A stretch of 64,000 bases of DNA from Thiomonas sp. FB-Cd. GTDB taxonomy: Bacteria; Pseudomonadota; Gammaproteobacteria; Burkholderiales; Burkholderiaceae_C. Positions 1 to 64,000 of this stretch are shown piece after piece; within the stretch, counting starts at the first letter, position 1, and the number at the start of each line of letters is the position of its first letter. The translations under genes were made by a program, and so were the position numbers. Below the pieces are notes generated by a model. The model saw only the letters and a list, made by a program, of their open reading frames with translations, was not told where the DNA came from and made no database searches. The stretch spans positions 682,001 to 746,000 of the forward strand of contig NZ_JPOE01000002.1 in NCBI RefSeq assembly GCF_000733775.1. Direction: 5' to 3'.

Positions 1-222
1 CACACGCTGCTCCCCCGTGCGGCGGCCTCGGCGCCGGGGAGCCAGCGCCGCCATGCCGCCGGCTTCATAGCGGTCAATCGTCTTGCTCACCGCCGTGTAG
101 CTCAGTCCCACGTCGGCGGCAATCTGCGTGCGTGTGCGCCCACGTTTGTGCGCCCGTATGACCTGCCTGCGCCGCTCATGTTGCTCGGCTGGCGTCAGCC
201 GTCTTGCATCGTCTTTGTCCAT
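1..222 (-). CDS. IS630-family transposase, N-terminal part
   Basis: An open frame starts at the ATG at 222 and runs through the window edge (74 codons). The protein begins MDKDDARRLTPAEQHERRRQ and contains a helix-turn-helix-like segment (RTRTQIAADVGLSYTAVSKT). The layout is the same as the N-terminus of the transposase at 35548 (…ERRKQVVRLHKRG… then MTGLSYPPVRAAID), which supports the family call. The catalytic DDE domain lies outside the window. It differs clearly from the second transposase, so these are two distinct IS types and not copies of one element. Confidence 0.8.
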   Translation of the reverse strand, partial: MDKDDARRLTPAEQHERRRQVIRAHKRGRTRTQIAADVGLSYTAVSKTIDRYEAGGMAALAPRRRGRRTGEQRV

Positions 223-278
223 GCAAACTCCGACTCGCACTTGCCCCGAAAGTTCAATCTATTTATGGGCCTAATCTA
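1..278 (-). mobile_element. IS630-family element, truncated by the window edge
   Basis: The outer end reads inward on the minus strand as TAGATTAGGCCCATAAATAG, closely matching the left end of the complete IS630-type element at 35497 (TAGATAAGGCCCAATAAAAT); both also share GAACTTTC a few bases further in. A TA dinucleotide, the usual IS630 target duplication, follows at 279-280. The transposase is transcribed leftward out of the window. The element ends about 110 bp before the response-regulator start, so it may have replaced or altered that gene's upstream region. The other end is not visible, so whether the element is intact is unknown. Confidence 0.8.
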
Positions 279-316
279 TAGTATCCGGCGCCTGTCCCTC
301 GAATGACCCGTCGATT

Positions 317-326
317 ACATTGATGT
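317..326. promoter_or_regulatory. Small dyad upstream of response regulator
   Basis: ACAT-TG-ATGT forms a short dyad 66 bp before the chosen start of the response regulator, inside a locally AT-richer stretch. OmpR-type metal-responsive regulators often autoregulate through dyads here, but the motif is short and could be chance. Confidence 0.2.
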
Positions 327-391
327 CATCTTGCGGTCATGCTTGCGCAACCATGCGCGGGCTAGAGTGTGCGGGTAAGGACGGTGTATCG

Positions 392-1078
392 ATGAAACTG
401 CTCGTGGTCGAAGACGAGGCGAAGACGGCCGACTACCTGCGCCAGGGTCTGAGCGAAGCCGGCTTCGTCGTCGATCTCGCGCGCAACGGTCTGGACGGAC
501 ACCACTTGGCGATGACCGGCGACCACGAGTTGATCGTGCTCGACGTGATGCTGCCCGACGTCGACGGCTGGCGCATCCTGCGCGCGCTGCGCGAGGCCGG
601 GCGCGACGTGCCCGTGCTGTTCCTGACCGCGCGCGACAGCGTGGAGGACCGCGTCAAGGGGCTGGAGCTCGGCGCCGACGACTACCTGGTCAAGCCCTTC
701 GCCTTCACCGAGTTGCTGGCGCGCGTGCGCACGTTGCTGCGCCGCGGTCGCAATCCGGCGCTGGCCGAAAAGCTTCAGGTGGCCGACCTGGTTCTCGACC
801 TGCCTCGGCGGCGAGCCAGCCGCGGCGGCACGCGCATCAATTTGAGCAACAAGGAGTTCGCGCTGCTCGAGCTGCTGGTGCGGCGCCAGGGCGAGGTGCT
901 GCCACGTTCGCTGATCGCCTCGCAGGTCTGGGACATGAACTTCGACAGCGACACGAACGTGATCGACGTGGCCATCCGGCGCCTGCGCGCGAAGGTCGAC
1001 GACGCCTTCTCGCCCAAGCTGATCCGCACCGTGCGCGGCATGGGCTACACCCTGGACCTGCCCGATGCCGACGATTGA
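392..1078 (+). CDS. OmpR-family response regulator (heavy-metal type)
   Basis: DNA-binding response regulator of 228 residues, normal for the OmpR/CusR/CzcR class. The receiver domain begins [20 protein letters not shown], with acidic residues E8-D9, phospho-acceptor D51 in [10 protein letters not shown] and the conserved lysine in YLVKPF. The C-terminal winged helix ends in the typical [10 protein letters not shown]. The ATG at 392 was chosen because the receiver domain starts right there; an in-frame upstream start at 320 would add a tail without family support. The sensor kinase gene overlaps its 3' end, so the two are translationally coupled. The signal is probably a metal ion or periplasmic stress, judged from the family only. 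Confidence 0.92.
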
Positions 1079-2501
1079 GCCGGGCGCGCCCCGCATCGGA
1101 CGCCGCGCACGCCGCCCGGCGTCGCTGGCATTGCGCGTGACCGCGTGGGTCGGCCTCGCCACCACGCTGACCTTCCTGGTCGCCGCGTGGGCGATCGAGG
1201 TCGCGATCGAGGCGCACTTCGCGGGCCAGGACCTGGGGCAGCTTCGTCCGGTGGCGCAGACCCTGCGCCTGGCCCTCGACGATGCGGCCGCCGGCGCCGG
1301 GGGCGAGGCCCTGCAACAGCGTTTCGCGCAGACCATCGCGGACCATCACGAGGTGTACTTCCGGGTCGAGAGGGCGGACGGACGCCTGCTGTACGACGCC
1401 ACGCCCCCGGGACTTGCCGCGAGGGCGCATGCCGACCCGGCCGTGCAGCAGCTGGACGCTGGCGCGCTGCGTATCTGGAGCACCGGCGGGCGCAGCTACC
1501 GCGGCGCGGTGCTGCGCATCGGCCGCGACACCGTGATTCTGGCGACCGCCATCGACTACCACCTGCGCTTCCTGGCGGCGCTGCGGCGTGCGCTGTGGCT
1601 GGGCACGCTGCTCGCCAGTGCCTTCAGCGTGCTCGTGGCCTGGCTGGCGGTCCGTCAGGGACATGCGCCGATCCGGCGTATCGGCGCGCGCATGCGCGAG
1701 GTCAGATCGGAACGCCTGGATGTCCGCCTCGACCCGGACAAGGTGCCGGTGGAGCTGGCCGGGCTCGTCGCCTCGTTCAACGCGATGCTCGAACGCATCG
1801 GTCAGAGTTTCGTGCGTCTGTCCAATTTTTCCGCCGACATCGCGCATGAGCTGCGAACACCCGTCACCAACCTGCGCACCCAGACCCAGGTCGCGCTCTC
1901 CCGCGCACGCAGTGCCGACGATTACCGCGAGGTCCTTTACTCCAACCTCGAGGAGTACGAGCGCATGAGCGCGATGATCGGCGACATGCTGTTCCTGGCC
2001 CAGGCCGAGCACCAGTTGATCCGGCCCGAACAGGCCGAGGTGGATCTGGGTGCCGAGGTCGGGGAGCTGTTCGAGTATTTCGAGGCCTGGGCCGAGGAGC
2101 GCGGCGTCCGGCTGCAATCCGTCGGCGAGGCCCCACGGATCCGTGGCGACCGCGCGATGCTGCGACGAGCACTGTCGAACCTGCTGTCCAACGCCATTCG
2201 CCACACCGCGGCGGGAGCCACGGTCACCGTGCGATTCGAAAGCGATCCCACCGGCTGGCTGAAGGTCTGCGTCGAGAACCCGGGCGCCGATATTGCCGCC
2301 GAGCACCTGCCTCATCTGTTTGACCGCTTCTACCGCGTCGACCCTTCGCGCCAGCGCAACGGCGAGGGCGCCGGTCTGGGACTCGCGATCGTCAAATCGA
2401 TCGCCGAAACCCACGGTGGAAGTGTGGGCGCCATGTCCACCGGCGGCCAGGCGCGCTTCTGCATGCGTCTGCCAGCGCCCGCTTCGAAAACGTGGCATTG
2501 A
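1065..2501 (+). CDS. Sensor histidine kinase, CusS/IrlS-like
   Basis: Partner kinase of the response regulator at 392; the start overlaps that gene by 14 nt. The 478-residue protein has a first membrane helix near residues 22-45, a periplasmic sensor region of about 115 residues, a second helix near 170-195, then HAMP, HisKA and HATPase_c domains. The phospho-accepting H261 sits in [16 protein letters not shown]. The N box ([16 protein letters not shown]) and the G box ([20 protein letters not shown]) are intact, so the kinase looks functional. The ligand cannot be read from the sequence; the class mostly senses copper, silver, zinc or cadmium. Confidence 0.9.
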
Positions 2502-3035
2502 CGTTTCAAGGTGCTTCGCAGCTACGGTCCTTCTTCAAGTGGATAGCTCAAGCAGCAGCGATTTCCTGCCTGAATACTCCGGTTCGGGATAGCAACAATA
2601 GCCTGCGACGCGCATTGGACTTCGAGGGTCGCGCGCGCACTTTGCGCCGAATCTCCGAGAGTCGCAGCTGCCCGAGGGTAGCCCGCCATCGCCGCAGCGA
2701 CACCGTTATTGCGATGACTGCTGGCAGATGGAAGGGGCCACGGGGTGCAAGCGCCGCTGATCGGACGGGGCGCTAGCGCGGGCTTGTCTCGGTCCCGGTC
2801 GAGTAGCTAGGCCATTACCGTTGTCTCCGCGACGGCAATTCTCTGATCGCCGGCTATTGGGTAGGCGTCATCCGACGATCGCATCGAAGCGCAGAGTGAC
2901 TTCAGGACAACGGGCAAATCGACGCTGCGACTGACGCGCCCAGCGCGCGCCGGCCACCGCAGCCCTCATGCACCGCTAAGAGAACGTTGCTACGTTCGGT
3001 AATTCAAGTCGAGCGAGCACTCCACAGGACCTGCG
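2502..3035. other. Intergenic stretch, no supported gene
   Basis: About 530 bp between the kinase stop and the COG4705-like start. Short open frames occur on both strands, but none has a recognisable domain or ribosome-binding site. It may hold a terminator for the upstream operon and the promoter of the next gene; I could not define either. Confidence 0.4.
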
Positions 3036-3644
3036 ATGCGTACACCGAGTCTGGGCAAGATCCCCGCAATCGGCATATCGTTCTGGTCGCTCAAGGTTCT
3101 CGCCACCACACTGGGGGACCTGTTGGGCGATCTCCTGTCCCTCGCCCTGCACCTCGGCTATCGGCTGGCACTCTCAGCCAGTGTGCTGGCCATGCTGGCC
3201 CTGCTGGTCGCGCAGCTTCGATCGGAGCGACGGCGGCCATGGCTGTTCTGGGCCTTGATGCTGGCCAGCTCGGCGGTCGGCGCGGAGGTCTCGGATGCCC
3301 TGGCCCGGGCCCTCGGCTGGGGTACGGCGACCACCGCGCTCGTGCTGCTCGGGGGACTCGTTGTCATCTTGCTGTCGTGGGCCATGTGCCGAGGTCTGCC
3401 GGCACCGGGGTTCATCGGCAACCGGCGTGATGAAGGCTGGTTCTGGGCAGCCGCGCTCACAGGCAATGGTCTCGGCTCGGTGCTCGGGGATCTGCTGGGA
3501 GACCACTGGGGCCTGGGGCTGGCGGCAAGCAGCGGTCTATACGCCGCCATGCTCGCCGTGCTCTGGGGGCTGGGACGTGCGACGTGGATCGACCGACGCG
3601 TGATCTTCTGGGCGGCCTTCGTGCCGAGCCGGATCCCGTTCTAG
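3036..3644 (+). CDS. COG4705-type polytopic membrane protein, C-terminally short
   Basis: 202-residue protein made of repeated hydrophobic units. The first unit carries FWSLKVLATTLGDLLGD and the third FWAAALTGNGLGSVLGDLLGD, the repeating TLG…GD pattern of COG4705 uncharacterised membrane proteins. Function is unknown; these proteins are often found beside two-component systems, as here. The paralogue at 5630-6390 has a further C-terminal unit. This protein stops after VIFWAAFVPSRIPF, just where the paralogue continues FWAAFILTRPLGAVLGD, so it seems truncated. Its TAG stop (3642-3644) lies on the same CTAG as the stop of the convergent kinase gene (3641-3643), suggesting a deletion or rearrangement junction. 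Confidence 0.7.
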   Translation: MRTPSLGKIPAIGISFWSLKVLATTLGDLLGDLLSLALHLGYRLALSASVLAMLALLVAQLRSERRRPWLFWALMLASSAVGAEVSDALARALGWGTATTALVLLGGLVVILLSWAMCRGLPAPGFIGNRRDEGWFWAAALTGNGLGSVLGDLLGDHWGLGLAASSGLYAAMLAVLWGLGRATWIDRRVIFWAAFVPSRIPF

Positions 3645-4953
3645 GACTCGTTCACACCGATTGCGCGCACGCCGGGCAGGTCGACGCGCACGACCAGCCC
3701 CTTGCGCCGGTCCGCGCGATCGTGCAACGAGATCTGTGCGCCGATGCGCCGCGCTGCTTCGCGTGCAATGGCCAATCCGAGACCCGTACCCCCGATCTCC
3801 TGGCCCGCCAGGCGGTGGAAGGGCTTGAAGGCCTCGGCCCGCTCGCTCGGCTCCACTCCGGGGCCGCTGTCGATGATCTCGCAGCGCGCACCATCGCCGA
3901 GCGCCACGATGCGCAGCGTGACCTCGCCGCCGGCAGGGGTGTACTTCAGCGCATTGTCGATCGCATTGCCGAGGATGGTGCGCAGCAGCCGCGCGGAGCT
4001 GAGCACCGACGGCACGTCGCCGGCCTCCATGCCCAGGTCGATTCCGCTCTGTTCGGCGACCGGGAAATGCATCGCCAGCAGCTCGCGCCCCAGGGCCACG
4101 AGGTCGACGCTTTCGCGTGGCGCATCAGCGCTTTCGATGCGCGCCAGGTCCAGCAACTGCTCGCTGAGCTTGCGCGCGCGCTCGATGCCCTGCTCGAGGG
4201 CATCAGGCGAAGCCGGGCCTCGTCGAGGGATTTCGCGTGACGCAGGTTGCGCGCCTGCAGGGCCAGCGCCGTTAACGGCGAACGCAGTTCATGGGCGGCG
4301 TCGGCCACGAAGCGCTGCTGCTGGCGCATCAGCTCGCGCGTGCGTCCGAGCAACCCTTCGATGGCGTCGACAAAGGGCTGAATCTCGGCCGGCATGTCCC
4401 GCAACTCCAGGGAGGGCTCCGGCACGGTCTCGAGCGCCTCCAGGCGCCTTGCGGCGCGCACCACGGGCTCGAACTCCCGGCGCACGCCGCGGCCGATCAG
4501 CCCGATCAGCAAGGGCACCAGCAGCAACGATGGCAGCAACGCTCGCAACGCCCCGTTCCAGGCCAGTTCGTCGCGCGCGTCGGTGGCCTGCGCGACCACC
4601 GCGGTGTAGGGCCCCTGTCGCTGGACGAGCACCCGCATGCGGCCGGCACGGGTGTCGAGCGTGCGCAGCCCCGGGGTCATGGCCGATCCCAGCCATGCCG
4701 GTGCCGGATCGATGGGCAGCATCGCCAGGTGGATGCGTGAGTCGTGGTCGTCGAGGCCCCCGCGCCCCGGGGCGGACATCTCATGCCCGGGGTGCCGCAG
4801 CGCGAGCGCGGCGACCTGGCGCAGCATGTCGTCCTGCGACTCGCGCAGCTCGCGCCAGGCGAGCACGAACTGGGCCGCGGCCGCCAGCAGGCCGAGGCCG
4901 ACCACGGCGACCCCCAGGTGCAGCACCAGCCGACGCTGGAAGGAACGGGTCAT
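3641..4953 (-). pseudogene. Sensor histidine kinase, QseC/PmrB-like, one-base frameshift
   Basis: The N-terminal part (from ATG 4953: MTRSFQRRLVLHLG) has two membrane helices, a periplasmic loop, HAMP and the H box FVADAAHELRSPLTAL. The frame then breaks near 4203 and continues in another frame with LEQGIERARKLSEQLLDLAR, the N box LLRTILGNAIDNALKYTP and the G box IGGTGLGLAIAREAARRIGA. Adding one C on the plus strand (GGCATCAGG to GGCATCCAGG) restores a 437-residue kinase. ATG 4953 overlaps the regulator stop as ATGA. Either the kinase is recently broken or this is a sequencing error. All catalytic boxes are otherwise conserved. Confidence 0.85.
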
Positions 4954-5612
4954 CGCGCCTTGTCCACCATCCATCCCGCCCCGCGCACGTTCTTGATCAC
5001 ATCGGCCCCGAGCTTCCTGCGCACGCCGTGGATCAGAAAGTCGACCGCGCTGCTCTCGACCTCTTCGTTCCAGCCGTACAGCCGGTCCTCGAGCTGGGCG
5101 CGGGTGAGGATGGTTCCCGGGCGCAGCAGCAGCGCGTGCAGCAGCGCGAATTCGCGCGCGGTCAACACCACGCGCAGATCGCCGCGCCGGGCCTCGCGAG
5201 TGGCGGGATCGAGCCGCACGTCGCCGTTGCCCAGTTCGGCGGCCGCCTGGCCGGACTGGCGGCGCACGACCGCGCGCATGCGCGCCAGCAGTTCGTCCAT
5301 GTCGAAGGGCTTGACCACGTAGTCGTCGGCGCCGAGGTCGAGCCCGCGCACCCGGTCGGCGGCCGCGTCGCGGGCCGTGATCAGCAGCACGGGCACGCGG
5401 TCGCCCCGCTCGCGCAGGCGCTGCAGCACACTGAGGCCGTCGCGCCCGGGAAGCCCGATGTCGAGCAGAACGATCTGATGCTGGCCGTCGCGCAGCACGC
5501 GGTCGGCGGTTTCGCCGTCGCGCACGAGGTCGACCGCGTAGGCGGCGTCGCGCAACGCGACTTCGATCGCCGCCGCGATCATCGGATCGTCCTCGATCAG
5601 CAGCGCGCGCAT
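4950..5612 (-). CDS. OmpR-family response regulator, QseB/PmrA-like
   Basis: 220-residue response regulator: receiver domain MRALLIEDDPMIAAAIEVAL with D51 in IVLLDIGLPG and VKPF lysine, then a winged-helix domain ending NVRGAGWMVDKAR. The short linker and the GAGW ending fit the QseB/PmrA/TctD branch and not the CusR branch of the regulator at 392. The stop overlaps the kinase start (ATGA). The upstream COG4705 gene ends 17 bp away, so pepSY, COG4705, regulator and kinase probably form one minus-strand operon. Family members respond to envelope conditions such as cationic peptides, metals or pH. Confidence 0.9.
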   Translation of the reverse strand: MRALLIEDDPMIAAAIEVALRDAAYAVDLVRDGETADRVLRDGQHQIVLLDIGLPGRDGLSVLQRLRERGDRVPVLLITARDAAADRVRGLDLGADDYVVKPFDMDELLARMRAVVRRQSGQAAAELGNGDVRLDPATREARRGDLRVVLTAREFALLHALLLRPGTILTRAQLEDRLYGWNEEVESSAVDFLIHGVRRKLGADVIKNVRGAGWMVDKAR

Positions 5613-5629
5613 CGGGCTTGCCCCGCGGC

Positions 5630-6390
5630 TCAGTGCGCGACGGCCGCGGCGCGCTGCGGCAGCAGGCGAAGCGCGATCACCATGCCCCCGAGCAGCACGG
5701 CCGAAGCCGCGAACCGGCTGAGCTCGAGCCCGCCGGAGGCGATCGGCTTGTCGAGGAAATCCCCAGCACGGCGCCCAGCGGGCGCGTCAGGATGAAGGCG
5801 GCCCAGAACAGCGCGGTGCGCGATGCGGCGGTGCGCCAGTACAGCAACGCGACCACGGCCAGCGCCGAGCCGAACACCACGGCAGCGCCCTGGTAGCCCA
5901 GTCCCGCCGTGTCGGCGCTCCAGTCGCCCAGCGCGGTACCGAGGGTCTGCGAGAACATGATGGTCACCCAGTAGAACACTTCGGCCTTGCCCGATTGCAC
6001 ACTGCCCACCGCGACACTGCCGGTGGAGCGCTGCCACAGCAGCAGCGAGGCGCCGAGCAGGGCCAGCAGCAGGCTGGTTCCGCCAGCGTAGCCGATGCCC
6101 AGCGAGCGGTCGGCGAAATCGGCCAGGGTCGTGCCCACCGTGGTCGTGGCGATGATGGTCGACCAGTACAAAGCGGGGTGAAAGCGCATGGCGCGCATCT
6201 GCGCGAAGACCAGTGCGGCGAACAGGGCCGCGAAAACTCCCGTGGCCGCCAGGTAGCCCAGGTGCAGGGACATGGAGACCGCGTCCCCGGCCGTCTCACC
6301 GAGGGTCGTGGCGGCGATCTTGACCAGCCAGAAGCCCATCGTGGCTTCGGGGACCTTGGCAAGGACGGATTCAACGCTTGTGGTTTTCAT
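5630..6390 (-). pseudogene. COG4705-type membrane protein, one-base frameshift
   Basis: From ATG 6390 (MKTTSVESVLAKVPEATMGF) the protein shows four repeated hydrophobic units with the TLG…GD signature (FWLVKIAATTLGETAGD; VGTTLADFADRSLGIGY; SQTLGTALGDWSADTAGLGY; ILTRPLGAVLG). The frame breaks near 5763-5766 inside a run of four C where five are needed. In the other frame it continues GDFLDKPIASGGLELSRFAA and ends QRAAAVAH at 5630. One added base gives 253 residues. It is the full-length relative of the truncated copy at 3036. Function unknown; linkage to PepSY and a two-component system suggests an envelope-sensing or transport role. Confidence 0.8.
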
Positions 6391-6451
6391 GGGTCCGCGG
6401 GTGATGGAGGCAGGCGCAGGGCCCCGGCGTTCGCCGGGGCCCTGCCGGGGC

Positions 6452-6766
6452 TCAGTCCTTGTTCGCTCCCTCGACGCTGTCCTCAAGCACCTCGCCCGTC
6501 CTGGCGTCGACTCCGAGTTCCCGTTCCCCCTGGGGAGTCTTCAGGTCGAAGGAATAGCGCAGTCCGCTACCACCCTTTTCGCGTTCGAGTTCGCGATCGG
6601 TGATGGTCGCGCCGGGAACGGCCTTGAGGGCGATCTGCGAAGCCTGCTCCATGGTGACGGCCGCGTCCTTGGCGTACTTCTGGCCGTCGTAGGCATGCGC
6701 CGCGGTGGCGGCGATCAAGGCTGCACCCGCGGCGCCGACGATGACCAGGGTCTTGTGCAACTTCAT
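6452..6766 (-). CDS. Periplasmic PepSY-domain protein
   Basis: 104-residue precursor with a clear signal peptide (MKLHKTLVIVGAAGAALIAA, cleavage likely after AHA). The mature part has one PepSY repeat: MEQASQIALKAVPGATITDR, then a strand pair ending RELGVDARTGEVL. PepSY proteins are thought to inhibit proteases or act in periplasmic sensing; direct function is not established for this type. ATG 6766 was chosen because the signal peptide starts there and AGGAGTG lies upstream on the coding strand. It is the first gene of the operon running to the kinase at 3641, and its upstream region carries a TTTAGC direct repeat. Confidence 0.85.
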   Translation of the reverse strand: MKLHKTLVIVGAAGAALIAATAAHAYDGQKYAKDAAVTMEQASQIALKAVPGATITDRELEREKGGSGLRYSFDLKTPQGERELGVDARTGEVLEDSVEGANKD

Positions 6767-6855
6767 GGAAACACTCCTGAGGATGATGGGCCCGACGGCC
6801 AGGTGGCCGTGGGCAGCGCCGATGCAGCGCATGAGCAGGAGTGTGCTGGGGGAGA

Positions 6856-6872
6856 TTTAGCCCACATTTAGC
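6856..6872. promoter_or_regulatory. TTTAGC direct repeat, candidate response-regulator box
   Basis: TTTAGC occurs twice with 11 bp start-to-start spacing (6856-6861 and 6867-6872), i.e. one helical turn, 90 bp upstream of the PepSY start and 114 bp upstream of the divergent PAP2 start. OmpR-type regulators of the QseB/PmrA branch bind direct hexamer repeats with this spacing. It could control both directions. The hexamer differs from the classic PmrA half-site, so this is a prediction from geometry. Confidence 0.45.
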
Positions 6873-6985
6873 GCGGGGTGCGCCGAGATGCGCCCCGGCC
6901 CTTTTTCATGGCCGCGCGCAGCGCCTGCTATGTCGACGCTAAGAATGGGCGGGAATACTCGGCGAGTCTCATACCCTGCCTGACG

Positions 6986-7588
6986 ATGCACGCGATCCAG
7001 AATCTCAATCACACCCTGTTCCTGCTGGTCAATGCCGGCGCGACCACGCCACGCTGGTGGATCGACCTGGCGGTCTTCGTCGCCAATGACCTCGTCTACG
7101 GTGTACCGGTGCTGCTGATCGGACTGTGGCTTGCAGGTGGTTCGTCGCGTCGCGGTGCCGCACTCCTGGCCTTTGCGATCGCCATGATCGCGCTCGGAGC
7201 CAATCAGCTCATCGGACTCGCCTGGTACCAGCCTCGCCCCTTCGTGATCGGGCTGGGCCACACCTGGGCGTCCCATGTGCCTGACGCATCGCTTCCCAGC
7301 GACCATCTGACGCTTTTCACCTCCATCGGGCTGGGGCTGCTCTTGGGCGGGCTCAAACGAGTCGGCGCGGCGACCCTCGTCGTCGGACTGCTCGTAGGCT
7401 GGGCGCGGGTCTACGTCGGGCTGCACTTCCCGCTGGACATGGCGGGGTCGTTGCTTGTGGCCGCGGCGTGCAGCGCGGTCCTGGTGCCGCTGTGGCGCCA
7501 CGTTGGGGCCGCCGTGACCACCCGGGCCGAGGCAACCTATCGATGGCTGCTCGCGCGCCCCATCACCCGGGGAATTCTTCGCGCCTGA
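6986..7588 (+). CDS. PAP2-family phosphatase, BcrC/YbjG-like
   Basis: 200-residue polytopic membrane phosphatase, likely acting on undecaprenyl diphosphate at the outer face of the inner membrane to recycle the peptidoglycan lipid carrier. The PAP2 motifs are visible: WYQPRPF (motif 1, lysine replaced as in YbjG-type enzymes), LPSDHLT (motif 2) and ARVYVGLHFPLD (motif 3 with catalytic histidine). ATG 6986 was chosen over upstream in-frame starts because the conserved N-terminus MHAIQNLNHTLFLLVN begins there. It is divergent from the PepSY operon and ends about 100 bp before the ATPase-PAP2 fusion, giving two PAP2 domains in a row. Confidence 0.88.
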   Translation: MHAIQNLNHTLFLLVNAGATTPRWWIDLAVFVANDLVYGVPVLLIGLWLAGGSSRRGAALLAFAIAMIALGANQLIGLAWYQPRPFVIGLGHTWASHVPDASLPSDHLTLFTSIGLGLLLGGLKRVGAATLVVGLLVGWARVYVGLHFPLDMAGSLLVAAACSAVLVPLWRHVGAAVTTRAEATYRWLLARPITRGILRA

Positions 7589-7693
7589 TCAAGGCGTTGC
7601 CGCAAGGGGCCGGGGCACAATGCCACGGGAGAGCATGATCTCGCGCCATCGCCGGGTGATCGAGGGGTGCTCGATTCCAGGCGAGAGCACATC

Positions 7694-10600
7694 ATGTCGG
7701 CACAATCGGATGAGGCGCCCATCCCGGGCGGATTGAGCGACGCGCAAGTCGCCGAGCGGATTGCGCGCGGGCAAGTCAACCGCACGCGCTCGCGGCCCAG
7801 TCGAACGCTGCGGCAGATCGTCGCCGTGCATGTGTACACCCGCTTCAACGCTCTGCTGGGTGCGCTGTGGTTGCTGGTCATCGCGGTGGGAACCTGGAAG
7901 GACGCCCTGTTCGGCGGGGTCATCGTGGCCAACGCCGCCATCGGCATCGCGCAGGAACTGCGCGCCAAGCGCACCCTGGATCGCCTGGCCCTGCAGTCGG
8001 CGGCGCGCGCTCGCGTGTTGCGCGCCGGCGCCATGGTCGATCTTGCTCCCGAGGACATCGTGCAGGACGACCTGCTCGAACTGGGCGCGGGGGATCCGGT
8101 TCCCGTCGACTGCGCGGTGCTCGACGCCACGGATCTGGAGCTCGACGAATCGCCGCTCAGCGGCGAAGCGCATGCGGTGTCCCACCGCGCCGGCGACACG
8201 CTGCGCTCGGGCAGCCTGGTGGTTGGCGGGCGCGCCCGTTGTCGTGCCACCGCGGTGGGCGAGGCGGCATGGATCCAGGGCCTGCAGCGGCAGGCGAGGC
8301 GTTTCAGCCTCGCCCATTCCGAGTTGCGCGCGGGAATCGACCGCATCCTGCGCGTCGTGGGCTGGGCGCTGTTGCCCACCGCCACCTTGCTGTTCGTCAC
8401 CCAGTTCACGCTCGGACTGCCCGCCGGCGCGGCGCTGTTGTACGGGGCGGCCGGGGTGGTCGCCATGGTGCCCCAGGGGCTGGTGCTGCTGACCAGCCTG
8501 GCGCTGGCGGTGGGGGCGGTGCGGCTGTCGCGTCGCCGCGCGCTGGTGCAGGACCTGGCCGCCACCGAGGCGCTGGCCCGGGTGGACGTGATCTGCCTGG
8601 ACAAGACCGGCACCTTGACCGAGCGCGACTTGCGCGTGGCCCGCATCCAGATGCTCGCCCAGGAGCCATCGGCCTTGACCGCGCTGGCCGCATTGGCCGC
8701 TGCCGAGCCGCGGCCGAATACCACGCTGCAGGCCATCGCCCAGCGCTGGCCCGGGCAACCCGGCGGGCCGGCGGTGGTGCGCAGTGTCGCGTTCTCCTCG
8801 GCACGCAAATGGAGCGGCGGCGTGCTCGAAGGGCTCGGCACCTGGCTGCTTGGCGCTCCCGACGTGTTGCTGGCGAAGCACGGGTCGGTCGATTCGGTTC
8901 ATCCCGCCCTGGCTCAAACGGCCCAATGGGCATCGGAGGGCTTTCGGGTGCTCTTGCTCGCGCGCGCTGCAGGTGAACCGGACGCGAGCCATCCGCCCAT
9001 GGAGGTCCGGCCGGTGGCGCTGATCCTTCTGTCCGAACAGATCCGCCCCGACGCTCGATCGACGCTGGACGACCTTGCCGGACAAGGTGTCGCGGTACGG
9101 CTGATCTCCGGAGATCATCCGGCAACGGTCGGCGGCGTCGCACGCGAGCTGGGCATCGGCGACGCCTCCCAGGTCGTCGACGCTTTCGGGCTCAGTGACG
9201 CCGAGCTTGTCGCGCGGGTGTCTGCGCGCAGCGTGTTCGCGCGCACCTCGCCACGGCAGAAGGAGTTGATCGTCGGCGCCCTGCAGTCCGCGGGCCACGC
9301 GGTGGCCATGGTCGGCGACGGGGTCAACGACATCCCCGCGCTCAAGCGCGCCGACGTCGGCGTGGCCATGGGCGCGGGCACCGCCGCGTCGCGCGCCGTG
9401 GCGCAACTGGTGCTGCTGGACAACCGCTTTGCCAGCATGCCGGCGGTGATGGCCGAGGGTCGCCGGGTGGTGGGCAACATCGAACGCGTGGCCGTGCTGT
9501 TCCTGACCAAGAGCGTCTACGCCATGCTGCTGGCGCTTGCGGTGGGAGTGGCCGGAGTGGCCTTTCCCTTCCTGCCCAGGAATATCTCCCTGGTCGACGC
9601 GCTGACCCTGGGCGTACCCGCGTTCCTGCTTTCGCTGGAGCCCAACGGGCAGCGTCTGCGCCCGGGCTTTGTCGAGCGGGTGCTGCGATTCGCGATTCCA
9701 GCCGGGCTGTTCGTGGCCGCCGCGGCCTTCGCGGCCTTCGCCCTGGTGCGCGTGCAGGGCGGGGGGGCTCTGCCACAAGCGCGCAGCGCGGCCACGCTGG
9801 TGCTGTTCGCGACCGCGCTGTGGGTGCTGGCACTGGCGGCAGCGCCCTTGCATGCCCGACGGGCATGGCTGGTCGTCGCCATGGTCTTGTCGTTCCTGCC
9901 GACGCTGCTGGTGCCCCAGCTTCGGGAGTTCTTTGCGCTGCGCAGCCTGTCGAACACCGCATGGCTGCAATGCGCGGCGATCGCCGCAGCCGCGATGATT
10001 GCGTTGCATTGGAGCCGCGCCGTCGCGCTGGCCGTGCCCGAGGGCCGCGCACGCAACCGCCGCTGGGGTCGGCATGAACTGTCGCGCTGGCTCATCGGCG
10101 CCGACAGCCCGAAGGTGTTCCTCGCGGTATCGGCGCTGCTGGTGATCGGCGGTGCCTGGTTGTTCTTCGGCGTGCTGGAGGATGTGGTCAGCCATGATCC
10201 CCTGGTGCTGGTGGATGTGCAGGTCTTCCACCTTGCGCAGGCGCTGCGCGGCCCGACCACGGATCACCTGATGGTGGGCATCACCGAACTCGGCGACGCC
10301 GCCGTGCTGCTACCGTTGATCGTGGCCGCGCTCGCCTGGTTCGTCGCGCGCAGGCTGTGGCTGAGCGCGGCTTACTGGGTGGGCGCGGTCGGCGTGACCC
10401 AACTCCTGGCCCAGGTCATCAAGCTGGCGCTGCACAGGCCACGGCCGATGCCGCTGTACGCGGGCGCCCAGGCGTTTTCCTTTCCCAGCGACCACGCCGT
10501 CATGAGCGCCGTGGTGTACGGACTGCTGGCCTGGCTGCTGCTGCGGCGGGCCTCCCCGCATTGGCAGCGCGTGGGCGGTGCCGCAGCCATGGCGCTGATC

Positions 10601-10879
10601 CTGCTGATCGGGTTGTCGAGGGTCTATCTGGGAGCGCACTGGCTTTCTGACGTGCTGGGTGGCCTGGCCTTCGGGGTCGCCTGGGTCGCCCTGGTGGCGA
10701 TGGCCTACACCTACCATTGCCGCGAGCGATTGCAGGAACGCTGGCTGGCGATACTGCTGCTCGGAGTTTTCCTGGTGGCGGCCATCGCGCATGGGTTGCT
10801 GGACCATCGCCGGGATATGCAGCGTTATGCTGCAAGCGCTGCGCCTGTCGCCCGCCCGCTACTACAGCCCCCGACTTGA
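7694..10879 (+). CDS. P-type ATPase fused to C-terminal PAP2 phosphatase domain (copy A)
   Basis: 1061 residues, about 250 longer than a usual CtpE-like cation ATPase. The N-terminal two thirds is a P-type ATPase: actuator motif SGE at 156-158 (canonical TGE), membrane motif VPQGL at about 259-263, phosphorylation site DKTGT at D303, and hinge GDGVNDIPAL from 541. Overall it resembles mycobacterial CtpE, a calcium-linked ATPase, though PEGL is changed to PQGL. From about residue 820 a complete PAP2 domain follows: KLALHRPRP at 910, PSDH at 931, SRVYLGAHWLSD at 975. No stop or frameshift separates the parts. ATG 7694 has GAGAG 8 nt upstream; an in-frame start at 7667 is possible. A homologous fusion lies at 29806. 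Transported ion unknown. Confidence 0.9.
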   Translation: MSAQSDEAPIPGGLSDAQVAERIARGQVNRTRSRPSRTLRQIVAVHVYTRFNALLGALWLLVIAVGTWKDALFGGVIVANAAIGIAQELRAKRTLDRLALQSAARARVLRAGAMVDLAPEDIVQDDLLELGAGDPVPVDCAVLDATDLELDESPLSGEAHAVSHRAGDTLRSGSLVVGGRARCRATAVGEAAWIQGLQRQARRFSLAHSELRAGIDRILRVVGWALLPTATLLFVTQFTLGLPAGAALLYGAAGVVAMVPQGLVLLTSLALAVGAVRLSRRRALVQDLAATEALARVDVICLDKTGTLTERDLRVARIQMLAQEPSALTALAALAAAEPRPNTTLQAIAQRWPGQPGGPAVVRSVAFSSARKWSGGVLEGLGTWLLGAPDVLLAKHGSVDSVHPALAQTAQWASEGFRVLLLARAAGEPDASHPPMEVRPVALILLSEQIRPDARSTLDDLAGQGVAVRLISGDHPATVGGVARELGIGDASQVVDAFGLSDAELVARVSARSVFARTSPRQKELIVGALQSAGHAVAMVGDGVNDIPALKRADVGVAMGAGTAASRAVAQLVLLDNRFASMPAVMAEGRRVVGNIERVAVLFLTKSVYAMLLALAVGVAGVAFPFLPRNISLVDALTLGVPAFLLSLEPNGQRLRPGFVERVLRFAIPAGLFVAAAAFAAFALVRVQGGGALPQARSAATLVLFATALWVLALAAAPLHARRAWLVVAMVLSFLPTLLVPQLREFFALRSLSNTAWLQCAAIAAAAMIALHWSRAVALAVPEGRARNRRWGRHELSRWLIGADSPKVFLAVSALLVIGGAWLFFGVLEDVVSHDPLVLVDVQVFHLAQALRGPTTDHLMVGITELGDAAVLLPLIVAALAWFVARRLWLSAAYWVGAVGVTQLLAQVIKLALHRPRPMPLYAGAQAFSFPSDHAVMSAVVYGLLAWLLLRRASPHWQRVGGAAAMALILLIGLSRVYLGAHWLSDVLGGLAFGVAWVALVAMAYTYHCRERLQERWLAILLLGVFLVAAIAHGLLDHRRDMQRYAASAAPVARPLLQPPT

Positions 10880-11087
10880 GGCAGCTACGCACCATGCACG
10901 AGACAATCCCGCAATGGGCCGAGGGATAGCAGCGCGGCGGCTGGCAGCTAGCCGAGCAGGCCAGCTGGGGCTCGGCGGCCGAAGAACGTGAGCCGGCCAG
11001 GCGCGGTCAGGAGAGGTAGTGGGGATACCGGCATTGCAAATACCGCCGCACCCGGATGCCACGCATTGGCCAGATGCCGTTAGAGGC

Positions 11088-12452
11088 CTAGCGGGACGCG
11101 GTCGGGCTGAACACGCCGCTTCCGGTCAGCAGCTGCAGCGCCACCGTTTGCTGGGCGGTCTGCTGCTCATTGGCAAGCAGCGCCAGTCGCTGGTCGAGCC
11201 AGGCGCGGCGCTGCGCCTGCGCCTGCGGCAACGTCATGTCGCCCCGACGCAGAGCAGCATCGGCGGCAAGCGCAGCTGAGCGAAGCGGCGCCAGCGCTGA
11301 TCGCAAGTCCCTCCGCTGGCTGCGCAGCAGGCGAAGGTCCACCAGCAATTGGGCGACCTGTTCGTGGGTCTGCTTCAGGCGCAGCACATATTCATCGTAG
11401 AGCTTGGCTCGGGTCGCCCGTTGCACGGCGATGGCGCCGCGGCTCCCGTTGAGCAGCGGCAGGTTCAGGGTGACACCGAAGCCCAGCGTGTTCACGTCCG
11501 AAGTATCGCGCGCGCGGGAGATGCCGACGCTCACCGACGGAAACTGTGACAGCACGGCCTCCCGCAGGCGCTGCTCCTGGCTCGCATAGCCCGCGCGCAA
11601 GGCCAGCAGGTCGGGTCGGATGGCAGCGAGCCGCGGCAGGTTGCTCGCTGCGTCGGCGACCGCGGCAGGCTCGTACTGCGGCAGCCCGGCCAGGCGCAGC
11701 GGCGTGCCGGGGCGCAATCCCAGCAACGCGTCGAGCGCGCCCAGCGCCGACGCCTGCTGGCGCGCGTCGGCGCCGAGCCGGCCGCGCAGCGACTGCAGCT
11801 CGACCAGGTCGGCGTCCGCGGTGGTGCGCGGCTCGATTCCTGCGGCCTGCGCCGCACGATCGCGCCGTAGCCTCCGAGCCGCGGCGCTGAGCTGTTCGCG
11901 CAGCAATGCGTCGCGCTCGCGCAAGCCCGCCAACTCGACGGAGTCGCGCTCGGCCGCCGCCGCGGTCTGCCACTCCTGCCACAGCAGCTGCAAGTCGACC
12001 TGGCGCAGGTGGGCACGCCCAGCGGCCACCGCGGCACCACGCGTGATCAGGCTGCCGAGATCGAACTGCAACCCGAGCTTGTAGGCCGTGCTGGTGGCTC
12101 CGCCACCGCTGCCTTGCGGGACTTCGCGCGATGCGCTGAAGGTGGGATCCGGCAGGAGGCCTGCAGCGAAGGCCTGCGCCTGCGCCACGCCCAGGCGGGC
12201 CCGAGCGGCTTGCAAGCGCGGATCGTTGAGCACCGCCAGCGCAGCGACTCCCTGCAGGGTCAGCGGCGCGTCGGGGTCGATGGACTGCGAGGCCAGCGCC
12301 GGAAGCGCGATGCGCCGCGCGTCCACGCGAAGCCGTACGGGCTGCTGCCAGCTCACCGCGTCGGGCAGGGGTCGGGGTGCGTAGCCGGCGCAGGCGGCAA
12401 GGCCCGCGCACAGCGCCACGGCGAGGGCGGCACGCAGGGGACGCCGGCTCAT
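11088..12452 (-). CDS. Outer-membrane efflux lipoprotein, TolC/CusC-like (module A)
   Basis: 454-residue outer-membrane factor of a tripartite efflux pump. A lipoprotein signal ends in the lipobox LAACAGY, so it should be acylated and anchored in the outer membrane. The rest has the two long coiled-coil OEP repeats: first half ALAVLNDPRLQAARARLGVA, second half around LLALRAGYASQEQRLREAVL, with the inner strand SVGISRARDTSDVNTLGFGV. The start at 12452 overlaps the RND stop by ATGA, so the genes are translationally coupled. It is convergent with the ATPase-PAP2 gene. The relative at 33252 has 458 residues. Confidence 0.88.
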   Translation of the reverse strand: MSRRPLRAALAVALCAGLAACAGYAPRPLPDAVSWQQPVRLRVDARRIALPALASQSIDPDAPLTLQGVAALAVLNDPRLQAARARLGVAQAQAFAAGLLPDPTFSASREVPQGSGGGATSTAYKLGLQFDLGSLITRGAAVAAGRAHLRQVDLQLLWQEWQTAAAAERDSVELAGLRERDALLREQLSAAARRLRRDRAAQAAGIEPRTTADADLVELQSLRGRLGADARQQASALGALDALLGLRPGTPLRLAGLPQYEPAAVADAASNLPRLAAIRPDLLALRAGYASQEQRLREAVLSQFPSVSVGISRARDTSDVNTLGFGVTLNLPLLNGSRGAIAVQRATRAKLYDEYVLRLKQTHEQVAQLLVDLRLLRSQRRDLRSALAPLRSAALAADAALRRGDMTLPQAQAQRRAWLDQRLALLANEQQTAQQTVALQLLTGSGVFSPTASR

Positions 12453-15400
12453 GCCGAAACCCCGGGCGAGGCCTGCCGCGCCAGCTGCTTGCGGCGCCAG
12501 TGCAGATACAGCGCCGGGATCAGGTTGGTCGAGCGCAGCGCGCTCCACAGCAGGCCGCCCAGGATCACCACCGCCAGGCCCTGCTCGGGTGCTGCGCCCT
12601 CACCTAGACCCAGCGCGGTCGGCAGCATGCCGAGCATCGCGGTGACCGCGGTCAGCACGATGGGCCGGAAGCGCACCTGGATGGCCTCGCGCACCGCTTG
12701 CTCCAGTGGCATGCCGGCGTTCTCGTTGGCGCGTGCGCGGTCGAGCAGCACGATGGAGTGACGCAGGCCGATGCCCACCAGAGTCAAGAACCCGATCATG
12801 CCAGTGGCGTTGAGCCCGACGCCGCTGAGCACCAGCGCCACCGTGCCGCCAGTCAATGCCAGCGGGATCTCCAGCAGCAAGATCCCGGGAATCAGCAGCC
12901 CGTCGAACTGCAGCAGCAGGATGCCCACCATGATGGCGAAAGCGGCCAGGGTCGCCACCAGCAGGCCGAGCGCGGCTCGCTCGAGCTCGGCGACGAGCCC
13001 GCCGAAGGCGATGCGGTAGCCGGCTGGAAGCTTCAGGCCGCGTAACGCCTTGCGCGCCTGTGCCTCGGTACTGCCCAGCGGCCCCGTGGGCGTGGCCAGG
13101 ATGTCCAGCGCGCGCGCACCCGCGATGTGCCGGATCTGGTTGGGCGTCGGCTCGAGCTGCAGACGCGCCAGCTGACCCAGTGGCGTCCACGCGCTCTCAC
13201 CGGTGCGGATGGGCAGCGCCGCAAGCTGGCCGAGCGTGCGCCGCGGGGCATCGGCCAGGCGTATGTACAGCGGAAGCGGCACGTTGCCGTCGGGCACGCG
13301 GCTGATGACCTTACCTCCGATGAGGGGATCGATCTGCCGGTACAGAGAGCGCGGAGTTAACCCATGCACGGCCAGCGCCGCTGCCGAGGGCTCGATGCTC
13401 AGCTGAGTGACTGGGTAGCCGTCGTTGTCGAACACGTCCGCCAGCGCCGGAACCCGGCGCAGGCGCGCAGTGATCTGTTCCGCAATGGTGCGCAGCTCGG
13501 GCACGCGGGCGCCGAACACGTGGATCACGAAGGGCTGCGGCAGGCCCGACAGGCTCTCGCCCAGGCGCTCGATGGTCGGTGTATCCACCGCCAGCTGCAC
13601 CCCCGGCAGCGCGGACTCGCGCTGGATGCGCTGCCCGATGGCGTCGAGCGCGTTGACGCTCACTCCAGGCTTGAGCGCCACCTGGATCTCGCCGGCGTAG
13701 GCAGGCTCGGTGTAGGTAGTCGATGCCGAGGATCCGATGCGCGCGTAGACATGCGCCACCGCGGGGTCGCGCAGCAGGCGCTGTGAGATGTGACGCACTG
13801 CCGCGCGGGTATCCAGCAGCGAGGCCCCGGGTGGCAGCGTGAAGGACTCCAGCAGTGCGCCTTCGTTGGGCAGCGGCAGGAAGTTGATCGGCACCAGCAC
13901 CAGGCCAACCAGGCTGAGCAGCAGCACGGCGAAGGTCAGCGCCAGGCTGGTGCGCGGGGCGCGGGCGACCCAGTCGAACAGGTGTTCGTTGCCTCGCTGC
14001 ATCCACTCCATAAGGCGCCGGCCGCTGCCCGCCCCGCCCCCGGCGCGCGCGCCGAGAAAGCCCAGCCCCAGCGGAATCAGGGTCAGCGACACCAGCAGCG
14101 AGGCCAGCAATGCCAGAATCATCGCCAGCGAGAAGGGGATGAAAAACAGCCCCACGATGCCCCGACGAAGAGCAGGGGCACGTAGATGGCGACATTCGTC
14201 AGCGTGCCGGTGATGTCGGGCACCACGATGCCGCGCAGCCCAGCCCACACGCCCTGCCAGTGCGCATCGCCTGCTTCCCAGCGGTGGTGGATGCTCTCCA
14301 GCACGATGATCGCGTCGTCGGCCAGCAAGCCGACCGCCACCGTCAAGGCCCCGAAGGTCATCAGGTTCAGGCTTTGACCGAAGGCATGCAGTGCGGCGAT
14401 GGCGATGGCCAGCGACAATGGAATGCTCAGGGCCAGCACGAACACGCCCCGACCGGCGCCCAGCACCCAAAACAGCATCGCCACGGCCAGAAGCGCGCCA
14501 ATCAGCAGGTTGCGGCCGAGATCCGTGCCGACGATGCCCACCAGGTGCCCCTGGTCGTAGGTGCGGACCCAGCGGACGCCCGGCGGCAGCTCGTGCACGC
14601 TTCGCTGCAGCGCAGCCTGCACTGCGCGCGTCACCACACGCGTGGAAGCTCCCGGCTGCTTGATGACGGTGACGGCTACGCTGGGTTGGCCGTCCAGGCT
14701 GACCGCGTTGTGCGTGGGCATGGCCGCGCGCTCGACGCGCGCCAGCGCGCGCAGTGGAATCGGGCTGCGCGGCGTAGCCACGGTCACGGCCTCGAGTTGC
14801 GCGATGTGCACCGGCAGCTTGCGCGCCTCGATCAGCACGTCGTTGTGACCCAGCGTCAGGTAGCCGGCCGGCGCGAGCAGCACCTGCTCCTTCACCGCCC
14901 GCTCGATGGCCTCGACGCCAATGTCGTAGCGGCGCATCGCGCCGAGCTCGGGCTGAATCCACAGCGCCTCTTCGCCGGCGCCGTACACGTGCACGAACTG
15001 CACACCGGGGATCGCGCGCAGCGCCGGCGCGATTTCCGCCTGCACCAGACGCTGCACCCGGGCCGGTGCGATGCCGGCGGGAATGTGTGCGGTGTAGTCG
15101 GCGACCTCGTTGATGGCATTGCCCATGATCTGCGCCACCGGATGCGCCTGCGACGGCAGGCGCGCGCGTGCGCGGTCGATGGCGCTGTTGACGGCCAGCA
15201 GGTCCGCCTGGGCCTGGCTGCCCTGGCGAAACCGCACATCGATCTCGACCGTGCCGTTGCCCATCACCGAGCGCACGCTGCGCAGGCCGGTGAGGGTCAG
15301 GATCTGGCCCTCCAGCGGCTGCACCACCAGGTGCTCGAGCTCAGTGGCGGTGGTGCCGGGCAGATGCGCGGTGACGCTGATCTGCGGGAAATCGAAGCTG

Positions 15401-15522
15401 GGCAGCACTTCCACTGGCGTATGCACGAAGGCGTCGATGGCCCAGGCCAGAACCACGCCGAGCACCAGCAGCCACAGCACCCTGCGCCGCAACAGGCGCG
15501 GTACGGACAAATCGGATGCCAT
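12449..15522 (-). pseudogene. RND efflux transporter, one-base frameshift (module A)
   Basis: Inner-membrane proton-driven pump. The N-terminal half from ATG 15522 (MASDLSVPRLLRRRVLWLLV) has the first helix, porter domains and TM4 with the proton-relay acidic pair in GLLADDAIIVLESIH. The frame breaks at 14160-14163, where four C replace an expected five. The other frame resumes IVGLFFIPFSLAMILALLAS and runs to SPGVSA at 12449. Adding one base gives 1024 residues; the copy at 34625-38811 minus its IS gives 1023, supporting the correction. GLLADDA is more like drug-type than CzcA-type RND pumps, yet the pump lacks close resemblance to AcrB, so the substrate is open. Confidence 0.88.
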
Positions 15523-15528
15523 CGTTCT

Positions 15529-16602
15529 TCAGTCCGGCGGCGTGTAGTGGCTGGCAATGCCGCGGTGGTAGTCGAGCAGGGCGTCGGTGACTACCACTTG
15601 CTGTCCGGCCGACAGGCCGGAGGCGATCGCGGTCCACCATCCTTGCGCCGGCCCGGGAACGACCTGCCGCGGCTGCTCGCCCGCTGGCGTGTGCACCAAT
15701 ACCCACCAGCGCCCCCGGTCGAGGATCAGCGCTTGCGTGGGTACCAGCACCATGCGCTGCGCCGGGCCCTCGAGTACCAACGATCCCCACTGCCCATTGA
15801 TCCACCAGGCCGGTGGCTTTGGGGTGGTCGGCAACACCCCGATGCGCGTGCCGCCGTCGGCAGCCAAAGCGGGCGAGATCGCCGCGACCCTGACGGCGAC
15901 CGCAGCCCCCTCTCCCGAGGGCTTGAACAGCCCCGTCATGCCGACGTGCAGGCGCTGCGCATCGGTGCCGTACACCGCTGCGCGAACCCACAGCCTGCCG
16001 GCAGGCTGCAGCGTCGCGATGGCCTGGCCGGCGCCGAGCTGCTCGCCGTCCGCGGCCTGCACCGAGAGAATGCTTCCTGACGTAGGCGCGCGGACGGTCT
16101 GCAGGCTGCGCGCCTCCTGCAGCGCGGCCTCCGCGGTTCGCACCGCGGCGTGCGCCGACGCCTGGTTTGCCCGCGCCGCATCCAGCGCTTGCTGAGTGGA
16201 GAGCTGGGCGTCAAACTGGCGCAGCTCGATGGCCAGGGCGTTCCCGGCCGCCGACTCGCGTGCCCGGGCGGCCAGCAGTTGCTGCTCCCGTGCCACGAGC
16301 AGCGCGCGCATGCGAGGCCCGGCGATGCGCGCCAGGACTTCTCCGGCCTTGACCGCACTGCCAGCAACGATGCGCAAGCCACCCAGCGTGCCAGCGTCGG
16401 CCGCGCGCAACTGTACCGTGGCAATCGGCTTGACCTGGCCGTAGGCCTGCAGCGTCTGTGGCACCGACTGCTGTTGCGCAGCGACGTAGGGCTCGGCGCC
16501 CGCCCAGGCATGAACTGAAACCCCCGCGAGCACCAGCGCGGCCGCAAGCGCCGACACCGAGCGCAGGCCTCGCGAAGGGCGCTTGTGCATCAGACGTTCC
16601 AT
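15529..16602 (-). CDS. RND membrane fusion protein, HlyD/CusB type (module A)
   Basis: Periplasmic adaptor of 357 residues linking the RND pump to the outer-membrane factor. A signal peptide (SALAAALVLAGVSVHAWAGA) is followed by a lipoyl half (GTLGGLRIVAGSAVKAGEVL), an alpha-helical hairpin rich in Ala, Gln and Arg, the second lipoyl half (VRAPTSGSILSVQAADGEQL), then beta-barrel and membrane-proximal domains. ATG 16602 (MERLMHKRP) aligns with the start of the module B adaptor at 39903; ATG 16590 is an alternative. The start overlaps the M56 gene stop, and the stop lies 6 bp before the RND start, so the genes are coupled. Confidence 0.87.
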   Translation of the reverse strand: MERLMHKRPSRGLRSVSALAAALVLAGVSVHAWAGAEPYVAAQQQSVPQTLQAYGQVKPIATVQLRAADAGTLGGLRIVAGSAVKAGEVLARIAGPRMRALLVAREQQLLAARARESAAGNALAIELRQFDAQLSTQQALDAARANQASAHAAVRTAEAALQEARSLQTVRAPTSGSILSVQAADGEQLGAGQAIATLQPAGRLWVRAAVYGTDAQRLHVGMTGLFKPSGEGAAVAVRVAAISPALAADGGTRIGVLPTTPKPPAWWINGQWGSLVLEGPAQRMVLVPTQALILDRGRWWVLVHTPAGEQPRQVVPGPAQGWWTAIASGLSAGQQVVVTDALLDYHRGIASHYTPPD

Positions 16603-17486
16603 GTCCACAACAGGAAAGGATGAAGAATATCGTTGCCATATGCGGCGCCCCACGCGAGCGCGGCGCCCAGCAACACAAACGCCAGCATCAGGGCAGCGGC
16701 GGCCCGCCACGCCGACAGCTCATACGGTTGGTGGAAGTCGGGCATCGGCGCCAGCAGTCGGTCCACTCGCACGACCAGCGCGCGTGCATCACCCAACAAG
16801 CCAGCTTGGGCGCCAAACACAAACTCCCCACGCGTTGCACGAGGTGTACTGCGCGCGTGGCGAGCGGTGGCTACGACCGCCGCGGCGAGATTGGTGCCGG
16901 AGGCTCCGCGATTGCGGGCCTCGTCATCACGGGCATGTTCGAGGAGCTCCAGCCAAGCCTGAAATCGCCTGTGCGCCCACGGCCAGGGCCATTGCAGGTC
17001 CGTGGCCAGCTGCGCCAACCAGATGCGCAAGGGATCTCGATGTCGGGCATGCGCCCGCTCGTGTTCCAGCGCGGCGTGCATCGGCCCGTCGTCCATCACT
17101 CGTGCAAGATAAGGGTCGAACACTACGCGCGGCTGCACGAGGCCGACAGTGCACACGGGCAGCTCCACCGGCCGACGCAGCAGCACCCAGATCGCGCGCA
17201 GCGCCGCACGCAGCGCGACAACTAGGAAAGGCAGACTGGCGCCGACGATCATGCCGTGATCGAAACGCGTCGTCACCGGGTCGGGCTCGCGCAGGGCCCA
17301 ACCGCACAGCCACACACCCACCACCAGCACCGGCAGCACCGGTAGCCACAGCCGTCGCCACGCCCTTCGCTCGGCCACGACGGGCGAAGCGTCAAGTGAC
17401 GCGCGCGATGGCAGCAGAGCCAGCGGTTGCATCACGAGACCACCGAACAGCATGACCAGCAGGGTCAACAGAGTCTCACGCCCCAT
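16590..17486 (-). CDS. M56-family membrane metallopeptidase, BlaR1-like without sensor domain (module A)
   Basis: 298-residue integral membrane zinc protease. The active site HERAH is at residues 142-146, and the downstream acidic cluster EHARDDEA probably supplies the third zinc ligand. There are about four membrane helices (near residues 5-25, 50-70, 85-110 and 255-280). In BlaR1/MecR1 a penicillin-binding sensor follows the last helix; here only ILHPFLLWTWNV remains. The protein therefore should cleave the BlaI-like repressor in response to a signal sensed elsewhere. ATG 17486 overlaps the blaI-like stop by 11 nt. The module B protein has exactly the same length. Confidence 0.85.
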   Translation of the reverse strand: MGRETLLTLLVMLFGGLVMQPLALLPSRASLDASPVVAERRAWRRLWLPVLPVLVVGVWLCGWALREPDPVTTRFDHGMIVGASLPFLVVALRAALRAIWVLLRRPVELPVCTVGLVQPRVVFDPYLARVMDDGPMHAALEHERAHARHRDPLRIWLAQLATDLQWPWPWAHRRFQAWLELLEHARDDEARNRGASGTNLAAAVVATARHARSTPRATRGEFVFGAQAGLLGDARALVVRVDRLLAPMPDFHQPYELSAWRAAAALMLAFVLLGAALAWGAAYGNDILHPFLLWTWNV

Positions 17487-17871
17487 GATCGCCCCTCTTC
17501 CTGGCCTGAATCGCGCGCTCGAGCGCATCGAGCAGCGCAGGGTCGATGTCGCCCGCCGCTTCGACCAGCGCTGCCACAGCCGAGTGTGGGCCAGGCCCCA
17601 GGAAACGTCCCATCAGCTGTCGCGCCCTGGCGCGCTCGACCACGTCTCGCTCGACAAGCGGCGCATAGGCGAAGGCTCCGCCTTGCCGGCTGCGCTCGAT
17701 CAGCCCTTTGTCGCGCAGTCGGTCCACGACCTTGGCCGTTGTTGTGTAGACCAAGCCTTCCGGCGCACCGATACGGTCATGCAAGTCCCGGACAGACGCC
17801 TTGCGCAGCTCCCACAGGCCACGCAACACCGCGTATTCAAGATCGTCGGCGGGAAGTCGAAAATTCAGCAT
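17476..17871 (-). CDS. BlaI/MecI/CopY-family transcriptional repressor (module A)
   Basis: 131-residue winged-helix repressor: MLNFRLPADDLEYAVLRGLW, recognition region GLVYTTTAKVVDRLRDKGLI, wing GGAFAYAPLV, then a short dimerisation helix pair. The region where BlaI is cut by BlaR1 corresponds to LMGRFLGPG. ATG 17871 was chosen over an in-frame TTG at 17877 because the module B protein begins at the same residue. It is first in a five-gene operon with M56 peptidase, adaptor, RND and outer-membrane factor. An operator dyad lies 10 bp upstream. By analogy it represses its own operon until the M56 protein inactivates it. Confidence 0.9.
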   Translation of the reverse strand: MLNFRLPADDLEYAVLRGLWELRKASVRDLHDRIGAPEGLVYTTTAKVVDRLRDKGLIERSRQGGAFAYAPLVERDVVERARARQLMGRFLGPGPHSAVAALVEAAGDIDPALLDALERAIQARKRGDHGA

Positions 17872-17877
17872 GGGCAA

Positions 17878-17907
17878 AGTCTACGACGGACGTCGTACGA
17901 CAGTCAA
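17878..17907 (-). promoter_or_regulatory. Promoter and BlaI-type operator of module A
   Basis: On the minus strand TTGACT (17907-17902) and TAGACT (17883-17878) are spaced by 18 bp and look like -35 and -10 elements. Between and over them lies the dyad TACGAC-GGAC-GTCGTA (plus-strand 17882-17897). The same dyad, TACGAC-GACA-GTCGTA, occurs at the same distance before the module B repressor. BlaI/CopY proteins bind such TAC…GTA dyads, so repression by promoter occlusion is the likely mechanism. The leader is very short. Confidence 0.7.
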
Positions 17908-17946
17908 ATCAAACTACCTTGATTGGTGCTTCGCGCTCGTCTTGCC

Positions 17947-18171
17947 TCAAGATTCGGTTCTGTCGACGATGGCGATCGTCAGCCTGGCGCCCGCGAGGAT
18001 GTCCAGGCTCTCGCTGGACCGGCAGAAGCGCCCGCGCTTCAACCTTGGCACCTCCAGGCTCAGCGCCGCATTCTTCTGCGTCTGGCGCTTGAACTCGCCG
18101 GACAACTCCTCGATGAAACGGCGCGCGTAAAGCGCCGCCGGGTCGTCGCCCAGCGCGAAGCTTGTCATCAT
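17947..18171 (-). pseudogene. IS66-family TnpC N-terminal remnant
   Basis: A 74-residue open frame containing EFKRQTQKNAALSLEVPRLK followed by RGRFCRSSESLD. This resembles the N-terminal coiled coil and the (K/R)-R-x-F-x-x-S-S-E motif of IS66 transposases. The catalytic part is absent and the frame stops soon after, so it is a fragment. It lies upstream of the module A promoter. Confidence 0.45.
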
Positions 18172-18249
18172 CGATCGCCTCCGCCATCCCCGCCAAACTC
18201 GCGCGCGTGCACGAGCGAGCCAAGGTGCACTTGCCCCGATGGACAGCCT

Positions 18250-18400
18250 TCAGATCACCCGGATCGCCTGGGCCTGCGCGGCCGCCGTCATGCACTGCCA
18301 GGGCAGGCCGGCTACGAGCAACTCCCATTGCTGGGCGTTCAGTCGCACCGTGGCCGTCTCGTCCTTCGGCCAGGCTCCGCCTCTCCGACGTCGTCGAGCC
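18250..18400 (-). pseudogene. IS66-family accessory-protein (TnpB) C-terminal remnant
   Basis: Minus-strand frame with ETATVRLNAQQWELLVAGLP then WQ…AIRVI, the usual C-terminal end of IS66 Orf2 proteins. The N-terminal part is scrambled. Together with the TnpC fragment next to it, it marks a decayed IS66 element. Confidence 0.4.
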
Positions 18401-18427
18401 CTGACGTTGGCCGGCGTCGTGTTGGAG

Positions 18428-18583
18428 CTAGCACCCCAAGTTGGACGGCACCTGCGCCGTGCAACCGACCTCAGCTGTGAATTCGATCGCCGTCCACTGC
18501 GACGGGTACTCGCCGCGAGCCACGGCAATCATACGCGCGGCGCGTTCTCGAACCTCGGAGCTGGACTTCGGCGACTTCTTCAT
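18428..18583 (-). pseudogene. IS3-family OrfA remnant
   Basis: A 51-residue frame from ATG 18583 starts MKKSPKSSSEVRERAARMIA and continues GEYPSQWTAIEF then VGCTAQ, the typical start of an IS3-group OrfA helix-turn-helix protein. It ends early at TAG (18428-18430), about half the usual length, and no OrfB follows. It sits between the IS66 remnants and the tniQ gene, so this gap has taken several insertions. Confidence 0.6.
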
Positions 18584-18703
18584 GGCCCCATCTTCTCAGA
18601 AGCTGGACCCGAACAAAACCCGGCGCGGTGACGTTCCCCGAGCGACGCGGCCGCTACGCATTAGCCAGCCCCTTCGCCACGCAAGAGTAGCGCGCTGGAT
18701 TGC

Positions 18704-20245
18704 TTAACGCGCAATCTCGGAAATAATCGCCAATTGCCGAGCGTAATGCCCCGCGCCATCACGCATACCTGGTCGGCTTATTGTATCCTTCCGTGGAAAC
18801 ATGAAAAGCCTGATGGGTTGCGACTTGCTACCACGCCCAACGCTCACCCAGCAAGAATCACCCGGGCCGTCGATCCATTCCCGCGCCCAATTGATCGGTT
18901 CGCTCGCACCACGCCGTAGCTCCTCATCCAGGGTGACATCAAAGACGTTCATGAGATCGCAGCCAAGTACATGCTCTATCAGCCAGGCCTGCACCACCCG
19001 CGAGAACGAAGCGGCCCCGATCGGCGCAGACGCCATCCAAGCCACCAATCCTAGGGGCGGGCTACTCGGCGCGTTCAAGAAGTCCGAAAGGCGTATTGCC
19101 GATTCCCATCGCAATCTCCAACGCAGGAACGCAACAGCTACAGGGCAAAACGGCGGAGTCTGACTTCCAACAATCGGCCACCACATCCGCTCGCAGGCTG
19201 CCCAAACACACCTGTGATGAGGTCGCACGACGGTGCGCCACAGATGGCGCCTCACGCATCGGTACAGCGCAGCAGCCCGACAAAGCCCCAGGTCCGATGG
19301 AGACACCAGGTGATCCGGCCATCCGGCGGCCGACAGGGTCGCTGGACTCCCACGCGCTTTTGCTGAATACGCATGTCCCTCGACGTAGGTATAGGACGGT
19401 TCGCATTGATTCCAGTCCATCTGCGAACGCGTTTCCAAGGAGGCAAGAACCCGCATCACGAAAGATCTGAACTCCTCCTCACTAACCCGATCGTTCGGCG
19501 AAGATACTCGGACATCCACTGCATTCGTAGAGCGCACATTTTCAACGGCGCGAGCAACAACTGTCGGAAGTCCATCGCAAAATCGGAGTAGAGCAGCCCG
19601 ACGATTTAAAGTTTCTATATCAGCGCTTGCCAAGCCCTTGCGAACTCCTTCCCGTATGGGGGAAGCAAGATCGTGCTTGCAAACCGGACAACAGAACAGA
19701 GGCACCCGCACCGCGGTTAGCAGGCGATACGGAAGATTAGATCGACAGCGTGGACAGCGATGCTCCAGCGCACGCCCATGCGCCGGACAATCGTGTATCA
19801 TCGGCAATTGAAACATCGGGGCATGATACCCAGCTTTCGCGCACTCGGGGCACCAACGCAAATTCGGATAGGCGCGCCAACCGCTCGTAGGGAATGCCTC
19901 ATTTACGAAGCTCAAACGTATGACGTCGAATGAAAGCCGGACAGCAGCGGCAAATGACGCAAGCTTGAAGTTCTTCACGTCGTGCAGATCGACACTGGGA
20001 GCCTGCAAGCGGTCGAAACTCGCAGGCCGAGGAGCGTCGACGAATGCAGCTCTCACCTGTTTTCCGCCCACCGCATTGAGCGCCTGGAACTGACCGAGTA
20101 AGCTGTACACGGACTCCCCGCCTTGCACCCAGTCGTCGCGCCAACACCATTCGGGTCGAGCCACCTTGGGTTCGTCGAGACAAACGCGCAAAGTACGCTC
20201 AATGCCTCGCGCCTTTCGCGCCGCCAAATGACGAGTGATGGCCAT
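18704..20245 (-). CDS. tniQ: TniQ/TnsD-family target-selection protein
   Basis: 513-residue TniQ-family protein. After an N-terminal region it has zinc-binding motifs: CPEC with a following CPAHG, then CPRC about 10 residues later, and a further CPVC pair (about residues 155-225). In Tn7-like elements TniQ/TnsD proteins recognise the attachment site and recruit the AAA+ regulator. ATG 20245 (MAITRHLAARKARG) was chosen over an in-frame TTG at 20296 because it follows the tnsC stop by 4 bp. It is the last gene of the tnsABC-tniQ operon; no tnsE or Cas gene follows. Confidence 0.75.
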   Translation of the reverse strand: MAITRHLAARKARGIERTLRVCLDEPKVARPEWCWRDDWVQGGESVYSLLGQFQALNAVGGKQVRAAFVDAPRPASFDRLQAPSVDLHDVKNFKLASFAAAVRLSFDVIRLSFVNEAFPTSGWRAYPNLRWCPECAKAGYHAPMFQLPMIHDCPAHGRALEHRCPRCRSNLPYRLLTAVRVPLFCCPVCKHDLASPIREGVRKGLASADIETLNRRAALLRFCDGLPTVVARAVENVRSTNAVDVRVSSPNDRVSEEEFRSFVMRVLASLETRSQMDWNQCEPSYTYVEGHAYSAKARGSPATLSAAGWPDHLVSPSDLGLCRAAALYRCVRRHLWRTVVRPHHRCVWAACERMWWPIVGSQTPPFCPVAVAFLRWRLRWESAIRLSDFLNAPSSPPLGLVAWMASAPIGAASFSRVVQAWLIEHVLGCDLMNVFDVTLDEELRRGASEPINWAREWIDGPGDSCWVSVGRGSKSQPIRLFMFPRKDTISRPGMRDGAGHYARQLAIISEIAR

Positions 20246-20249
20246 CGTC

Positions 20250-21227
20250 TCAATCGTCAATTTCCGGGTTGAGCCGCAACTCCTCCACTGCCGCAACGTA
20301 CCTTGCGTCGAGGACCGCCTGCTCCCACATGGCCGAAGTCAATGAGAAGCCTTCGGCGTCGCGATCGCAGTGATCAGTCAACGCAATTTCCACGGCACGA
20401 GAGAAGTACTGCATCGGAATGTCAATCGCAAAGCGAAAACCTGCAGATGCATGGGCCGAAAGAAAAGCCGACCAAACGTTTGCTGCTTGATCCACAAGGC
20501 GAAATTTTGACTCAAACGCTAGCGGAAGAAAAAAGCGAGTGTAGCTCCAATCCGAATCGACTGGATAGCAAGCATCATCATAGGCATTCAAACACGTCGC
20601 CGCCTCATCGGCGGTTCGCACTCCATGAAACGGCAATTCATCAATCATGAACCGCCCAATGATTTGCGTCTCGCCTTGCAGTCGCAAGGCATTCTTCTGG
20701 TTTATTAGCTTTTGTTGCCCGATCAGAAAGGTGATCATGCGGATGCCGCGTCGTTCCAGCTGATCGTGCACGTCCCGCAGCCACTCATACTCCTCCATCG
20801 ATAGACGTTGAGCCTCGTCAAAAAACAATACCAAGAGATTCTGTCGGGATCGAGTCACCAACTCCGTTAAGCGCTCGATCAACCTACGTCTCTTCGCACT
20901 ATTGGTGCCCGACTGAATCTCTTTATGCCCAGCGGCTTCCAGTAGACTCTCGAAGAACGCTGACTCCACGGGAGTTTTTTTCTTTTCACTACCTACGGAA
21001 ATTACCACCAGTTTTGGATACTCGTCCTTAAGTTGTCGGCTGATGTAGCGAGCACAGTATGTTTTTCCGAATCTTGATTGACCGACAAGCAAGGCTCCGG
21101 GGATTCGATGCCTGATACAACGCTTGACCTGCACGTATGCATCATCGATCGAAACAGTCGGTACGATGTAGGTCTGTTGGACCAATGGATGCTGGTCCAT
21201 CTCGATCGGACGAGGAAGAAGCATCAT
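20250..21227 (-). CDS. tnsC: TnsC/TniB-like AAA+ transposition regulator
   Basis: 325-residue AAA+ ATPase. Walker A is GQSRFGKT near residue 49, Walker B LLVLFFDEAQR near 132, with a sensor-like LIGQQKL later. The N-terminal phrase HPLVQQTYIVPTVSIDDAYV is the short lead of TnsC/TniB proteins. These form ATP-dependent filaments on target DNA that carry the transposase to sites chosen by TniQ. Stop and start distances to tnsB (11 bp) and tniQ (4 bp) indicate one operon. Two ATGs (21227, 21224) are possible. Confidence 0.85.
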   Translation of the reverse strand: MMLLPRPIEMDQHPLVQQTYIVPTVSIDDAYVQVKRCIRHRIPGALLVGQSRFGKTYCARYISRQLKDEYPKLVVISVGSEKKKTPVESAFFESLLEAAGHKEIQSGTNSAKRRRLIERLTELVTRSRQNLLVLFFDEAQRLSMEEYEWLRDVHDQLERRGIRMITFLIGQQKLINQKNALRLQGETQIIGRFMIDELPFHGVRTADEAATCLNAYDDACYPVDSDWSYTRFFLPLAFESKFRLVDQAANVWSAFLSAHASAGFRFAIDIPMQYFSRAVEIALTDHCDRDAEGFSLTSAMWEQAVLDARYVAAVEELRLNPEIDD

Positions 21228-21238
21228 GAAGTTTCCAC

Positions 21239-23308
21239 CTAATAATTCAAGGTGCGGCGTATCGACAATGGCTTCGGTCTTGGCTTTTCGTTTGCCTGAT
21301 CGCTGGCTCTGCTCTGGCCGTTGCCCCCAGTCACAGGCTTTGAAACCGACGCAACTGTCATAGCGGGAGCAGTGTCATCCGATCCGGTAGCTTCGCGTAC
21401 CTCGCCCGGCGCACCTACAGAAGCACTGTTCTGCGCAGCTGCTGCGTATTTTTGTGTCGCGATCAACTCGGCGAGCATTGTCGCCTCCTTCTTGTTCCGC
21501 ATGGCATGCTTTCGCTTGTGTGATGCGTAAACTTCAATCGCGTCCTCATCTGAACGATATCGGAGCTTCCCCTGTCGCACCAGACGCTTGATTTCGCACC
21601 GTTGGCGCAATGAATGCGGAGTTCTGCTCCAGGGGCGTGAGGGTACGAGAATCCCCAGCCCGGAGCCGTCCATGGCGTAGGCATGCAACTGACGGATGTC
21701 CTGAGTGTTGAAATAAACACGCACGCGCTGGCCTTTGAGATGAGCTTTGTCGCGCAGCACGTCAGATGTGTATCGCTCATCGCCGAAGTTGATATACAAT
21801 GACGCTTGTCCGCGCACTGTAACGATTCTCGCTTCTTGAAGAAAAATCAAGTCCCGGCGCTTTGCGATGGGCAGCCGTCTGATTTGAACGCCCGGCTTGC
21901 ATAGCCAATAGGACATAGCCTCCAGCGGCGTGCGCCCACCCAAACCGCCATGGGCTTCGCCGTTGTAATCGCCAAGAAGCACCTCCACCACTTGGGTCAA
22001 CTCATCTACGGTCATCATCAAGTGCAAATTGCGGCCGACTTCCCCTAGTTGCTTGACTGCGTCGTCAGAAGATGAACCGGTTGTGCCAGGCACCTGATGC
22101 AACCCAGAGCGCGCCAGCACGGCGAAAAATCGCTCGATAAACGGTCGGTCGTTGGGTGAACCCAATCGTCCGGCATGCACATAGCAGCCGGTGATTTCCG
22201 AGAGACGTTCGAGAGTTGCATTCGCGAGGTTGGCTTTTGCATTGTCATACTGGAACCATTGCCAGCCAGGGTACTGCGCCTCTTCGAAATATTGTGACGG
22301 GAATCCTCCGCCTTCGCGCACACGCAGCGCTGGAATGGTCATGACCGGCGACTTATGCGGTCCGAAGCAGGCCTGCAGCGCCATAGCAACGTCATCGCTG
22401 TCGTACTCCGGCGAGATAGCAATGTGATAGCCAAGGGCAGCGCGGGTCGCCACGTCGAGACACACCAGGATGAATAGGCGTACAAGCTCGAACACTGTCT
22501 CCAGGCCAAATGGATCGACAAATCGCAGTGTCAGGCGAAGATCGATTTTGTGACCATCGAACTGGACAGCATCAAAGGGAAGCAGAGCCGGCGGGGGGCA
22601 CTCCTCGGGTGCCGCCATGTCGTCTGCATCTACCCCTCCAGCGGGCTCAGAGTCCAAGCGACCGCGGATCATCGCCCTCTTCGAGTCTTTATGGGCATAG
22701 ATAAATGCTTGAATGGATCGGTAACCGCGCTGGTCGCGATTGAACGGCCATTCGTCAAGACGAACGCCAGCCGCGCGACAGCGATCCAGAAACTGCTTAT
22801 GAAGGCGACGTAGCGTCTTGCGCACTTCTCTGAGTTCGCCAGGCCGCAGCGGTCGATGGCGTTCGGCGGCCTGCCGCTCAAGCCAATCGCGCAGGACTGG
22901 ATACATCTCAAGCAAACGACCAAGCGCCCCGGCAGCCCCTCCTCGTCCTCGTGGCCCAGTTGCCCGAACCTCAGCGGTACGCTCGTAGGGTTTGAGATGT
23001 TTGTTGGGCAATAGGCCCCGAAACCCTTGAATCCGACCATCCTCGCTCCTGGTGAGGCAGCGGCTGAGTAATCGATAAAGCTGCGAAGGTTGCACTCTCG
23101 TGCGCCGTGCGATCTCAGCGAGGGAAACATCGGGCGCCTCAACGAACAAAGAGACCGCCTCCTGTCGTTGCCGAAATTGCTCGCGCTGAGGAATTTCTAG
23201 AGCCGATGGGTCCACGGTCGGCCAGCGAGACAAGTCTGCGAGAAACTCAGGAATCGCCGAGCGCTTGATGGGCACATCGCCCCAGAGAATGACACGAGAC
23301 CTACTCAT
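21239..23308 (-). CDS. tnsB: TnsB/TniA-like DDE transposase
   Basis: 689-residue Mu/Tn7-class transposase. Helix-turn-helix segments near residues 50-90 (VSLAEIARRTRVQPSQLYRL) precede an RNase H-like core with D251 (VQFDGHKID), D355 (QYDNAKAN) and E392 (RPFIERFF). A Mu-type C-terminal beta barrel (SLYINFGDERYTSDVL) and a basic tail follow; the tail probably contacts TnsC. It binds the transposon ends and does the strand transfer. The catalytic triad is intact, so the element may be active. Confidence 0.88.
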   Translation of the reverse strand: MSRSRVILWGDVPIKRSAIPEFLADLSRWPTVDPSALEIPQREQFRQRQEAVSLFVEAPDVSLAEIARRTRVQPSQLYRLLSRCLTRSEDGRIQGFRGLLPNKHLKPYERTAEVRATGPRGRGGAAGALGRLLEMYPVLRDWLERQAAERHRPLRPGELREVRKTLRRLHKQFLDRCRAAGVRLDEWPFNRDQRGYRSIQAFIYAHKDSKRAMIRGRLDSEPAGGVDADDMAAPEECPPPALLPFDAVQFDGHKIDLRLTLRFVDPFGLETVFELVRLFILVCLDVATRAALGYHIAISPEYDSDDVAMALQACFGPHKSPVMTIPALRVREGGGFPSQYFEEAQYPGWQWFQYDNAKANLANATLERLSEITGCYVHAGRLGSPNDRPFIERFFAVLARSGLHQVPGTTGSSSDDAVKQLGEVGRNLHLMMTVDELTQVVEVLLGDYNGEAHGGLGGRTPLEAMSYWLCKPGVQIRRLPIAKRRDLIFLQEARIVTVRGQASLYINFGDERYTSDVLRDKAHLKGQRVRVYFNTQDIRQLHAYAMDGSGLGILVPSRPWSRTPHSLRQRCEIKRLVRQGKLRYRSDEDAIEVYASHKRKHAMRNKKEATMLAELIATQKYAAAAQNSASVGAPGEVREATGSDDTAPAMTVASVSKPVTGGNGQSRASDQANEKPRPKPLSIRRTLNY

Positions 23309-23314
23309 GGCGAG

Positions 23315-23998
23315 CTAGCAAGGCTCGACTTCAAGGCCGTCGTGCAAGCGCGCTGTTCCAAGTGCGGGAATCCGCGCTCGTCCACGGCGAACGAGATCGT
23401 AGATCGCAGCGCGCAGGATCTCATCGGCGTCCTCGCTGGCAACGCCTCCCCCAACACACTTGATCAAGCGCGCGATGGGCGTCGGGGCAACTAGCAACAG
23501 CTCGATACGCTCCAGGCAATCTGCGGTCAGACTGCTCTGGTAGCTTCTGCAGTACTGCAACATCAAGGTCCAATTCTCGACCGCGTGTCCTGCTTCTTCC
23601 TCTGCAACGACTTCCTCGATCGTGCATCCGGCATCTGCAGCCCAGATCCGGAACGCGGCCAGTTGCTCAGCCCGCTTCGCCTCGGCCGCCGAACCGAGCT
23701 TGCGGACTAGTAGGATGAGGCGATTGGCGCCGTTGCTCCTTGCCCAAAAGTCAACTACTCGGCGTGGTTGGCAGTCGGGGAGGACCAATGGCCGCTCGCA
23801 CAACTGCGTGACCGCCGGGTCTACCTCAAGTTGGATCCAAAGACCCAGCGGCCCTCGGCCGAACAAGGTCAGCTGCCGCCCAGCCTTGATGCTATACACA
23901 TCGAATCGGTGAGCGCCGTACGGTCGGCGCCCTTCGGCCGACTGGCTGTAGGGCGGCCGGACTGCGCTGGCCGGGACCGAAAGATTCGGAGGGCTCAT
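23315..23998 (-). CDS. tnsA: TnsA-like endonuclease
   Basis: 227-residue protein located first in the operon, 6 bp before tnsB. A TnsA-like nuclease core is visible: E58 in IQLEVDPAV followed by CERPLVLP, D83 in RRVVDFWAR, and K100 in ILLVRK. In Tn7, TnsA cuts the 5' strands so that transposition is cut-and-paste. The usual Q-x-K reads V-R-K here, a departure from Tn7 TnsA. The C-terminal part is probably the winged helix that touches TnsC. The identification rests on these spaced residues plus position; start GTG 24001 is also possible. Confidence 0.65.
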   Translation of the reverse strand: MSPPNLSVPASAVRPPYSQSAEGRRPYGAHRFDVYSIKAGRQLTLFGRGPLGLWIQLEVDPAVTQLCERPLVLPDCQPRRVVDFWARSNGANRLILLVRKLGSAAEAKRAEQLAAFRIWAADAGCTIEEVVAEEEAGHAVENWTLMLQYCRSYQSSLTADCLERIELLLVAPTPIARLIKCVGGGVASEDADEILRAAIYDLVRRGRARIPALGTARLHDGLEVEPC

Positions 23999-24130
23999 CA
24001 CGTGGACTGGCTGCTTGAGGGACGAGAACGCGCCAATGCTGCACCCAGCCCACCCTTGCGGTCAAGTCGCGCCCTCTTCCCGCGGAATGGCATCGCCGAT
24101 CGCACGGAGGCTTTGCGCATTCGACCAATA

Positions 24131-24398
24131 TTACTTCGCGTTCATGCAGACCAGAAATGGATGCACGATGCGAGTTATTCCTTATTTATCAATAAGTTAC
24201 GCCATTCAAGGACGCTCCATGCCGGAACATGGGAAATTGCGATCCGCGGGTTCGCAGATTTACTTCGCAAGTTTGCCGTTTAACATTTTTACTTCTTTCG
24301 CAGCGCGAAGAGAAAAGTACAAGCCGACGTTGCTGCGCCACTCTGAACGGGCGCTCGCGATGGCAGTCGAAAATTACTTCGCCGGACGTTGGCCGACA
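24131..24398. repeat. Repeated end motifs (candidate TnsB sites) and transposon right end
   Basis: The nonamer TTACTTCGC occurs at 24131, 24260 and 24374, plus a weaker TTACTTCTT at 24289, all in one orientation and preceded by AT-rich bases. They lie just outside tnsA, where Tn7-like elements carry several TnsB-binding sites. The outermost repeat ends …GGCCGACA at 24398; read inward this gives TGTCGGCCAACG, the TGT terminus expected of the family. The exact end is a proposal. The matching left end was not found in the window. Confidence 0.5.
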
Positions 24399-24526
24399 CG
24401 ATATCCCCTTACCAAACGCCCAATCATGCCAGCCCTTGGCCACCCAATCCGACCCGAGGTTTCCCTTCAGCCGGCTAGACGCGTTGTTTACCCGTTGCAT
24501 GCACTTTGCGATCCAGGGCATCCTGG

Positions 24527-24901
24527 CTATTGGGACAGAACATGGCTGGTCGTTACGTCGGCGATGAGCTTGCCATCAGTGCCTGACACCACCGTTCTCA
24601 CGACGCTCACCGACTTACCTTTCTTGACGAATAACGAGACCGCCCGGAAAGTGCCTTCCTTTTGGTTGCCCAACAGATTTGCGTTGAGAGAGATCGCCAA
24701 AGGAAAGCCTTTCATGCCTTCTGACGCGGAGTCAGAGTTCATTGCCAGCACTGTTGCAGCCACATCAGCGAACCAAAGAATTGCGCCAGCGTGAACGGTT
24801 CCAAAAGGATTTTTGATACCGCTAATGATCGGCATTTCGGCGATGACGCGCTCGTCTGAACGCTCAGTGATTGAGAAGTCAATTTGACCTTGTACACGCA
24901 T
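24527..24901 (-). CDS. PaaI-family hotdog thioesterase
   Basis: 124-residue hotdog-fold acyl-CoA thioesterase. The active-site region is GIKNPFGTVHAGAILWFADV (the HAG…E/D helix), followed by the strands SLNANLLGNQKEGTFRAVSL and SVVRTVVSGTDGKLIADVT. It should hydrolyse an aryl- or short acyl-CoA in the cytoplasm. Its 3' end points at the Tn7-like right end, about 130 bp away. Codon usage is less GC-rich than in the flanking modules. Confidence 0.8.
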   Translation of the reverse strand: MRVQGQIDFSITERSDERVIAEMPIISGIKNPFGTVHAGAILWFADVAATVLAMNSDSASEGMKGFPLAISLNANLLGNQKEGTFRAVSLFVKKGKSVSVVRTVVSGTDGKLIADVTTSHVLSQ

Positions 24902-25927
24902 ACTTGTCCTTCAGAGCCTAAAGAATAGCCATGTCTCGTGTTTGCGAAAAACCTAACGTGGATTCGACTGCAGCACGGGATGGGGGCTGCTGTTTCTCGT
25001 GGCAGTCCTGCGGAAAAATGTGGTGGATGTCCAGAGCGATCTCTTCCTGGTCGAGTTCCTGGATGATGCCTTTTTCGGCTGCACATGGGCGTGATGCAAG
25101 GCGATCCAGACGATTCGGATTGAATGTGGCGTCCTGCACCCGCACCGTGGGGTGCTTGGGGCCACCGCGCAAGATCCAGTGCAACAGGTTATCCACGTCG
25201 TTGGCCATCCGCGTTTATCTCGGAGGTTTCGACAATATTGGCGCCGACGTCGATGGCTACATTACGCAATAACCTGCCCAATCCACTCCGGACCATGGGC
25301 AGCCGGCAAGTGGCCGCAGACGGTCGCATTTCCGGCGTTCCCATCGTAAGCCCAACTGGATCGGAAAATCGACACAGCGTAGCCACCACTGCCGCGTCGC
25401 GCGAAACGTTGAAATTGTATGAAACGGATTGCCGAAGATTCGAAGATGAGTGGAGCGCGCGATCAAAAGTTGGCGCCGGCACCGCCATACGTGGGGCAAT
25501 ACGGCAGGCAAAATTACCCTGGCTTTATTGATTGTTCGGTGACGGGCGGACTCGACTGACTACCGGAAGGGATATCTTGTCGCGATGAAGTTAGGTAGCC
25601 TTTTGCCGTCCCATAGCAGGCACACTGTATCCCCTCCCCTAGCCCATCTTCTTCTCCGTAGCGTGGCGAACTCAGAAAGGGGAAATTCTGTCGGCCAAGT
25701 ATGGTCGGCTGCGCACCCGCGAGCAACAACGCGTCACAGGCGCGCCAAACATCCTCTTGCGTGATTTCCCTGGCATAGGCACTCGTGATGATTTGGGCGC
25801 TAGGATTCGGTAACCAACCAACAATAAGTGTTGTGCATTAAGGGCAAGCATGATGAACGCCACATAAGCTTGCTCCCTCGTGTTGCGGTATCTAGGCACA
25901 GAGCACAGCGCGTAGTGGAGTCAGATC
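24902..25927. other. Degraded mobile-element scar without an intact gene
   Basis: About 1 kb with only fragments. On the minus strand 24918-25208 contains CAAEKGIIQELDQ and DIHHIFPQDCHEKQ, like the HNH (DUF1524) part of DUF262/GmrSD-type proteins. On the plus strand 25370-25450 encodes ASRETLKLYETDCRRFEDEW, like the N-terminal SAM domain of tyrosine recombinases. On the minus strand near 25718-25783 EITQEDVWRACDALLLAGAQ resembles the N-terminus of KfrA-type DNA-binding proteins. All three are short and broken. The pieces suggest an old integrated element. Confidence 0.35.
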
Positions 25928-26608
25928 ATGCCTCGACCACCCTATTTGCCCGAGTTTCCGGGCTCCATAGCCCCCACGGCTATCAATGAGCTGGTGCGCA
26001 AAACCTACGTTCTCTTGGCGGAAACGATGGTGGTGACTGCGGTGGCCGCCATGTTCGGCATGAACATGGCCTTCCCCTATCAGCACCCCTTTATTCTGAT
26101 GCTCTTGGCATTTGGCGCGCTGTTCGCCATTCTGTTCGCGGGTGCAAAGCACGGCCCGATCGCCCTCCCGCTGGTCTTTGTCTTCACTGGCCTCATGGGG
26201 CTTTCCTTGGGGCCCATATTGGAAGTTACCGTTCAATTGCCGAATGGCCCCTTGGTCGTGGCCGAGTCGGCAATCGGCACCGCTGCAATTTTTGGCGGGT
26301 TATCGCTTTATGCCTGGATCTCCAAACGCGATTTCAGTTTCATGGGCGGCTTCCTGTTCGTCGGCTTGATCATCGTGATTCTTGCGGGCCTCGCCAATAT
26401 CTTCTTGCAAATGCCCGCACTGCAACTGACCGTAGCCAGTGCGGCGCTGTTTATTTTCAGTGGCTACACCCTGGTTGATACGAGCCGCCTGGTGCGTGGC
26501 GGTGAGACCAATCCGATTTTCATCACGGTTTCGCTCTATCTCGACGTGCTCAATATTTTTCTATCCCTATTGCAACTCCTGTCTTTTCTGCAGGGCCGAC
26601 GCCGCTGA
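25928..26608 (+). CDS. Bax inhibitor-1/YccA-family membrane protein
   Basis: 226-residue protein with about seven membrane helices and the BI-1 family signatures: an N-terminal NELVRKTYVLLAETMVVTAV, a central GLSLGPILEV and the C-terminal SLYLDVLNIFLSLLQLLSFL preceded by NPIF. YccA interacts with the FtsH protease in E. coli; other members conduct calcium leak. GGAG lies 8 nt before the ATG. Single gene, no operon partners. Confidence 0.9.
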   Translation: MPRPPYLPEFPGSIAPTAINELVRKTYVLLAETMVVTAVAAMFGMNMAFPYQHPFILMLLAFGALFAILFAGAKHGPIALPLVFVFTGLMGLSLGPILEVTVQLPNGPLVVAESAIGTAAIFGGLSLYAWISKRDFSFMGGFLFVGLIIVILAGLANIFLQMPALQLTVASAALFIFSGYTLVDTSRLVRGGETNPIFITVSLYLDVLNIFLSLLQLLSFLQGRRR

Positions 26609-26913
26609 GGGTGCGGGACGGGTTGTGACGCGGTCCACCTTTCACGTTTATCGAATTGAGGAATGGATCGAGTATTTCCTCGCTCAGGAAATCCAGCGAG
26701 ATGCTCTCTGGAGCGCCTACCGCGCGAGCGGCTTTGTCCTTGGCCGAATTGGAGATCGTGACGGTCAGGCTGCATTTCGGCCGAAACGTAGTGTCACCGC
26801 AGCACGGGTGGCCCGAGGGCTTTTTCGCAGGCTGCATCGCACGCTGCGCGCAAGCAGACAATCGGCTCCAATTTGGATAGGCTAGACGGGATTCGATGAA
26901 ATACCGTGACTAA
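26609..26913. other. Intergenic stretch, no supported gene
   Basis: About 305 bp. Open frames exist on both strands (for example plus 26656-26880), but none is recognisable and none has a good ribosome-binding site. Confidence 0.35.
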
Positions 26914-27294
26914 ATGAACAGATGTCCGTGTGGTAGCGGCGAGTCTCTTGATAGCTGCTGCGGGGCTTTTCTGGCAGGCGCTGTTCCCGCGCCGACGGCC
27001 GAGGCGCTGATGCGGTCACGCTACGTGGCCTACGCGCTAGGACTGGAACCTTATTTGCTAACGACTTGGCACGCCTCGACCCGGCCCGCATGCCTCTCGC
27101 TTGAAACGGAGCCCCGACCTCGCTGGATCGGGCTCACAATCCAGCGCTGCGAATCGCATGGCGAGGAGCAAGGTACTGTCGAATTCGTTGCGCGTTATCG
27201 AATTGGCGGCCGCGCATATCGGATGCGCGAAACGAGCCAATTTGTTCGCGAGGATGGTCGTTGGTTTTACGTCGATGGCGCCATCAGGGAATAG
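26914..27294 (+). CDS. YchJ-like SEC-C motif protein (UPF0225)
   Basis: 126-residue protein beginning MNRCPCGSGESLDSCCGAFL, a SEC-C type zinc-binding motif, followed by the conserved AEALMRSRYVAYALG and a cystatin/NTF2-like fold ending VREDGRWFYVDGAIRE. This is the YchJ arrangement; function is unknown, though SEC-C proteins bind zinc and often assist protein handling. Confidence 0.88.
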   Translation: MNRCPCGSGESLDSCCGAFLAGAVPAPTAEALMRSRYVAYALGLEPYLLTTWHASTRPACLSLETEPRPRWIGLTIQRCESHGEEQGTVEFVARYRIGGRAYRMRETSQFVREDGRWFYVDGAIRE

Positions 27295-27339
27295 CTAGCC
27301 CAATCCCCTGCGCATAATGGGAAGCCTGCTAGTCATGTC

Positions 27340-27522
27340 ATGATCGACGCCAGCCGCCCGACCGGCGATTGGCGCGATCCTGACGACCCTTGGATGCAGC
27401 GGATAGCATGCGCTGGATGTCATTCACTGGATCAAGGCGGCGCTGAGTCCGCAGCGGCGCCGAACACTCGAATCAGCCAGTTCGTGAATCCCGCTAACGC
27501 CCCGATCACCTCGTCTGACTAG
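27340..27522 (+). CDS. Small hypothetical protein with one CxxCH motif
   Basis: A 60-residue frame with RIACAGCHSLDQGGA; CAGCH could bind haem, but no signal peptide or distal methionine is evident, so it might be a fragment of a cytochrome or a chance frame. It ends 12 bp before the lipoprotein start. Confidence 0.25.
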   Translation: MIDASRPTGDWRDPDDPWMQRIACAGCHSLDQGGAESAAAPNTRISQFVNPANAPITSSD

Positions 27523-27533
27523 GAGTCCGCGTC

Positions 27534-27926
27534 GTGCGCCGTCTGTCGCTCACCGTTGCTGCCATGTGTCTTGCAGTCTCCGCCTGTGGCACCCTTCCGC
27601 CCACAGAAGCCGATATGGCCAAAGTTCCAGTCATCACCTTTGGCCAGCCGATTCCGAAGGGTGACAACTTCGTCCTGCATTTCCCGGCTGACACGGCGCT
27701 GCGGGTTTGCACGGTGGTGGAAGGCAACCTGTTCACGCACACCGCAACATCAACGGCAACGGTGGTGCTCAAGCACGACATCTACGCCTATCGCCATTTC
27801 GTCAGCTTCGACAACAAGCACTGGGTGCTCGGGCACAAGCTGCTTGACAGCAGCCTGACGGTTGCGATCCCTGGCGAGGATGGCAAGGATGCCGGGGTGC
27901 TGCACCTGCAGTTGAACGAAAAGTAG
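27534..27926 (+). CDS. Small predicted lipoprotein, unknown function
   Basis: 130-residue precursor. The signal peptide MRRLSLTVAAMCLAVSACGT has the lipobox AVSAC, so it should be membrane-anchored. The mature part is beta-rich (KGDNFVLHFPADTALRVCTV; TATVVLKHDIYAYRHFVSFD). The start is GTG 27534, chosen for AGGAG 9 nt upstream. I do not recognise a family. Confidence 0.65.
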   Translation: MRRLSLTVAAMCLAVSACGTLPPTEADMAKVPVITFGQPIPKGDNFVLHFPADTALRVCTVVEGNLFTHTATSTATVVLKHDIYAYRHFVSFDNKHWVLGHKLLDSSLTVAIPGEDGKDAGVLHLQLNEK

Positions 27927-28029
27927 GCCATGTCCACCGAGTCACTCGATCCCCTGCTGCACCAACCGTTGGGCACCCTGCTTACCACCTAGTCGTGCTG
28001 CCGGCTGGGCCCTGCAAAGGGCTCAAATG

Positions 28030-29247
28030 TCATTGCCATTGCGCATTCAGAACGCCATCTTGGCCCATCGCGATGTGGGTGCCAAATGGTTTGCTTTCCC
28101 TGTCCAGTGTCTGTGCTAACCAGGCCTGATCTCGATCATTGGCCTGCCTGAGTTGGAAATTCCTGATCTGGAACGGCATGAGGGAAAGCATTTCGAGATC
28201 ACCCGTTGTGGTGGAGCATTGCGCAAGATATGCGACAGCGAGATCGCCCCGGATTGGCGCTAGCCCCTTGATGCCTTCATAGTCGTTCAGAAAATCTCCG
28301 CACCCATAGAGGATGAGCTTGCCGCGGTAAACCTCGATCCCTTTTGGGTGATGGCTGGAGTGCCCGTGGACGATGTCGAAGCCCGCTGTGTCGATCAGGT
28401 CATGAGCAAGCGACATCTGATCAACTGGGATGTCATAACCCCAGTTACTGCCCCAGTGGATCGACGCAATGAGAAGATCACCGGCGAGCCTGCGGGATCT
28501 GACCTCATCCGCAATGCAAGTGATCGCTTTGGCAGAGGTGCCATCGAGTACATTGACCCCTCCCCTAGCCCGTCCCGCGGCCCATTTTTTCGGTATGCCG
28601 CTCGTGGTAAGGCCGAAGCCGAACACCAGCACCCTGCCTTGACCCTTGGTCCTGAGAACGGCGGGTGAAGCTGCCTCAGCATGTGCGCGGCCAGCGCCAG
28701 CGTAGGCGATTTTTGCCCCTTCCAAGCTTTCGAGTGTCTCTAGCAGGCCGGCTTGCGACCAGTCAAGGACGTGGTTGTTCGCAAGCACGCAGCAATCGAT
28801 GCGCATGGCCTTGAGACAGGCCACGTTCCCGGGGTTCATCCGATAGTTAATGCCCTTTGGGTCATGCAGGCTGCATTTTGTGATGCTGGTTTCGAGATTT
28901 ACGATGCGCACATCGGGAGCACGCAGTGCCAGTGCGAGGGCCGCATCACCCCACACATATCCGAAGTCAACGGGCGACGGGATCGGACCGTTGACACGCT
29001 CGGCGAGTGCCACGTAGTCCTTCGCCGAGGTGATGAAAGATTCGTAAAGACGTGGATCGGAGGGGCTCGGAAGGATCTGATCGATGCCCCGCCCAAGCAT
29101 CACGTCGCCGCTGAGAAATAGCGTGAGATGCCCTCCTTCCGGGGGATTGGAGGCGGCCGTACCGCTGCCAATGCTCGTCTTCTCGGCGCCCCCCGCAGCT
29201 CCTGCCCCGATTGGGAGTGCAGGAGCAGCCTGCTGCGTTCCGCGCAT
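28030..29247 (-). CDS. CapA-family (PGA_cap) protein
   Basis: 405-residue metallophosphatase-like protein of the CapA/PgsA family. Motifs in order: LFLSGDVMLGRGIDQI (metal site), RIVNLETSIT, CCVLANNHVLDWS, ASIHWGSNWGYDIP and DIVHGHSSHHPKG. CapA proteins take part in poly-gamma-glutamate capsule synthesis, but many members are stand-alone enzymes, and no pgsB/C genes are nearby. HWGSN replaces the more usual HWG.E. No clear signal peptide; about 40 low-complexity residues precede the domain. AAGGAA lies upstream of ATG 29247. Confidence 0.85.
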   Translation of the reverse strand: MRGTQQAAPALPIGAGAAGGAEKTSIGSGTAASNPPEGGHLTLFLSGDVMLGRGIDQILPSPSDPRLYESFITSAKDYVALAERVNGPIPSPVDFGYVWGDAALALALRAPDVRIVNLETSITKCSLHDPKGINYRMNPGNVACLKAMRIDCCVLANNHVLDWSQAGLLETLESLEGAKIAYAGAGRAHAEAASPAVLRTKGQGRVLVFGFGLTTSGIPKKWAAGRARGGVNVLDGTSAKAITCIADEVRSRRLAGDLLIASIHWGSNWGYDIPVDQMSLAHDLIDTAGFDIVHGHSSHHPKGIEVYRGKLILYGCGDFLNDYEGIKGLAPIRGDLAVAYLAQCSTTTGDLEMLSLMPFQIRNFQLRQANDRDQAWLAQTLDRESKPFGTHIAMGQDGVLNAQWQ

Positions 29248-29805
29248 TGCATGATTCCTTGATGACTCTTCTCGTGAGGTTATGCTCTTTGCGCCGGTTC
29301 CCTACTGATTTAAGTCACGTCTGATGATGGCCAGGCTTCGGGCAACATCGCGGCTGCGAACAAGGAGCCGAAGTGCGTCTTTCTGTTTGCGCCGAACGAA
29401 ATTTGAGCAGTGAAGGATGTGCCCTCGCAAAGTCGCCCCGGGTGTTCAAACTAACCTGCTGCCTCGTGAGGCACAGGAGCAGACTCTTGCCTTGGGCACG
29501 CCCCACACGCCGCCACCCGCGCAGTCGCTGTGGCACTTCCGGGCACATCGCTTGGCAATTCTTGCGTTCCTTGCACCGCTCGATCCGAAAGGTCATGCGC
29601 TGGCAGTCGCCGTCGCCTCCTTTCAGCGAGCGACGCCGCTCGCGCGAAGCCTTGGGCCGTAGACCGCCGACACTGCCATCTGGTGTGAGCGGTCGGCTGG
29701 GGCCGCGATCAGCAGCGACACTTCCGCAGGGCTGATCGCCACGAGCAGCGTAGCGGGCAGGCCCACCCGTTCCGTTGTGGCCATCAACTCGGCGTCGCCG
29801 GTCAT
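29248..29805. other. Intergenic stretch, no supported gene
   Basis: About 560 bp between two minus-strand genes. It contains only short frames without recognisable domains; 29623-29805 (minus) encodes a hydrophobic 60-residue stretch directly after the ATPase stop that I cannot assign. Confidence 0.35.
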
Positions 29806-32800
29806 CTATTTTGTGACTCCAACGGGCGTGTAGCGCACCAAATCGGCCTCAAGGCTGGTTGCAATGTGGACGAACGCCGCGACGCCGAACACAGCGAGCA
29901 TCACCACGCTCAGTGCGCGTGCGCGCAGGCGCTCCCGCGATTGGTAAGCGTAGGCCATCGCCAACAGCGCCACCCATGCCACGGCAAAAGCCAATCCCCC
30001 GAGCACGTCGGACAGCCAGTGCGCGCCAAGGTACAGGCGCGAGAATCCGATTAGGGTAACCAGCGAAACAGCCATGGCAGACCCCGTATGGCGCCACGCT
30101 ACACGCGCACGCCGCAGCAGCAAGTAAGCCAGAAACCCATAGACCACCGTGCTCATCACCGCGTGGCCACTTGGAAATGAGAACTGCGCGGCGCCCGTGT
30201 AGAGCAGTTGCGGGCGCGGCCGGTGCAAGGCCAGCTTGATCACTTCAGCCAGCAGTTCGGCGGTTCCCACTGCGGCGATCCAATACGCCGCTGTCAACCA
30301 CAGACGTTGTACGACGAACCAGGCTAAGGCGGCGACAATGACTGGCAGCAGCACCTGCACATCCCCGATCTCGGTGATGGCGACCATCGCCCGATCGAGA
30401 AGTCCGTTGTGCAAGGCCTGCAGCATGCGAAACACTTCGACGTCGACGAGCACCAGCGGATCGCGACTGATGACGTCCTCCATGACGCCGAAAAACAGCC
30501 ATGCACCGCCAACAACCAACACCGCACCAACCAGCAGAAAAACCTTTGGACTGTCGGCACCGATCAGCCAATGCGTGAGTTCGCGCCGCTCCCAACGGCG
30601 ATTGGGCGCACGTCGCGGCGGCGTGCTCGCTGCAACTGCGCGGCTCCAGTGAAGCGCGACGATCGCAGCGGTCGCGACCGCTGTGCACTCCACCCAAGCC
30701 CCGAGCGGCAGGGCCCGCAGAGCGACAAATCCACGCAACGAGGGCACGGTGATGGTCGCAATGAACAGCGCGACCATCGCCCCGACCAGCAGCGCGCGAC
30801 GCCGGCTCGTCGGAGCAGAAGCCAGTGTCAGCACCGCGGTCGCTACAGCGAACAGCGTCAGGGTCGCCGCGCTTCGCGCCTGAGCCAGGCCCCACTGGGT
30901 GTGCACCAGCGCGTAGGCGGCAAAGGAAGACGCGGCCACGAACAGCCCGGCCGGCGCGGCGAAATGCAAGACCCGTTCGACGAATCCGGGCCGCAGCCTT
31001 TCTCCATTGGGTTCCAAGGACAGCAGGAAGGCTGGCAGCCCGATCGTTAGCGCGTCGACCAGCGAGATATGTCGGGGCAGGAAGGGAAACGCCACTCCGG
31101 CCAACCCCACCGCCAGCGCCAGTAGCATCGCGTACACGCTCTTGGTCAGAAACAGCACGGCGACGCGTTCGATGTTGCCGACCACCCTGCGGCCCTCGGC
31201 CATAATCGCGGGCATGCTGGCGAAGCGGTTGTCCAGTAGCACGAGCTGCGCGACCGCGCGAGCTGCAGCAGTACCCGCACCCATCGCGACCCCGACGTCG
31301 GCGCGCTTGAGAGCCGGAATATCGTTGACGCCGTCGCCCACCATCGCCACCGCGTGTCCGGCCGACTGCAGTGCCGAGACGATCACTTCCTTTTGTCGCG
31401 GCGCGGTGCGTCCAAACACCATGGCGCTGCCCGCCCGTAGGATCAATTCTTGCTCCGAAAGCGTCGATGCGTCCACGGGTTGGTCGGCACCAGCGATGCC
31501 CAGTTCCCGCGCGATGCCCGCGACCGTCGCCGGGTGATCTCCGGAGATCACCCGGACCGCAATCCCGCATGCCGCCAGATCTCGTAAGGTCGTCTTCGCG
31601 TCGGCGCGAACCTGTTCCGACAGTAGCACCAATGCGACGGGATCCAGTTGCTCGGGTCGGTGTTCGGCGACGAGTGTGGTCGTCGAACGCGCCAGCAACA
31701 GTACGCGAAATCCGGAATTTGCGAGTTCGCGCGCTCGCCCCAAGGTCGGCTGCGACCGATCCGCTAGCAGGATGTCGGGGGCGCCGAGTACCCAGGTCCC
31801 AAGTCCTTCGAGCGTGGCCCCGCTCCATTTGCGCGCAGACGAGAAGGCCACCGTCTCCCCTACTGTCGGCCCGTCTGCTTGCTTTGGCCATGCCCGGGCG
31901 ACGGCCAGCAGCGTGGCGTTGGGATGCGACTCCGCGGCGGCCAGCGCGGCCAGCGCGCGCGTCGCATCAGGTTCCGCCCTCAGCGGTTCGAGGCGCTCGA
32001 CACGAAGCTCGCGCTCGGTCAGCGTGCCCGTCTTGTCCAGGCAAATCACGTCCACACGGGCCAAGGCCTCGGTAGCCGCGAGGTCTTGTACCAAGGCGCG
32101 GTGGCGCGCAAGGCGCATGGCACCAATGGCCAGCGCCACGCTGGTCAGCAGAACAAGGCCCTGCGGCACCATGGCGACGACACCGGCTGCGCCATAAAGC
32201 AGGGCACCGCCCGGCGGGATACCCAAGGCGAACTGGCTTAGGAACAGCAGCGTGCCAGTTGGCACGAGTGCCCACCCGACCACCCGGAGGATGCGATCGA
32301 TTCCGGTGCGCAGTTCCGAGTGTGCCAAGTTGAAACGTCGCGCTTCGTGGTCGAGGCGGTGGATCCAAGCGGCTTTCCCAACAGCGGTGACTCTGCAGCG
32401 TCCGGCTCCGGCGACCACCAGACTGCCCGAGCGCAGCGCATCGCCTGGGTGGCGCGCCACCGCGTCGGATTCACCCGTAAGCAACGATTCGTCAAGCTCC
32501 AGGCCCGTCCCGGCCAGTACGACGGCATCAACGGGAACTGGCTCGCCCGCAGCCAATTCCAGGATGTCATCGAGCACCACATCCTCGCTGTTTACCTCCA
32601 CCGCCCGTCCGCTGCGAATGACCCGCGGGCGCGACGCTGCCTGCAGCGCCAAGCGATCGAGGATTCGTTTGGCGTGCAGTTCCTGCGCAATGCCGATCAG
32701 CGCGTTGACCAGAATGACGCCGCCGAACAGTGTGTCCTGCCATGACCCAACAGCGACGACAATCACCCAAAGCGCACCCAGCAGCGCGTTGAAGCGTGTC

Positions 32801-32976
32801 AATACATGGACCTGAAGGATCTGCCACGTCGTGCGGCTGGCCGGTGTAGTCGTGCGATTGACCTGACCCTGCGCTACACGCGCGCGGACTTCGGCGTCGG
32901 CAAGACCTTCAATCAGCTCTAGCGGGTTCGACTCGGTTATCAAGGTTGATGAGTTTCCACGCTGCCAATGGCACAT
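29806..32976 (-). CDS. P-type ATPase fused to C-terminal PAP2 phosphatase domain (copy B)
   Basis: 1056-residue relative of the fusion at 7694, with the same order. ATPase motifs: LDESLLTGESDAV (canonical TGE), MVPQGLVLLTS, DKTGTLTE with D314, and GDGVNDIPALKRADVG. The PAP2 part has KLALHRPRP, PSGH at 935-938 (canonical, unlike PSDH in copy A) and SRLYLGAHWLSD. The two copies are clearly alike along the whole length but diverged, so this is not a recent duplication. It lies downstream of the module B outer-membrane factor on the same strand, 275 bp away; in module A it is convergent. ATG 32976 has GAGG upstream; copy A suggests the true start may be slightly internal. Confidence 0.9.
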   Translation of the reverse strand: MCHWQRGNSSTLITESNPLELIEGLADAEVRARVAQGQVNRTTTPASRTTWQILQVHVLTRFNALLGALWVIVVAVGSWQDTLFGGVILVNALIGIAQELHAKRILDRLALQAASRPRVIRSGRAVEVNSEDVVLDDILELAAGEPVPVDAVVLAGTGLELDESLLTGESDAVARHPGDALRSGSLVVAGAGRCRVTAVGKAAWIHRLDHEARRFNLAHSELRTGIDRILRVVGWALVPTGTLLFLSQFALGIPPGGALLYGAAGVVAMVPQGLVLLTSVALAIGAMRLARHRALVQDLAATEALARVDVICLDKTGTLTERELRVERLEPLRAEPDATRALAALAAAESHPNATLLAVARAWPKQADGPTVGETVAFSSARKWSGATLEGLGTWVLGAPDILLADRSQPTLGRARELANSGFRVLLLARSTTTLVAEHRPEQLDPVALVLLSEQVRADAKTTLRDLAACGIAVRVISGDHPATVAGIARELGIAGADQPVDASTLSEQELILRAGSAMVFGRTAPRQKEVIVSALQSAGHAVAMVGDGVNDIPALKRADVGVAMGAGTAAARAVAQLVLLDNRFASMPAIMAEGRRVVGNIERVAVLFLTKSVYAMLLALAVGLAGVAFPFLPRHISLVDALTIGLPAFLLSLEPNGERLRPGFVERVLHFAAPAGLFVAASSFAAYALVHTQWGLAQARSAATLTLFAVATAVLTLASAPTSRRRALLVGAMVALFIATITVPSLRGFVALRALPLGAWVECTAVATAAIVALHWSRAVAASTPPRRAPNRRWERRELTHWLIGADSPKVFLLVGAVLVVGGAWLFFGVMEDVISRDPLVLVDVEVFRMLQALHNGLLDRAMVAITEIGDVQVLLPVIVAALAWFVVQRLWLTAAYWIAAVGTAELLAEVIKLALHRPRPQLLYTGAAQFSFPSGHAVMSTVVYGFLAYLLLRRARVAWRHTGSAMAVSLVTLIGFSRLYLGAHWLSDVLGGLAFAVAWVALLAMAYAYQSRERLRARALSVVMLAVFGVAAFVHIATSLEADLVRYTPVGVTK

Positions 32977-33251
32977 TTGCGCCTCGAAGGGCGCGCGGCC
33001 ACCCTAACTCCATTGTGCGCGCACACGCAGCGGTTCCTGATGCGCACCGGGCTACCTCTTCGATCGCCGCGTCAATGATCCATTTTGGCGAGCAGGGGCG
33101 GCATTGCTCTGCAGAAATATTGCATGGTTGCGTGTCCGGATCGCGTTCATCCGAGTGATCTTCGAATCCAGGTCATCGGGGGCGGGACTGCGACCACCGC
33201 CGGACTGCAAGCCCCAACAGGGTGCAAACATTCGGCGCAGCGGGTCCCGTT

Positions 33252-34628
33252 TCATTGCGCGCCGGCTGGCGCGAACACTCCGCGTCCGGTCAGCAACTGC
33301 AGCGCCACCGTCTGCTGGACAATCTGCTGCGCATTGGCCTGCAACGCCAGGCGTTGGCCCAGCAAAGCCCGGCGCTGGGCCTGTGCCTGGGGCAGCGTGA
33401 CATCGCCTTGCCGCAATGCCGCCTCAGTGGCCTGTGCGGCGGCGCGCAGCGCCGGTAGCGCGGCGCGCAGCGTGGCATGCTGCTGACGCAGCAGACGGAT
33501 GTCGGCCAAAAGCTGCTCGACTTCGGCGCGGGACTGGCGCAAGCGCAACGCGTAGCCGTCATAAAGCGCCTGGCGCGTGGCGGTCTGCACCGCGATGGCG
33601 CCACGGCTGCCGTTGAGTATCGGCAACCTGAACGTGACGCCGAAGCCGACGGTGTTGACGTCCGAGGTGTCGCGGGCGCGCGAAATACTGATCCCCACCG
33701 ACGGGAACTGCGACAGCACCGCCTCGCGCAGCTTCTGCTCTTGGCTCTGGTAGCCGGCCTGCAAGGCCAACAGATCCGGGCGGATCGTACCCAGATGGTG
33801 CAATGCGGCAGCGGCGGCACGCAGTGCCGCGGGGTCCAAGCGCGGCAGGCCTGCAAGTAGCAGTGGTGTACCCGGGCGCAGCCCAAGCAGGGCATCGAGT
33901 TCGGCGAGTCGAGCTTGGCGCTGCCGGGCATCGGCGGCAAGCTGTTGCTGCAGGGCCTGCAGCTCCACCAGATCGGCATCTGCCGTGGTGCGCGGCTCGA
34001 TGCCAGCCTTCTGCTCGCTGCGGTCGCGGCGCAAGCGCTTGAAAACCGCGTCGAGCTGCGCTCGCAGCAGGGCGCCACGCTCACGCAGTCCGACTGCGGC
34101 GACGTAGTCCGCTTCGGCCGCCGCGGCTGTCTGCCATTCCTGCCAGAGAATCTGCAGATTGACCTGGCGCACATGCGCCCTGCCCGCCGCTACGGCGGCG
34201 CCACGCGTGATCAGGCTGCTTACGCTCAGGCTCAACCCGAGCTTGTACGCCGTGGTTGTCGGGCTGCCGGAATTGCCTTGGGGAATCTGGCGCGATGCGC
34301 TGAACTGCGGATCCGGCAGCAGCCCGGCCGCAAAGGCCTGGGCGCGGGCCACGCCCACCTCGTCACGCGCATCGCGCAACGCCGGACTGTTGAGCACAGC
34401 CAGCGCGGCGACGGCCTGCATGGTCCATGGCGCGTCCAGGTCGATGCGCTGCGCGGCCAGCGCCGGTAACGCGATGTCACGCGCATCGACGCGCAACTGT
34501 GCCCGATCACTCCATTGCACCTCGGTCGGCAGCGGCTTCGGGCGATAGCTCGCGCAGGCGAATAGCAGGCCACACAGACCTAGGGAGGTCGCGCCGCGCG
34601 CCAGGCGGCTGGTGATCGATGTTTTCAT
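33252..34628 (-). CDS. Outer-membrane efflux lipoprotein, TolC/CusC-like (module B)
   Basis: 458-residue outer-membrane factor with the lipobox LLFACAS after the signal MKTSITSRLARGATSLGLCG. The two OEP repeats match those of the module A protein block by block (for example SISRARDTSDVNTVGFGVTF). The start overlaps the RND stop by ATGA. With the RND gene disrupted upstream, this gene lies beyond an insertion of opposite orientation, so polar effects on it and on the ATPase are likely unless a promoter lies nearer. Confidence 0.88.
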   Translation of the reverse strand: MKTSITSRLARGATSLGLCGLLFACASYRPKPLPTEVQWSDRAQLRVDARDIALPALAAQRIDLDAPWTMQAVAALAVLNSPALRDARDEVGVARAQAFAAGLLPDPQFSASRQIPQGNSGSPTTTAYKLGLSLSVSSLITRGAAVAAGRAHVRQVNLQILWQEWQTAAAAEADYVAAVGLRERGALLRAQLDAVFKRLRRDRSEQKAGIEPRTTADADLVELQALQQQLAADARQRQARLAELDALLGLRPGTPLLLAGLPRLDPAALRAAAAALHHLGTIRPDLLALQAGYQSQEQKLREAVLSQFPSVGISISRARDTSDVNTVGFGVTFRLPILNGSRGAIAVQTATRQALYDGYALRLRQSRAEVEQLLADIRLLRQQHATLRAALPALRAAAQATEAALRQGDVTLPQAQAQRRALLGQRLALQANAQQIVQQTVALQLLTGRGVFAPAGAQ

Positions 34629-35496
34629 GGCGCTTGCTCTGCCGAAGCTTGGCGCACGAGTTGCTTGCGCCGCCAGTACAGATACAGCGCCGGGATCAGG
34701 TTCGTCGAGCGCAGCGCGCTCCACACCAGTCCGCCCAGGATCACCACCGCCAGTCCCTGCTCGGGAGCTGCACCTGCGCCCAGGCCCAGAGCGGTGGGCA
34801 GCATGCCCAAGATCGCGGTGACTGCGGTGAGCACGATGGGACGAAAGCGGACTTGGATGGCCTCGCGCACTGCCTCCTCGACGGACATGCCTGCGTTCTC
34901 GTTGCTGCGGGCGCGGTCCAGCAACACGATGGAGTGGCGCAAGCCGATGCCCACCAGGGTCAGAAAGCCGATCATGCCGGTGGCATTCAGGCCGACGCCG
35001 CTGAGCACCAGCGCCACCGTGCCGCCGGTCAGCGCCAGCGGGATCTCGAGCATCAGGATGCCCGGGATCAGCAGTCCGTCGAACTGCAGCAGCAGGATGC
35101 CGACCATGATCGCGAAGGCCGCCAGGGTCGCCAGCAGCAGGCCGATGGCTGCCTGTTCAAGCTCGGCGGCCAGGCCGCCGAAGGCAATGCGGTAGCCGGC
35201 AGCCAATTGCAGCCCGGCCAGTGCGCGCCGCGCCGCCGCCTCGGTACTGCCCAGCGGCCCGGTCGGCGTGGCCAGGATGTCCAGGGCGCGCGCTCCGGCG
35301 ATGTGACGGATCTGGTTTGGAGTCTGCACCAGCTGCAGGGTTGCGAGCTGGCCCAACGGGGTCCAGCCGCGTGGCGTGCGGATCGGCAGCGCGCCCAGTT
35401 GCGCGATCGAGCGCTGGGGCGCATCGGCCAGGCGTATGTAAAGGTCCAGCGGCACGTTGCCCTCGGGTACGCGGCTGAGGATCTTGCCGTCGATTA

Positions 35497-36609
35497 TAGA
35501 TAAGGCCCAATAAAATATGAACTTTCAGCAAGTTTTTTGATCCATTGATGATGGAAAAAGAAAACGCAAGGAAGCAAACACTGGAGCAACTTCACGAGCG
35601 GCGCAAGCAAGTCGTGAGGTTGCACAAGCGGGGCGTCAAGATCATGCAGATCGTGGACATGACGGGGCTGAGCTACCCGCCCGTTCGAGCGGCCATTGAC
35701 TTGTACGAGGCTGGCGGCTGGAGCGCCATCCGACCGACTCGGCGGGGACGCGCCAGAGGCGACGGTCGGGTGCTCAGTCAAGCGCAAGAAGAGACGATCC
35801 AGCGCCTGATCATTGACACGCGTCCCGAGCAACTCAAGATGGACTTTCACCTGTGGAGCCGCGCTGCAGTGATGCAGCTCATTGAACAGGAGTTCGACAT
35901 CAAACTGCAGGTGCGCAGCGTTGGAAAGTACCTCACCCGCTGGGGCTTTACGCCACAAAAGCCGATCAAGCGAGCCTATGAGCAAAGCCCCGCGGCGGTG
36001 CAGGCTTGGCTGGAGGGGGAATACCCCGCCATTGAGCAGCGCGCCAGGGCTGAGGGCGGGGAAATTCACTGGGGAGACGAAACCGCGCTGGTCAACACGG
36101 ACGTGCGCGGCAGAAGCTTTGCCCCTGCGGGCAAAACCCCCGTGGCGATGGCGGTGGGCGGCACGCGCCAGAAGCTCTCGATGATCGCCACGGTGACCAA
36201 CCAGGGCAAGACCCGCTGGATGATCATCGACGAGGCGTTTGACGCCGACAAGCTGATCGAGTTCTTGCAGGCGTTGATCAAGGATGCAGGCAGGAAGGTA
36301 TTCCTGATTCTGGACAACCTGAGGGTGCATCACAGCAAGTTGGTGAAGGCGTGGGTCGCCTTGCACAACGCGCAGATCGAGCTGTTTTACCTGCCCAGTT
36401 ACAGCCCCCAACTCAACCCTGAGGAGAGGCTCAACGCCGATCTCAAACAGGAAATGGGCAAACGCGTGCCGGTGCGAACCAAGGCCAAATTACGCGAAGC
36501 TGCGAACGACCATATGGCGAGGCTGGAACAAAACCCGCAACGTGTGATGAGCTACTTCCAGGACCGGCGCGTTCGCTACGCAGCTTAATACTTCACAGGG
36601 CCGGAGCAA
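35497..36609 (+). mobile_element. Complete IS630-family insertion sequence
   Basis: 1113 bp element flanked by TA duplications (35495-35496 and 36610-36611), the hallmark of IS630/Tc1 transposition. The ends are imperfect inverted repeats: left TAGATAAGGCCCAATAAAAT, right (reversed) TTGCTCCGGCCCTGTGAAGT, sharing GGCCC and further spaced positions. It carries one transposase gene. Orientation is opposite to the module B operon it interrupts. Confidence 0.92.
35548..36588 (+). CDS. IS630-family DDE transposase
   Basis: 346-residue transposase. The N-terminal winged helix-turn-helix includes HKRGVKIMQIVDMTGLSYPP. The catalytic core carries D in IHWGDETALV, D in VFLILDNLRVHHS and E in LNPEERLNADLK, the D-D-E pattern of this family. 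Full-length and without interruptions, so probably active. ATG 35548 or the next codon may be used; an in-frame TTG at 35545 is less likely. Only a stem of family similarity links it to the transposase fragment at 1-222. Confidence 0.93.
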   Translation: MMEKENARKQTLEQLHERRKQVVRLHKRGVKIMQIVDMTGLSYPPVRAAIDLYEAGGWSAIRPTRRGRARGDGRVLSQAQEETIQRLIIDTRPEQLKMDFHLWSRAAVMQLIEQEFDIKLQVRSVGKYLTRWGFTPQKPIKRAYEQSPAAVQAWLEGEYPAIEQRARAEGGEIHWGDETALVNTDVRGRSFAPAGKTPVAMAVGGTRQKLSMIATVTNQGKTRWMIIDEAFDADKLIEFLQALIKDAGRKVFLILDNLRVHHSKLVKAWVALHNAQIELFYLPSYSPQLNPEERLNADLKQEMGKRVPVRTKAKLREAANDHMARLEQNPQRVMSYFQDRRVRYAA

Positions 36610-38814
36610 TAGTGGCGCGAGTTGCGCGTACAGAGCCGCTGGGGTCAGGGCCTGCACCGCAAGAGCTTGCGCCCGGGGCTCGATCTGCAGTTGCGTGACC
36701 GGATAGCCATCATTGTTGAACACATCTGCTAGGGCCGGAATGCGGCGCAGACGTGCAGTGATCTGCTCGGCTATCGCGCGCATCTCGGTAACCCTGGCGC
36801 CGAACACGTGGATCACGAAGGGTTGTGGCAGGCCAGACAGGCTCTCGCCGACGCGCTCGATGGTCGGCGTGTCCACCGCGAGTTGCACACCGGGAAGCCG
36901 GGATTCGCTCTGGATGCGCTGACCAATCGCGTCCAGAGCGTTGACGCTGACGCCGCGCTTGAGCGCCACCTGGATCTCGCCGGCGTAGGCAGGCTCGGTG
37001 TAGGCGGTCGACGAGGCCGAGCCGATGCGCGCGTAGACGTGGGCGACCGCCGGATCGCGCAACAGACGCTCGGAAATCTGCTGGACCGCTGCGCGGGTGT
37101 CGAGCAGCGAGGCCCCTGGTGGTAGCGTGAACGACTCCAGCAGCGCACCTTCATTGGGAAGGGGCAGGAAATTGATCGGCACCAGCACCAGGCCGACCAG
37201 GCTGATGAGCAGCACGGCGAAAGTGATGGCCAGGCTGGTCCGCGGCGCGCGTGCGACCCAGTCAAACAGGCGTTCGTTGCCGCGCTGCAACCAGTGCAGC
37301 AGGCGTTGGCCGCTGCTCGTTCCCGGGCTCGGTCGAGCGTTGATGAAACCCAAGCCGAGCGGAATCAGGGTGAGCGACACCAGTAGCGACGCCAGCAGCG
37401 CCAGAATCATCGCCAGCGAGAAAGGGATGAAGAACAGACCGACCAGACCGCCCACGAACAGCAACGGCACGTAGATCGCGATGTTGGTCAGGGTGCCGGT
37501 GATGTCCGGGATCACGATGCTCTTGACGCCTTCCCAGATGCCTTGCCAATGCGAGTCGCCGCTTTCCCAACGGTGGTAGATGCTCTCGAGCACGATGATC
37601 GCGTCGTCTGCCAGCAAGCCTACAGCGACGGTCAACGCGCCGAAGGTCATCAGGTTCAGGGTCTGCCCCAGTGTATGCAATGCAGCGATGCCCAGCGCCA
37701 GCGACAGAGGAATGCTCAAGGCCAGGACGACGATGCCGCGTCCCGCTCCCAGCACCCAGAACAGCAAGAGCACCGCAAGCACCGCACCAATCAGCAGGTT
37801 GCGCCCTAGGTCCGTGCCGACGATGCCGACGAGGTGCCCCTGATCGTAGATCCGCACCCAGTGCACGCCGCCGGGCAGCTGCGACAGCGTCTGGTCTAGC
37901 GTTGCCTGCACGGACCGCGTCACGGCCAAGGTCGATGCACCGGGCTGCTTGATCACCGTCAGCGCCACGCTGGGACGACCATCGAGCGCTATGGCATTGT
38001 GGGTCGGAACGGCCGAGCGCTGGATGCGCGCCAGGGCACGCAGCGGAATAGGGCCCTCGGGTGTGGCAACCGACAGCGCGTCGAGCTGGTCGACGTGCAC
38101 CGGCAGGCTGCGGGCCTCAATCAGCACGTCGTTATGTCCCAGGGTGAGGTAGCCCGCCGGAGCGAGCAGGATCTGGGATCTCACCGCTTGCTCGATGGCC
38201 TCGACGCCGACGTTATAGCGTCGCATCGCGCTCAGATCAGGCTGGATCCACAGGGCTTCCTGACCCGCGCCGTAGACGTTGACAAACTGCACTCCAGGTA
38301 TCGCGCGAAGCGCCGGTGCAATGTCGGCCTGCACCGCGCGCTGCACGAGGGCCGGTGCGATTCCGGGCGGAATCTGCGCGGTGTAGTCAGCCACCTCGTT
38401 GATCGCGTTGCCCATGATCTGAGCCAGCGGGTGGGCCTGCGCAGGCAACTGCGCGCGTGCACGGTCGATTGCGCCGTTGACCGCCTGGAGGTCAGACTGC
38501 GCGCTGGTTGTCGGGTCAAAACGCACGTCAACCTGGACCGTCCCGTTGCCCATCACCGAGCGCACGCTGCGCAGGTGAGTCAGGGTCAGGATCTGGCTTT
38601 CCATCGGATACACCACCAGCTGCTCAAGTTCCGTCGCGGTCGTGCCTGGCAGATGCGCGGTGACGCTGATTTGCGGATAGTTGAACTGCGGCAGTACCTC
38701 GACCGGCGTGTGCACGAAGGCGTTCACGGCCCACAACAGCGCCGCTGCGAGCACGAGTAGCCACAGTACCCGGCGCCGCAACAGGCGCGGTATGGAAACG
38801 TCGGCGTCCATGAC

Positions 38815-39903
38815 TCAATCGGGAGGGGTGTAGGACCGAGCAATGCCGCGGTGGTACCGCAGGAAGGCGTCGGTCACGACGACCTGCTGTCCGGGAAGCA
38901 GGCCCGAGGCGATCGAGGTCTCCCAGCCGTGCGCCGGCCCGGGGACCACCTGCTGCGGTTTGTCACCCTGAGCTGTGTGCACCAGCACCCACCACCGACC
39001 GCGGTCGAGGATGAGCGCGCTGGTTGGCACCGCAACCATGTGGCGGGACGGCCCATCGATGCTGAGTGTTCCCCATTCGCCGGCCATCCATGCGGCGGAG
39101 GCGATGGGCGATGTGGGCGTAAGGCCGACGCGCAAGCCCCCGTCGGACGTGAGGGCCGAGAAGATGGCGGTCAGCCTGACGGCGATCGGCCTACCACCGG
39201 CGACCGGCTGGTAGCGTCCCTGCACGCCTACATGCAGCAAAGCGGCGTCGGACCCGTAGTACTGGGCGCGAACCCAGAGCTTGCCATCGGGCTGCAGGGT
39301 CAGGACGGTCTCGCCGGACGTAGCCTGTTCGCCATCGGCCGCGCGCAGGGCGATCACTTTGCCCGCCACCGGGGCGCGCACGGTCTGCAGATCCTGGGCT
39401 TCGCGAAACTGCGCCTCCGCTGTGTGGACGGCGGCGCGCGCAGCCGCCAGCTCGCTTTGGGCCGCATCAAGCAGCTGCTGGGTAGCCAGCTGATCTGCGT
39501 ATTGGCGGCGAGCGATGTCCAGAGCGCGGCTGGCGGCCTCCTCACGCGCTTTGGAACTGCGCAGGCGCTGCTCGCGCGCGGTGAGCAGAACCTGCATTCT
39601 CGGGCCACCAAGGCGGGCCAGTACCTGGCCTGCACGTACAACACTGCCCGGCACCACATCGAGGCCCCCCACCGTTCCCGGCTCGACGGCGCGCACCCGG
39701 ACCACAGAGATCGGCTCGACCTGGCCATAGGCGCTCAGGGACTGCGTCAGGGTTTGGGCCCGCGCGGTGGCGAAGTCGCCTTGGTCCGCGGCGGCCGCGA
39801 TTGCCTGCGTTGACCCGGCATCGAAAATGCAGCACGCGGCAAGAAGCAGAGTAACGGCCAAGCGTCGTCCCTGCGGTTCACGCGTGGCGATCAGACAGTC
39901 CAT
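38815..39903 (-). CDS. RND membrane fusion protein, HlyD/CusB type (module B)
   Basis: 362-residue adaptor: signal region RRLAVTLLLAACCIFDAGST, lipoyl halves GTVGGLDVVPGSVVRAGQVL and VRAPVAGKVIALRAADGEQA, a helical hairpin between them, barrel region, and C-terminus ending in RGIARSYTPPD, which matches the module A adaptor (RGIASHYTPPD). The start at 39903 overlaps the M56 stop. It presumably bridged the RND pump of module B; that pump is now split. Confidence 0.87.
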   Translation of the reverse strand: MDCLIATREPQGRRLAVTLLLAACCIFDAGSTQAIAAAADQGDFATARAQTLTQSLSAYGQVEPISVVRVRAVEPGTVGGLDVVPGSVVRAGQVLARLGGPRMQVLLTAREQRLRSSKAREEAASRALDIARRQYADQLATQQLLDAAQSELAAARAAVHTAEAQFREAQDLQTVRAPVAGKVIALRAADGEQATSGETVLTLQPDGKLWVRAQYYGSDAALLHVGVQGRYQPVAGGRPIAVRLTAIFSALTSDGGLRVGLTPTSPIASAAWMAGEWGTLSIDGPSRHMVAVPTSALILDRGRWWVLVHTAQGDKPQQVVPGPAHGWETSIASGLLPGQQVVVTDAFLRYHRGIARSYTPPD

Positions 39904-40787
39904 GTCCAGACGAGGAAGGGGTGAAGAATTGAGTTGCCGTACGCAGCACCCAGGGCAACAACGATCCCGAGCGTGGCGCAAGCCATGCCAAGCAAAGCGG
40001 GATCGCTGAGACGCATCCAGAGCGTGGCACCGGCCGGCTCTGGCAACGGAGCAAGCAACCTGGCAACGCGCGTTTGCAACCATCGGGCTTCGCCAAGCAG
40101 GGCAACGTCGATGGACGTGCTCCACCGAGAGCGTCGCGGCTGAGAGGTCGGCGAGGAGCGGCGAGCCGTGGCGACGATGGCTGCCGCGAGGTCGACACCG
40201 CAGGCACCGCGGCTGCGGGCCTCATCGTCACGGGCGCATTCCAGAACTTCCAGCCAGGATTCGAAACGCCTGCGAACCCAAGGCCAGGGCCATTGGAGGT
40301 CGGTGGCAATTTGAGCGAGCCATATGCGCAGGGGATCATGGTGCCGCACATGTGCCTGCTCGTGCGCCCAAGCCGCCCGGACCTGCCCCTCGTCCAGAGT
40401 CCGTGCGTGAAATGGGGAGAATAGGATCTGCGGGCGCAAGAGTCCGACGGTACAAATCGGCAGTTGCGTCGGTTCGCGCACCATCACCCAGATGGCTCTG
40501 AAAGTGGCGCGCAAAGCGACCAAGGCGAACGGCATGCTCGCAGCGATCAACATACCGTGATCGAAGCGCGCGCGCACGGGATCGGGTTCCCGCAAGGCCC
40601 ATCCGCACAGCCATGCGGTCACGACCAGCGTGGGGGCGACCGGCAGCCATAGCTGCAACCAAGCGCGACGCTCGGCAATGCGCGGATCCTCCTCGGGAAA
40701 CGGTCTGCGAGAAATCAACGCCAGCGGTTGCGCGGCCAATCCGCCAAACAGAAGCAGCAATATTGTCAGAAGGGTTTCACGTCCCAT
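39891..40787 (-). CDS. M56-family membrane metallopeptidase, BlaR1-like without sensor domain (module B)
   Basis: 298 residues, the same length as its module A relative. Active site HEQAH at 142-146, downstream LECARDDEARSRG with the probable third zinc ligand. Four membrane helices; the C-terminus is only GNSILHPFLVWTWTV after the last helix, so no penicillin-binding sensor. Conservation of the short tail (ILHPFL-x-WTW-x-V) in both copies suggests it has a role, perhaps contacting the periplasmic adaptor or a signal protein. ATG 40787 overlaps the repressor stop by 11 nt. Confidence 0.85.
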   Translation of the reverse strand: MGRETLLTILLLLFGGLAAQPLALISRRPFPEEDPRIAERRAWLQLWLPVAPTLVVTAWLCGWALREPDPVRARFDHGMLIAASMPFALVALRATFRAIWVMVREPTQLPICTVGLLRPQILFSPFHARTLDEGQVRAAWAHEQAHVRHHDPLRIWLAQIATDLQWPWPWVRRRFESWLEVLECARDDEARSRGACGVDLAAAIVATARRSSPTSQPRRSRWSTSIDVALLGEARWLQTRVARLLAPLPEPAGATLWMRLSDPALLGMACATLGIVVALGAAYGNSILHPFLVWTWTV

Positions 40788-41172
40788 GACTGAATCTCCT
40801 CTTGTCCCGGATCGCGCACTCGAGTTGCTCGAGAAGATCAGGATTAATCTCGTCAACGGCTTCGACTAACGCTGCGACTGCCGCATGGGGGCTGGGCCCC
40901 AGGAAGCGGTTTACGAGATGACGAGCACGCGCCCGCTCCACTGTTTCGCGCTCGACCGCAGGGGCGTAGACAAAGGCAGCCCCCTCCCGGCGTCGCTCGA
41001 CCAGTCCCTTGTCGCGCAGGCGGTCAATAACCTTCGCGGTTGTTGTATAGACCAAGCCGTCTGGCGCGCCAACGCGCTCATGCAAGTCGCGCACGGAGGC
41101 GGTACGCAGGTCCCACAAGGCGGTGAGCACTGCATATTCAAGGTCATCAGCGGGTAGGCGGAACTGAAGCAC
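40777..41172 (-). CDS. BlaI/MecI/CopY-family transcriptional repressor (module B)
   Basis: 131-residue winged-helix repressor starting at GTG 41172 (MLQFRLPADDLEYAVLTALW). The recognition helix region GLVYTTTAKVIDRLRDKGLV is almost identical to that of module A, consistent with the shared operator. The zone equivalent to the BlaI cleavage site reads LVNRFLGPS. Differences concentrate in the C-terminal dimerisation part. The two repressors may cross-regulate both modules. Confidence 0.9.
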   Translation of the reverse strand: MLQFRLPADDLEYAVLTALWDLRTASVRDLHERVGAPDGLVYTTTAKVIDRLRDKGLVERRREGAAFVYAPAVERETVERARARHLVNRFLGPSPHAAVAALVEAVDEINPDLLEQLECAIRDKRRFSHGT

Positions 41173-41178
41173 ACGAAC

Positions 41179-41207
41179 ATCCTACGACGACAGTCGTAGA
41201 TGGGCAA
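41179..41207 (-). promoter_or_regulatory. Promoter and BlaI-type operator of module B
   Basis: On the minus strand TTGCCC (41207-41202) and TAGGAT (41184-41179) are spaced by exactly 17 bp. The dyad TACGAC-GACA-GTCGTA (plus-strand 41183-41198) fills the spacer and touches the -10. Its arms extend to CTACGAC/GTCGTAG. Half-site sequence, spacer length and the distance to the start codon (10 bp) match module A. Confidence 0.7.
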
Positions 41208-41329
41208 TTGATGAACATGAAAACTTTTGAAGCAAGCCAAAGGCGAGTTGCCTGTGGCGGGGATGTGCTGCAAGCACTGCATCCTCCGGCTGTGGGCTGT
41301 TGCCGCAGGCTGCAATCGTTATTCGGGAC

Positions 41330-42195
41330 CTAAAAGACGCCGACCATCCCCTCCCCTGCCCATTCGTCATGGACTCTCCTGCCACTAGCCGATGAATCGG
41401 CTGTCGTGGCGGTTTGGAGCGTCAAAGACTTCGACTTGCCCCGTTGCGGGGACAGAGATTTCGGTCTCGCCGCCACGCCCGTTCCAGGCGTGTCCCGAAA
41501 AGAGATTTGCTGCGCTGCGTGCGCGTCGATGAGAGCCGCCAACGCGCTGCTGCGGTCCCGCGGCATGACGTGCTCCCAGTGCGGGCAGATGTGCATGCGC
41601 TCGGCAAGCGTCTTGGGCACGAGTGCCCAACAGGCCGAGCAGCGCTGCGACGGCTTGAGCTGGCGTGTGTCGTTCAGATGCAGCTGCGTACCAGCTTCTT
41701 TCGCTTTGTACGCGAGCATCTGATGCGCCATGCCGAACCCCGCCGAGAGAATCGCTAGGCGTCCAACCCGAAGCGCTGACGGCCGCGCGCCCGGATGGGC
41801 ATGGCGGCTTCGCCACTGCCGAAGCGCAGTGTGGCGTCGCTCTTGCCATGCTGCATGAGCTTCCATCCAGCGGAATCGGGATACGCGAAGCCCGAGAACC
41901 GCTTCGCGGATTTGAAGCGTGGGACGCCACGCGTCGGCCCCGTCTTGACGCGGCCAAACAACGTGGCAAACGCCAGATTGAGCCGCCGCGGCGTCTGCTG
42001 CAAGGCATGATTGCCGAGCGCGATGAGCTTGGGCCGATCCGCCTTGATCTACGGCAGGACGTTCTGCTGGTCGTAGTCGGAGATGGACTTCCTGGCCTTG
42101 CGCAAGGCATCAATGCGCTCTTCGAGCGCCGCGTTGTACAGCTCGCAGTGCAGTCGCGCCCGCGCCAGTCGCACCATCTGCGCAGGGATGCTCAT
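41330..42195 (-). pseudogene. TnpB (IS200/IS605 family) pseudogene
   Basis: Fragments in three stages. 42195-42049: RARLHCELYNAALEERIDAL ending at an in-frame TAG after DQQNVLP. 42048-41755: LQQTPRRLNLAFATLFGRVK and GVPRFKSAKRFSGFAYPDS, the typical TnpB N-terminal half, then another stop. 41760-41330 in a different frame: LKPSQRCSACWALVPKTLAE then HICPHWEHVMPRDRSSA, the C-terminal zinc finger with the final cysteine lost (CPHW for CPxC). The central RuvC part is missing. The start overlaps the preceding gene's stop (ATGA). Confidence 0.75.
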
Positions 42196-42518
42196 GTGTC
42201 CGGCTCGCTGCTCGGCTTCAGGCGTGGCCAGTTGAGCAGTTCCGCCAGCCTTGTGACGACCCACATGGCTTCCTTTGGATTCACCCCGGAGTCCTCCGCA
42301 AGAAGCCCGCGGTGAATGCGCACGAGAACGTCCTCTTCAGTGACCTTGAGATCCCCTTTGACGTCTGCGGCATGCTCGGTGAGCATCGTCGCCAAATCTT
42401 CGCAGAACTCATAGCGCGCGGCGATCACATCGCGCGTGGCATGGGGCTTGGTGCGACCCGGCTCCAGGTACAGGGCGATAAATGATGGCGGAATCTCGAA
42501 TTGCGATTCAGGTGGCAT
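42192..42518 (-). CDS. Conserved hypothetical protein
   Basis: 108-residue protein, MPPESQFEIPPSFIALYLEP with GRTKPHATRDVIAARYEFCE and DLKVTEEDVLVRIHRGLLAE. Mostly alpha-helical, soluble, no motif I can assign. An in-frame GTG at 42557 would add 13 residues. It is divergent from rubrerythrin, about 130 bp away. Confidence 0.55.
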   Translation of the reverse strand: MPPESQFEIPPSFIALYLEPGRTKPHATRDVIAARYEFCEDLATMLTEHAADVKGDLKVTEEDVLVRIHRGLLAEDSGVNPKEAMWVVTRLAELLNWPRLKPSSEPDT

Positions 42519-42574
42519 GGATGACGTGGGCGGGGACTGCGGAGATGATCGATGCACGTTAGCTATCGACGTGT

Positions 42575-42587
42575 TGAAATAAATTCA
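42575..42587. promoter_or_regulatory. AT-rich dyad upstream of rubrerythrin
   Basis: TGAA-ATAAA-TTCA is a perfect 4-bp-arm dyad in the AT-rich gap before the rubrerythrin gene; TTGAAA of the left arm could also serve as a -35. Such a site would fit an FNR- or PerR-like control, which is only suggestive. Confidence 0.25.
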
Positions 42588-42649
42588 TTTGTTTTATCTA
42601 GTCTGCACTTTTACGCTTCTCCCATCGCAATGTTGAACTGGAGTTATTC

Positions 42650-43126
<477 letters not shown>

Positions 43127-43129
43127 ATC

Positions 43130-43291
43130 ATGGCACAACAACATGTTTGCATCGTCTGTGGCTACACCTATGACCCTGTAAAGGGAGCCCCCGAGCATGG
43201 GATTGCCCCAGGAACGCCATTTGAAGACATTCCTGAGGATTTCCTGTGCCCCGATTGCGGAGTGGCCAAAGCTGACTTCGAGGCGATCTGA
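43130..43291 (+). CDS. Rubredoxin
   Basis: 53-residue electron carrier: [19 protein letters not shown] and [15 protein letters not shown] give the four cysteines that bind one iron. Starts 3 bp after the rubrerythrin stop, and its TGA overlaps the reductase ATG (TGATG), so the three genes form an operon passing electrons from NAD(P)H to peroxide. Confidence 0.95.
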
Positions 43292-44415
43292 TGGATCGCA
43301 GCCCGATCGTCATTGTCGGAGGGGGGTTGGCTGGATTCGCGGTTGCGCGCGAGCTCAAACAGCGCGGTAATACGCGTGATGTGTTGATGCTTACTGCCGA
43401 TGAGGGGCGGTTTTATGCGAAGCCTCTTTTGTCGCATGGGCTCTCCCGTGCGACGCCTGCGGCGGCCTTGCTGATGTCGCCGGAGAAGGCGGCGTCAGCC
43501 AATCAGGTTCGCGTTTTGCCACGCACCGAGGTCGTCCGCGCTGACTTCGAGGCCACGACTGTCCATGCGGCGGATGGTCGGGCGTTTCGTTACGGTGACC
43601 TCGTTGTCGCAACGGGGGCTAGGCCATTGGACTTCTGGCATGGCGATCGCATTTTTTCGGTCAATTCGGCATCGGACATGAGCCGACTGGAGCCGGTGCT
43701 CGAAGGCGCCAAGAGGATCTTGATCGCGGGCGCCGGGTTCGTTGGTCTGGAGTTTGCCAATGACTGGGCCAAGGCGGGCAAGCAAGTAACGGTCGTGTCC
43801 CTGGATGGGCCGCTGCGTCCTCTCGTGCCCCAAAGCGTCAGCGGATGGGTCGAAGCTAACCTGACCCGCGCAGGCGTGCGCTTTGTTCGAGGCCGTCTGA
43901 CGCCGGTGCATGAGGGCGCCGACCTTTGCGCGGAGGTCGACGGCAAGCGACTCACTGCGCGCTTCGACCTGATGCTATCGGCCGTGGGGCTTGGGCCCGA
44001 TGTTGCCCTGTGGAATCAAGCGGGATTGGTCACCGGCCGTCATGGGCTCGTCGTCAACGCTCGTTTCCAGACCAATGTCGCTCACGTTTACGCAGTGGGC
44101 GATGTCATGGAATTCCAAGGCCAGGCGTGGCGATTTGTGACCGCGCTGAATCACGCTGCAAAGGTCATTGCTTCGAACCTTCAAGGCGAGGAGAGTTGCG
44201 AAAATTTCGGGGCCTTGCCTATTTCGTTGAAATGCCCCGATTCTCCGCTCGCGATGGCGTTGCCCCGAGTCCAGGGGTCAGGATCGTGGGAGGTTAAAGC
44301 GGGCGACGCGGATCTCGAAGCGACCTACCGCCAGGACGGAAAGCTCAGGGGATTCGTGCTCGGAGGCACTGCGGCCCACCGAAGAAGGCAGTTCGAGGAT
44401 GAATTGGCGGCCTGA
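43291..44415 (+). CDS. NAD(P)H:rubredoxin oxidoreductase (FAD-dependent)
   Basis: 374-residue pyridine nucleotide-disulfide family flavoprotein. N-terminal FAD motif IVIVGGGLAGFAVARELKQR, a central NAD motif ILIAGAGFVGLEFANDWAKA, and the second FAD motif HVYAVGDVMEF. Similar in size and order to rubredoxin reductases and NorW. Context makes rubredoxin its partner. Overlaps the rubredoxin stop by 1 nt. Confidence 0.9.
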   Translation: MDRSPIVIVGGGLAGFAVARELKQRGNTRDVLMLTADEGRFYAKPLLSHGLSRATPAAALLMSPEKAASANQVRVLPRTEVVRADFEATTVHAADGRAFRYGDLVVATGARPLDFWHGDRIFSVNSASDMSRLEPVLEGAKRILIAGAGFVGLEFANDWAKAGKQVTVVSLDGPLRPLVPQSVSGWVEANLTRAGVRFVRGRLTPVHEGADLCAEVDGKRLTARFDLMLSAVGLGPDVALWNQAGLVTGRHGLVVNARFQTNVAHVYAVGDVMEFQGQAWRFVTALNHAAKVIASNLQGEESCENFGALPISLKCPDSPLAMALPRVQGSGSWEVKAGDADLEATYRQDGKLRGFVLGGTAAHRRRQFEDELAA

Positions 44416-44466
44416 ACGGGCCTCAATTTGTCGATGACGAGTTTATCGAGGCGCAATTTCACCAAC

Positions 44467-44495
44467 GCTGACATGCCCTTGATGGGCATGTCAGC
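44467..44495. terminator. Strong hairpin after the rubredoxin reductase gene
   Basis: GCTGACATGCCC-TTGAT-GGGCATGTCAGC, a perfect 12-bp stem with a 5-nt loop, about 50 bp after the reductase stop. No T-run follows, so it may be a rho-dependent or bidirectional end, or a structured element. It lies in the gap towards the convergent gene at 44572. Confidence 0.45.
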
Positions 44496-44571
44496 GTCGA
44501 TGTCGACACGAATCGACTTGGCGTTCACGCTTGTGGACACCAAGCGCCCTGCTCGCCAAAGCGCATGCACT

Positions 44572-44910
44572 TCAAGCGTCTGCACGGCGTGCGGCATCGC
44601 GCAGGACTTGCTTCGTCAGCAATTCTGTCCTCGCAGAGTATTCCAAGGGTGAGCGGCACAGCCCCGCCCACTCATAGCTGAGATTTTCGTAGATCTCAGC
44701 CGCTGCGGGAAATGCAGTTAAGACCGCGTCGAGTTGCGGATCAAAGCGCATGGTCGCAAGCTCGTTTTGGATCCGTTGAACAAGCAGGCGATATTGGTCC
44801 GCGCTGGCGGTGAGCGGCTGTTTTTCCAGTCGATCCAAAAGATGCGCCAAGGCGATGAGTGCATCAAGTCGCCGTGGTCGTAATGGATTGATTACGGGGT
44901 GCTCTTGCAT
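44572..44910 (-). CDS. Conserved hypothetical protein
   Basis: 112-residue helical protein, MQEHPVINPLRPRRLDALIA, with ADQYRLLVQRIQNELATMRF and FPAAAEIYENLSYEWAGLCR then SPLEYS. The regular helix pattern and sensible codon usage favour a real gene. I do not recognise a function. It is convergent with the reductase. Confidence 0.5.
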   Translation of the reverse strand: MQEHPVINPLRPRRLDALIALAHLLDRLEKQPLTASADQYRLLVQRIQNELATMRFDPQLDAVLTAFPAAAEIYENLSYEWAGLCRSPLEYSARTELLTKQVLRDAARRADA

Positions 44911-45238
44911 AACAATCTTCAGGGAAGAAACGCTTCATCACTGCTTGGCTAGCTGAGGGCCAAAGGGAAATTTTCAAGGTGCTGGCTGGCGGTGGGCGAG
45001 GACTCCACTGGCGCCGCCAAGGGTGCGAGTGCTGCAGCAGGTGCCCAAAGGCCATGCCGCTGGGGTGTGGATCAGCCTGGGTTCGAGTTACCTGGTACGA
45101 ATGATCAACCGGTGGAGCGCAGTTGCACAATAGCCCGATCGGCCCAATCAATGCCGCAGTTGCGGTGGCCACCGACTGTGGCTTCCATGGTCTGCAAACA
45201 CCCTCCTCCCCCTGTTGCCCCTACGCCGGAGAACATTG
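44911..45238. other. Intergenic stretch between divergent genes
   Basis: About 330 bp. No supported gene; it presumably holds the promoters of the hypothetical protein and the dehydrogenase. Confidence 0.4.
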
Positions 45239-46132
45239 ATGGCACAAACTGCAGTTGCTTTTGTCGGTCTTGGGGCCATGGGCGAGCCCATGGCCCATAA
45301 CGTGCTGCGCAGTGGCGTTGCGCTCACGGTCTACAACCGCTCCAAGTCCCGGGCGCAATCTTTGGCGGCAGCGGGTGCAAAGGTTGCCGACACGGCGGCC
45401 ATGGCCGTGAGCCCAGGCGGCGTGGTGGTCACGATGCTGGCCAATGACGCGGCGCTTGAGGCCGTGACGTTAGGTCCCGATGGTTTCATGGGCCGATTGG
45501 ACTCCGGTGGCCTGCATATTTCGATGAGCACGGTTTCCCCGGAAACATCGCGTCGGCTGGCTCGAGAACATGCCAAACGAGGCAGCTTCTACGTTGCCGC
45601 ACCCGTGTTTGGGCGCCCGGAAGCAGCTGCTGCGCGGAAGCTTTGGATTGGCCAGTCAGGACCAGCCGAAGCCAAGGCCCGTGCCAAGCCTATTCTCGAC
45701 GCCATGGGGCAAGGCATTCACGATTTTGGCGAGGATCCCGGCGCCGCGAATGTGGTGAAACTATCGGGAAATTTCTTGATCCTGTCGGCCGTGGAGGCGC
45801 TTGCCGAAGCGCTCGCCCTCTCCGAAAAGAATGGAATTGACCGGCACGTCTTGGCAGGGTTTCTTGGGCAGACGATCTTCAATTGCCCGATTTACCAGAA
45901 CTACGGTCGCATTCTCGCGGACCAGAAGTATGAGCCGGCTGGCTTCAAATTGGAACTTGGCATGAAGGACGTGCGTTTGGTGCGCGACGTGGCAGAAAGC
46001 GTCACCGCCACCATGCCGCTGGCCGACTTGCTTCATGCACGGCTGCTGACGAGTTTGGCCAAAGGTCGCGGCGAAATGGACTGGACCGCCATTGCCATGC
46101 TTAGCGCGGAAGAAGCCGGTATCGGCTGCTGA
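45239..46132 (+). CDS. NAD(P)-dependent dehydrogenase, 3-hydroxyisobutyrate dehydrogenase family
   Basis: 297-residue beta-hydroxyacid dehydrogenase. N-terminal Rossmann motif VAFVGLGAMGEPMAHNVLRS, substrate loop (…GGLHISMSTVSPETSR) and catalytic lysine in NVVKLSGNFLI, followed by the all-helical C-terminal domain. ATG 45239 was chosen since the Rossmann strand begins there and CGGAGA lies upstream. Substrate could be 3-hydroxyisobutyrate, tartronate semialdehyde or succinic semialdehyde. Confidence 0.85.
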   Translation: MAQTAVAFVGLGAMGEPMAHNVLRSGVALTVYNRSKSRAQSLAAAGAKVADTAAMAVSPGGVVVTMLANDAALEAVTLGPDGFMGRLDSGGLHISMSTVSPETSRRLAREHAKRGSFYVAAPVFGRPEAAAARKLWIGQSGPAEAKARAKPILDAMGQGIHDFGEDPGAANVVKLSGNFLILSAVEALAEALALSEKNGIDRHVLAGFLGQTIFNCPIYQNYGRILADQKYEPAGFKLELGMKDVRLVRDVAESVTATMPLADLLHARLLTSLAKGRGEMDWTAIAMLSAEEAGIGC

Positions 46133-46153
46133 GTTTCCGACAACGATTACCGC

Positions 46154-46792
46154 CTATCGATGAAGGCGCAGAAGCCCGAGTCCAAAGGCGCAAAACACGC
46201 CTCCTGAAGCGCGCTGCGGCCAACCTGATGAAAACCAGGCGCGCAGGCGCTTTCGTGTGAGCACGGCAAATCCGGCGTATATGCTCAACGCGCCTAGCGA
46301 GATGACCATGAATGTGCCCGTAAGCGTGGCGTATTGCGGGGTCATCGGACGGGATGGGCTCAGGAACTGAGGGAACAGGGCTGCAATGAAGGCGATGGCC
46401 TTCGGGTTGGTCAGCGCCACGGCCAGTCCCTTCGCGTAGAGGGCGCGGGGGCGGCGCTCTGGCGCCGGCGCGCCCGAAGACGTTGCCGGCAGTGGCCTTG
46501 CGCCGCGACTGGCGCCACGCCACTGCTGTACGCCAAGCCAGATGAGATAGATTGCTCCCGTGACCTTGAGCGCGTTGAAAGCGAGCGCGGACGCATGAAG
46601 AATGGCGTTGACGCCGAGTGCACTGAGTAATGTCAGCACCAGGAGGCCCGATACGTTGCCGAGGGACGACCATAGCGCGCGGCGCCAGCCGTAATGCATG
46701 GCATTGTGAATCGACAGCATGACCGCGGGTCCCGGTGTGAACGAGGCAGCCAGGGCAAAGCCAACGAAAAGCCAATAGGAGGTGGTGGGCAT
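46154..46792 (-). CDS. LysE/RhtB-family amino-acid exporter
   Basis: 212-residue protein with about six helices. The family signature ASFTPGPAVMLSIHNAMHYG is near the N-terminus, followed by GLAVALTNPKAIAFIAALFPQF, typical of RhtB/LysE exporters. ATG 46792 (MPTTSYWLFVG) was chosen over a TTG 12 bp upstream. Substrate unknown. Convergent with the dehydrogenase gene. Confidence 0.88.
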   Translation of the reverse strand: MPTTSYWLFVGFALAASFTPGPAVMLSIHNAMHYGWRRALWSSLGNVSGLLVLTLLSALGVNAILHASALAFNALKVTGAIYLIWLGVQQWRGASRGARPLPATSSGAPAPERRPRALYAKGLAVALTNPKAIAFIAALFPQFLSPSRPMTPQYATLTGTFMVISLGALSIYAGFAVLTRKRLRAWFSSGWPQRASGGVFCAFGLGLLRLHR

Positions 46793-46993
46793 GACGGGGG
46801 GCAATGTGATTGAAGCGTTGTCGGTGGTCTGCTCGCGCTGAGGACAAGCCGCGTCCTGCGACCTGACACGACTACGCAGGTCCCGATCCCTTAGAAAGGG
46901 TCAACGCCCGACTGTCAAATTCTAGAGCCGGCCGGGCTTTTTCAAGCTCTCGGCGCCCCAGACCGCGCTCGGGCCCGGGGCTTGGGGTGACCC

Positions 46994-47653
46994 TTATTTC
47001 GGCTGAGGGACCACCCGAAGGTACGGCTTCAGTGCTTTCCAACCCCCGGGGAACTTCTGTTTGGCAACTTCATCGGTAATCGATGTGGGGATGACGACAT
47101 CGTCTCCAGGGTGCCAATTTGCGGGTGTCGCCACACCATGCTTGGCCGTCAGCTGCAGCGCGTCCAGAAGGCGCAGGACCTCCGTGAAGTCGCGTCCGTT
47201 GCTCATCGGGTAGACAAGCATGGCTTTGACCTTTTTATCCGGTCCGATGAAGAACACGGATCGCACGGTGGCATTGTCGGCTGCGGTGCGCCCGTCGGAG
47301 GCGCCGGTCTGGTCGGCCGGAAGCATGTCATAGAGTTTCGCCACCTCGAGTTTCGTGTCGCCGATGATCGGGTAATTGGGTGCCGTTCCTTGCGTTTCAG
47401 CGATATCTTTGGCCCACACGTGGTGTTCGGCGACAGGGTCGACGGACAAGCCAATGAGTTTGCAGTTGCGTTTATCGAACTCGGGCTTGAGCCTTGCCAC
47501 GGTTCCCAGTTCCGTGGTGCAGATGGGCGTGAAATCCTTCGGGTGCGAAAACAGCAAGGCCCAACTGCTTCCAATCCAGTCGTGAAATCGGATAGTCCCC
47601 TCGGTCGTTTCGGCCGTGAAATCCGGGGCTATGTCTCCAAGTCGCAAACTCAT
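46994..47653 (-). CDS. 1-Cys peroxiredoxin (Prx6-like)
   Basis: 219-residue peroxidase with catalytic C45 in FTPICTTELG and the long C-terminal domain (TPANWHPGDDVVIPTSITDE) of the Prx6/AhpE-like 1-Cys type. No resolving cysteine is evident. AGGAG precedes ATG 47653. It reduces hydrogen peroxide and alkyl peroxides; together with rubrerythrin it gives this region a peroxide-defence flavour. Confidence 0.93.
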   Translation of the reverse strand: MSLRLGDIAPDFTAETTEGTIRFHDWIGSSWALLFSHPKDFTPICTTELGTVARLKPEFDKRNCKLIGLSVDPVAEHHVWAKDIAETQGTAPNYPIIGDTKLEVAKLYDMLPADQTGASDGRTAADNATVRSVFFIGPDKKVKAMLVYPMSNGRDFTEVLRLLDALQLTAKHGVATPANWHPGDDVVIPTSITDEVAKQKFPGGWKALKPYLRVVPQPK

Positions 47654-47938
47654 CGTGAACTCCTTTGTTTTTGCCGACCGCATGTCGGGTCAAGGTCAAG
47701 CCTAGGCCCTGCCCGGCCGCATGCCAACGAAGGGTTCGTTATACCGTCATGCCAGAATGGACTTTCGTCACACCAACGGCCCATCACTGACCGGTCTCCC
47801 CCACACCAAGGCAACTCTGCCTCGAAAGAGACGGGGTGACGCAGGCAAAGGACGCGGCTGCCGCAAGATCGACCAGGATTTCGGGGGCCGCCTGCCAGCG
47901 GCACCAAGCGTCTGGACCGTCGAGAGTTCAGATCGTTG

Positions 47939-48667
47939 TCACTGGGGAGTTATCGTCAGGTTGACGGTCACCAAAGGGCCGTTTTCATTGAGCGTTTGTT
48001 CCCCGCTCTCCGACACAAATGTGTAATTCCCAGCCGTATCAATGACATAGTTGTCCTGGGCTCTGGAAACCTGGACGTTCGAGAGATCGAAAGACGTGTC
48101 AATGAGCGAAACCGTTGCCGTTGAAAGCGATGGGCCGGGCGCAACGGCAAAGCTCAAGGACTCACTCCCGGTCAGCGTCGATTTGGTGTTGTCCGTGTAG
48201 CAGTTGTACGAGACAATGGGGCCAGTTTGGCCAATGGTCACGGTCGATGGATAAGAGCCCGCCGCAGCCGCCACGCAGTACTGTCCATTGCCTGCATAGC
48301 CCAGGGGCGCGTAAGTCGGCGACAAAAAACCTTGCGTACTCGAATCGATTGAAAGTGGCTGGCTATTTACCGTGATGCTGCCAGCAACCGAGGTTGTCGC
48401 GACCAAGGCATCCTGCCCCTCAAAAGTTGTCGGATTGGCGGCAGGTGTGAGCGTAAGCGTCACTATGCCGGATACCGGGATTGAAAGTCCCGATACAAGC
48501 GCCGTGCCGCTGACCACTGCGGTTTTCTGGTACCCCGTGCTGTACAGGTTTACAACCGCGGTCTGAAGCGGGAACGACAAGGTTGTTCCCCCGCCGCCAC
48601 CACCGCCACATGCGCTGAGGCTCGCGCTCAAAGCCATGATCAGCAGCGCCTTGTTATATGTTCCCAT
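47939..48667 (-). CDS. Predicted lipoprotein with poly-glycine tether
   Basis: 242-residue precursor. Signal peptide and lipobox ALSASLSACGGGGGGGTT, with the glycine stretch after the cysteine acting as a tether. The mature part is beta-rich, Thr/Ser-rich and low in charge (VVNLYSTGYQKTAVVSGTAL; NPTTFEGQDALVATTSVAGS), with two further cysteines. ATG 48667 chosen for the signal peptide. Family not recognised. Confidence 0.7.
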   Translation of the reverse strand: MGTYNKALLIMALSASLSACGGGGGGGTTLSFPLQTAVVNLYSTGYQKTAVVSGTALVSGLSIPVSGIVTLTLTPAANPTTFEGQDALVATTSVAGSITVNSQPLSIDSSTQGFLSPTYAPLGYAGNGQYCVAAAAGSYPSTVTIGQTGPIVSYNCYTDNTKSTLTGSESLSFAVAPGPSLSTATVSLIDTSFDLSNVQVSRAQDNYVIDTAGNYTFVSESGEQTLNENGPLVTVNLTITPQ

Positions 48668-49143
48668 CACGTCTCTCCTTGGCAAACCACTTCCGTTTCT
48701 GCTTCATGCACCAGTTCACGACCGGTCTAGCGGCTGTCGCCTCGGTGACGAAGCAGCGGTCAACGCTCAGCACCCGTCGTGGCAACCCCCGACATTGAGG
48801 GTATTTTTAAACGAAGCGACACGTTTTGACACAGATCATGGTCTCGCTGACGGGCGATCGCCATTGCATGCGTTTGGGAATGGGACCGTGATGCGCCCAG
48901 GCTCAGCGTGTTAGGCGAGCCAGCTCCGGGAGTGTGCATCATGGCCATGCGCCGCCGCGACAGTCTCGAGTGTGATTTCCGCTGTGCAGTCGTTTGCTGC
49001 GCAGACATGGTCGCCCGAGCGACCCAATCCGAAGCGCAAACGCCGCTCCGCGCCGCGGGCACGGTCTGAGTGCTCAGGCTGCAACGAAGGGAAGTGGCAT
49101 CCCCGGCGTGTGCCGGAGGTGCCGGGCCACTACGGCAATCGCA
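48668..49143. other. Intergenic stretch, no supported gene
   Basis: About 475 bp between two minus-strand genes. Only short unsupported frames. It should hold the promoter for the lipoprotein and the terminator of the long operon ending at 49144. Confidence 0.4.
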
Positions 49144-50313
49144 TCACTTCGCCAGTTCGCTGATCTTGGCCTGGCGCAACTTGCCATCCTGGATCAATGC
49201 AAGGAACGCATCGGACTCGGTGCCGCCGTTGCTGTCGATTCCGGTAAAGTCTTGGGGATTCTGCGACGCGGGCAAGGCCTTGAGGGCGGCGGACATGTCG
49301 GCCCGAATTGCGGTGGCGTCGGTGGCGCTTCCGGCCATCTTCATGGCTGCGGCCAGCGCATGCACCATGGTGTAATTAAAAGCCATTTCAGATGTCGGAA
49401 CCGTTCCGCCATGGCCCTTGGCATAGGCGGCAACGTATGCCTTCATGGCGGGACGGGCATCCGAAACCAGGGGCAGCACACCGATCGATCCGTCCATCGG
49501 GGGGTAGCCGCCCAGAACCTTGGCCATCTCGTCGAACTTGGCTTGGTCCATCACGGCAAATCCACCCTTGAAACCGAGGTCACGCGCCTGCTTGACCACG
49601 AGCGCCGTTGGTTCGGACGGTCCCCCCACGAACATCACGTCAGGCTTCGCCGCCAGCACACGGCTCACTCCGCTGTAAAAGTCCGCTGATTTGTTGTACG
49701 AGATGGGGTTGTCGGCGACCACCTTGCCGCCTGCCTTTTCCCAGCCTTCGCGGAAAATCTTTGACCAAGCCTTGCCGTAGTCGGTGTCCGACGGTGCGAG
49801 CGCGACGGACTTGCCGAAAAGCTTCATCTCCGTGTGTGCATAGGCGGGCACGTAGCTTGCAAAGGATGGCGGGATGCGAATGGTCAGCTTGTTGCCTGCC
49901 TGCGTGATGCTCGGCACGCTGGAGTACGCCATCAGCAGAAAATTGGCTTGCGTGTTGAATGTCTGCAGGGCGAAGATGCCCCCGGCATGGGGACAAAAAA
50001 TGACTGGCGTTTTGTCCTGTTCGACGAGGCGTCTGCCGTTGATGGCCGCCTGCGCCGGGTTGTACTGATCATCCAGTGCGATGACTTTGAACGTGTACGT
50101 TTTTCCCTTGATGGTCACGCCACCGGCGGCGTTGACCTCGTCGACTCCCATCTCGATGCCTGACAGCACGTTTTTGCCGTACTGTGCCGCTCCGCCACTC
50201 AGCGGCCCGGTGTAGCCGATATTGATCACATCCTGCCCGTGAGCGGCCGCGCCGAAGGCCGCGGCCGTGGCTACGGCCAGTGAGAGTTTTTTCAGGGTTG
50301 TGAATGCACGCAT
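49144..50313 (-). CDS. LIV-type ABC transporter substrate-binding protein
   Basis: 389-residue periplasmic binding protein (type 1 fold, Peripla_BP_6). Signal peptide LSLAVATAAAFGAAAHGQ, then DVINIGYTGPLSGGAAQYGK and the hinge and binding strands up to ISELAK. AGGAG precedes ATG 50313. Last gene of the run; it captures the substrate for LivHMGF. LivK-like proteins bind branched amino acids, but those next to acyl-CoA genes often bind aromatic or fatty acids. Confidence 0.92.
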   Translation of the reverse strand: MRAFTTLKKLSLAVATAAAFGAAAHGQDVINIGYTGPLSGGAAQYGKNVLSGIEMGVDEVNAAGGVTIKGKTYTFKVIALDDQYNPAQAAINGRRLVEQDKTPVIFCPHAGGIFALQTFNTQANFLLMAYSSVPSITQAGNKLTIRIPPSFASYVPAYAHTEMKLFGKSVALAPSDTDYGKAWSKIFREGWEKAGGKVVADNPISYNKSADFYSGVSRVLAAKPDVMFVGGPSEPTALVVKQARDLGFKGGFAVMDQAKFDEMAKVLGGYPPMDGSIGVLPLVSDARPAMKAYVAAYAKGHGGTVPTSEMAFNYTMVHALAAAMKMAGSATDATAIRADMSAALKALPASQNPQDFTGIDSNGGTESDAFLALIQDGKLRQAKISELAK

Positions 50314-50367
50314 GCTTGTCTCCTTTGGATTTGGAATCAACCAATCGGCATGGAATCCGAGGGATTC

Positions 50368-51075
50368 CTAGGTGCCGATATACGCTTTGCGTATGCTTTC
50401 GTCGTGCAACAGCGCTGTGGCGTTGCCCTCCATGACTACCCTGCCCTGTTCGATGACGTACGCGCGGTTTGCGATACGCAACGCTGCATGGGCGTTTTGT
50501 TCGGCAAGCAGGACCGTGGTCCCGGCTTTGTTGATCGCTTGGATGACCTCGAACATCTGCTTGACCACTAGCGGCGCAAGCCCAAGCGAAGGCTCGTCGA
50601 GAAGCAGCAACTTGGGTTGGCCCATCAAAGCGCGTCCGATCGCCACCATCTGCTGTTGACCGCCACTGAGGGAACCGGCTGGTTTGTCGCGCTTTTCCGC
50701 AAGGTCGGGAAAAAGCGCGAACACCTGATCCAAGCGATCTTGCAAGGCAGCCTTCTCGCGGCGGTGCACATAGGCACCGAGTTGCAGGTTTTTCAATACG
50801 GAAAGCTGCCCGAAGAGCTTGCGACCTTCCGGACAGTGGACGAGTCCATGCGCGACGATTTGCGGTGCGCGCAGGTGGGCAAGGTCCAGTTCCCCCCACC
50901 GCACCTGCCCAGAGCGAATGCGCAGCAAACCACTAAGGGCATGGAACAAGCTGCTTTTTCCAGCGCCGTTCGCACCGAGCAGCACCACCAATTCGCCTTC
51001 GTGCACCTGCATGTCGACGCCCTGTAAGGCAAGAAAAGCGTCGTAACCTACCGTCACTCCCTCAAGCCTCAGCAT
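50368..51075 (-). CDS. livF: Branched-chain type ABC transporter ATPase LivF
   Basis: 235-residue ATPase. Walker A LLGANGAGKSSLF, signature SLSGGQQQMVAIGRAL, Walker B LLLLDEPSLGLAP, H-loop LLAEQNAH. ATG 51075 overlaps livG by 14 nt. Pairs with LivG on the inner face of the membrane. Confidence 0.95.
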   Translation of the reverse strand: MLRLEGVTVGYDAFLALQGVDMQVHEGELVVLLGANGAGKSSLFHALSGLLRIRSGQVRWGELDLAHLRAPQIVAHGLVHCPEGRKLFGQLSVLKNLQLGAYVHRREKAALQDRLDQVFALFPDLAEKRDKPAGSLSGGQQQMVAIGRALMGQPKLLLLDEPSLGLAPLVVKQMFEVIQAINKAGTTVLLAEQNAHAALRIANRAYVIEQGRVVMEGNATALLHDESIRKAYIGT

Positions 51076-51826
51076 CGGGCACTCCCAGGTAGGCATGAAT
51101 GACATGAGGATTTTCGCGGATGGCCTCCGGCGCGCCTTCCGCGATTTTCTTGCCATGGTTGAGAACGATTACGGTATCGGCCAAACGCATGACCATGTCC
51201 ATTTTGTGCTCCACCAGGCAGACCGTCAGGCCGCTCAAGGCAAGCTTGCGAATGAGGTCGGCCAATCGCGCGGTTTCCTCCGGATTGATGCCCCCCGCGG
51301 GCTCATCAAGAAGGATGAGCTTCGGCTCGGTCGCTAGTGCCAGTGCAATGGCGACGCGCTTGCGCTGCTCTTGCGTGATATCGCCGGCCAGGCGGTGCGC
51401 CACATCACGCAAACCGACGAATTCGAGAGCGCCTTGCGCTTTGGCGCGGCACAGCGCCTCCTCGCGGCGCAGCCGCGAGGAGCCCAACAGTGCATCCCAC
51501 AAGCCTGCTCGAGTGCGCAGGCGGTGGCCGATGATCAGGTTGTCCAGGACGCTGGCATGGTCGAAGAGTTGGCAACTTTGAAAGGTCCGTGCAATGCCGA
51601 GCCGCGCCATATGGTCAGGACGCGATCCCGTGACGGCTTGCCCCTCGAGGCGAATGGACCCGCAGCTGGGCTTGCAGACTCCGCTGATGAGATTGAAAAA
51701 GGTTGTTTTGCCGGCGCCGTTCGGCCCGATGATGGCTGTGATGCTGCCTCGGGCGATACGCGTGCTGACGCCGTCGACAGCAGCCAGCCCCCCGAAACGC
51801 ACACCCAAGTCATGGATTTCAAGCAT
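51062..51826 (-). CDS. livG: Branched-chain type ABC transporter ATPase LivG
   Basis: 254-residue ATPase. Walker A IIGPNGAGKTTFFNL, Walker B LILLDEPAGGINPEET, H-loop CLVEHKMDMV. The signature loop reads DITQEQRKRVAIA in place of a classical LSGGQ/LPYGxQR, a variant that may still be functional. ATG 51826 overlaps livM by 8 nt. Confidence 0.94.
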   Translation of the reverse strand: MLEIHDLGVRFGGLAAVDGVSTRIARGSITAIIGPNGAGKTTFFNLISGVCKPSCGSIRLEGQAVTGSRPDHMARLGIARTFQSCQLFDHASVLDNLIIGHRLRTRAGLWDALLGSSRLRREEALCRAKAQGALEFVGLRDVAHRLAGDITQEQRKRVAIALALATEPKLILLDEPAGGINPEETARLADLIRKLALSGLTVCLVEHKMDMVMRLADTVIVLNHGKKIAEGAPEAIRENPHVIHAYLGVPDAEA

Positions 51827-52847
51827 GGCCGTGTCTTTGTGCCGCGGCGGCTCTGTGTTCGTGCGCGGGTGCCGCATCAGGTTGTGCGACGGCCAAGGCC
51901 TGCGAGTCACGCCGGGCGCGCCAGTTGCGAAGGGTGCCGACCATGCCGGCAGGCAGGAAAATGAGGAGCACGACCAGCAGCGGGCCGAATACGATCATGC
52001 GGTAGTCCTGCATGAACTGCAAGTATTGCGTGATCCAGGGCAGGACCAATGAGCCGACTATCGGTCCGGCAACCGTACCCAGCCCACCGATGAGCATGGC
52101 CGTGACCATGTCGAAGGTGTGAGCGATGTTGGCCACATCCGGGCCCAGGAAACGAATGGTCCCCGCATACAGTCCACCGGCCAACCCGGCGTAAAACACG
52201 GAAAGTACGAAGGCCAGCAGTTTGGTGCGCATGAGAGGAATGCCCAGAGCTTCGGCTAACGGCTCGCTGTTTCGCACGGCCATGAAGCTGCGCCCAACCA
52301 GGGAGCGCACGATGCGCTGCATCATCCACGTCATCATGACAAGTGCACCGAGTGCCAGGTAGTACTGGGCGCGTGGCGTGGAGAATTGCACGGGGCCAAA
52401 GCCTGGAGGTGCCGGAATGCCGATGATGCCGCTCACACCGTGGGTAAGACCATCCCACTTTTCGATGACCAGATTAATGATCGTGCCCACGCAGAGCGTG
52501 AATATCGCGAAGTAATACCCGCGCAGGCGCAGCGACAGCCAGCCAATGGGCATGCCCAATACGGCTGGAACCACTCCCGACAACATGAAGGCCCACCAGA
52601 ACGGAACTCCATGGTCAACCGTGAGGATGCCCACCGTGTAGGCTCCAATGGCCATGAAGCCGGCGTGTGCCAAGTTGAGCTGCCCCGTATAACCCGTGAT
52701 GAGATTCAGACCCAGCGTCGCGATGGCATAGATGAAAGCCAGCGCAAGCACGGACAAGACGTAGTCGTTGCCGCCGGCAAGCCACGGCAACGCGATCCCG
52801 AGCGCCAGCGGCGCGATCCATATGGCCGAGCGCCGGAACGCTCCCAT
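51819..52847 (-). CDS. livM: Branched-chain type ABC transporter permease LivM
   Basis: 342-residue permease with about eight to ten helices. LivM motifs: ATLGLNLITGYTGQLNLAHA near residue 45 and AVRNSEPLAEALGIPLMRTK in the cytoplasmic coupling loop. A polar, alanine-rich tail ends the protein. ATG 52847 is 1 nt after the livH stop; GTG 52859 is an alternative. Confidence 0.94.
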   Translation of the reverse strand: MGAFRRSAIWIAPLALGIALPWLAGGNDYVLSVLALAFIYAIATLGLNLITGYTGQLNLAHAGFMAIGAYTVGILTVDHGVPFWWAFMLSGVVPAVLGMPIGWLSLRLRGYYFAIFTLCVGTIINLVIEKWDGLTHGVSGIIGIPAPPGFGPVQFSTPRAQYYLALGALVMMTWMMQRIVRSLVGRSFMAVRNSEPLAEALGIPLMRTKLLAFVLSVFYAGLAGGLYAGTIRFLGPDVANIAHTFDMVTAMLIGGLGTVAGPIVGSLVLPWITQYLQFMQDYRMIVFGPLLVVLLIFLPAGMVGTLRNWRARRDSQALAVAQPDAAPAHEHRAAAAQRHGHA

Positions 52848-52848
52848 G

Positions 52849-53712
52849 TCAGCGAGCACCCTGTGTCAACAAGCCTTGCGGCCGCACCGAGAGAACGACC
52901 ACGAGCAGCACGAAGGCGATGATGTCCTTGTAGTCGGTGGAGACGTAAAAGCCGCCGAAGCTCTCGGCCATGCCAATGATCAGCCCCCCGAGGATGGCTC
53001 CCGGAAAGCTTCCCATGCCGCCGAGAATGATGATCACGAATGCCTTGACGATCACCAGACCGCCCATCGTCGGGTACAAGAGGTTAATGGGCGCGTACAG
53101 CACCGCGGCCACGGCAGCGAGCGCACCGGAGATGGCAAACACGAGGTACGTCACCCATCGTGCATCGATGCCGACGAGCGCGGCACCCTGCGGGTCCTGC
53201 GCCAAGGCGAGAATGGTGGATCCCGTGATCGTGCGGGTCAGAAACAGGTGCAAGACGATCACCAAGACGAAAGCGGCCGCGATGATGAGAACCCGTTGCA
53301 GGGGAAACGGCATGCCTGCGATCTGCAGAACCTGGCCGTACGGGGTGGGCAGGCGATGGAACCCCGCGCCCCAAATGAGTTGGGCAGCAGATTCGAGAAA
53401 CAGCATGACACCGATGGCACCGATCATGTCGTAAAGCTCAGGCGCCTTGCGCAGCGGCGCAAACACCAGTGCTTGCATCAGCATGCCCAGCAGCGCCACG
53501 GTCGTTCCCGCGCCCAGCATGGCCCACCAATAGCCAAGCCCCAGCTTGCTGATCAGCGTATAGGCCACATAACCGCCGACCATGTACAGCGCCCCATGTG
53601 CAAAGTTCGGTATATGCAGCACGCCGTAGACCATCGTCAGGCCGAGCGCCACCAGTCCATAAATGGCACCGAGGGTTAGGCCGTTGAACAGCAATTGGAC
53701 GATCTGGTCCAT
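52849..53712 (-). CDS. livH: Branched-chain type ABC transporter permease LivH
   Basis: 287-residue permease. LivH signatures: ALGLTMVYGVLHIPNFAHGA, and the coupling loop LALAQDPQGAALVGIDARWV. First gene of the transporter block, about 180 bp after the acyl-CoA synthetase. Starts MDQIVQLLFNGLTLGAIYGL at ATG 53712. Confidence 0.94.
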   Translation of the reverse strand: MDQIVQLLFNGLTLGAIYGLVALGLTMVYGVLHIPNFAHGALYMVGGYVAYTLISKLGLGYWWAMLGAGTTVALLGMLMQALVFAPLRKAPELYDMIGAIGVMLFLESAAQLIWGAGFHRLPTPYGQVLQIAGMPFPLQRVLIIAAAFVLVIVLHLFLTRTITGSTILALAQDPQGAALVGIDARWVTYLVFAISGALAAVAAVLYAPINLLYPTMGGLVIVKAFVIIILGGMGSFPGAILGGLIIGMAESFGGFYVSTDYKDIIAFVLLVVVLSVRPQGLLTQGAR

Positions 53713-53894
53713 GGACTCGAAGGGCGTGGCCGCATCCAGATGTAAACAGATGCTGATTGAAACCGCGGGGCCATGCACTGTCAATAGGTGGAATCCTATT
53801 CCGCACAGCGGTACAAAAGCAGCCGGGCTTGGCGCGTCGCAACGACGGAGCGAGGCGCACCTTGCGCCCCGATCACTTCACCGATGCCATGCGC

Positions 53895-55568
53895 TCAAGG
53901 CGCCGCTTGCTGGCGTTGGGCCTCGCGCTCTTGCAAAGCACGCCATTGCACTTTGCCCGTGCCCGACTTGGGAAGGCTGTCGACAAATTCGACGATGCGT
54001 GGGCTCTTGTACGCCGCCATGTGTTCGTGCGCCCAATCCACAATGGATTGCTCGCTGACTTCGCCTCGAGCCTGCGGCTTGAGGACAACGTAGGCCTTGA
54101 CCGTCTCCCCGCGCTTGGCATCGACGGCACCCACCACGCAGGCTTCGGCAATGTCCGGATGCTGGTACATCATGGACTCGACCTCTGCGGGCCAGACCTT
54201 GTAGCCGGAGGCGTTGATCATGCGCTTGAGACGGTCGACCATGAAAAAATAGCCTTCCTCGTCGACACGACCAAGGTCACCCGTGCGTAAGAAGCGCTTG
54301 CCATCCTGGGTGACGAACGCCTCCTCGGTCGCCGTGGGCTGACCCCAGTAACCCTGCATCACCTGGGGACCGTGCACGACAATTTCGCCGACCTCGCCAG
54401 CAGGCAAGACGCGCAAGGTTTGCGGGTCAATGACGCGGGCATCCACATCGAAGATCGGGATGCCAAGGCACTGGCGTTTGGGCCGGTCCAGCGGGTTGAT
54501 GTGGGAGGGAGCCATGGTTTCGGTCATGCCATAGCCCTCCATATAGGTGATTCCGCACAGATCATGGAGCTTCTGCGCCACCGCTTCGGGCATCGCCGCA
54601 CCACCGCCACCCATGTTCCATACGCTCGAGAGGTCATAGTCGGCGATACGCGGGTTCATCAGGAAGTCCACAACCATGGTGGAGATGGCCTGCCAGGACC
54701 CCACTTTGTAGCGCTGTACGCATGCAGCTGCAGCATCGCGGTCCCAGCGGGGTAGCAGGACGACAGTATTGCCGTTGTACAGGGGCCCGTTCATGCTCAT
54801 TTGCATGCCGGTGACATGGAAGAACGGCAGGACGGCGAGCACCACGGTGTCCTGCGGCATCCGCACCCATTCGATACCACCGACTGCGGTGCTCATGACG
54901 CTGTGGTGGGTGTGCATGCAGCCCTTGGGCCTACCGGTGGTGCCGGAGGTGTATGGCATGACGCACAGATCGCTTGGGCCGGTGCTCAAGTGTCCGGGCG
55001 CGTGTTGTTCCGCGAGCATGTCCACCCACAGCGTGACATTGGGCTCCGTAAGGTTCTCCCGCGCAGCCGCAACGAACGACGGCACTGCGATGTGGGGGCA
55101 CTCGGCGACGTAGTCGCTGTACGCAGCCACGATGATGTGCTTCAGGCCTTCGCCCAGAAGTGGGCGCATCTGGGCGAACAGCTCCTGCCCGACAAAGGCC
55201 GCCTTGGCCCCGCTGTCGTTCACGTAGTGAGCAAGTTCGAGCGTGAGGTTCATCGGGTTGACCGGAACCACAACGCCGCCCGCACGCAAGATGCCATAGT
55301 AGGCAAGCACGAACTGCGGGCTGTTTTGCATGTCAAGCAGGACACGGTCGCCCGCTTGAATTCCGCAGCGTCTTTGCAGGAAGCCAGCAATCGCTTCAGC
55401 CTCGCGCTTGAAGGCGCCAAAGCTCAATGTGCCATCGTAGAAAATCAGGAATGGCTTGTCCGGGAACCGCGCTGCCGCCACCTCCACATTGAAGAACAGG
55501 TTGGTTTGCGGAATGTGCAAATGTTGCGGCAGGACTTTGGGCCAAACATCCAGATGGCGTGAATTCAT
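53895..55568 (-). CDS. Acyl-CoA synthetase (AMP-forming), medium/long-chain type
   Basis: 557-residue ANL-superfamily ligase. P-loop-like motif PYTSGTTGRPKGCMHTH, A5 motif EGYGMTETM, ATP-binding FLRTGDLGRVDEEGYFFMVD and the C-terminal catalytic lysine in PKSGTGKVQWRAL. It activates an organic acid to its CoA ester, feeding the dehydrogenases around it. ATG 55568 has GGAGA 7 nt upstream and overlaps the stop of a small hydrolase remnant (ATGA). Confidence 0.92.
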   Translation of the reverse strand: MNSRHLDVWPKVLPQHLHIPQTNLFFNVEVAAARFPDKPFLIFYDGTLSFGAFKREAEAIAGFLQRRCGIQAGDRVLLDMQNSPQFVLAYYGILRAGGVVVPVNPMNLTLELAHYVNDSGAKAAFVGQELFAQMRPLLGEGLKHIIVAAYSDYVAECPHIAVPSFVAAARENLTEPNVTLWVDMLAEQHAPGHLSTGPSDLCVMPYTSGTTGRPKGCMHTHHSVMSTAVGGIEWVRMPQDTVVLAVLPFFHVTGMQMSMNGPLYNGNTVVLLPRWDRDAAAACVQRYKVGSWQAISTMVVDFLMNPRIADYDLSSVWNMGGGGAAMPEAVAQKLHDLCGITYMEGYGMTETMAPSHINPLDRPKRQCLGIPIFDVDARVIDPQTLRVLPAGEVGEIVVHGPQVMQGYWGQPTATEEAFVTQDGKRFLRTGDLGRVDEEGYFFMVDRLKRMINASGYKVWPAEVESMMYQHPDIAEACVVGAVDAKRGETVKAYVVLKPQARGEVSEQSIVDWAHEHMAAYKSPRIVEFVDSLPKSGTGKVQWRALQEREAQRQQAAP

Positions 55569-55786
55569 GCTCTGTCTCCTTTGTCTTTTCTGTCGACCCA
55601 GTCTGCTCTGGTGCGTTGCAGGAACGGTCCCATCTGGGCATTGACCTGCGCCGCATGCGTCGGATTGCTGGCATGTCCGGCTCCCGCGATGACCGCCATG
55701 CGGCCGTGACAAAACACCAGCGCTGGACCAGGCCCGCCCGAGTCCCGGAAATTGACACGTTGGCCGTTGACCGGGGCGCGGGGCAT
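55565..55786 (-). pseudogene. Alpha/beta-hydrolase remnant with internal deletion
   Basis: 73-residue frame: MPRAPVNGQRVNFRDSGGPG with PALVFCHG, the N-terminal strand and oxyanion HG motif of alpha/beta hydrolases, is followed at once by MAVIAGAGHASNPTHAAQVN with AQMGPFLQR, the C-terminal strand with the catalytic histidine. The roughly 200 middle residues with the serine nucleophile are absent, yet the frame is kept. Its stop couples to the synthetase start. Confidence 0.55.
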
Positions 55787-55832
55787 CGTGGTCGGACCTG
55801 TACGCGAAACGACGATGAATCGCGCTTGACGC

Positions 55833-57059
55833 TCAACGCTTGGGGCGATACCGCTCCAGCTCGAGTCTTGCGATTTGGTCGCGGTGCACTTCATCGGGGC
55901 CGTCGGCAAAGCGCAACGTCCGGGCCTGGGCGTACGCATAAGCCAAGCCGAAATCGTCGCTGACGCCGCCCCCACCATGCGCTTGCAGTGCCCAGTCGAT
56001 GACTTGGCAGGCCATTGTGGGCGCGGCAACTTTGATCATCGCAATTTCTCTGCGGGCAGCCTTGTTCCCGGCACGATCCATCATATCGGCAGCCTTGAAC
56101 ACCAGCAGTCGGGCTTGGTCGATCAGCAGGCGCGCGTTGGCGATGCGCTCACGTGTCACACCATGGTCGGCAATCGGTCGGCCGAACGCTGTGCGCGCCA
56201 GAGCGCGCTTGCACATGGCTTCGAGGGCGCGCTCAGCCAGACCGATCAGGCGCATGCAGTGGTGGATGCGGCCGGGGCCGAGACGTCCCTGGGCGATCTC
56301 GAAGCCTCGCCCTTCGCCCAGAAGCATATTGGTGAGCGGCACGCGCACATCGTTGAATGCAATCTCGGCATGGCCATGCGGCGCGTCGTCGTATCCGAAG
56401 ACCGGAAGATGGCGCAGCACCTGCACGCCGGGTGTGTCCATGGGCACCAGGATCATGGATTGCTGGCGGTACCGGTCCGGATTTTCGGCATCGGTCTTTC
56501 CCATGAAAATCAGCACCTTGCAGCGCGGATCGTTGGCTCCGGAGGTCCACCACTTGCGGCCATTGACCACATAGTGCTCGCCGTCACGGCGGATGCTGGC
56601 CTGGATGTTGGTGGCGTCGCTGGACGCCACGCCGGGCTCCGTCATTGCAAATCCCGAGCGGATTTCACCTCGGAGCAGAGGGTCGAGCCACTGCGCCTTC
56701 TGCTCGGGTGTGCCGTAGCGCTCAAGGACTTCCATATTGCCGGTGTCGGGTGCCGAGCAATTGAATGTCTCCGGTGCAATATGGGAGCGGCCCATGATTT
56801 CGCACAGGGGCGCGTATTCAAGATTGGTGAGTCCGGCGCCGCGCTCGGACTCGGGAAGAAACAGGTTCCACAGCCCGGCCTCGCGCGCGCGAGCCTTGAG
56901 TTCCTCAATGACCGTGGTCGGCAGCCAGGCATTGCCGGCCTTGCGGTTGGCCTCGACCTCCGCGAAAAATCGTGCCTCGTTGGGATAGACGTGTGCGTCC
57001 ATAAATGCGGTGACGCGCTCTTGCAGGGCACGCACCTTGTCGCTGTGTGTGAAGTCCAT
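55833..57059 (-). CDS. Acyl-CoA dehydrogenase, ACAD10/11-like
   Basis: 408-residue flavin enzyme: N-terminal helical domain ([20 protein letters not shown]), FAD-binding [20 protein letters not shown] and [10 protein letters not shown]-terminal domain with [20 protein letters not shown] and [20 protein letters not shown], as in ACAD10/11 and related bacterial enzymes. The next gene encodes an APH-like kinase. In animals, ACAD10 and ACAD11 have both domains fused, which suggests joint action on 4-hydroxyacyl-CoA substrates. Confidence 0.9.
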
Positions 57060-57089
57060 GATGGTTCCTCGAGGGTGAAAAATCCGTTT

Positions 57090-58148
57090 TCAGGTTGCGT
57101 GGGTTGCCTGCACCTGCGCCCAAGCAGCTTCGGCCAGGGGTCTTGCGCGCCGGCCAGCTTCCAGCGCCTGGCTGCTTGACGCGTTCCCCTGCAGAGCGCG
57201 CGCCAGTACGCCTTGCAGGATGGCGGCGAGGCGGAACATGTTGAAGGCGGCGTAGTACTCCCAATCAGCCTGCGAAATCGGCGGGCGTTGCGTGCGTGCG
57301 CAGTAGCGGGCCACGTACTCGCTTTCGCTCGGAATGCCCAAGGCCGCCAGATCACCGCCGATCAAGCCACGAAACTGGCCGGGTGATAAACGCCAAGCCA
57401 TGCAGTGGTAGGCAAAATCGGCCAGCGGATGACCCAGGGTGGAGAGTTCCCAGTCAAGCACGGCCAGGATGCGCGGCTCGGTGGGGTGGAAGATCACGTT
57501 GTCCAGACGATAGTCGCCGTGCACGATGGCCGTTTCGTCACCGGGCGGGATGTGCGCGGGCAACCATGCGATCAACCGATCCATGGCGTCGATGGGCTCG
57601 GTTTCACTGGCGCGGTATTGTTGGGACCAGCGTGCAACCTGTCGGGCGATGTATTGGCCTGGCTTGCCGTAGTCGGCCAGGCCAAGCGCGGCGTAGTCCA
57701 CACTGTGCAAGGCAGCAATCACCCGGTTCATTTCGTCAAAAATGGCAGCGCGCTCTGCGGGTTGCATCCCTGGCAGCAAGGGGTCCCAGAAAATGCGCCC
57801 ATCGACGAAGTCCATGACGTAAAACGCCGTGCCAATCACGGACTCGTCAAGGCAAAGCACATGCATGCCGGGCACGGGTACGCCGCTGTCGGCCAGGGCC
57901 CGCATGATGCGGTATTCGCGGTCGACGGCATGGGCAGAAGGCAGAAGCTTGCCCGGCGGCTTGCGTCGCAGCACGTACCGTCTGCCGTTCGCCGCCGTAA
58001 GCATATAGGTGGGATTGGACTGACCACCCTTGAACTGTTCGACGCGCAGCGGTCCCTGTGCATCGGGAAGATGTGCACGCAGGTAGTCGCTCAGCGCTGC
58101 AGCGTCGAAAGCCAGAGCAGGTGCCACTTCGCGCGTGTCAGCTTGCAT
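57090..58148 (-). CDS. APH-like phosphotransferase (ACAD10/11 N-terminal domain type, LvaA-like)
   Basis: 352-residue small-molecule kinase. It has an ATP loop (QFKGGQSNPTYML), RRKPPGKLLPSAHAVDREY, the catalytic HGDYRLDNVIF and metal-binding LAVLDWELSTLGHPLADFAY. These are the ACAD10/11 and LvaA type motifs, not those of antibiotic kinases. In the levulinate pathway LvaA phosphorylates the 4-hydroxyl of an acyl-CoA before dehydration. It lies 30 bp from the ACAD gene. Confidence 0.88.
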   Translation of the reverse strand: MQADTREVAPALAFDAAALSDYLRAHLPDAQGPLRVEQFKGGQSNPTYMLTAANGRRYVLRRKPPGKLLPSAHAVDREYRIMRALADSGVPVPGMHVLCLDESVIGTAFYVMDFVDGRIFWDPLLPGMQPAERAAIFDEMNRVIAALHSVDYAALGLADYGKPGQYIARQVARWSQQYRASETEPIDAMDRLIAWLPAHIPPGDETAIVHGDYRLDNVIFHPTEPRILAVLDWELSTLGHPLADFAYHCMAWRLSPGQFRGLIGGDLAALGIPSESEYVARYCARTQRPPISQADWEYYAAFNMFRLAAILQGVLARALQGNASSSQALEAGRRARPLAEAAWAQVQATHAT

Positions 58149-58162
58149 GGCGCATCCCTTGT

Positions 58163-59164
58163 TCAGATCAGTTTCACCAACTGTTTGCCGAAGTTTTGAC
58201 CCTTGAGCATACCGATGAACGCCGCTGGTGCCTGCTCCAGTCCCTGCGCGACGGACTCGCGCCAGTGAAGCTTGCCGCTGGCCACCAAGCCGGCGAGTTC
58301 ACGCAACGCGGCAGGCCACTGCTCCATGTGTTCGGAGACGATGAATCCCTGCATCTTCAGGCGGCTGACCAAAACGGCGCGGATGTTCTTCACGCAGTAG
58401 GGATCGGTGGTGTTGTAGTCGGCAATCAGACCGCACAGCGCGATGCGGGCGAAGGCATTCGTGCGGGCCAGGAGCGCATCAAAGATCTCTCCGCCCACGT
58501 TTTCGAACAGGCAATCCAACCCGCCGGGCAATGCCGCTTTCAGATCGTCTTTGAGGTTGCCTGCCTTGTAGTCCACACAGGCGTCAAAGCCGAGTTCCTC
58601 GACCACATAGCGGCACTTCTCTGCGCCTCCGGCGACGCCCACAGCGCGGCAGCCTTTGGCTTTGGCCAGTTGACCGACGACACTTCCCACGGCGCCGGAA
58701 GCGGCTGTGACCACCACTGTTTCACCGGCCTTGGGCTCGCAAATCGCATTCAGACCGTACCAGGCTGTCACGCCGGGCATGCCCACTGGGCCAAGATAGG
58801 CGGATAGTGGCACATGGGTCGTGTCGACCTTTTGCAGGGCGCGTGCGGGGCTGGCGCCGTACAGCTGCCAGCCCAACATGCCGACAACCTTGTCCCCTGG
58901 CTGGAATTGGGGATCGCGCGAGGCCACAACCTCACCTGCGGTGCCCCCCACCATCACACCACCCAGGGCGACAGGTTCGGCATAAGACTTGGCGTCCGAC
59001 ATGCGCCCGCGCATATAGGGATCGAGCGAGAGCCAATGATTGCGGACCAGAACCTCGCCCTCACCAGGCTCGGGGACCGGGCCGCTCTCGAGCCGAAAGT
59101 GGCTCTCGTCAACCCAGCCCGTGGGCCTGCCAGCAAGGACGATTTGCAGATTGTGATCAGCCAT
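58163..59164 (-). CDS. NADP-dependent oxidoreductase, zinc-independent MDR family (CurA/LTB4DH-like)
   Basis: 333-residue medium-chain reductase: MADHNLQIVLAGRPTGWVDE, the family motif LSLDPYMRGRMSD, NADP loop TAASGAVGSVVGQLAKAKGC and LFENVGGEIFDALLAR. No zinc-binding cysteines. It likely reduces an enone or prostaglandin-like double bond. ATG 59164 overlaps the patatin stop. Confidence 0.92.
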   Translation of the reverse strand: MADHNLQIVLAGRPTGWVDESHFRLESGPVPEPGEGEVLVRNHWLSLDPYMRGRMSDAKSYAEPVALGGVMVGGTAGEVVASRDPQFQPGDKVVGMLGWQLYGASPARALQKVDTTHVPLSAYLGPVGMPGVTAWYGLNAICEPKAGETVVVTAASGAVGSVVGQLAKAKGCRAVGVAGGAEKCRYVVEELGFDACVDYKAGNLKDDLKAALPGGLDCLFENVGGEIFDALLARTNAFARIALCGLIADYNTTDPYCVKNIRAVLVSRLKMQGFIVSEHMEQWPAALRELAGLVASGKLHWRESVAQGLEQAPAAFIGMLKGQNFGKQLVKLI

Positions 59165-60149
59165 GTGTGTTCTCCATGAAAGTGGCCATGCCATGCGCGT
59201 GCAGACGAGCCAGAAGTTGCCGCGCATCATGGCGACCGAGCTCGTAAGCAGCGCGGATGCCGTGCGGGTTGGTGTAGTCCCAGCCTCGGACCGGCACCCG
59301 GTGCGATGGCTGAACATAGATACGCTGCGGTGATTGCGGCAAAGGCCGCGCGTACCGGCGGGTGAGCAGTACCAGGGTAATCCCCTGTCGGGGCCCAACG
59401 GGAAGCGCGTCAACCGGCACGTTGTCGACCATGCCTCCATCAAGCACCGGTCGTCCATGCAGGCGCAGCGCCGGCGTGAACGGGGGCGTGCAGCTCGAAG
59501 CAAGGAGCAGGTCTGCCAAGTCCTCAGGGGTCGGGCAGTCCTGCGCCACCAGAACTTCAGGTACAAAGCCCAGGAGCCGGCCTGCGCGCGGATGCAGCAG
59601 CTTGCGAACCTTCTTGTCGAACTGGTAGGCGAAAATTCCGGTCAGCACGCCGCTGCGAGGACCGAGCCAGCGTGGCAGGCGGGAGACCTGCACGTAGATG
59701 CGCGGCTGGCTGCGTAATGCATCAAGCGTCTGAGCGTCAAAGATGGAAAGCAATGCTTCGCGATACATTTGGGCATGCGGGAACGCACGCTGGCCCCGCA
59801 ACAGGCGACCGAGGTAAAAATTGCGCGGGTTACGCGCCGTCATGCGGCCATAATGGTCGAGCGTCTGCGCGGTCTTGCCGGCCAGCAGCATGCAGGCCGT
59901 GGCTGCACCCGCTGACACCCCGGCAACCTGCGTGGGCATCAGCCCCTCCGGTTGAAGTACATCCCACATGCCGGCTTGCCACCAGCAACGGTTCCCACCT
60001 CCTGCCAGCACAACACTGGTGATCGATGACAGCAGCTCGCGCACGGACGGCACGCTGCCCGGCGCGTTTCGCGGTACGTCGCGAGGCGGCTCGGCGCGCC
60101 CTTGCGTGTGCAAAGCGTCGCGTGCATTCAGGAGGGTGTCGCCTTGCAT
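59157..60149 (-). CDS. Patatin-like phospholipase
   Basis: 330-residue serine lipase. Oxyanion loop VVLAGGGNRCWWQAGMWDVL, nucleophile GVSAG, and the catalytic aspartate in LDGGMVDNVPV, the Ser-Asp dyad of patatins. No signal peptide; probably a cytoplasmic acyl hydrolase. ATG 60149 chosen over GTG 60152. Unusual in a CoA operon; it may free acyl groups for the pathway. Confidence 0.9.
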   Translation of the reverse strand: MQGDTLLNARDALHTQGRAEPPRDVPRNAPGSVPSVRELLSSITSVVLAGGGNRCWWQAGMWDVLQPEGLMPTQVAGVSAGAATACMLLAGKTAQTLDHYGRMTARNPRNFYLGRLLRGQRAFPHAQMYREALLSIFDAQTLDALRSQPRIYVQVSRLPRWLGPRSGVLTGIFAYQFDKKVRKLLHPRAGRLLGFVPEVLVAQDCPTPEDLADLLLASSCTPPFTPALRLHGRPVLDGGMVDNVPVDALPVGPRQGITLVLLTRRYARPLPQSPQRIYVQPSHRVPVRGWDYTNPHGIRAAYELGRHDARQLLARLHAHGMATFMENTHG

Positions 60150-60173
60150 CACCCGGGCTCGTTGACTGGGGCC

Positions 60174-60953
60174 TCAGACAATGCTTGCACCACCATCCAC
60201 GGCCAGGCACTGGCCGGTGACGTGGCGCGATGCATCGCTAGCAAAAAAGGCGACCGCGCCCATCAAGTCGTCTTCACCGCCGATGCGAGCCAGCGGGGTT
60301 TTCTGGATGACATGGTCGCGCATCGTTTCCAGCAGCCCGGCTGTCATCTTGGATGGGAAAAAACCGGGGAGGATGGCATTGACGCGGATCCCATGCTGTC
60401 CCCACTCGGCCGCAAGTGCGCGCGTGAAGTTGATCACCGCTCCCTTGGACGTGTTGTAGGCGATGGTGCGCATCGGCAGCGGGTTGCCCCTCAATCCCGC
60501 AATCGATGCGATGTTCACGATGCTGCCCCGGCTTTGGGGAATCATGCTCCGCTTGGCAACCTCGCGCGTCAAGAAGAACACCGCGTCGACGTTCAGATGC
60601 ATGACCTTGTCCCAAGCTTCGTCGGGATAATCCTCCGCCGCGGCGCCCCAGGTGGCACCCGCATTGTTGACCAGGATGTCGATGGCGCCCACTGTGTCTT
60701 GCACTTTCTGCACAAGTGGTGCGATGGCCGCGCGCTGCAGCAAGTCGGCAGGGAAAACATCCGCGTCGAGCCCCAGCGCGCGAAGATGCTCACGGGCCTG
60801 GTGCAGTTCATCGGGTTTGCGCGCGACCAAGGCCAGCTTGGCGCCCATTTCACCCAACGCCCGGGCCATCTGCAGTCCGAGGCCGCGCGACCCTCCGGTC
60901 ACAAGCGCGCAGCGCCCGGTGAGGTCAAAGAGTCGTTGCGCGGTCGCGGTCAT
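60174..60953 (-). CDS. Short-chain dehydrogenase/reductase
   Basis: 259-residue SDR. Cofactor motif ALVTGGSRGLGLQMARALGE, NNAG at ILVNNAGATWG, catalytic S and Y-x-x-x-K in IASIAG and AYNTSKGAVIN. Classical SDR of the gluconate 5-dehydrogenase/FabG-like type. In this operon it probably oxidises a 3-hydroxyacyl-CoA or alcohol intermediate. Confidence 0.92.
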   Translation of the reverse strand: MTATAQRLFDLTGRCALVTGGSRGLGLQMARALGEMGAKLALVARKPDELHQAREHLRALGLDADVFPADLLQRAAIAPLVQKVQDTVGAIDILVNNAGATWGAAAEDYPDEAWDKVMHLNVDAVFFLTREVAKRSMIPQSRGSIVNIASIAGLRGNPLPMRTIAYNTSKGAVINFTRALAAEWGQHGIRVNAILPGFFPSKMTAGLLETMRDHVIQKTPLARIGGEDDLMGAVAFFASDASRHVTGQCLAVDGGASIV

Positions 60954-60965
60954 GGGTGCTCCTTG

Positions 60966-62798
60966 TCAGAACCACGCGTCCTGCATCTCGCGGCAGGTCG
61001 GGTCGCGTCGGGCTGCGACCTGCAGCCACGCCTGGATTTTCGGCAGCTCGTAGGCATAGAAGTAGCGACATGCCTGGAGCTTCCCGTCGCGCAGATCCGA
61101 CTTGCCCGTATTGTCGGCCAGGTGCGCAAGTGCCGATTGGGCCACATCGAGCCAGATCCACGCCAGCACCACGTGGCCGAATGCTTGCAGGTACGGCGTG
61201 GCATTGGCCAGCGTGGCCGCCGGATCCCCGCCCTCCCAGGCTCGATGGGTGGCCTCCACAAGCTGTTGCAGCGCTGCATTGAGCGCGCCGGCATGCATGT
61301 GCAGGCACGGCACCGGTTCGGCACGTGCAATCGTGGCGTGCATGCGTGCAGCCAGGAGCGCAAGCCCTGCGCCGTCCTCCATCACCACCTTGCGACCGAG
61401 CAGGTCCAGTGCCTGAATACCATGGGTCCCCTCGTGGATCATATTCAGGCGATTGTCGCGCCAGTACTGCTCCACGGGAAAGTCGCGTGTGTACCCGTAG
61501 CCGCCGTGCACCTGGATCGCCAGGCTATTGGCCTCCAGACACCATTCGGAGGGCCAGCTCTTGGCAATGGGGGTGAGCACTTCCAGGAGCAGTCCAGCGT
61601 CGCGCGCCGCTGCCGCTTCGCCCGTGCGGTGCTCGTCGACGAGCCGGGCGCAGTACAGTTCCAGGGCCAGGGCGCCCTCGGCATAGGCCTTCTGCGCCAA
61701 CAGCATGCGCTTGACATCGGCATGGGCGATGATCGCCACGGGCGGCTGCCCCGGATCCTTGCCGGCGGGCCCCAACGGGCGCCCCTGAGGGCGCTGACGC
61801 GCATAGGCGAGCGCCGCTTCGTAGCCCGCCATGCCCAACATGCTCGCTGCCATCCCCACGCCGATGCGCGCCTCGTTCATCATGTGGAACATGCAGCGCA
61901 ACCCATCGCCGGCGGCTCCGACCCGCCAGCCGATAGCCCCGGCGGCACCCTGCACGGGATGATGGCCATCGCCGAAATTCAACAGGGTGTTGGGGGTGCC
62001 GCGCCATCCGCATTTGTGATTCAAACCAGCCAAGTTCACATCATTGCGCTCACCCGTGAGCCGCCCTTCGGCGTCGACCAATTTCTTGGGTACGATGAAC
62101 AGCGAAATCCCCCGCGCGCCCGGAACGTGCTTGCCATCCGCGCCGGGTATCTTGGCCAGAACCAAATGCACGATGTTCTCGGTCAAATCGTGCTCACCGG
62201 CTGAGATCCACATCTTGTTGCCGAAAAGCCGATAGCGCGGACCGAGCGGGTCCGTTTCGAAGCCTTCACCGTCGGGTAACGCGCGCGTCGCGATGTCCGA
62301 GAGGCTCGACCCCGCTTGCGGCTCGGACAGGCACATCGTCCCGGACCACTGTCCGCAAAACTCCCGGTGTGCGAACACGCGCTGCTGCGCAGGAGTGCCG
62401 TGCACCATGAGCAAATTGGCGTTACCCACGGTCAGCAGGCCCGCCCCAATGCTGACTGAAGCCCGGGCAAAGAAAGCATTGGCAGCGGCCTCCACCGTGT
62501 AGGGCAATTGCATGCCACCAAGCGCATCATCCTGCGCGGCTGCGAGCATGCCCGATTCCGCATAGGCCTTCCAGGCGTCATGCGTGGCTTTGGGCAGCAC
62601 CACGCGATCGCCTTCCTGACGGGGCTCCTCCATGTCGACCAGTCGGTTGAAGGGGGCGTACTTGTCGCGAGCGATGCGTTCGCACGTATCGAGCACCTGG
62701 GCGAAGGTCTCGAGGCTGTGCTCCCCGTAGCGTGGACGCTCAGTCAATGCAGCCACGTCCAGCCAGTCGTACAGGAGGAAATCAACGGTCGGACGCAT
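60966..62798 (-). CDS. Acyl-CoA dehydrogenase with C-terminal DmdC-like domain
   Basis: 610-residue flavin dehydrogenase of the large FadE/DmdC class. Central GTMCLSEPQAGSSLSDIATR (FAD/substrate site), GAGLLTVGNANLLMVHGTP and the catalytic glutamate in NMIHEGTHGIQALDLLGRK. A C-terminal helical extension ends REMQDAWF. ATG 62798 (MRPTVDFLLYDWLDVAAL) fits the family start; a longer frame upstream has no support. Catalyses the first oxidation of an acyl-CoA. Confidence 0.92.
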   Translation of the reverse strand: MRPTVDFLLYDWLDVAALTERPRYGEHSLETFAQVLDTCERIARDKYAPFNRLVDMEEPRQEGDRVVLPKATHDAWKAYAESGMLAAAQDDALGGMQLPYTVEAAANAFFARASVSIGAGLLTVGNANLLMVHGTPAQQRVFAHREFCGQWSGTMCLSEPQAGSSLSDIATRALPDGEGFETDPLGPRYRLFGNKMWISAGEHDLTENIVHLVLAKIPGADGKHVPGARGISLFIVPKKLVDAEGRLTGERNDVNLAGLNHKCGWRGTPNTLLNFGDGHHPVQGAAGAIGWRVGAAGDGLRCMFHMMNEARIGVGMAASMLGMAGYEAALAYARQRPQGRPLGPAGKDPGQPPVAIIAHADVKRMLLAQKAYAEGALALELYCARLVDEHRTGEAAAARDAGLLLEVLTPIAKSWPSEWCLEANSLAIQVHGGYGYTRDFPVEQYWRDNRLNMIHEGTHGIQALDLLGRKVVMEDGAGLALLAARMHATIARAEPVPCLHMHAGALNAALQQLVEATHRAWEGGDPAATLANATPYLQAFGHVVLAWIWLDVAQSALAHLADNTGKSDLRDGKLQACRYFYAYELPKIQAWLQVAARRDPTCREMQDAWF

Positions 62799-62930
62799 CA
62801 GGGTTGCATCGAATTGAATTGCGAGCCCCAGAGCATCGAATATGAGGGGTTCGCAAGGGCGTCGGGGCCCGGTTGCAAGAGCTGAGCGGGACCTCCGGCA
62901 TCGCAATTCCCATGCATGGTCATTGCGCCC

Positions 62931-64000
62931 TTAGAGCACTTCAAAGAGCCCTGCCGCGCCTTGGCCGCCCCCGATGCACATGGTGACAACGACATATTTG
63001 ACACCGCGGCGCTTTCCCTCGATCAGCGCATGGCCCACAAGGCGCGCACCCGATACGCCGTAGGGATGGCCGACGGCGATCGCACCGCCGTTGACATTGA
63101 GGCGCTCGTCCGGGATGCCGAGCTTGTCACGGCAGTAGATGACTTGCACGGCGAACGCTTCATTGAGTTCCCACAGTCCGATGTCGTCAACTTTGAGCCC
63201 GGCGCGCTGCAGCAGGCGTGGTACCGCGAACACGGGGCCGATGCCCATTTCGTCTGGCTCGCAGCCGGCCACGGCAAAGCCGCGGAACGCGCCAAGGGGC
63301 TCGACGCCGCGCTGTTCAGCGAGCCGCGCGTTCATGACAACGCACGCCGAGGCGCCGTCGGAAAACTGGCTGGCGTTGCCGGCAGCAATGACGCCGCCAG
63401 GCATGGCGGGGCGAATCTTCGACACGCCTTCATAGCTCGTGTCTGCGCGAATGCCCTCGTCCGTGGCCAGCGTGACCTCGCGGGTGACCATCTGGCCAGT
63501 GACCTTGTCAGCAGCAGCGGTACGAACGGTGATGGGCACGATCTCATCAGCGAACCTGCCCGCCGCCAGCGCTTGCGCGGCTCGTTGCTGGCTGCGCGCG
63601 CCATACTCGTCCTGCTGTTGGCGTGAAATCGCGTAGCGCTTGGCTACGGCCTCTGCGGTCTGCACCATGTTCCAGTAGATGGTCGGCTTGTGCTCCACCA
63701 GCCAGGCATCACGCAACATGTGTTTGTTGGCGCGGTCATTCTGCACGCAGGAAATGGACTCGACGCCACCTGCGACCATCACTGGCACCTGATCCACGAT
63801 GACCCTGTGTGAGGCCATCGCGATTGCCTGCAGGCCTGAGGAGCAGAAACGATTCACGGTGACGCCACCGGCCGTGACCGGAAGCCCCGCACGCAGCGCG
63901 ATCTGTCTCGCAATATTGTTGCCAGTCGGGCCCTCCGGGTACGCGCAGCCCATGATGCAATCTTCCACCTCATCGGGCGCAATGCCGGCGCGTTGTACCG
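62931..64000 (-). CDS. Acetyl-CoA C-acyltransferase (thiolase), 5' end outside window
   Basis: At least 356 residues. The frame stays open to the window edge ([18 protein letters not shown]…), so the N-terminus is missing. Nucleophile cysteine in [30 protein letters not shown], histidine in [11 protein letters not shown] and base cysteine in [11 protein letters not shown]. Performs the final thiolysis in the beta-oxidation-like pathway encoded by this operon. Confidence 0.95.

Follow-up and report, generated by a model that had tools for sequence, protein, structure and literature searches.

Two BlaI-M56-RND modules with a P6-type ATPase-PAP2 fusion in Thiomonas sp. FB-Cd: known parts in a new combination

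P6 ATPases are defined by an Ile at the TM6 position where Ca2+ efflux pumps have an Asp (PMC10654040), and CtpE, the one member whose function is described in PMC5615198 and PMC10654040, is the archetype and is reported to be a Ca2+ uptake pump that transports inward (PMC5615198). A P-type ATPase and an undecaprenyl pyrophosphate (C55-PP) phosphatase have likewise been described as a pair, namely PbrA and PbrB (PMC3431237, PMC8195591), while the fusion of PAP2 domains to DUF368 or DedA is presented, in the published account drawn upon here, as a clue to the translocation of undecaprenyl phosphate (C55-P). The current study concerns two modules of Thiomonas sp. FB-Cd that are built of such known parts in a new combination. 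An earlier note had called the system undescribed, and our literature search, which was limited to open-licence papers, similarly returned no description of it.

Both modules reside within the window, by which we mean the whole 64,000-nucleotide stretch that was analysed. Module A (7694-17871) and module B (29806-41172) each encode the six proteins claimed for them, and Pfam detects E1-E2_ATPase plus PAP2, OEP, ACR_tran, HlyD, Peptidase_M56 and Penicillinase_R domains in each:

7694..10879, + strand: A, fusion of a P6-type ATPase with PAP2, ~1061 aa, transcribed towards the pump genes (Pfam; P6 and PAP2 motifs)
11088..12452, - strand: A, outer-membrane factor (Pfam OEP; start inferred within ORF 11088-12548)
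12449..14164, - strand: A, RND permease C-terminal piece, in another frame (ACR_tran positions 453-1018; frame break near 14150)
14119..15522, - strand: A, RND permease N-terminal piece (ACR_tran positions 6-457)
15529..16590, - strand: A, periplasmic adaptor, MFP (TIGR01730 127 bits, cut-off 94.9; start inferred)
16590..17486, - strand: A, M56 metallopeptidase, 298 aa, without sensor domain (Peptidase_M56 31.8 bits, cut-off 31; HExxH and E-A-R-D motif)
17476..17871, - strand: A, BlaI-family repressor, 131 aa (Penicillinase_R 75.5 bits, Pfam cut-off 22.6)
17882..17897, no strand: A, candidate operator palindrome TACGAC-N4-GTCGTA (pattern scan, conservation)
29806..32976, - strand: B, fusion of a P6-type ATPase with PAP2, at most 1056 aa (Pfam; P-type ATPase fold)
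33252..34628, - strand: B, outer-membrane factor (Pfam OEP; start inferred within ORF 33252-34724)
34625..35494, - strand: B, RND permease C-terminal piece (BLASTP, NCBIfam; border from the relative L011)
35495..36610, + strand: IS630-family element in B's RND gene, borders approximate; transposase 35545-36588 (NF033545, 5.6e-71; site uninterrupted in L011)
36611..38811, - strand: B, RND permease N-terminal piece (ACR_tran positions 6-726)
38815..40125, - strand: B, periplasmic adaptor, MFP; coordinates are those of the ORF, within which the true start lies (TIGR01730 119 bits)
39891..40787, - strand: B, M56 metallopeptidase, 298 aa (Peptidase_M56 31.6 bits; fold suggestive of BlaR1)
40777..41172, - strand: B, BlaI-family repressor, 131 aa (Penicillinase_R 82.2 bits, same cut-off)
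41183..41198, no strand: B, candidate operator palindrome TACGAC-N4-GTCGTA (pattern scan, conservation)

As the earlier note had observed, gene order is kept between the modules except that the ATPase gene is inverted in A, and protein lengths are nearly equal (BlaI 131/131 from the chosen starts, M56 298/298). By BLASTP, identity ranges over 53-88%, with 53% for the MFP, 59% for M56, 69% for the outer-membrane factor (OMF), 70% over 1042 aa for the ATPase-PAP2 fusion, 71% for BlaI, and 78, 85 and 88% for the RND pieces. Six proteins that match in order are not a product of chance. A recent tandem duplication, already judged too unlikely at such divergence, is ruled out by the M56 tree, in which an AU test rejects an A+B clade (p 5.8e-48), and by the separate nearest relatives in the ATPase tree, where A groups with Thiomonas FB-6, P0009 and P0013, and B with P0001 and P0002. 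On these phylogenies, A and B are separate acquisitions rather than duplicates.

Each module carries a putative regulatory switch. The zinc-protease motif of M56, HExxH with a downstream Glu, is present in 28/28 rows of the alignment, and the protein ends without a C-terminal penicillin-binding sensor domain at 298 aa in both A and B. Homologues are abundant (1518 of the 7999 scored candidates at E 1e-8), and the 120 listed span only 294-312 aa; most of these are nameless or annotated as "hypothetical protein". When the M56 profile was compared with the sequences of solved structures, only chance-level formate-transporter matches appeared, and the fold is suggestive of the membrane-protease part of BlaR1. 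Upstream of blaI, the palindrome TACGAC-N4-GTCGTA was found in 27/27 loci examined (exact in 26), and in this genome the exact form occurs just twice, once at each blaI promoter. With up to one mismatch, it occurs at 5 places genome-wide (3 of them carrying the mismatch), versus 21 for a backward-read control pattern. Two matches with up to 2 mismatches within the window are not rare by count, as 20 of 100 shuffles reach this number; the weight of this candidate operator would lie instead in its exactness, position and conservation. The same scan detected only the two blaI sites and none before either ATPase gene, which leaves control of the ATPase gene in A unsupported and rules out that BlaI controls the ATPase genes directly, as far as operators in the window with up to 2 mismatches are concerned. 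Thus, of the proposal that the switch controls both the pump and the ATPase, the pump part is consistent with the conserved candidate operator, while the ATPase part is unsupported in A. A consensus scan of the gap between the OMF and ATPase genes of B detected no promoter and no terminator.

The fusion and RND genes co-occur beyond this genome, so the lack of any co-occurrence in other genomes, which would have refuted the earlier note, is not what we observe. Among the 10 fusion loci with context, upon which this count rests, an RND gene is directly adjacent in 7 and lies within 1.7 kb in 9 (3 of these without BlaI-M56), versus an RND gene within 5 kb in 2 of 27 control loci, a rate lowered by several control contigs that end within a few kb. 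The control set is made up of PAP2 relatives that lack the ATPase, mostly frames of ~680 aa (298 aa in L082), and comprises 27 of the 28 loci fetched after the ATPase-side match L089 was left out; Pfam confirmed a DedA-PAP2-LssY architecture for L077 only. In one control, L075, the PAP2 frame is flanked by a P-type ATPase stretch that is not joined to it. The RND proteins beside the fusions are only 27-28% alike, and the BlaI-M56-MFP-RND-fusion set recurs in one other genus, where four genomes carry it (L053, L054, L055 and L065). The earlier note had argued from linkage despite inversion to functional coupling. The linkage elsewhere favors this argument, but the linkage in A does not, as it may reflect a rearrangement, because the flank of A's ATPase gene is syntenic with Thiomonas FB-6, in which the pump and fusion are 29 kb apart and the 20-kb interval at the fusion contains no RND gene.

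A fixed six-gene system is ruled out, since most M56 carriers lack the fusion. It is absent from 18 of 19 named M56-carrying genomes (the scan gave 20 loci, L006 coming from the same assembly as L004), with FB-6 as the sole carrier and 4 genomes having a PAP2-side match only. An RND gene follows M56 in 17 of these 20 loci; L007 ends too soon, and L020 and L022 have none. Thiomonas is itself among the named carriers of M56. In a sample of the order (399 genomes), there were 15 matches at E 1e-40, 6 of them along the whole query and hence fusions; M56 occurred in 6 genomes, 4 with and 2 without the fusion. The class sample gave 15 matches in 274 genomes at E 1e-40, the 14 besides our own genome being 13 PAP2-side matches and 1 ATPase-side match (L089). 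Our own genome was the sole match at E 1e-70 in the phylum sample (398 genomes), and 4 of 67 genomes in the family of G217 matched, all of one genus.

The ATPase half of the fusion is, by its sequence, of the P6 (CtpE) type. At the TM6 Asp site, the 68 aligned rows contain Ile (60), Leu (6) or Val (2), with Ile in B and Leu in A. The TM4 motif is PEGL or PQGL, with Glu in 48 rows and Gln in 20, including both window copies, and four stand-alone relatives have two Glu, one Gln and one Lys at this site, a further row being set aside as a spurious ORF that encodes no ATPase. Pfam detected no HMA domain in the ATPase of A or B. The motifs that we take to define PAP2 (K-x6-RP, PSGH and SR-x5-H-x3-D) are near-invariant in the 68 rows; copy A has PSDH, an Asp found at that site in 8/68. 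The nearest kin of the PAP2 half are DedA-PAP2-LssY proteins, and the fusion of pB1701 has LssY behind PAP2 as well. At least 58 full-length fusion relatives are present among the 120 matches listed, and the best 50 rows shown in a fold search of the fusion are all P-type ATPases. The junction is modelled at low confidence (pLDDT about 40 at 778-830), leaving domain packing unreadable. An invariant M5 Lys (68/68) was considered as a lipid-flippase mark and rejected, as stand-alone relatives carry it too.

Our preferred reading, to which we assign a probability of about 0.4, is that a sensor-less BlaR1-like switch drives the RND pump and that the fusion is a pump-associated accessory for envelope lipids or cations. 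Presumably, BlaI would bind the palindrome and repress the operon, until M56, as a zinc protease without a penicillin-binding sensor, directly senses a membrane or wall disturbance and removes it. The tripartite pump would then be made and expel the offending compound or ion. As an inner-membrane partner of this pump class, the fusion would hydrolyse a lipid (pyro)phosphate on the outer face through its PAP2 half, most likely undecaprenyl pyrophosphate, while its P6 half would move inward either a cation, like CtpE, or perhaps the product of the lipid hydrolysis. In concert, both halves would sustain the carrier-lipid cycle and the envelope during the stress to which the pump responds. The fusion is possibly co-transcribed with the pump in B and in the BlaI-M56-MFP-RND-ATPase sets of relatives; that of A points the opposite way.

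Another reading, which we hold to be a serious possibility at somewhat less than even odds, is that the modules of this genome are decaying remnants, whose permeases were inactivated independently and whose other genes persist passively. The RND gene of A is split over two frames (ORFs of 467 aa and 837 aa), and that of B is cut by the IS630 insertion; in L011, a relative with 94% DNA identity, neighbouring bases align to 35494 and 36611, so the site is uninterrupted there. This genome has 12 RND loci that score above cut-off, of which the 10 besides A and B are each a single open frame, and the RND of relatives is also encoded in one frame. As both permease genes are interrupted, both pumps are probably inactive in this genome, unless the frame shift in A is an assembly error. 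Against decay, a sequencing error could account for the break in A, the remaining genes of both modules are open, both palindromes are intact, and the conserved linkage elsewhere is left unexplained.

More doubtful is a metal detoxification system akin to PbrA/PbrB, in which the ATPase would send a toxic divalent cation to the periplasm, phosphate freed by PAP2 from undecaprenyl pyrophosphate would precipitate it, and the RND pump would export the rest. Besides the PbrA/PbrB precedent, ZneA and then CusA are the closest solved RND proteins by sequence, CzcB/NccB is the second-best NCBIfam match of the MFP and CopY/TcrY the best of BlaI, all below cut-offs. In L077, the next gene after the OMF encodes a P-type ATPase whose HMA domain scores 24.0 bits (cut-off 24.8), pB1701 also bears mer and chrA, and Thiomonas is a named carrier of M56. 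Against this, the RND TM4 has an AcrB-like DD pair, with an Arg at the TM10 site, and the B pieces reach only 274 and 130 bits against the CusA/CzcA cut-off of 701 (TIGR00914), although being scored apart lowers each. Neither BlaI sequence contains a cysteine-rich metal motif, and the ATPase is not of the heavy-metal P1B type but of the P6 type, whose archetype CtpE is described as importing Ca2+ (PMC5615198).

Another unlikely account makes the fusion no more than a Ca2+-uptake ATPase of the P6 type with an attached phosphatase, which serves envelope calcium and only shares stress islands with RND genes, the two being functionally uncoupled. The P6 features, the role reported for CtpE (PMC5615198), the FB-6 fusion and the commonness of RND genes in this genome would all suit such a scenario. 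However, it fits poorly with the RND adjacency relative to the controls, with the dissimilarity of the adjoining RND proteins, and with the Gln that replaces the TM4 Glu in both window copies.

A more specific role is conceivable but improbable: the fusion might be an ATP-driven undecaprenyl phosphate recycler, in which PAP2 dephosphorylates C55-PP outside and P6 flips C55-P inward under envelope stress, alongside the RND pump. By analogy, and with equally low probability, it would match the DedA and DUF368 translocases, but with ATP as its driving force. This idea stems from the fusion of related PAP2 domains to either DedA or a P6 ATPase, with LssY behind in both kinds, from the published clue that PAP2 fusions gave to C55-P translocation, from the inward transport by CtpE, and from the loss of the TM4 cation-site Glu in 20/68 rows.

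A P6-lipid phosphatase fusion found repeatedly beside RND pumps is a direct lead to what some P6 ATPases do, and it offers a hypothesis open to test, namely that ATP drives one step of the recycling of carrier lipids. Furthermore, the sensor-less M56 family of ~298 aa, together with its defined palindrome, lends itself readily as a model of BlaR1-like switching without a β-lactam sensor.

Several known systems share features with these modules, and each differs from them in others. Like PbrA/PbrB, they have a P-type ATPase that would work with a C55-PP phosphatase (PMC3431237, PMC8195591), whereas PbrA and PbrB are separate proteins under MerR-type control, for which the passages of these papers that describe the pair name no RND partner. 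The heavy-metal pumps ZneA and CusA are the best solved-structure sequence matches of the module RND, which differs in its TM4 and TM10-site residues and in pieces that, scored apart, stay below the subfamily cut-offs. The ATPase shares with CtpE an aliphatic residue for the TM6 Asp and the P-type motifs and resembles it in TM4 (PEGL/PQGL), but is fused to PAP2, lies beside RND pumps and has Gln in TM4. DedA-PAP2-LssY proteins are the nearest PAP2 relatives, and one adjoins BlaI-M56 (L077), although their transport half is DedA and not a P-type ATPase. Lastly, as in BlaI-BlaR1 and MecI-MecR1, a BlaI-family repressor lies beside an M56 zinc protease with a fold suggestive of the BlaR1 membrane-protease part and a palindrome in the promoter; unlike those systems, the M56 of 298 aa lacks the penicillin-binding sensor domain, and the switch precedes an RND gene set rather than a β-lactamase.

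Within one 34-kb stretch of its 2.78-Mb contig, Thiomonas sp. FB-Cd carries two sets of six homologous genes, each comprising BlaI, an M56 protease resembling BlaR1 without a sensor domain, a tripartite pump (MFP, RND, OMF) and a P-type ATPase fused to a PAP2 lipid phosphatase.

7694-17871, module A: ATPase-PAP2 fusion (+), then OMF, RND, MFP, M56 and BlaI (-); transcription begins with BlaI
29806-41172, module B: order as in module A, with the fusion on the pump strand and placed last

Pfam and BLASTP verified each gene, which bears out the two copies described in an earlier note, and the ATPase gene is indeed inverted in module A only, being on the + strand there versus the strand of the pump in module B.

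It is evident that the modules did not arise by recent tandem duplication, as the earlier note had also argued. The M56 tree (27 proteins) places A inside an 11-row clade (100/100) alongside Thiomonas-type rows and pairs B with locus L011 (100/100); a topology uniting A and B is rejected. The closest relatives differ as well in the fusion tree (65 sequences), with A grouping with Thiomonas sp. FB-6, P0009 and P0013, and B with P0001 and P0002, all inside one 15-row clade. These separate placements in both trees rule out a duplication made in this genome and indicate that A and B are separate lineages brought together. Positions 3034-10845 align with FB-6 in three segments (DNA identity about 90-92%), the module A ATPase and its upstream flank being syntenic save for one gap of ~2.6 kb. 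The FB-6 pump, 84% identical in DNA to that of A, lies 29 kb from the fusion on the same contig and in the same relative orientation as in A; either the pump moved next to the ATPase in this genome or the two were separated in FB-6. A ~300-bp inverted repeat (450-745 and 5259-5554, 71% identical) precedes module A, and further genes lie near the modules, including a four-gene set upstream of the module A blaI that resembles a very divergent Tn7-like transposon.

within 18704-24001 (-), TnsA-like (0.0057)
within 18704-24001 (-), rve/Mu-C-like (0.0017, 0.0056)
within 18704-24001 (-), TniB-like AAA ATPase (1.1e-5)
within 18704-24001 (-), TniQ-like (0.0036)
41330-41866 (-), short ORF with a Cas12f1-like TNB domain (TnpB-like fragment), directly upstream of the module B blaI
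42650-44415 (+), rubredoxin-reductase-like flavoprotein gene adjoining a rubrerythrin-like gene

Residues 1-780 of the fusion are a P-type ATPase, followed C-terminally by a PAP2 phosphatase that carries the PAP2 motifs. A review gives PEGL in TM4 and Ile at a TM6 site as marks of the P6 (CtpE) family (PMC10654040). Among 68 rows, the TM4 motif is PEGL in 48 and PQGL in 20, including both window copies, while the TM6 site is Ile in 60 and Leu in copy A. Most of four stand-alone relatives carry the P6 marks; in an Enterococcus row, Lys stands in TM4 and the TM6 stretch differs. Of 963 protein matches, the 120 listed include 58 full-length fusions, one partial fusion and 61 proteins that combine PAP2 with LssY domains, of which all but one (60) also have a DedA domain. 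The plasmid pB1701 protein is itself an ATPase-PAP2-LssY fusion; at L047 (11992-17814), it is followed by a VTT(DedA)-LssY protein, the middle of which is matched by the PAP2 profile built here and not by that of Pfam, and both lie downstream of RR-HK-TolC-MFP-RND.

Viewed from the fusion, the proposed linkage holds for RND genes; it does not hold from the side of the switch. Among ten fusion loci with context (A, B, L047, L053, L054, L055, L056, L059, L065 and FB-6), seven have an RND gene, or part of one, no more than 200 bp away and nine have one within 1.7 kb, FB-6 being the sole locus without one in 20 kb. These amount to about five independent cases, since a single genus accounts for L053, L054, L055 and L065, and the ATPase tree puts L056 near L059. 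At L047, L056 and L059, the adjoining RND is only 27-28% identical to that of B (N-terminal piece compared). BlaI-M56 is present at 6/10 fusion loci, and L047 is annotated with a response regulator and histidine kinase. Among 27 control loci of PAP2 relatives without the ATPase, an RND occurs in the fetched window at six and within 5 kb at two, one of which, L077, is itself a BlaI-M56 locus. L077 has two PAP2 genes upstream of BlaI, one of them coding for DedA-PAP2-LssY, and its OMF is followed by a P-type ATPase whose HMA domain scores close to the threshold. On the 4.3-kb contig of L075, a P-type ATPase stretch with a reading frame to itself adjoins a PAP2-relative gene (6-920, 2224-3015). 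Conversely, the fusion is absent from most M56 carriers (18/19 named genomes; 2/6 in the order sample), Thiomonas and metagenome assemblies being among the named carriers. The RND is downstream of M56 in 17/20 named loci, and an OMF was recognised in 6/20, several contigs ending ahead of its position; L022, L057 and L058 have BlaI-M56 with no RND found within about 10 kb. Upstream of blaI at 26 loci, the palindrome TACGAC-N4-GTCGTA, a putative BlaI operator, ends 10-14 bp ahead of the assumed start codon; this spacing would leave hardly any leader, and blaI transcripts are possibly leaderless. Three single-mismatch copies occur elsewhere in this genome (C2:243467, C2:1978057 and C5:1500446).

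Both pump genes in the window are broken, provided the module A lesion is real. The A RND gene is split over two frames (junction near 14150), and that of B is interrupted by an IS630-family element absent from L011, a relative with 94% DNA identity. If real, the A lesion is independent of that in B, since they differ in kind. A genome scan with PF00873 yielded 16 stretches, interpreted as 12 RND loci above the cut-off: the two broken genes account for four stretches, one further frame for two and nine other frames for one apiece, and the last stretch scores below the cut-off. The other ten loci are all in single frames, as is the gene of the relatives L053 (1017 aa), L077 (1024) and L008 (1026; stop-to-stop lengths).

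Several readings of function can be weighed. A cell-envelope role is indicated, with a probability of roughly 40%, because the protease is BlaR1-like, the phosphatase has relatives joined to members of a carrier-lipid flippase family, and the pump is tripartite. A metal-phosphate scheme of the PbrA/PbrB kind is unlikely, and Ca2+ uptake by the fusion, unlinked to the pump, is marginally less likely still. These three are not wholly exclusive, being partly compatible with one another and with decay in this genome. That the fusion is an ATP-driven carrier-lipid flippase-phosphatase seems improbable.

The open-licence literature searched contained no account of a sensor-less BlaI-M56 switch combined with RND genes and a P6-PAP2 fusion, and no paper uniting P-type ATPase, PAP2, RND and undecaprenyl. 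No component belongs to a new family. Among the aligned sequences, a DD pair in TM4 and Arg at a TM10 site characterise the RND proteins adjoining the fusion. The same residues are seen in those linked to BlaI-M56, apart from one with Asn (L016), and in those of L071 and L081, whose genes are 5.7 and 6.1 kb away from PAP2-relative genes. Glu occupies the TM10 site in the second RND of L059 and in the RND of L080. RND pieces, scored as such, reached no cut-off of the NCBIfam subfamily models. The TM10 residue is Lys in AcrB and Glu in CusA, and the nearest solved structure is ZneA.
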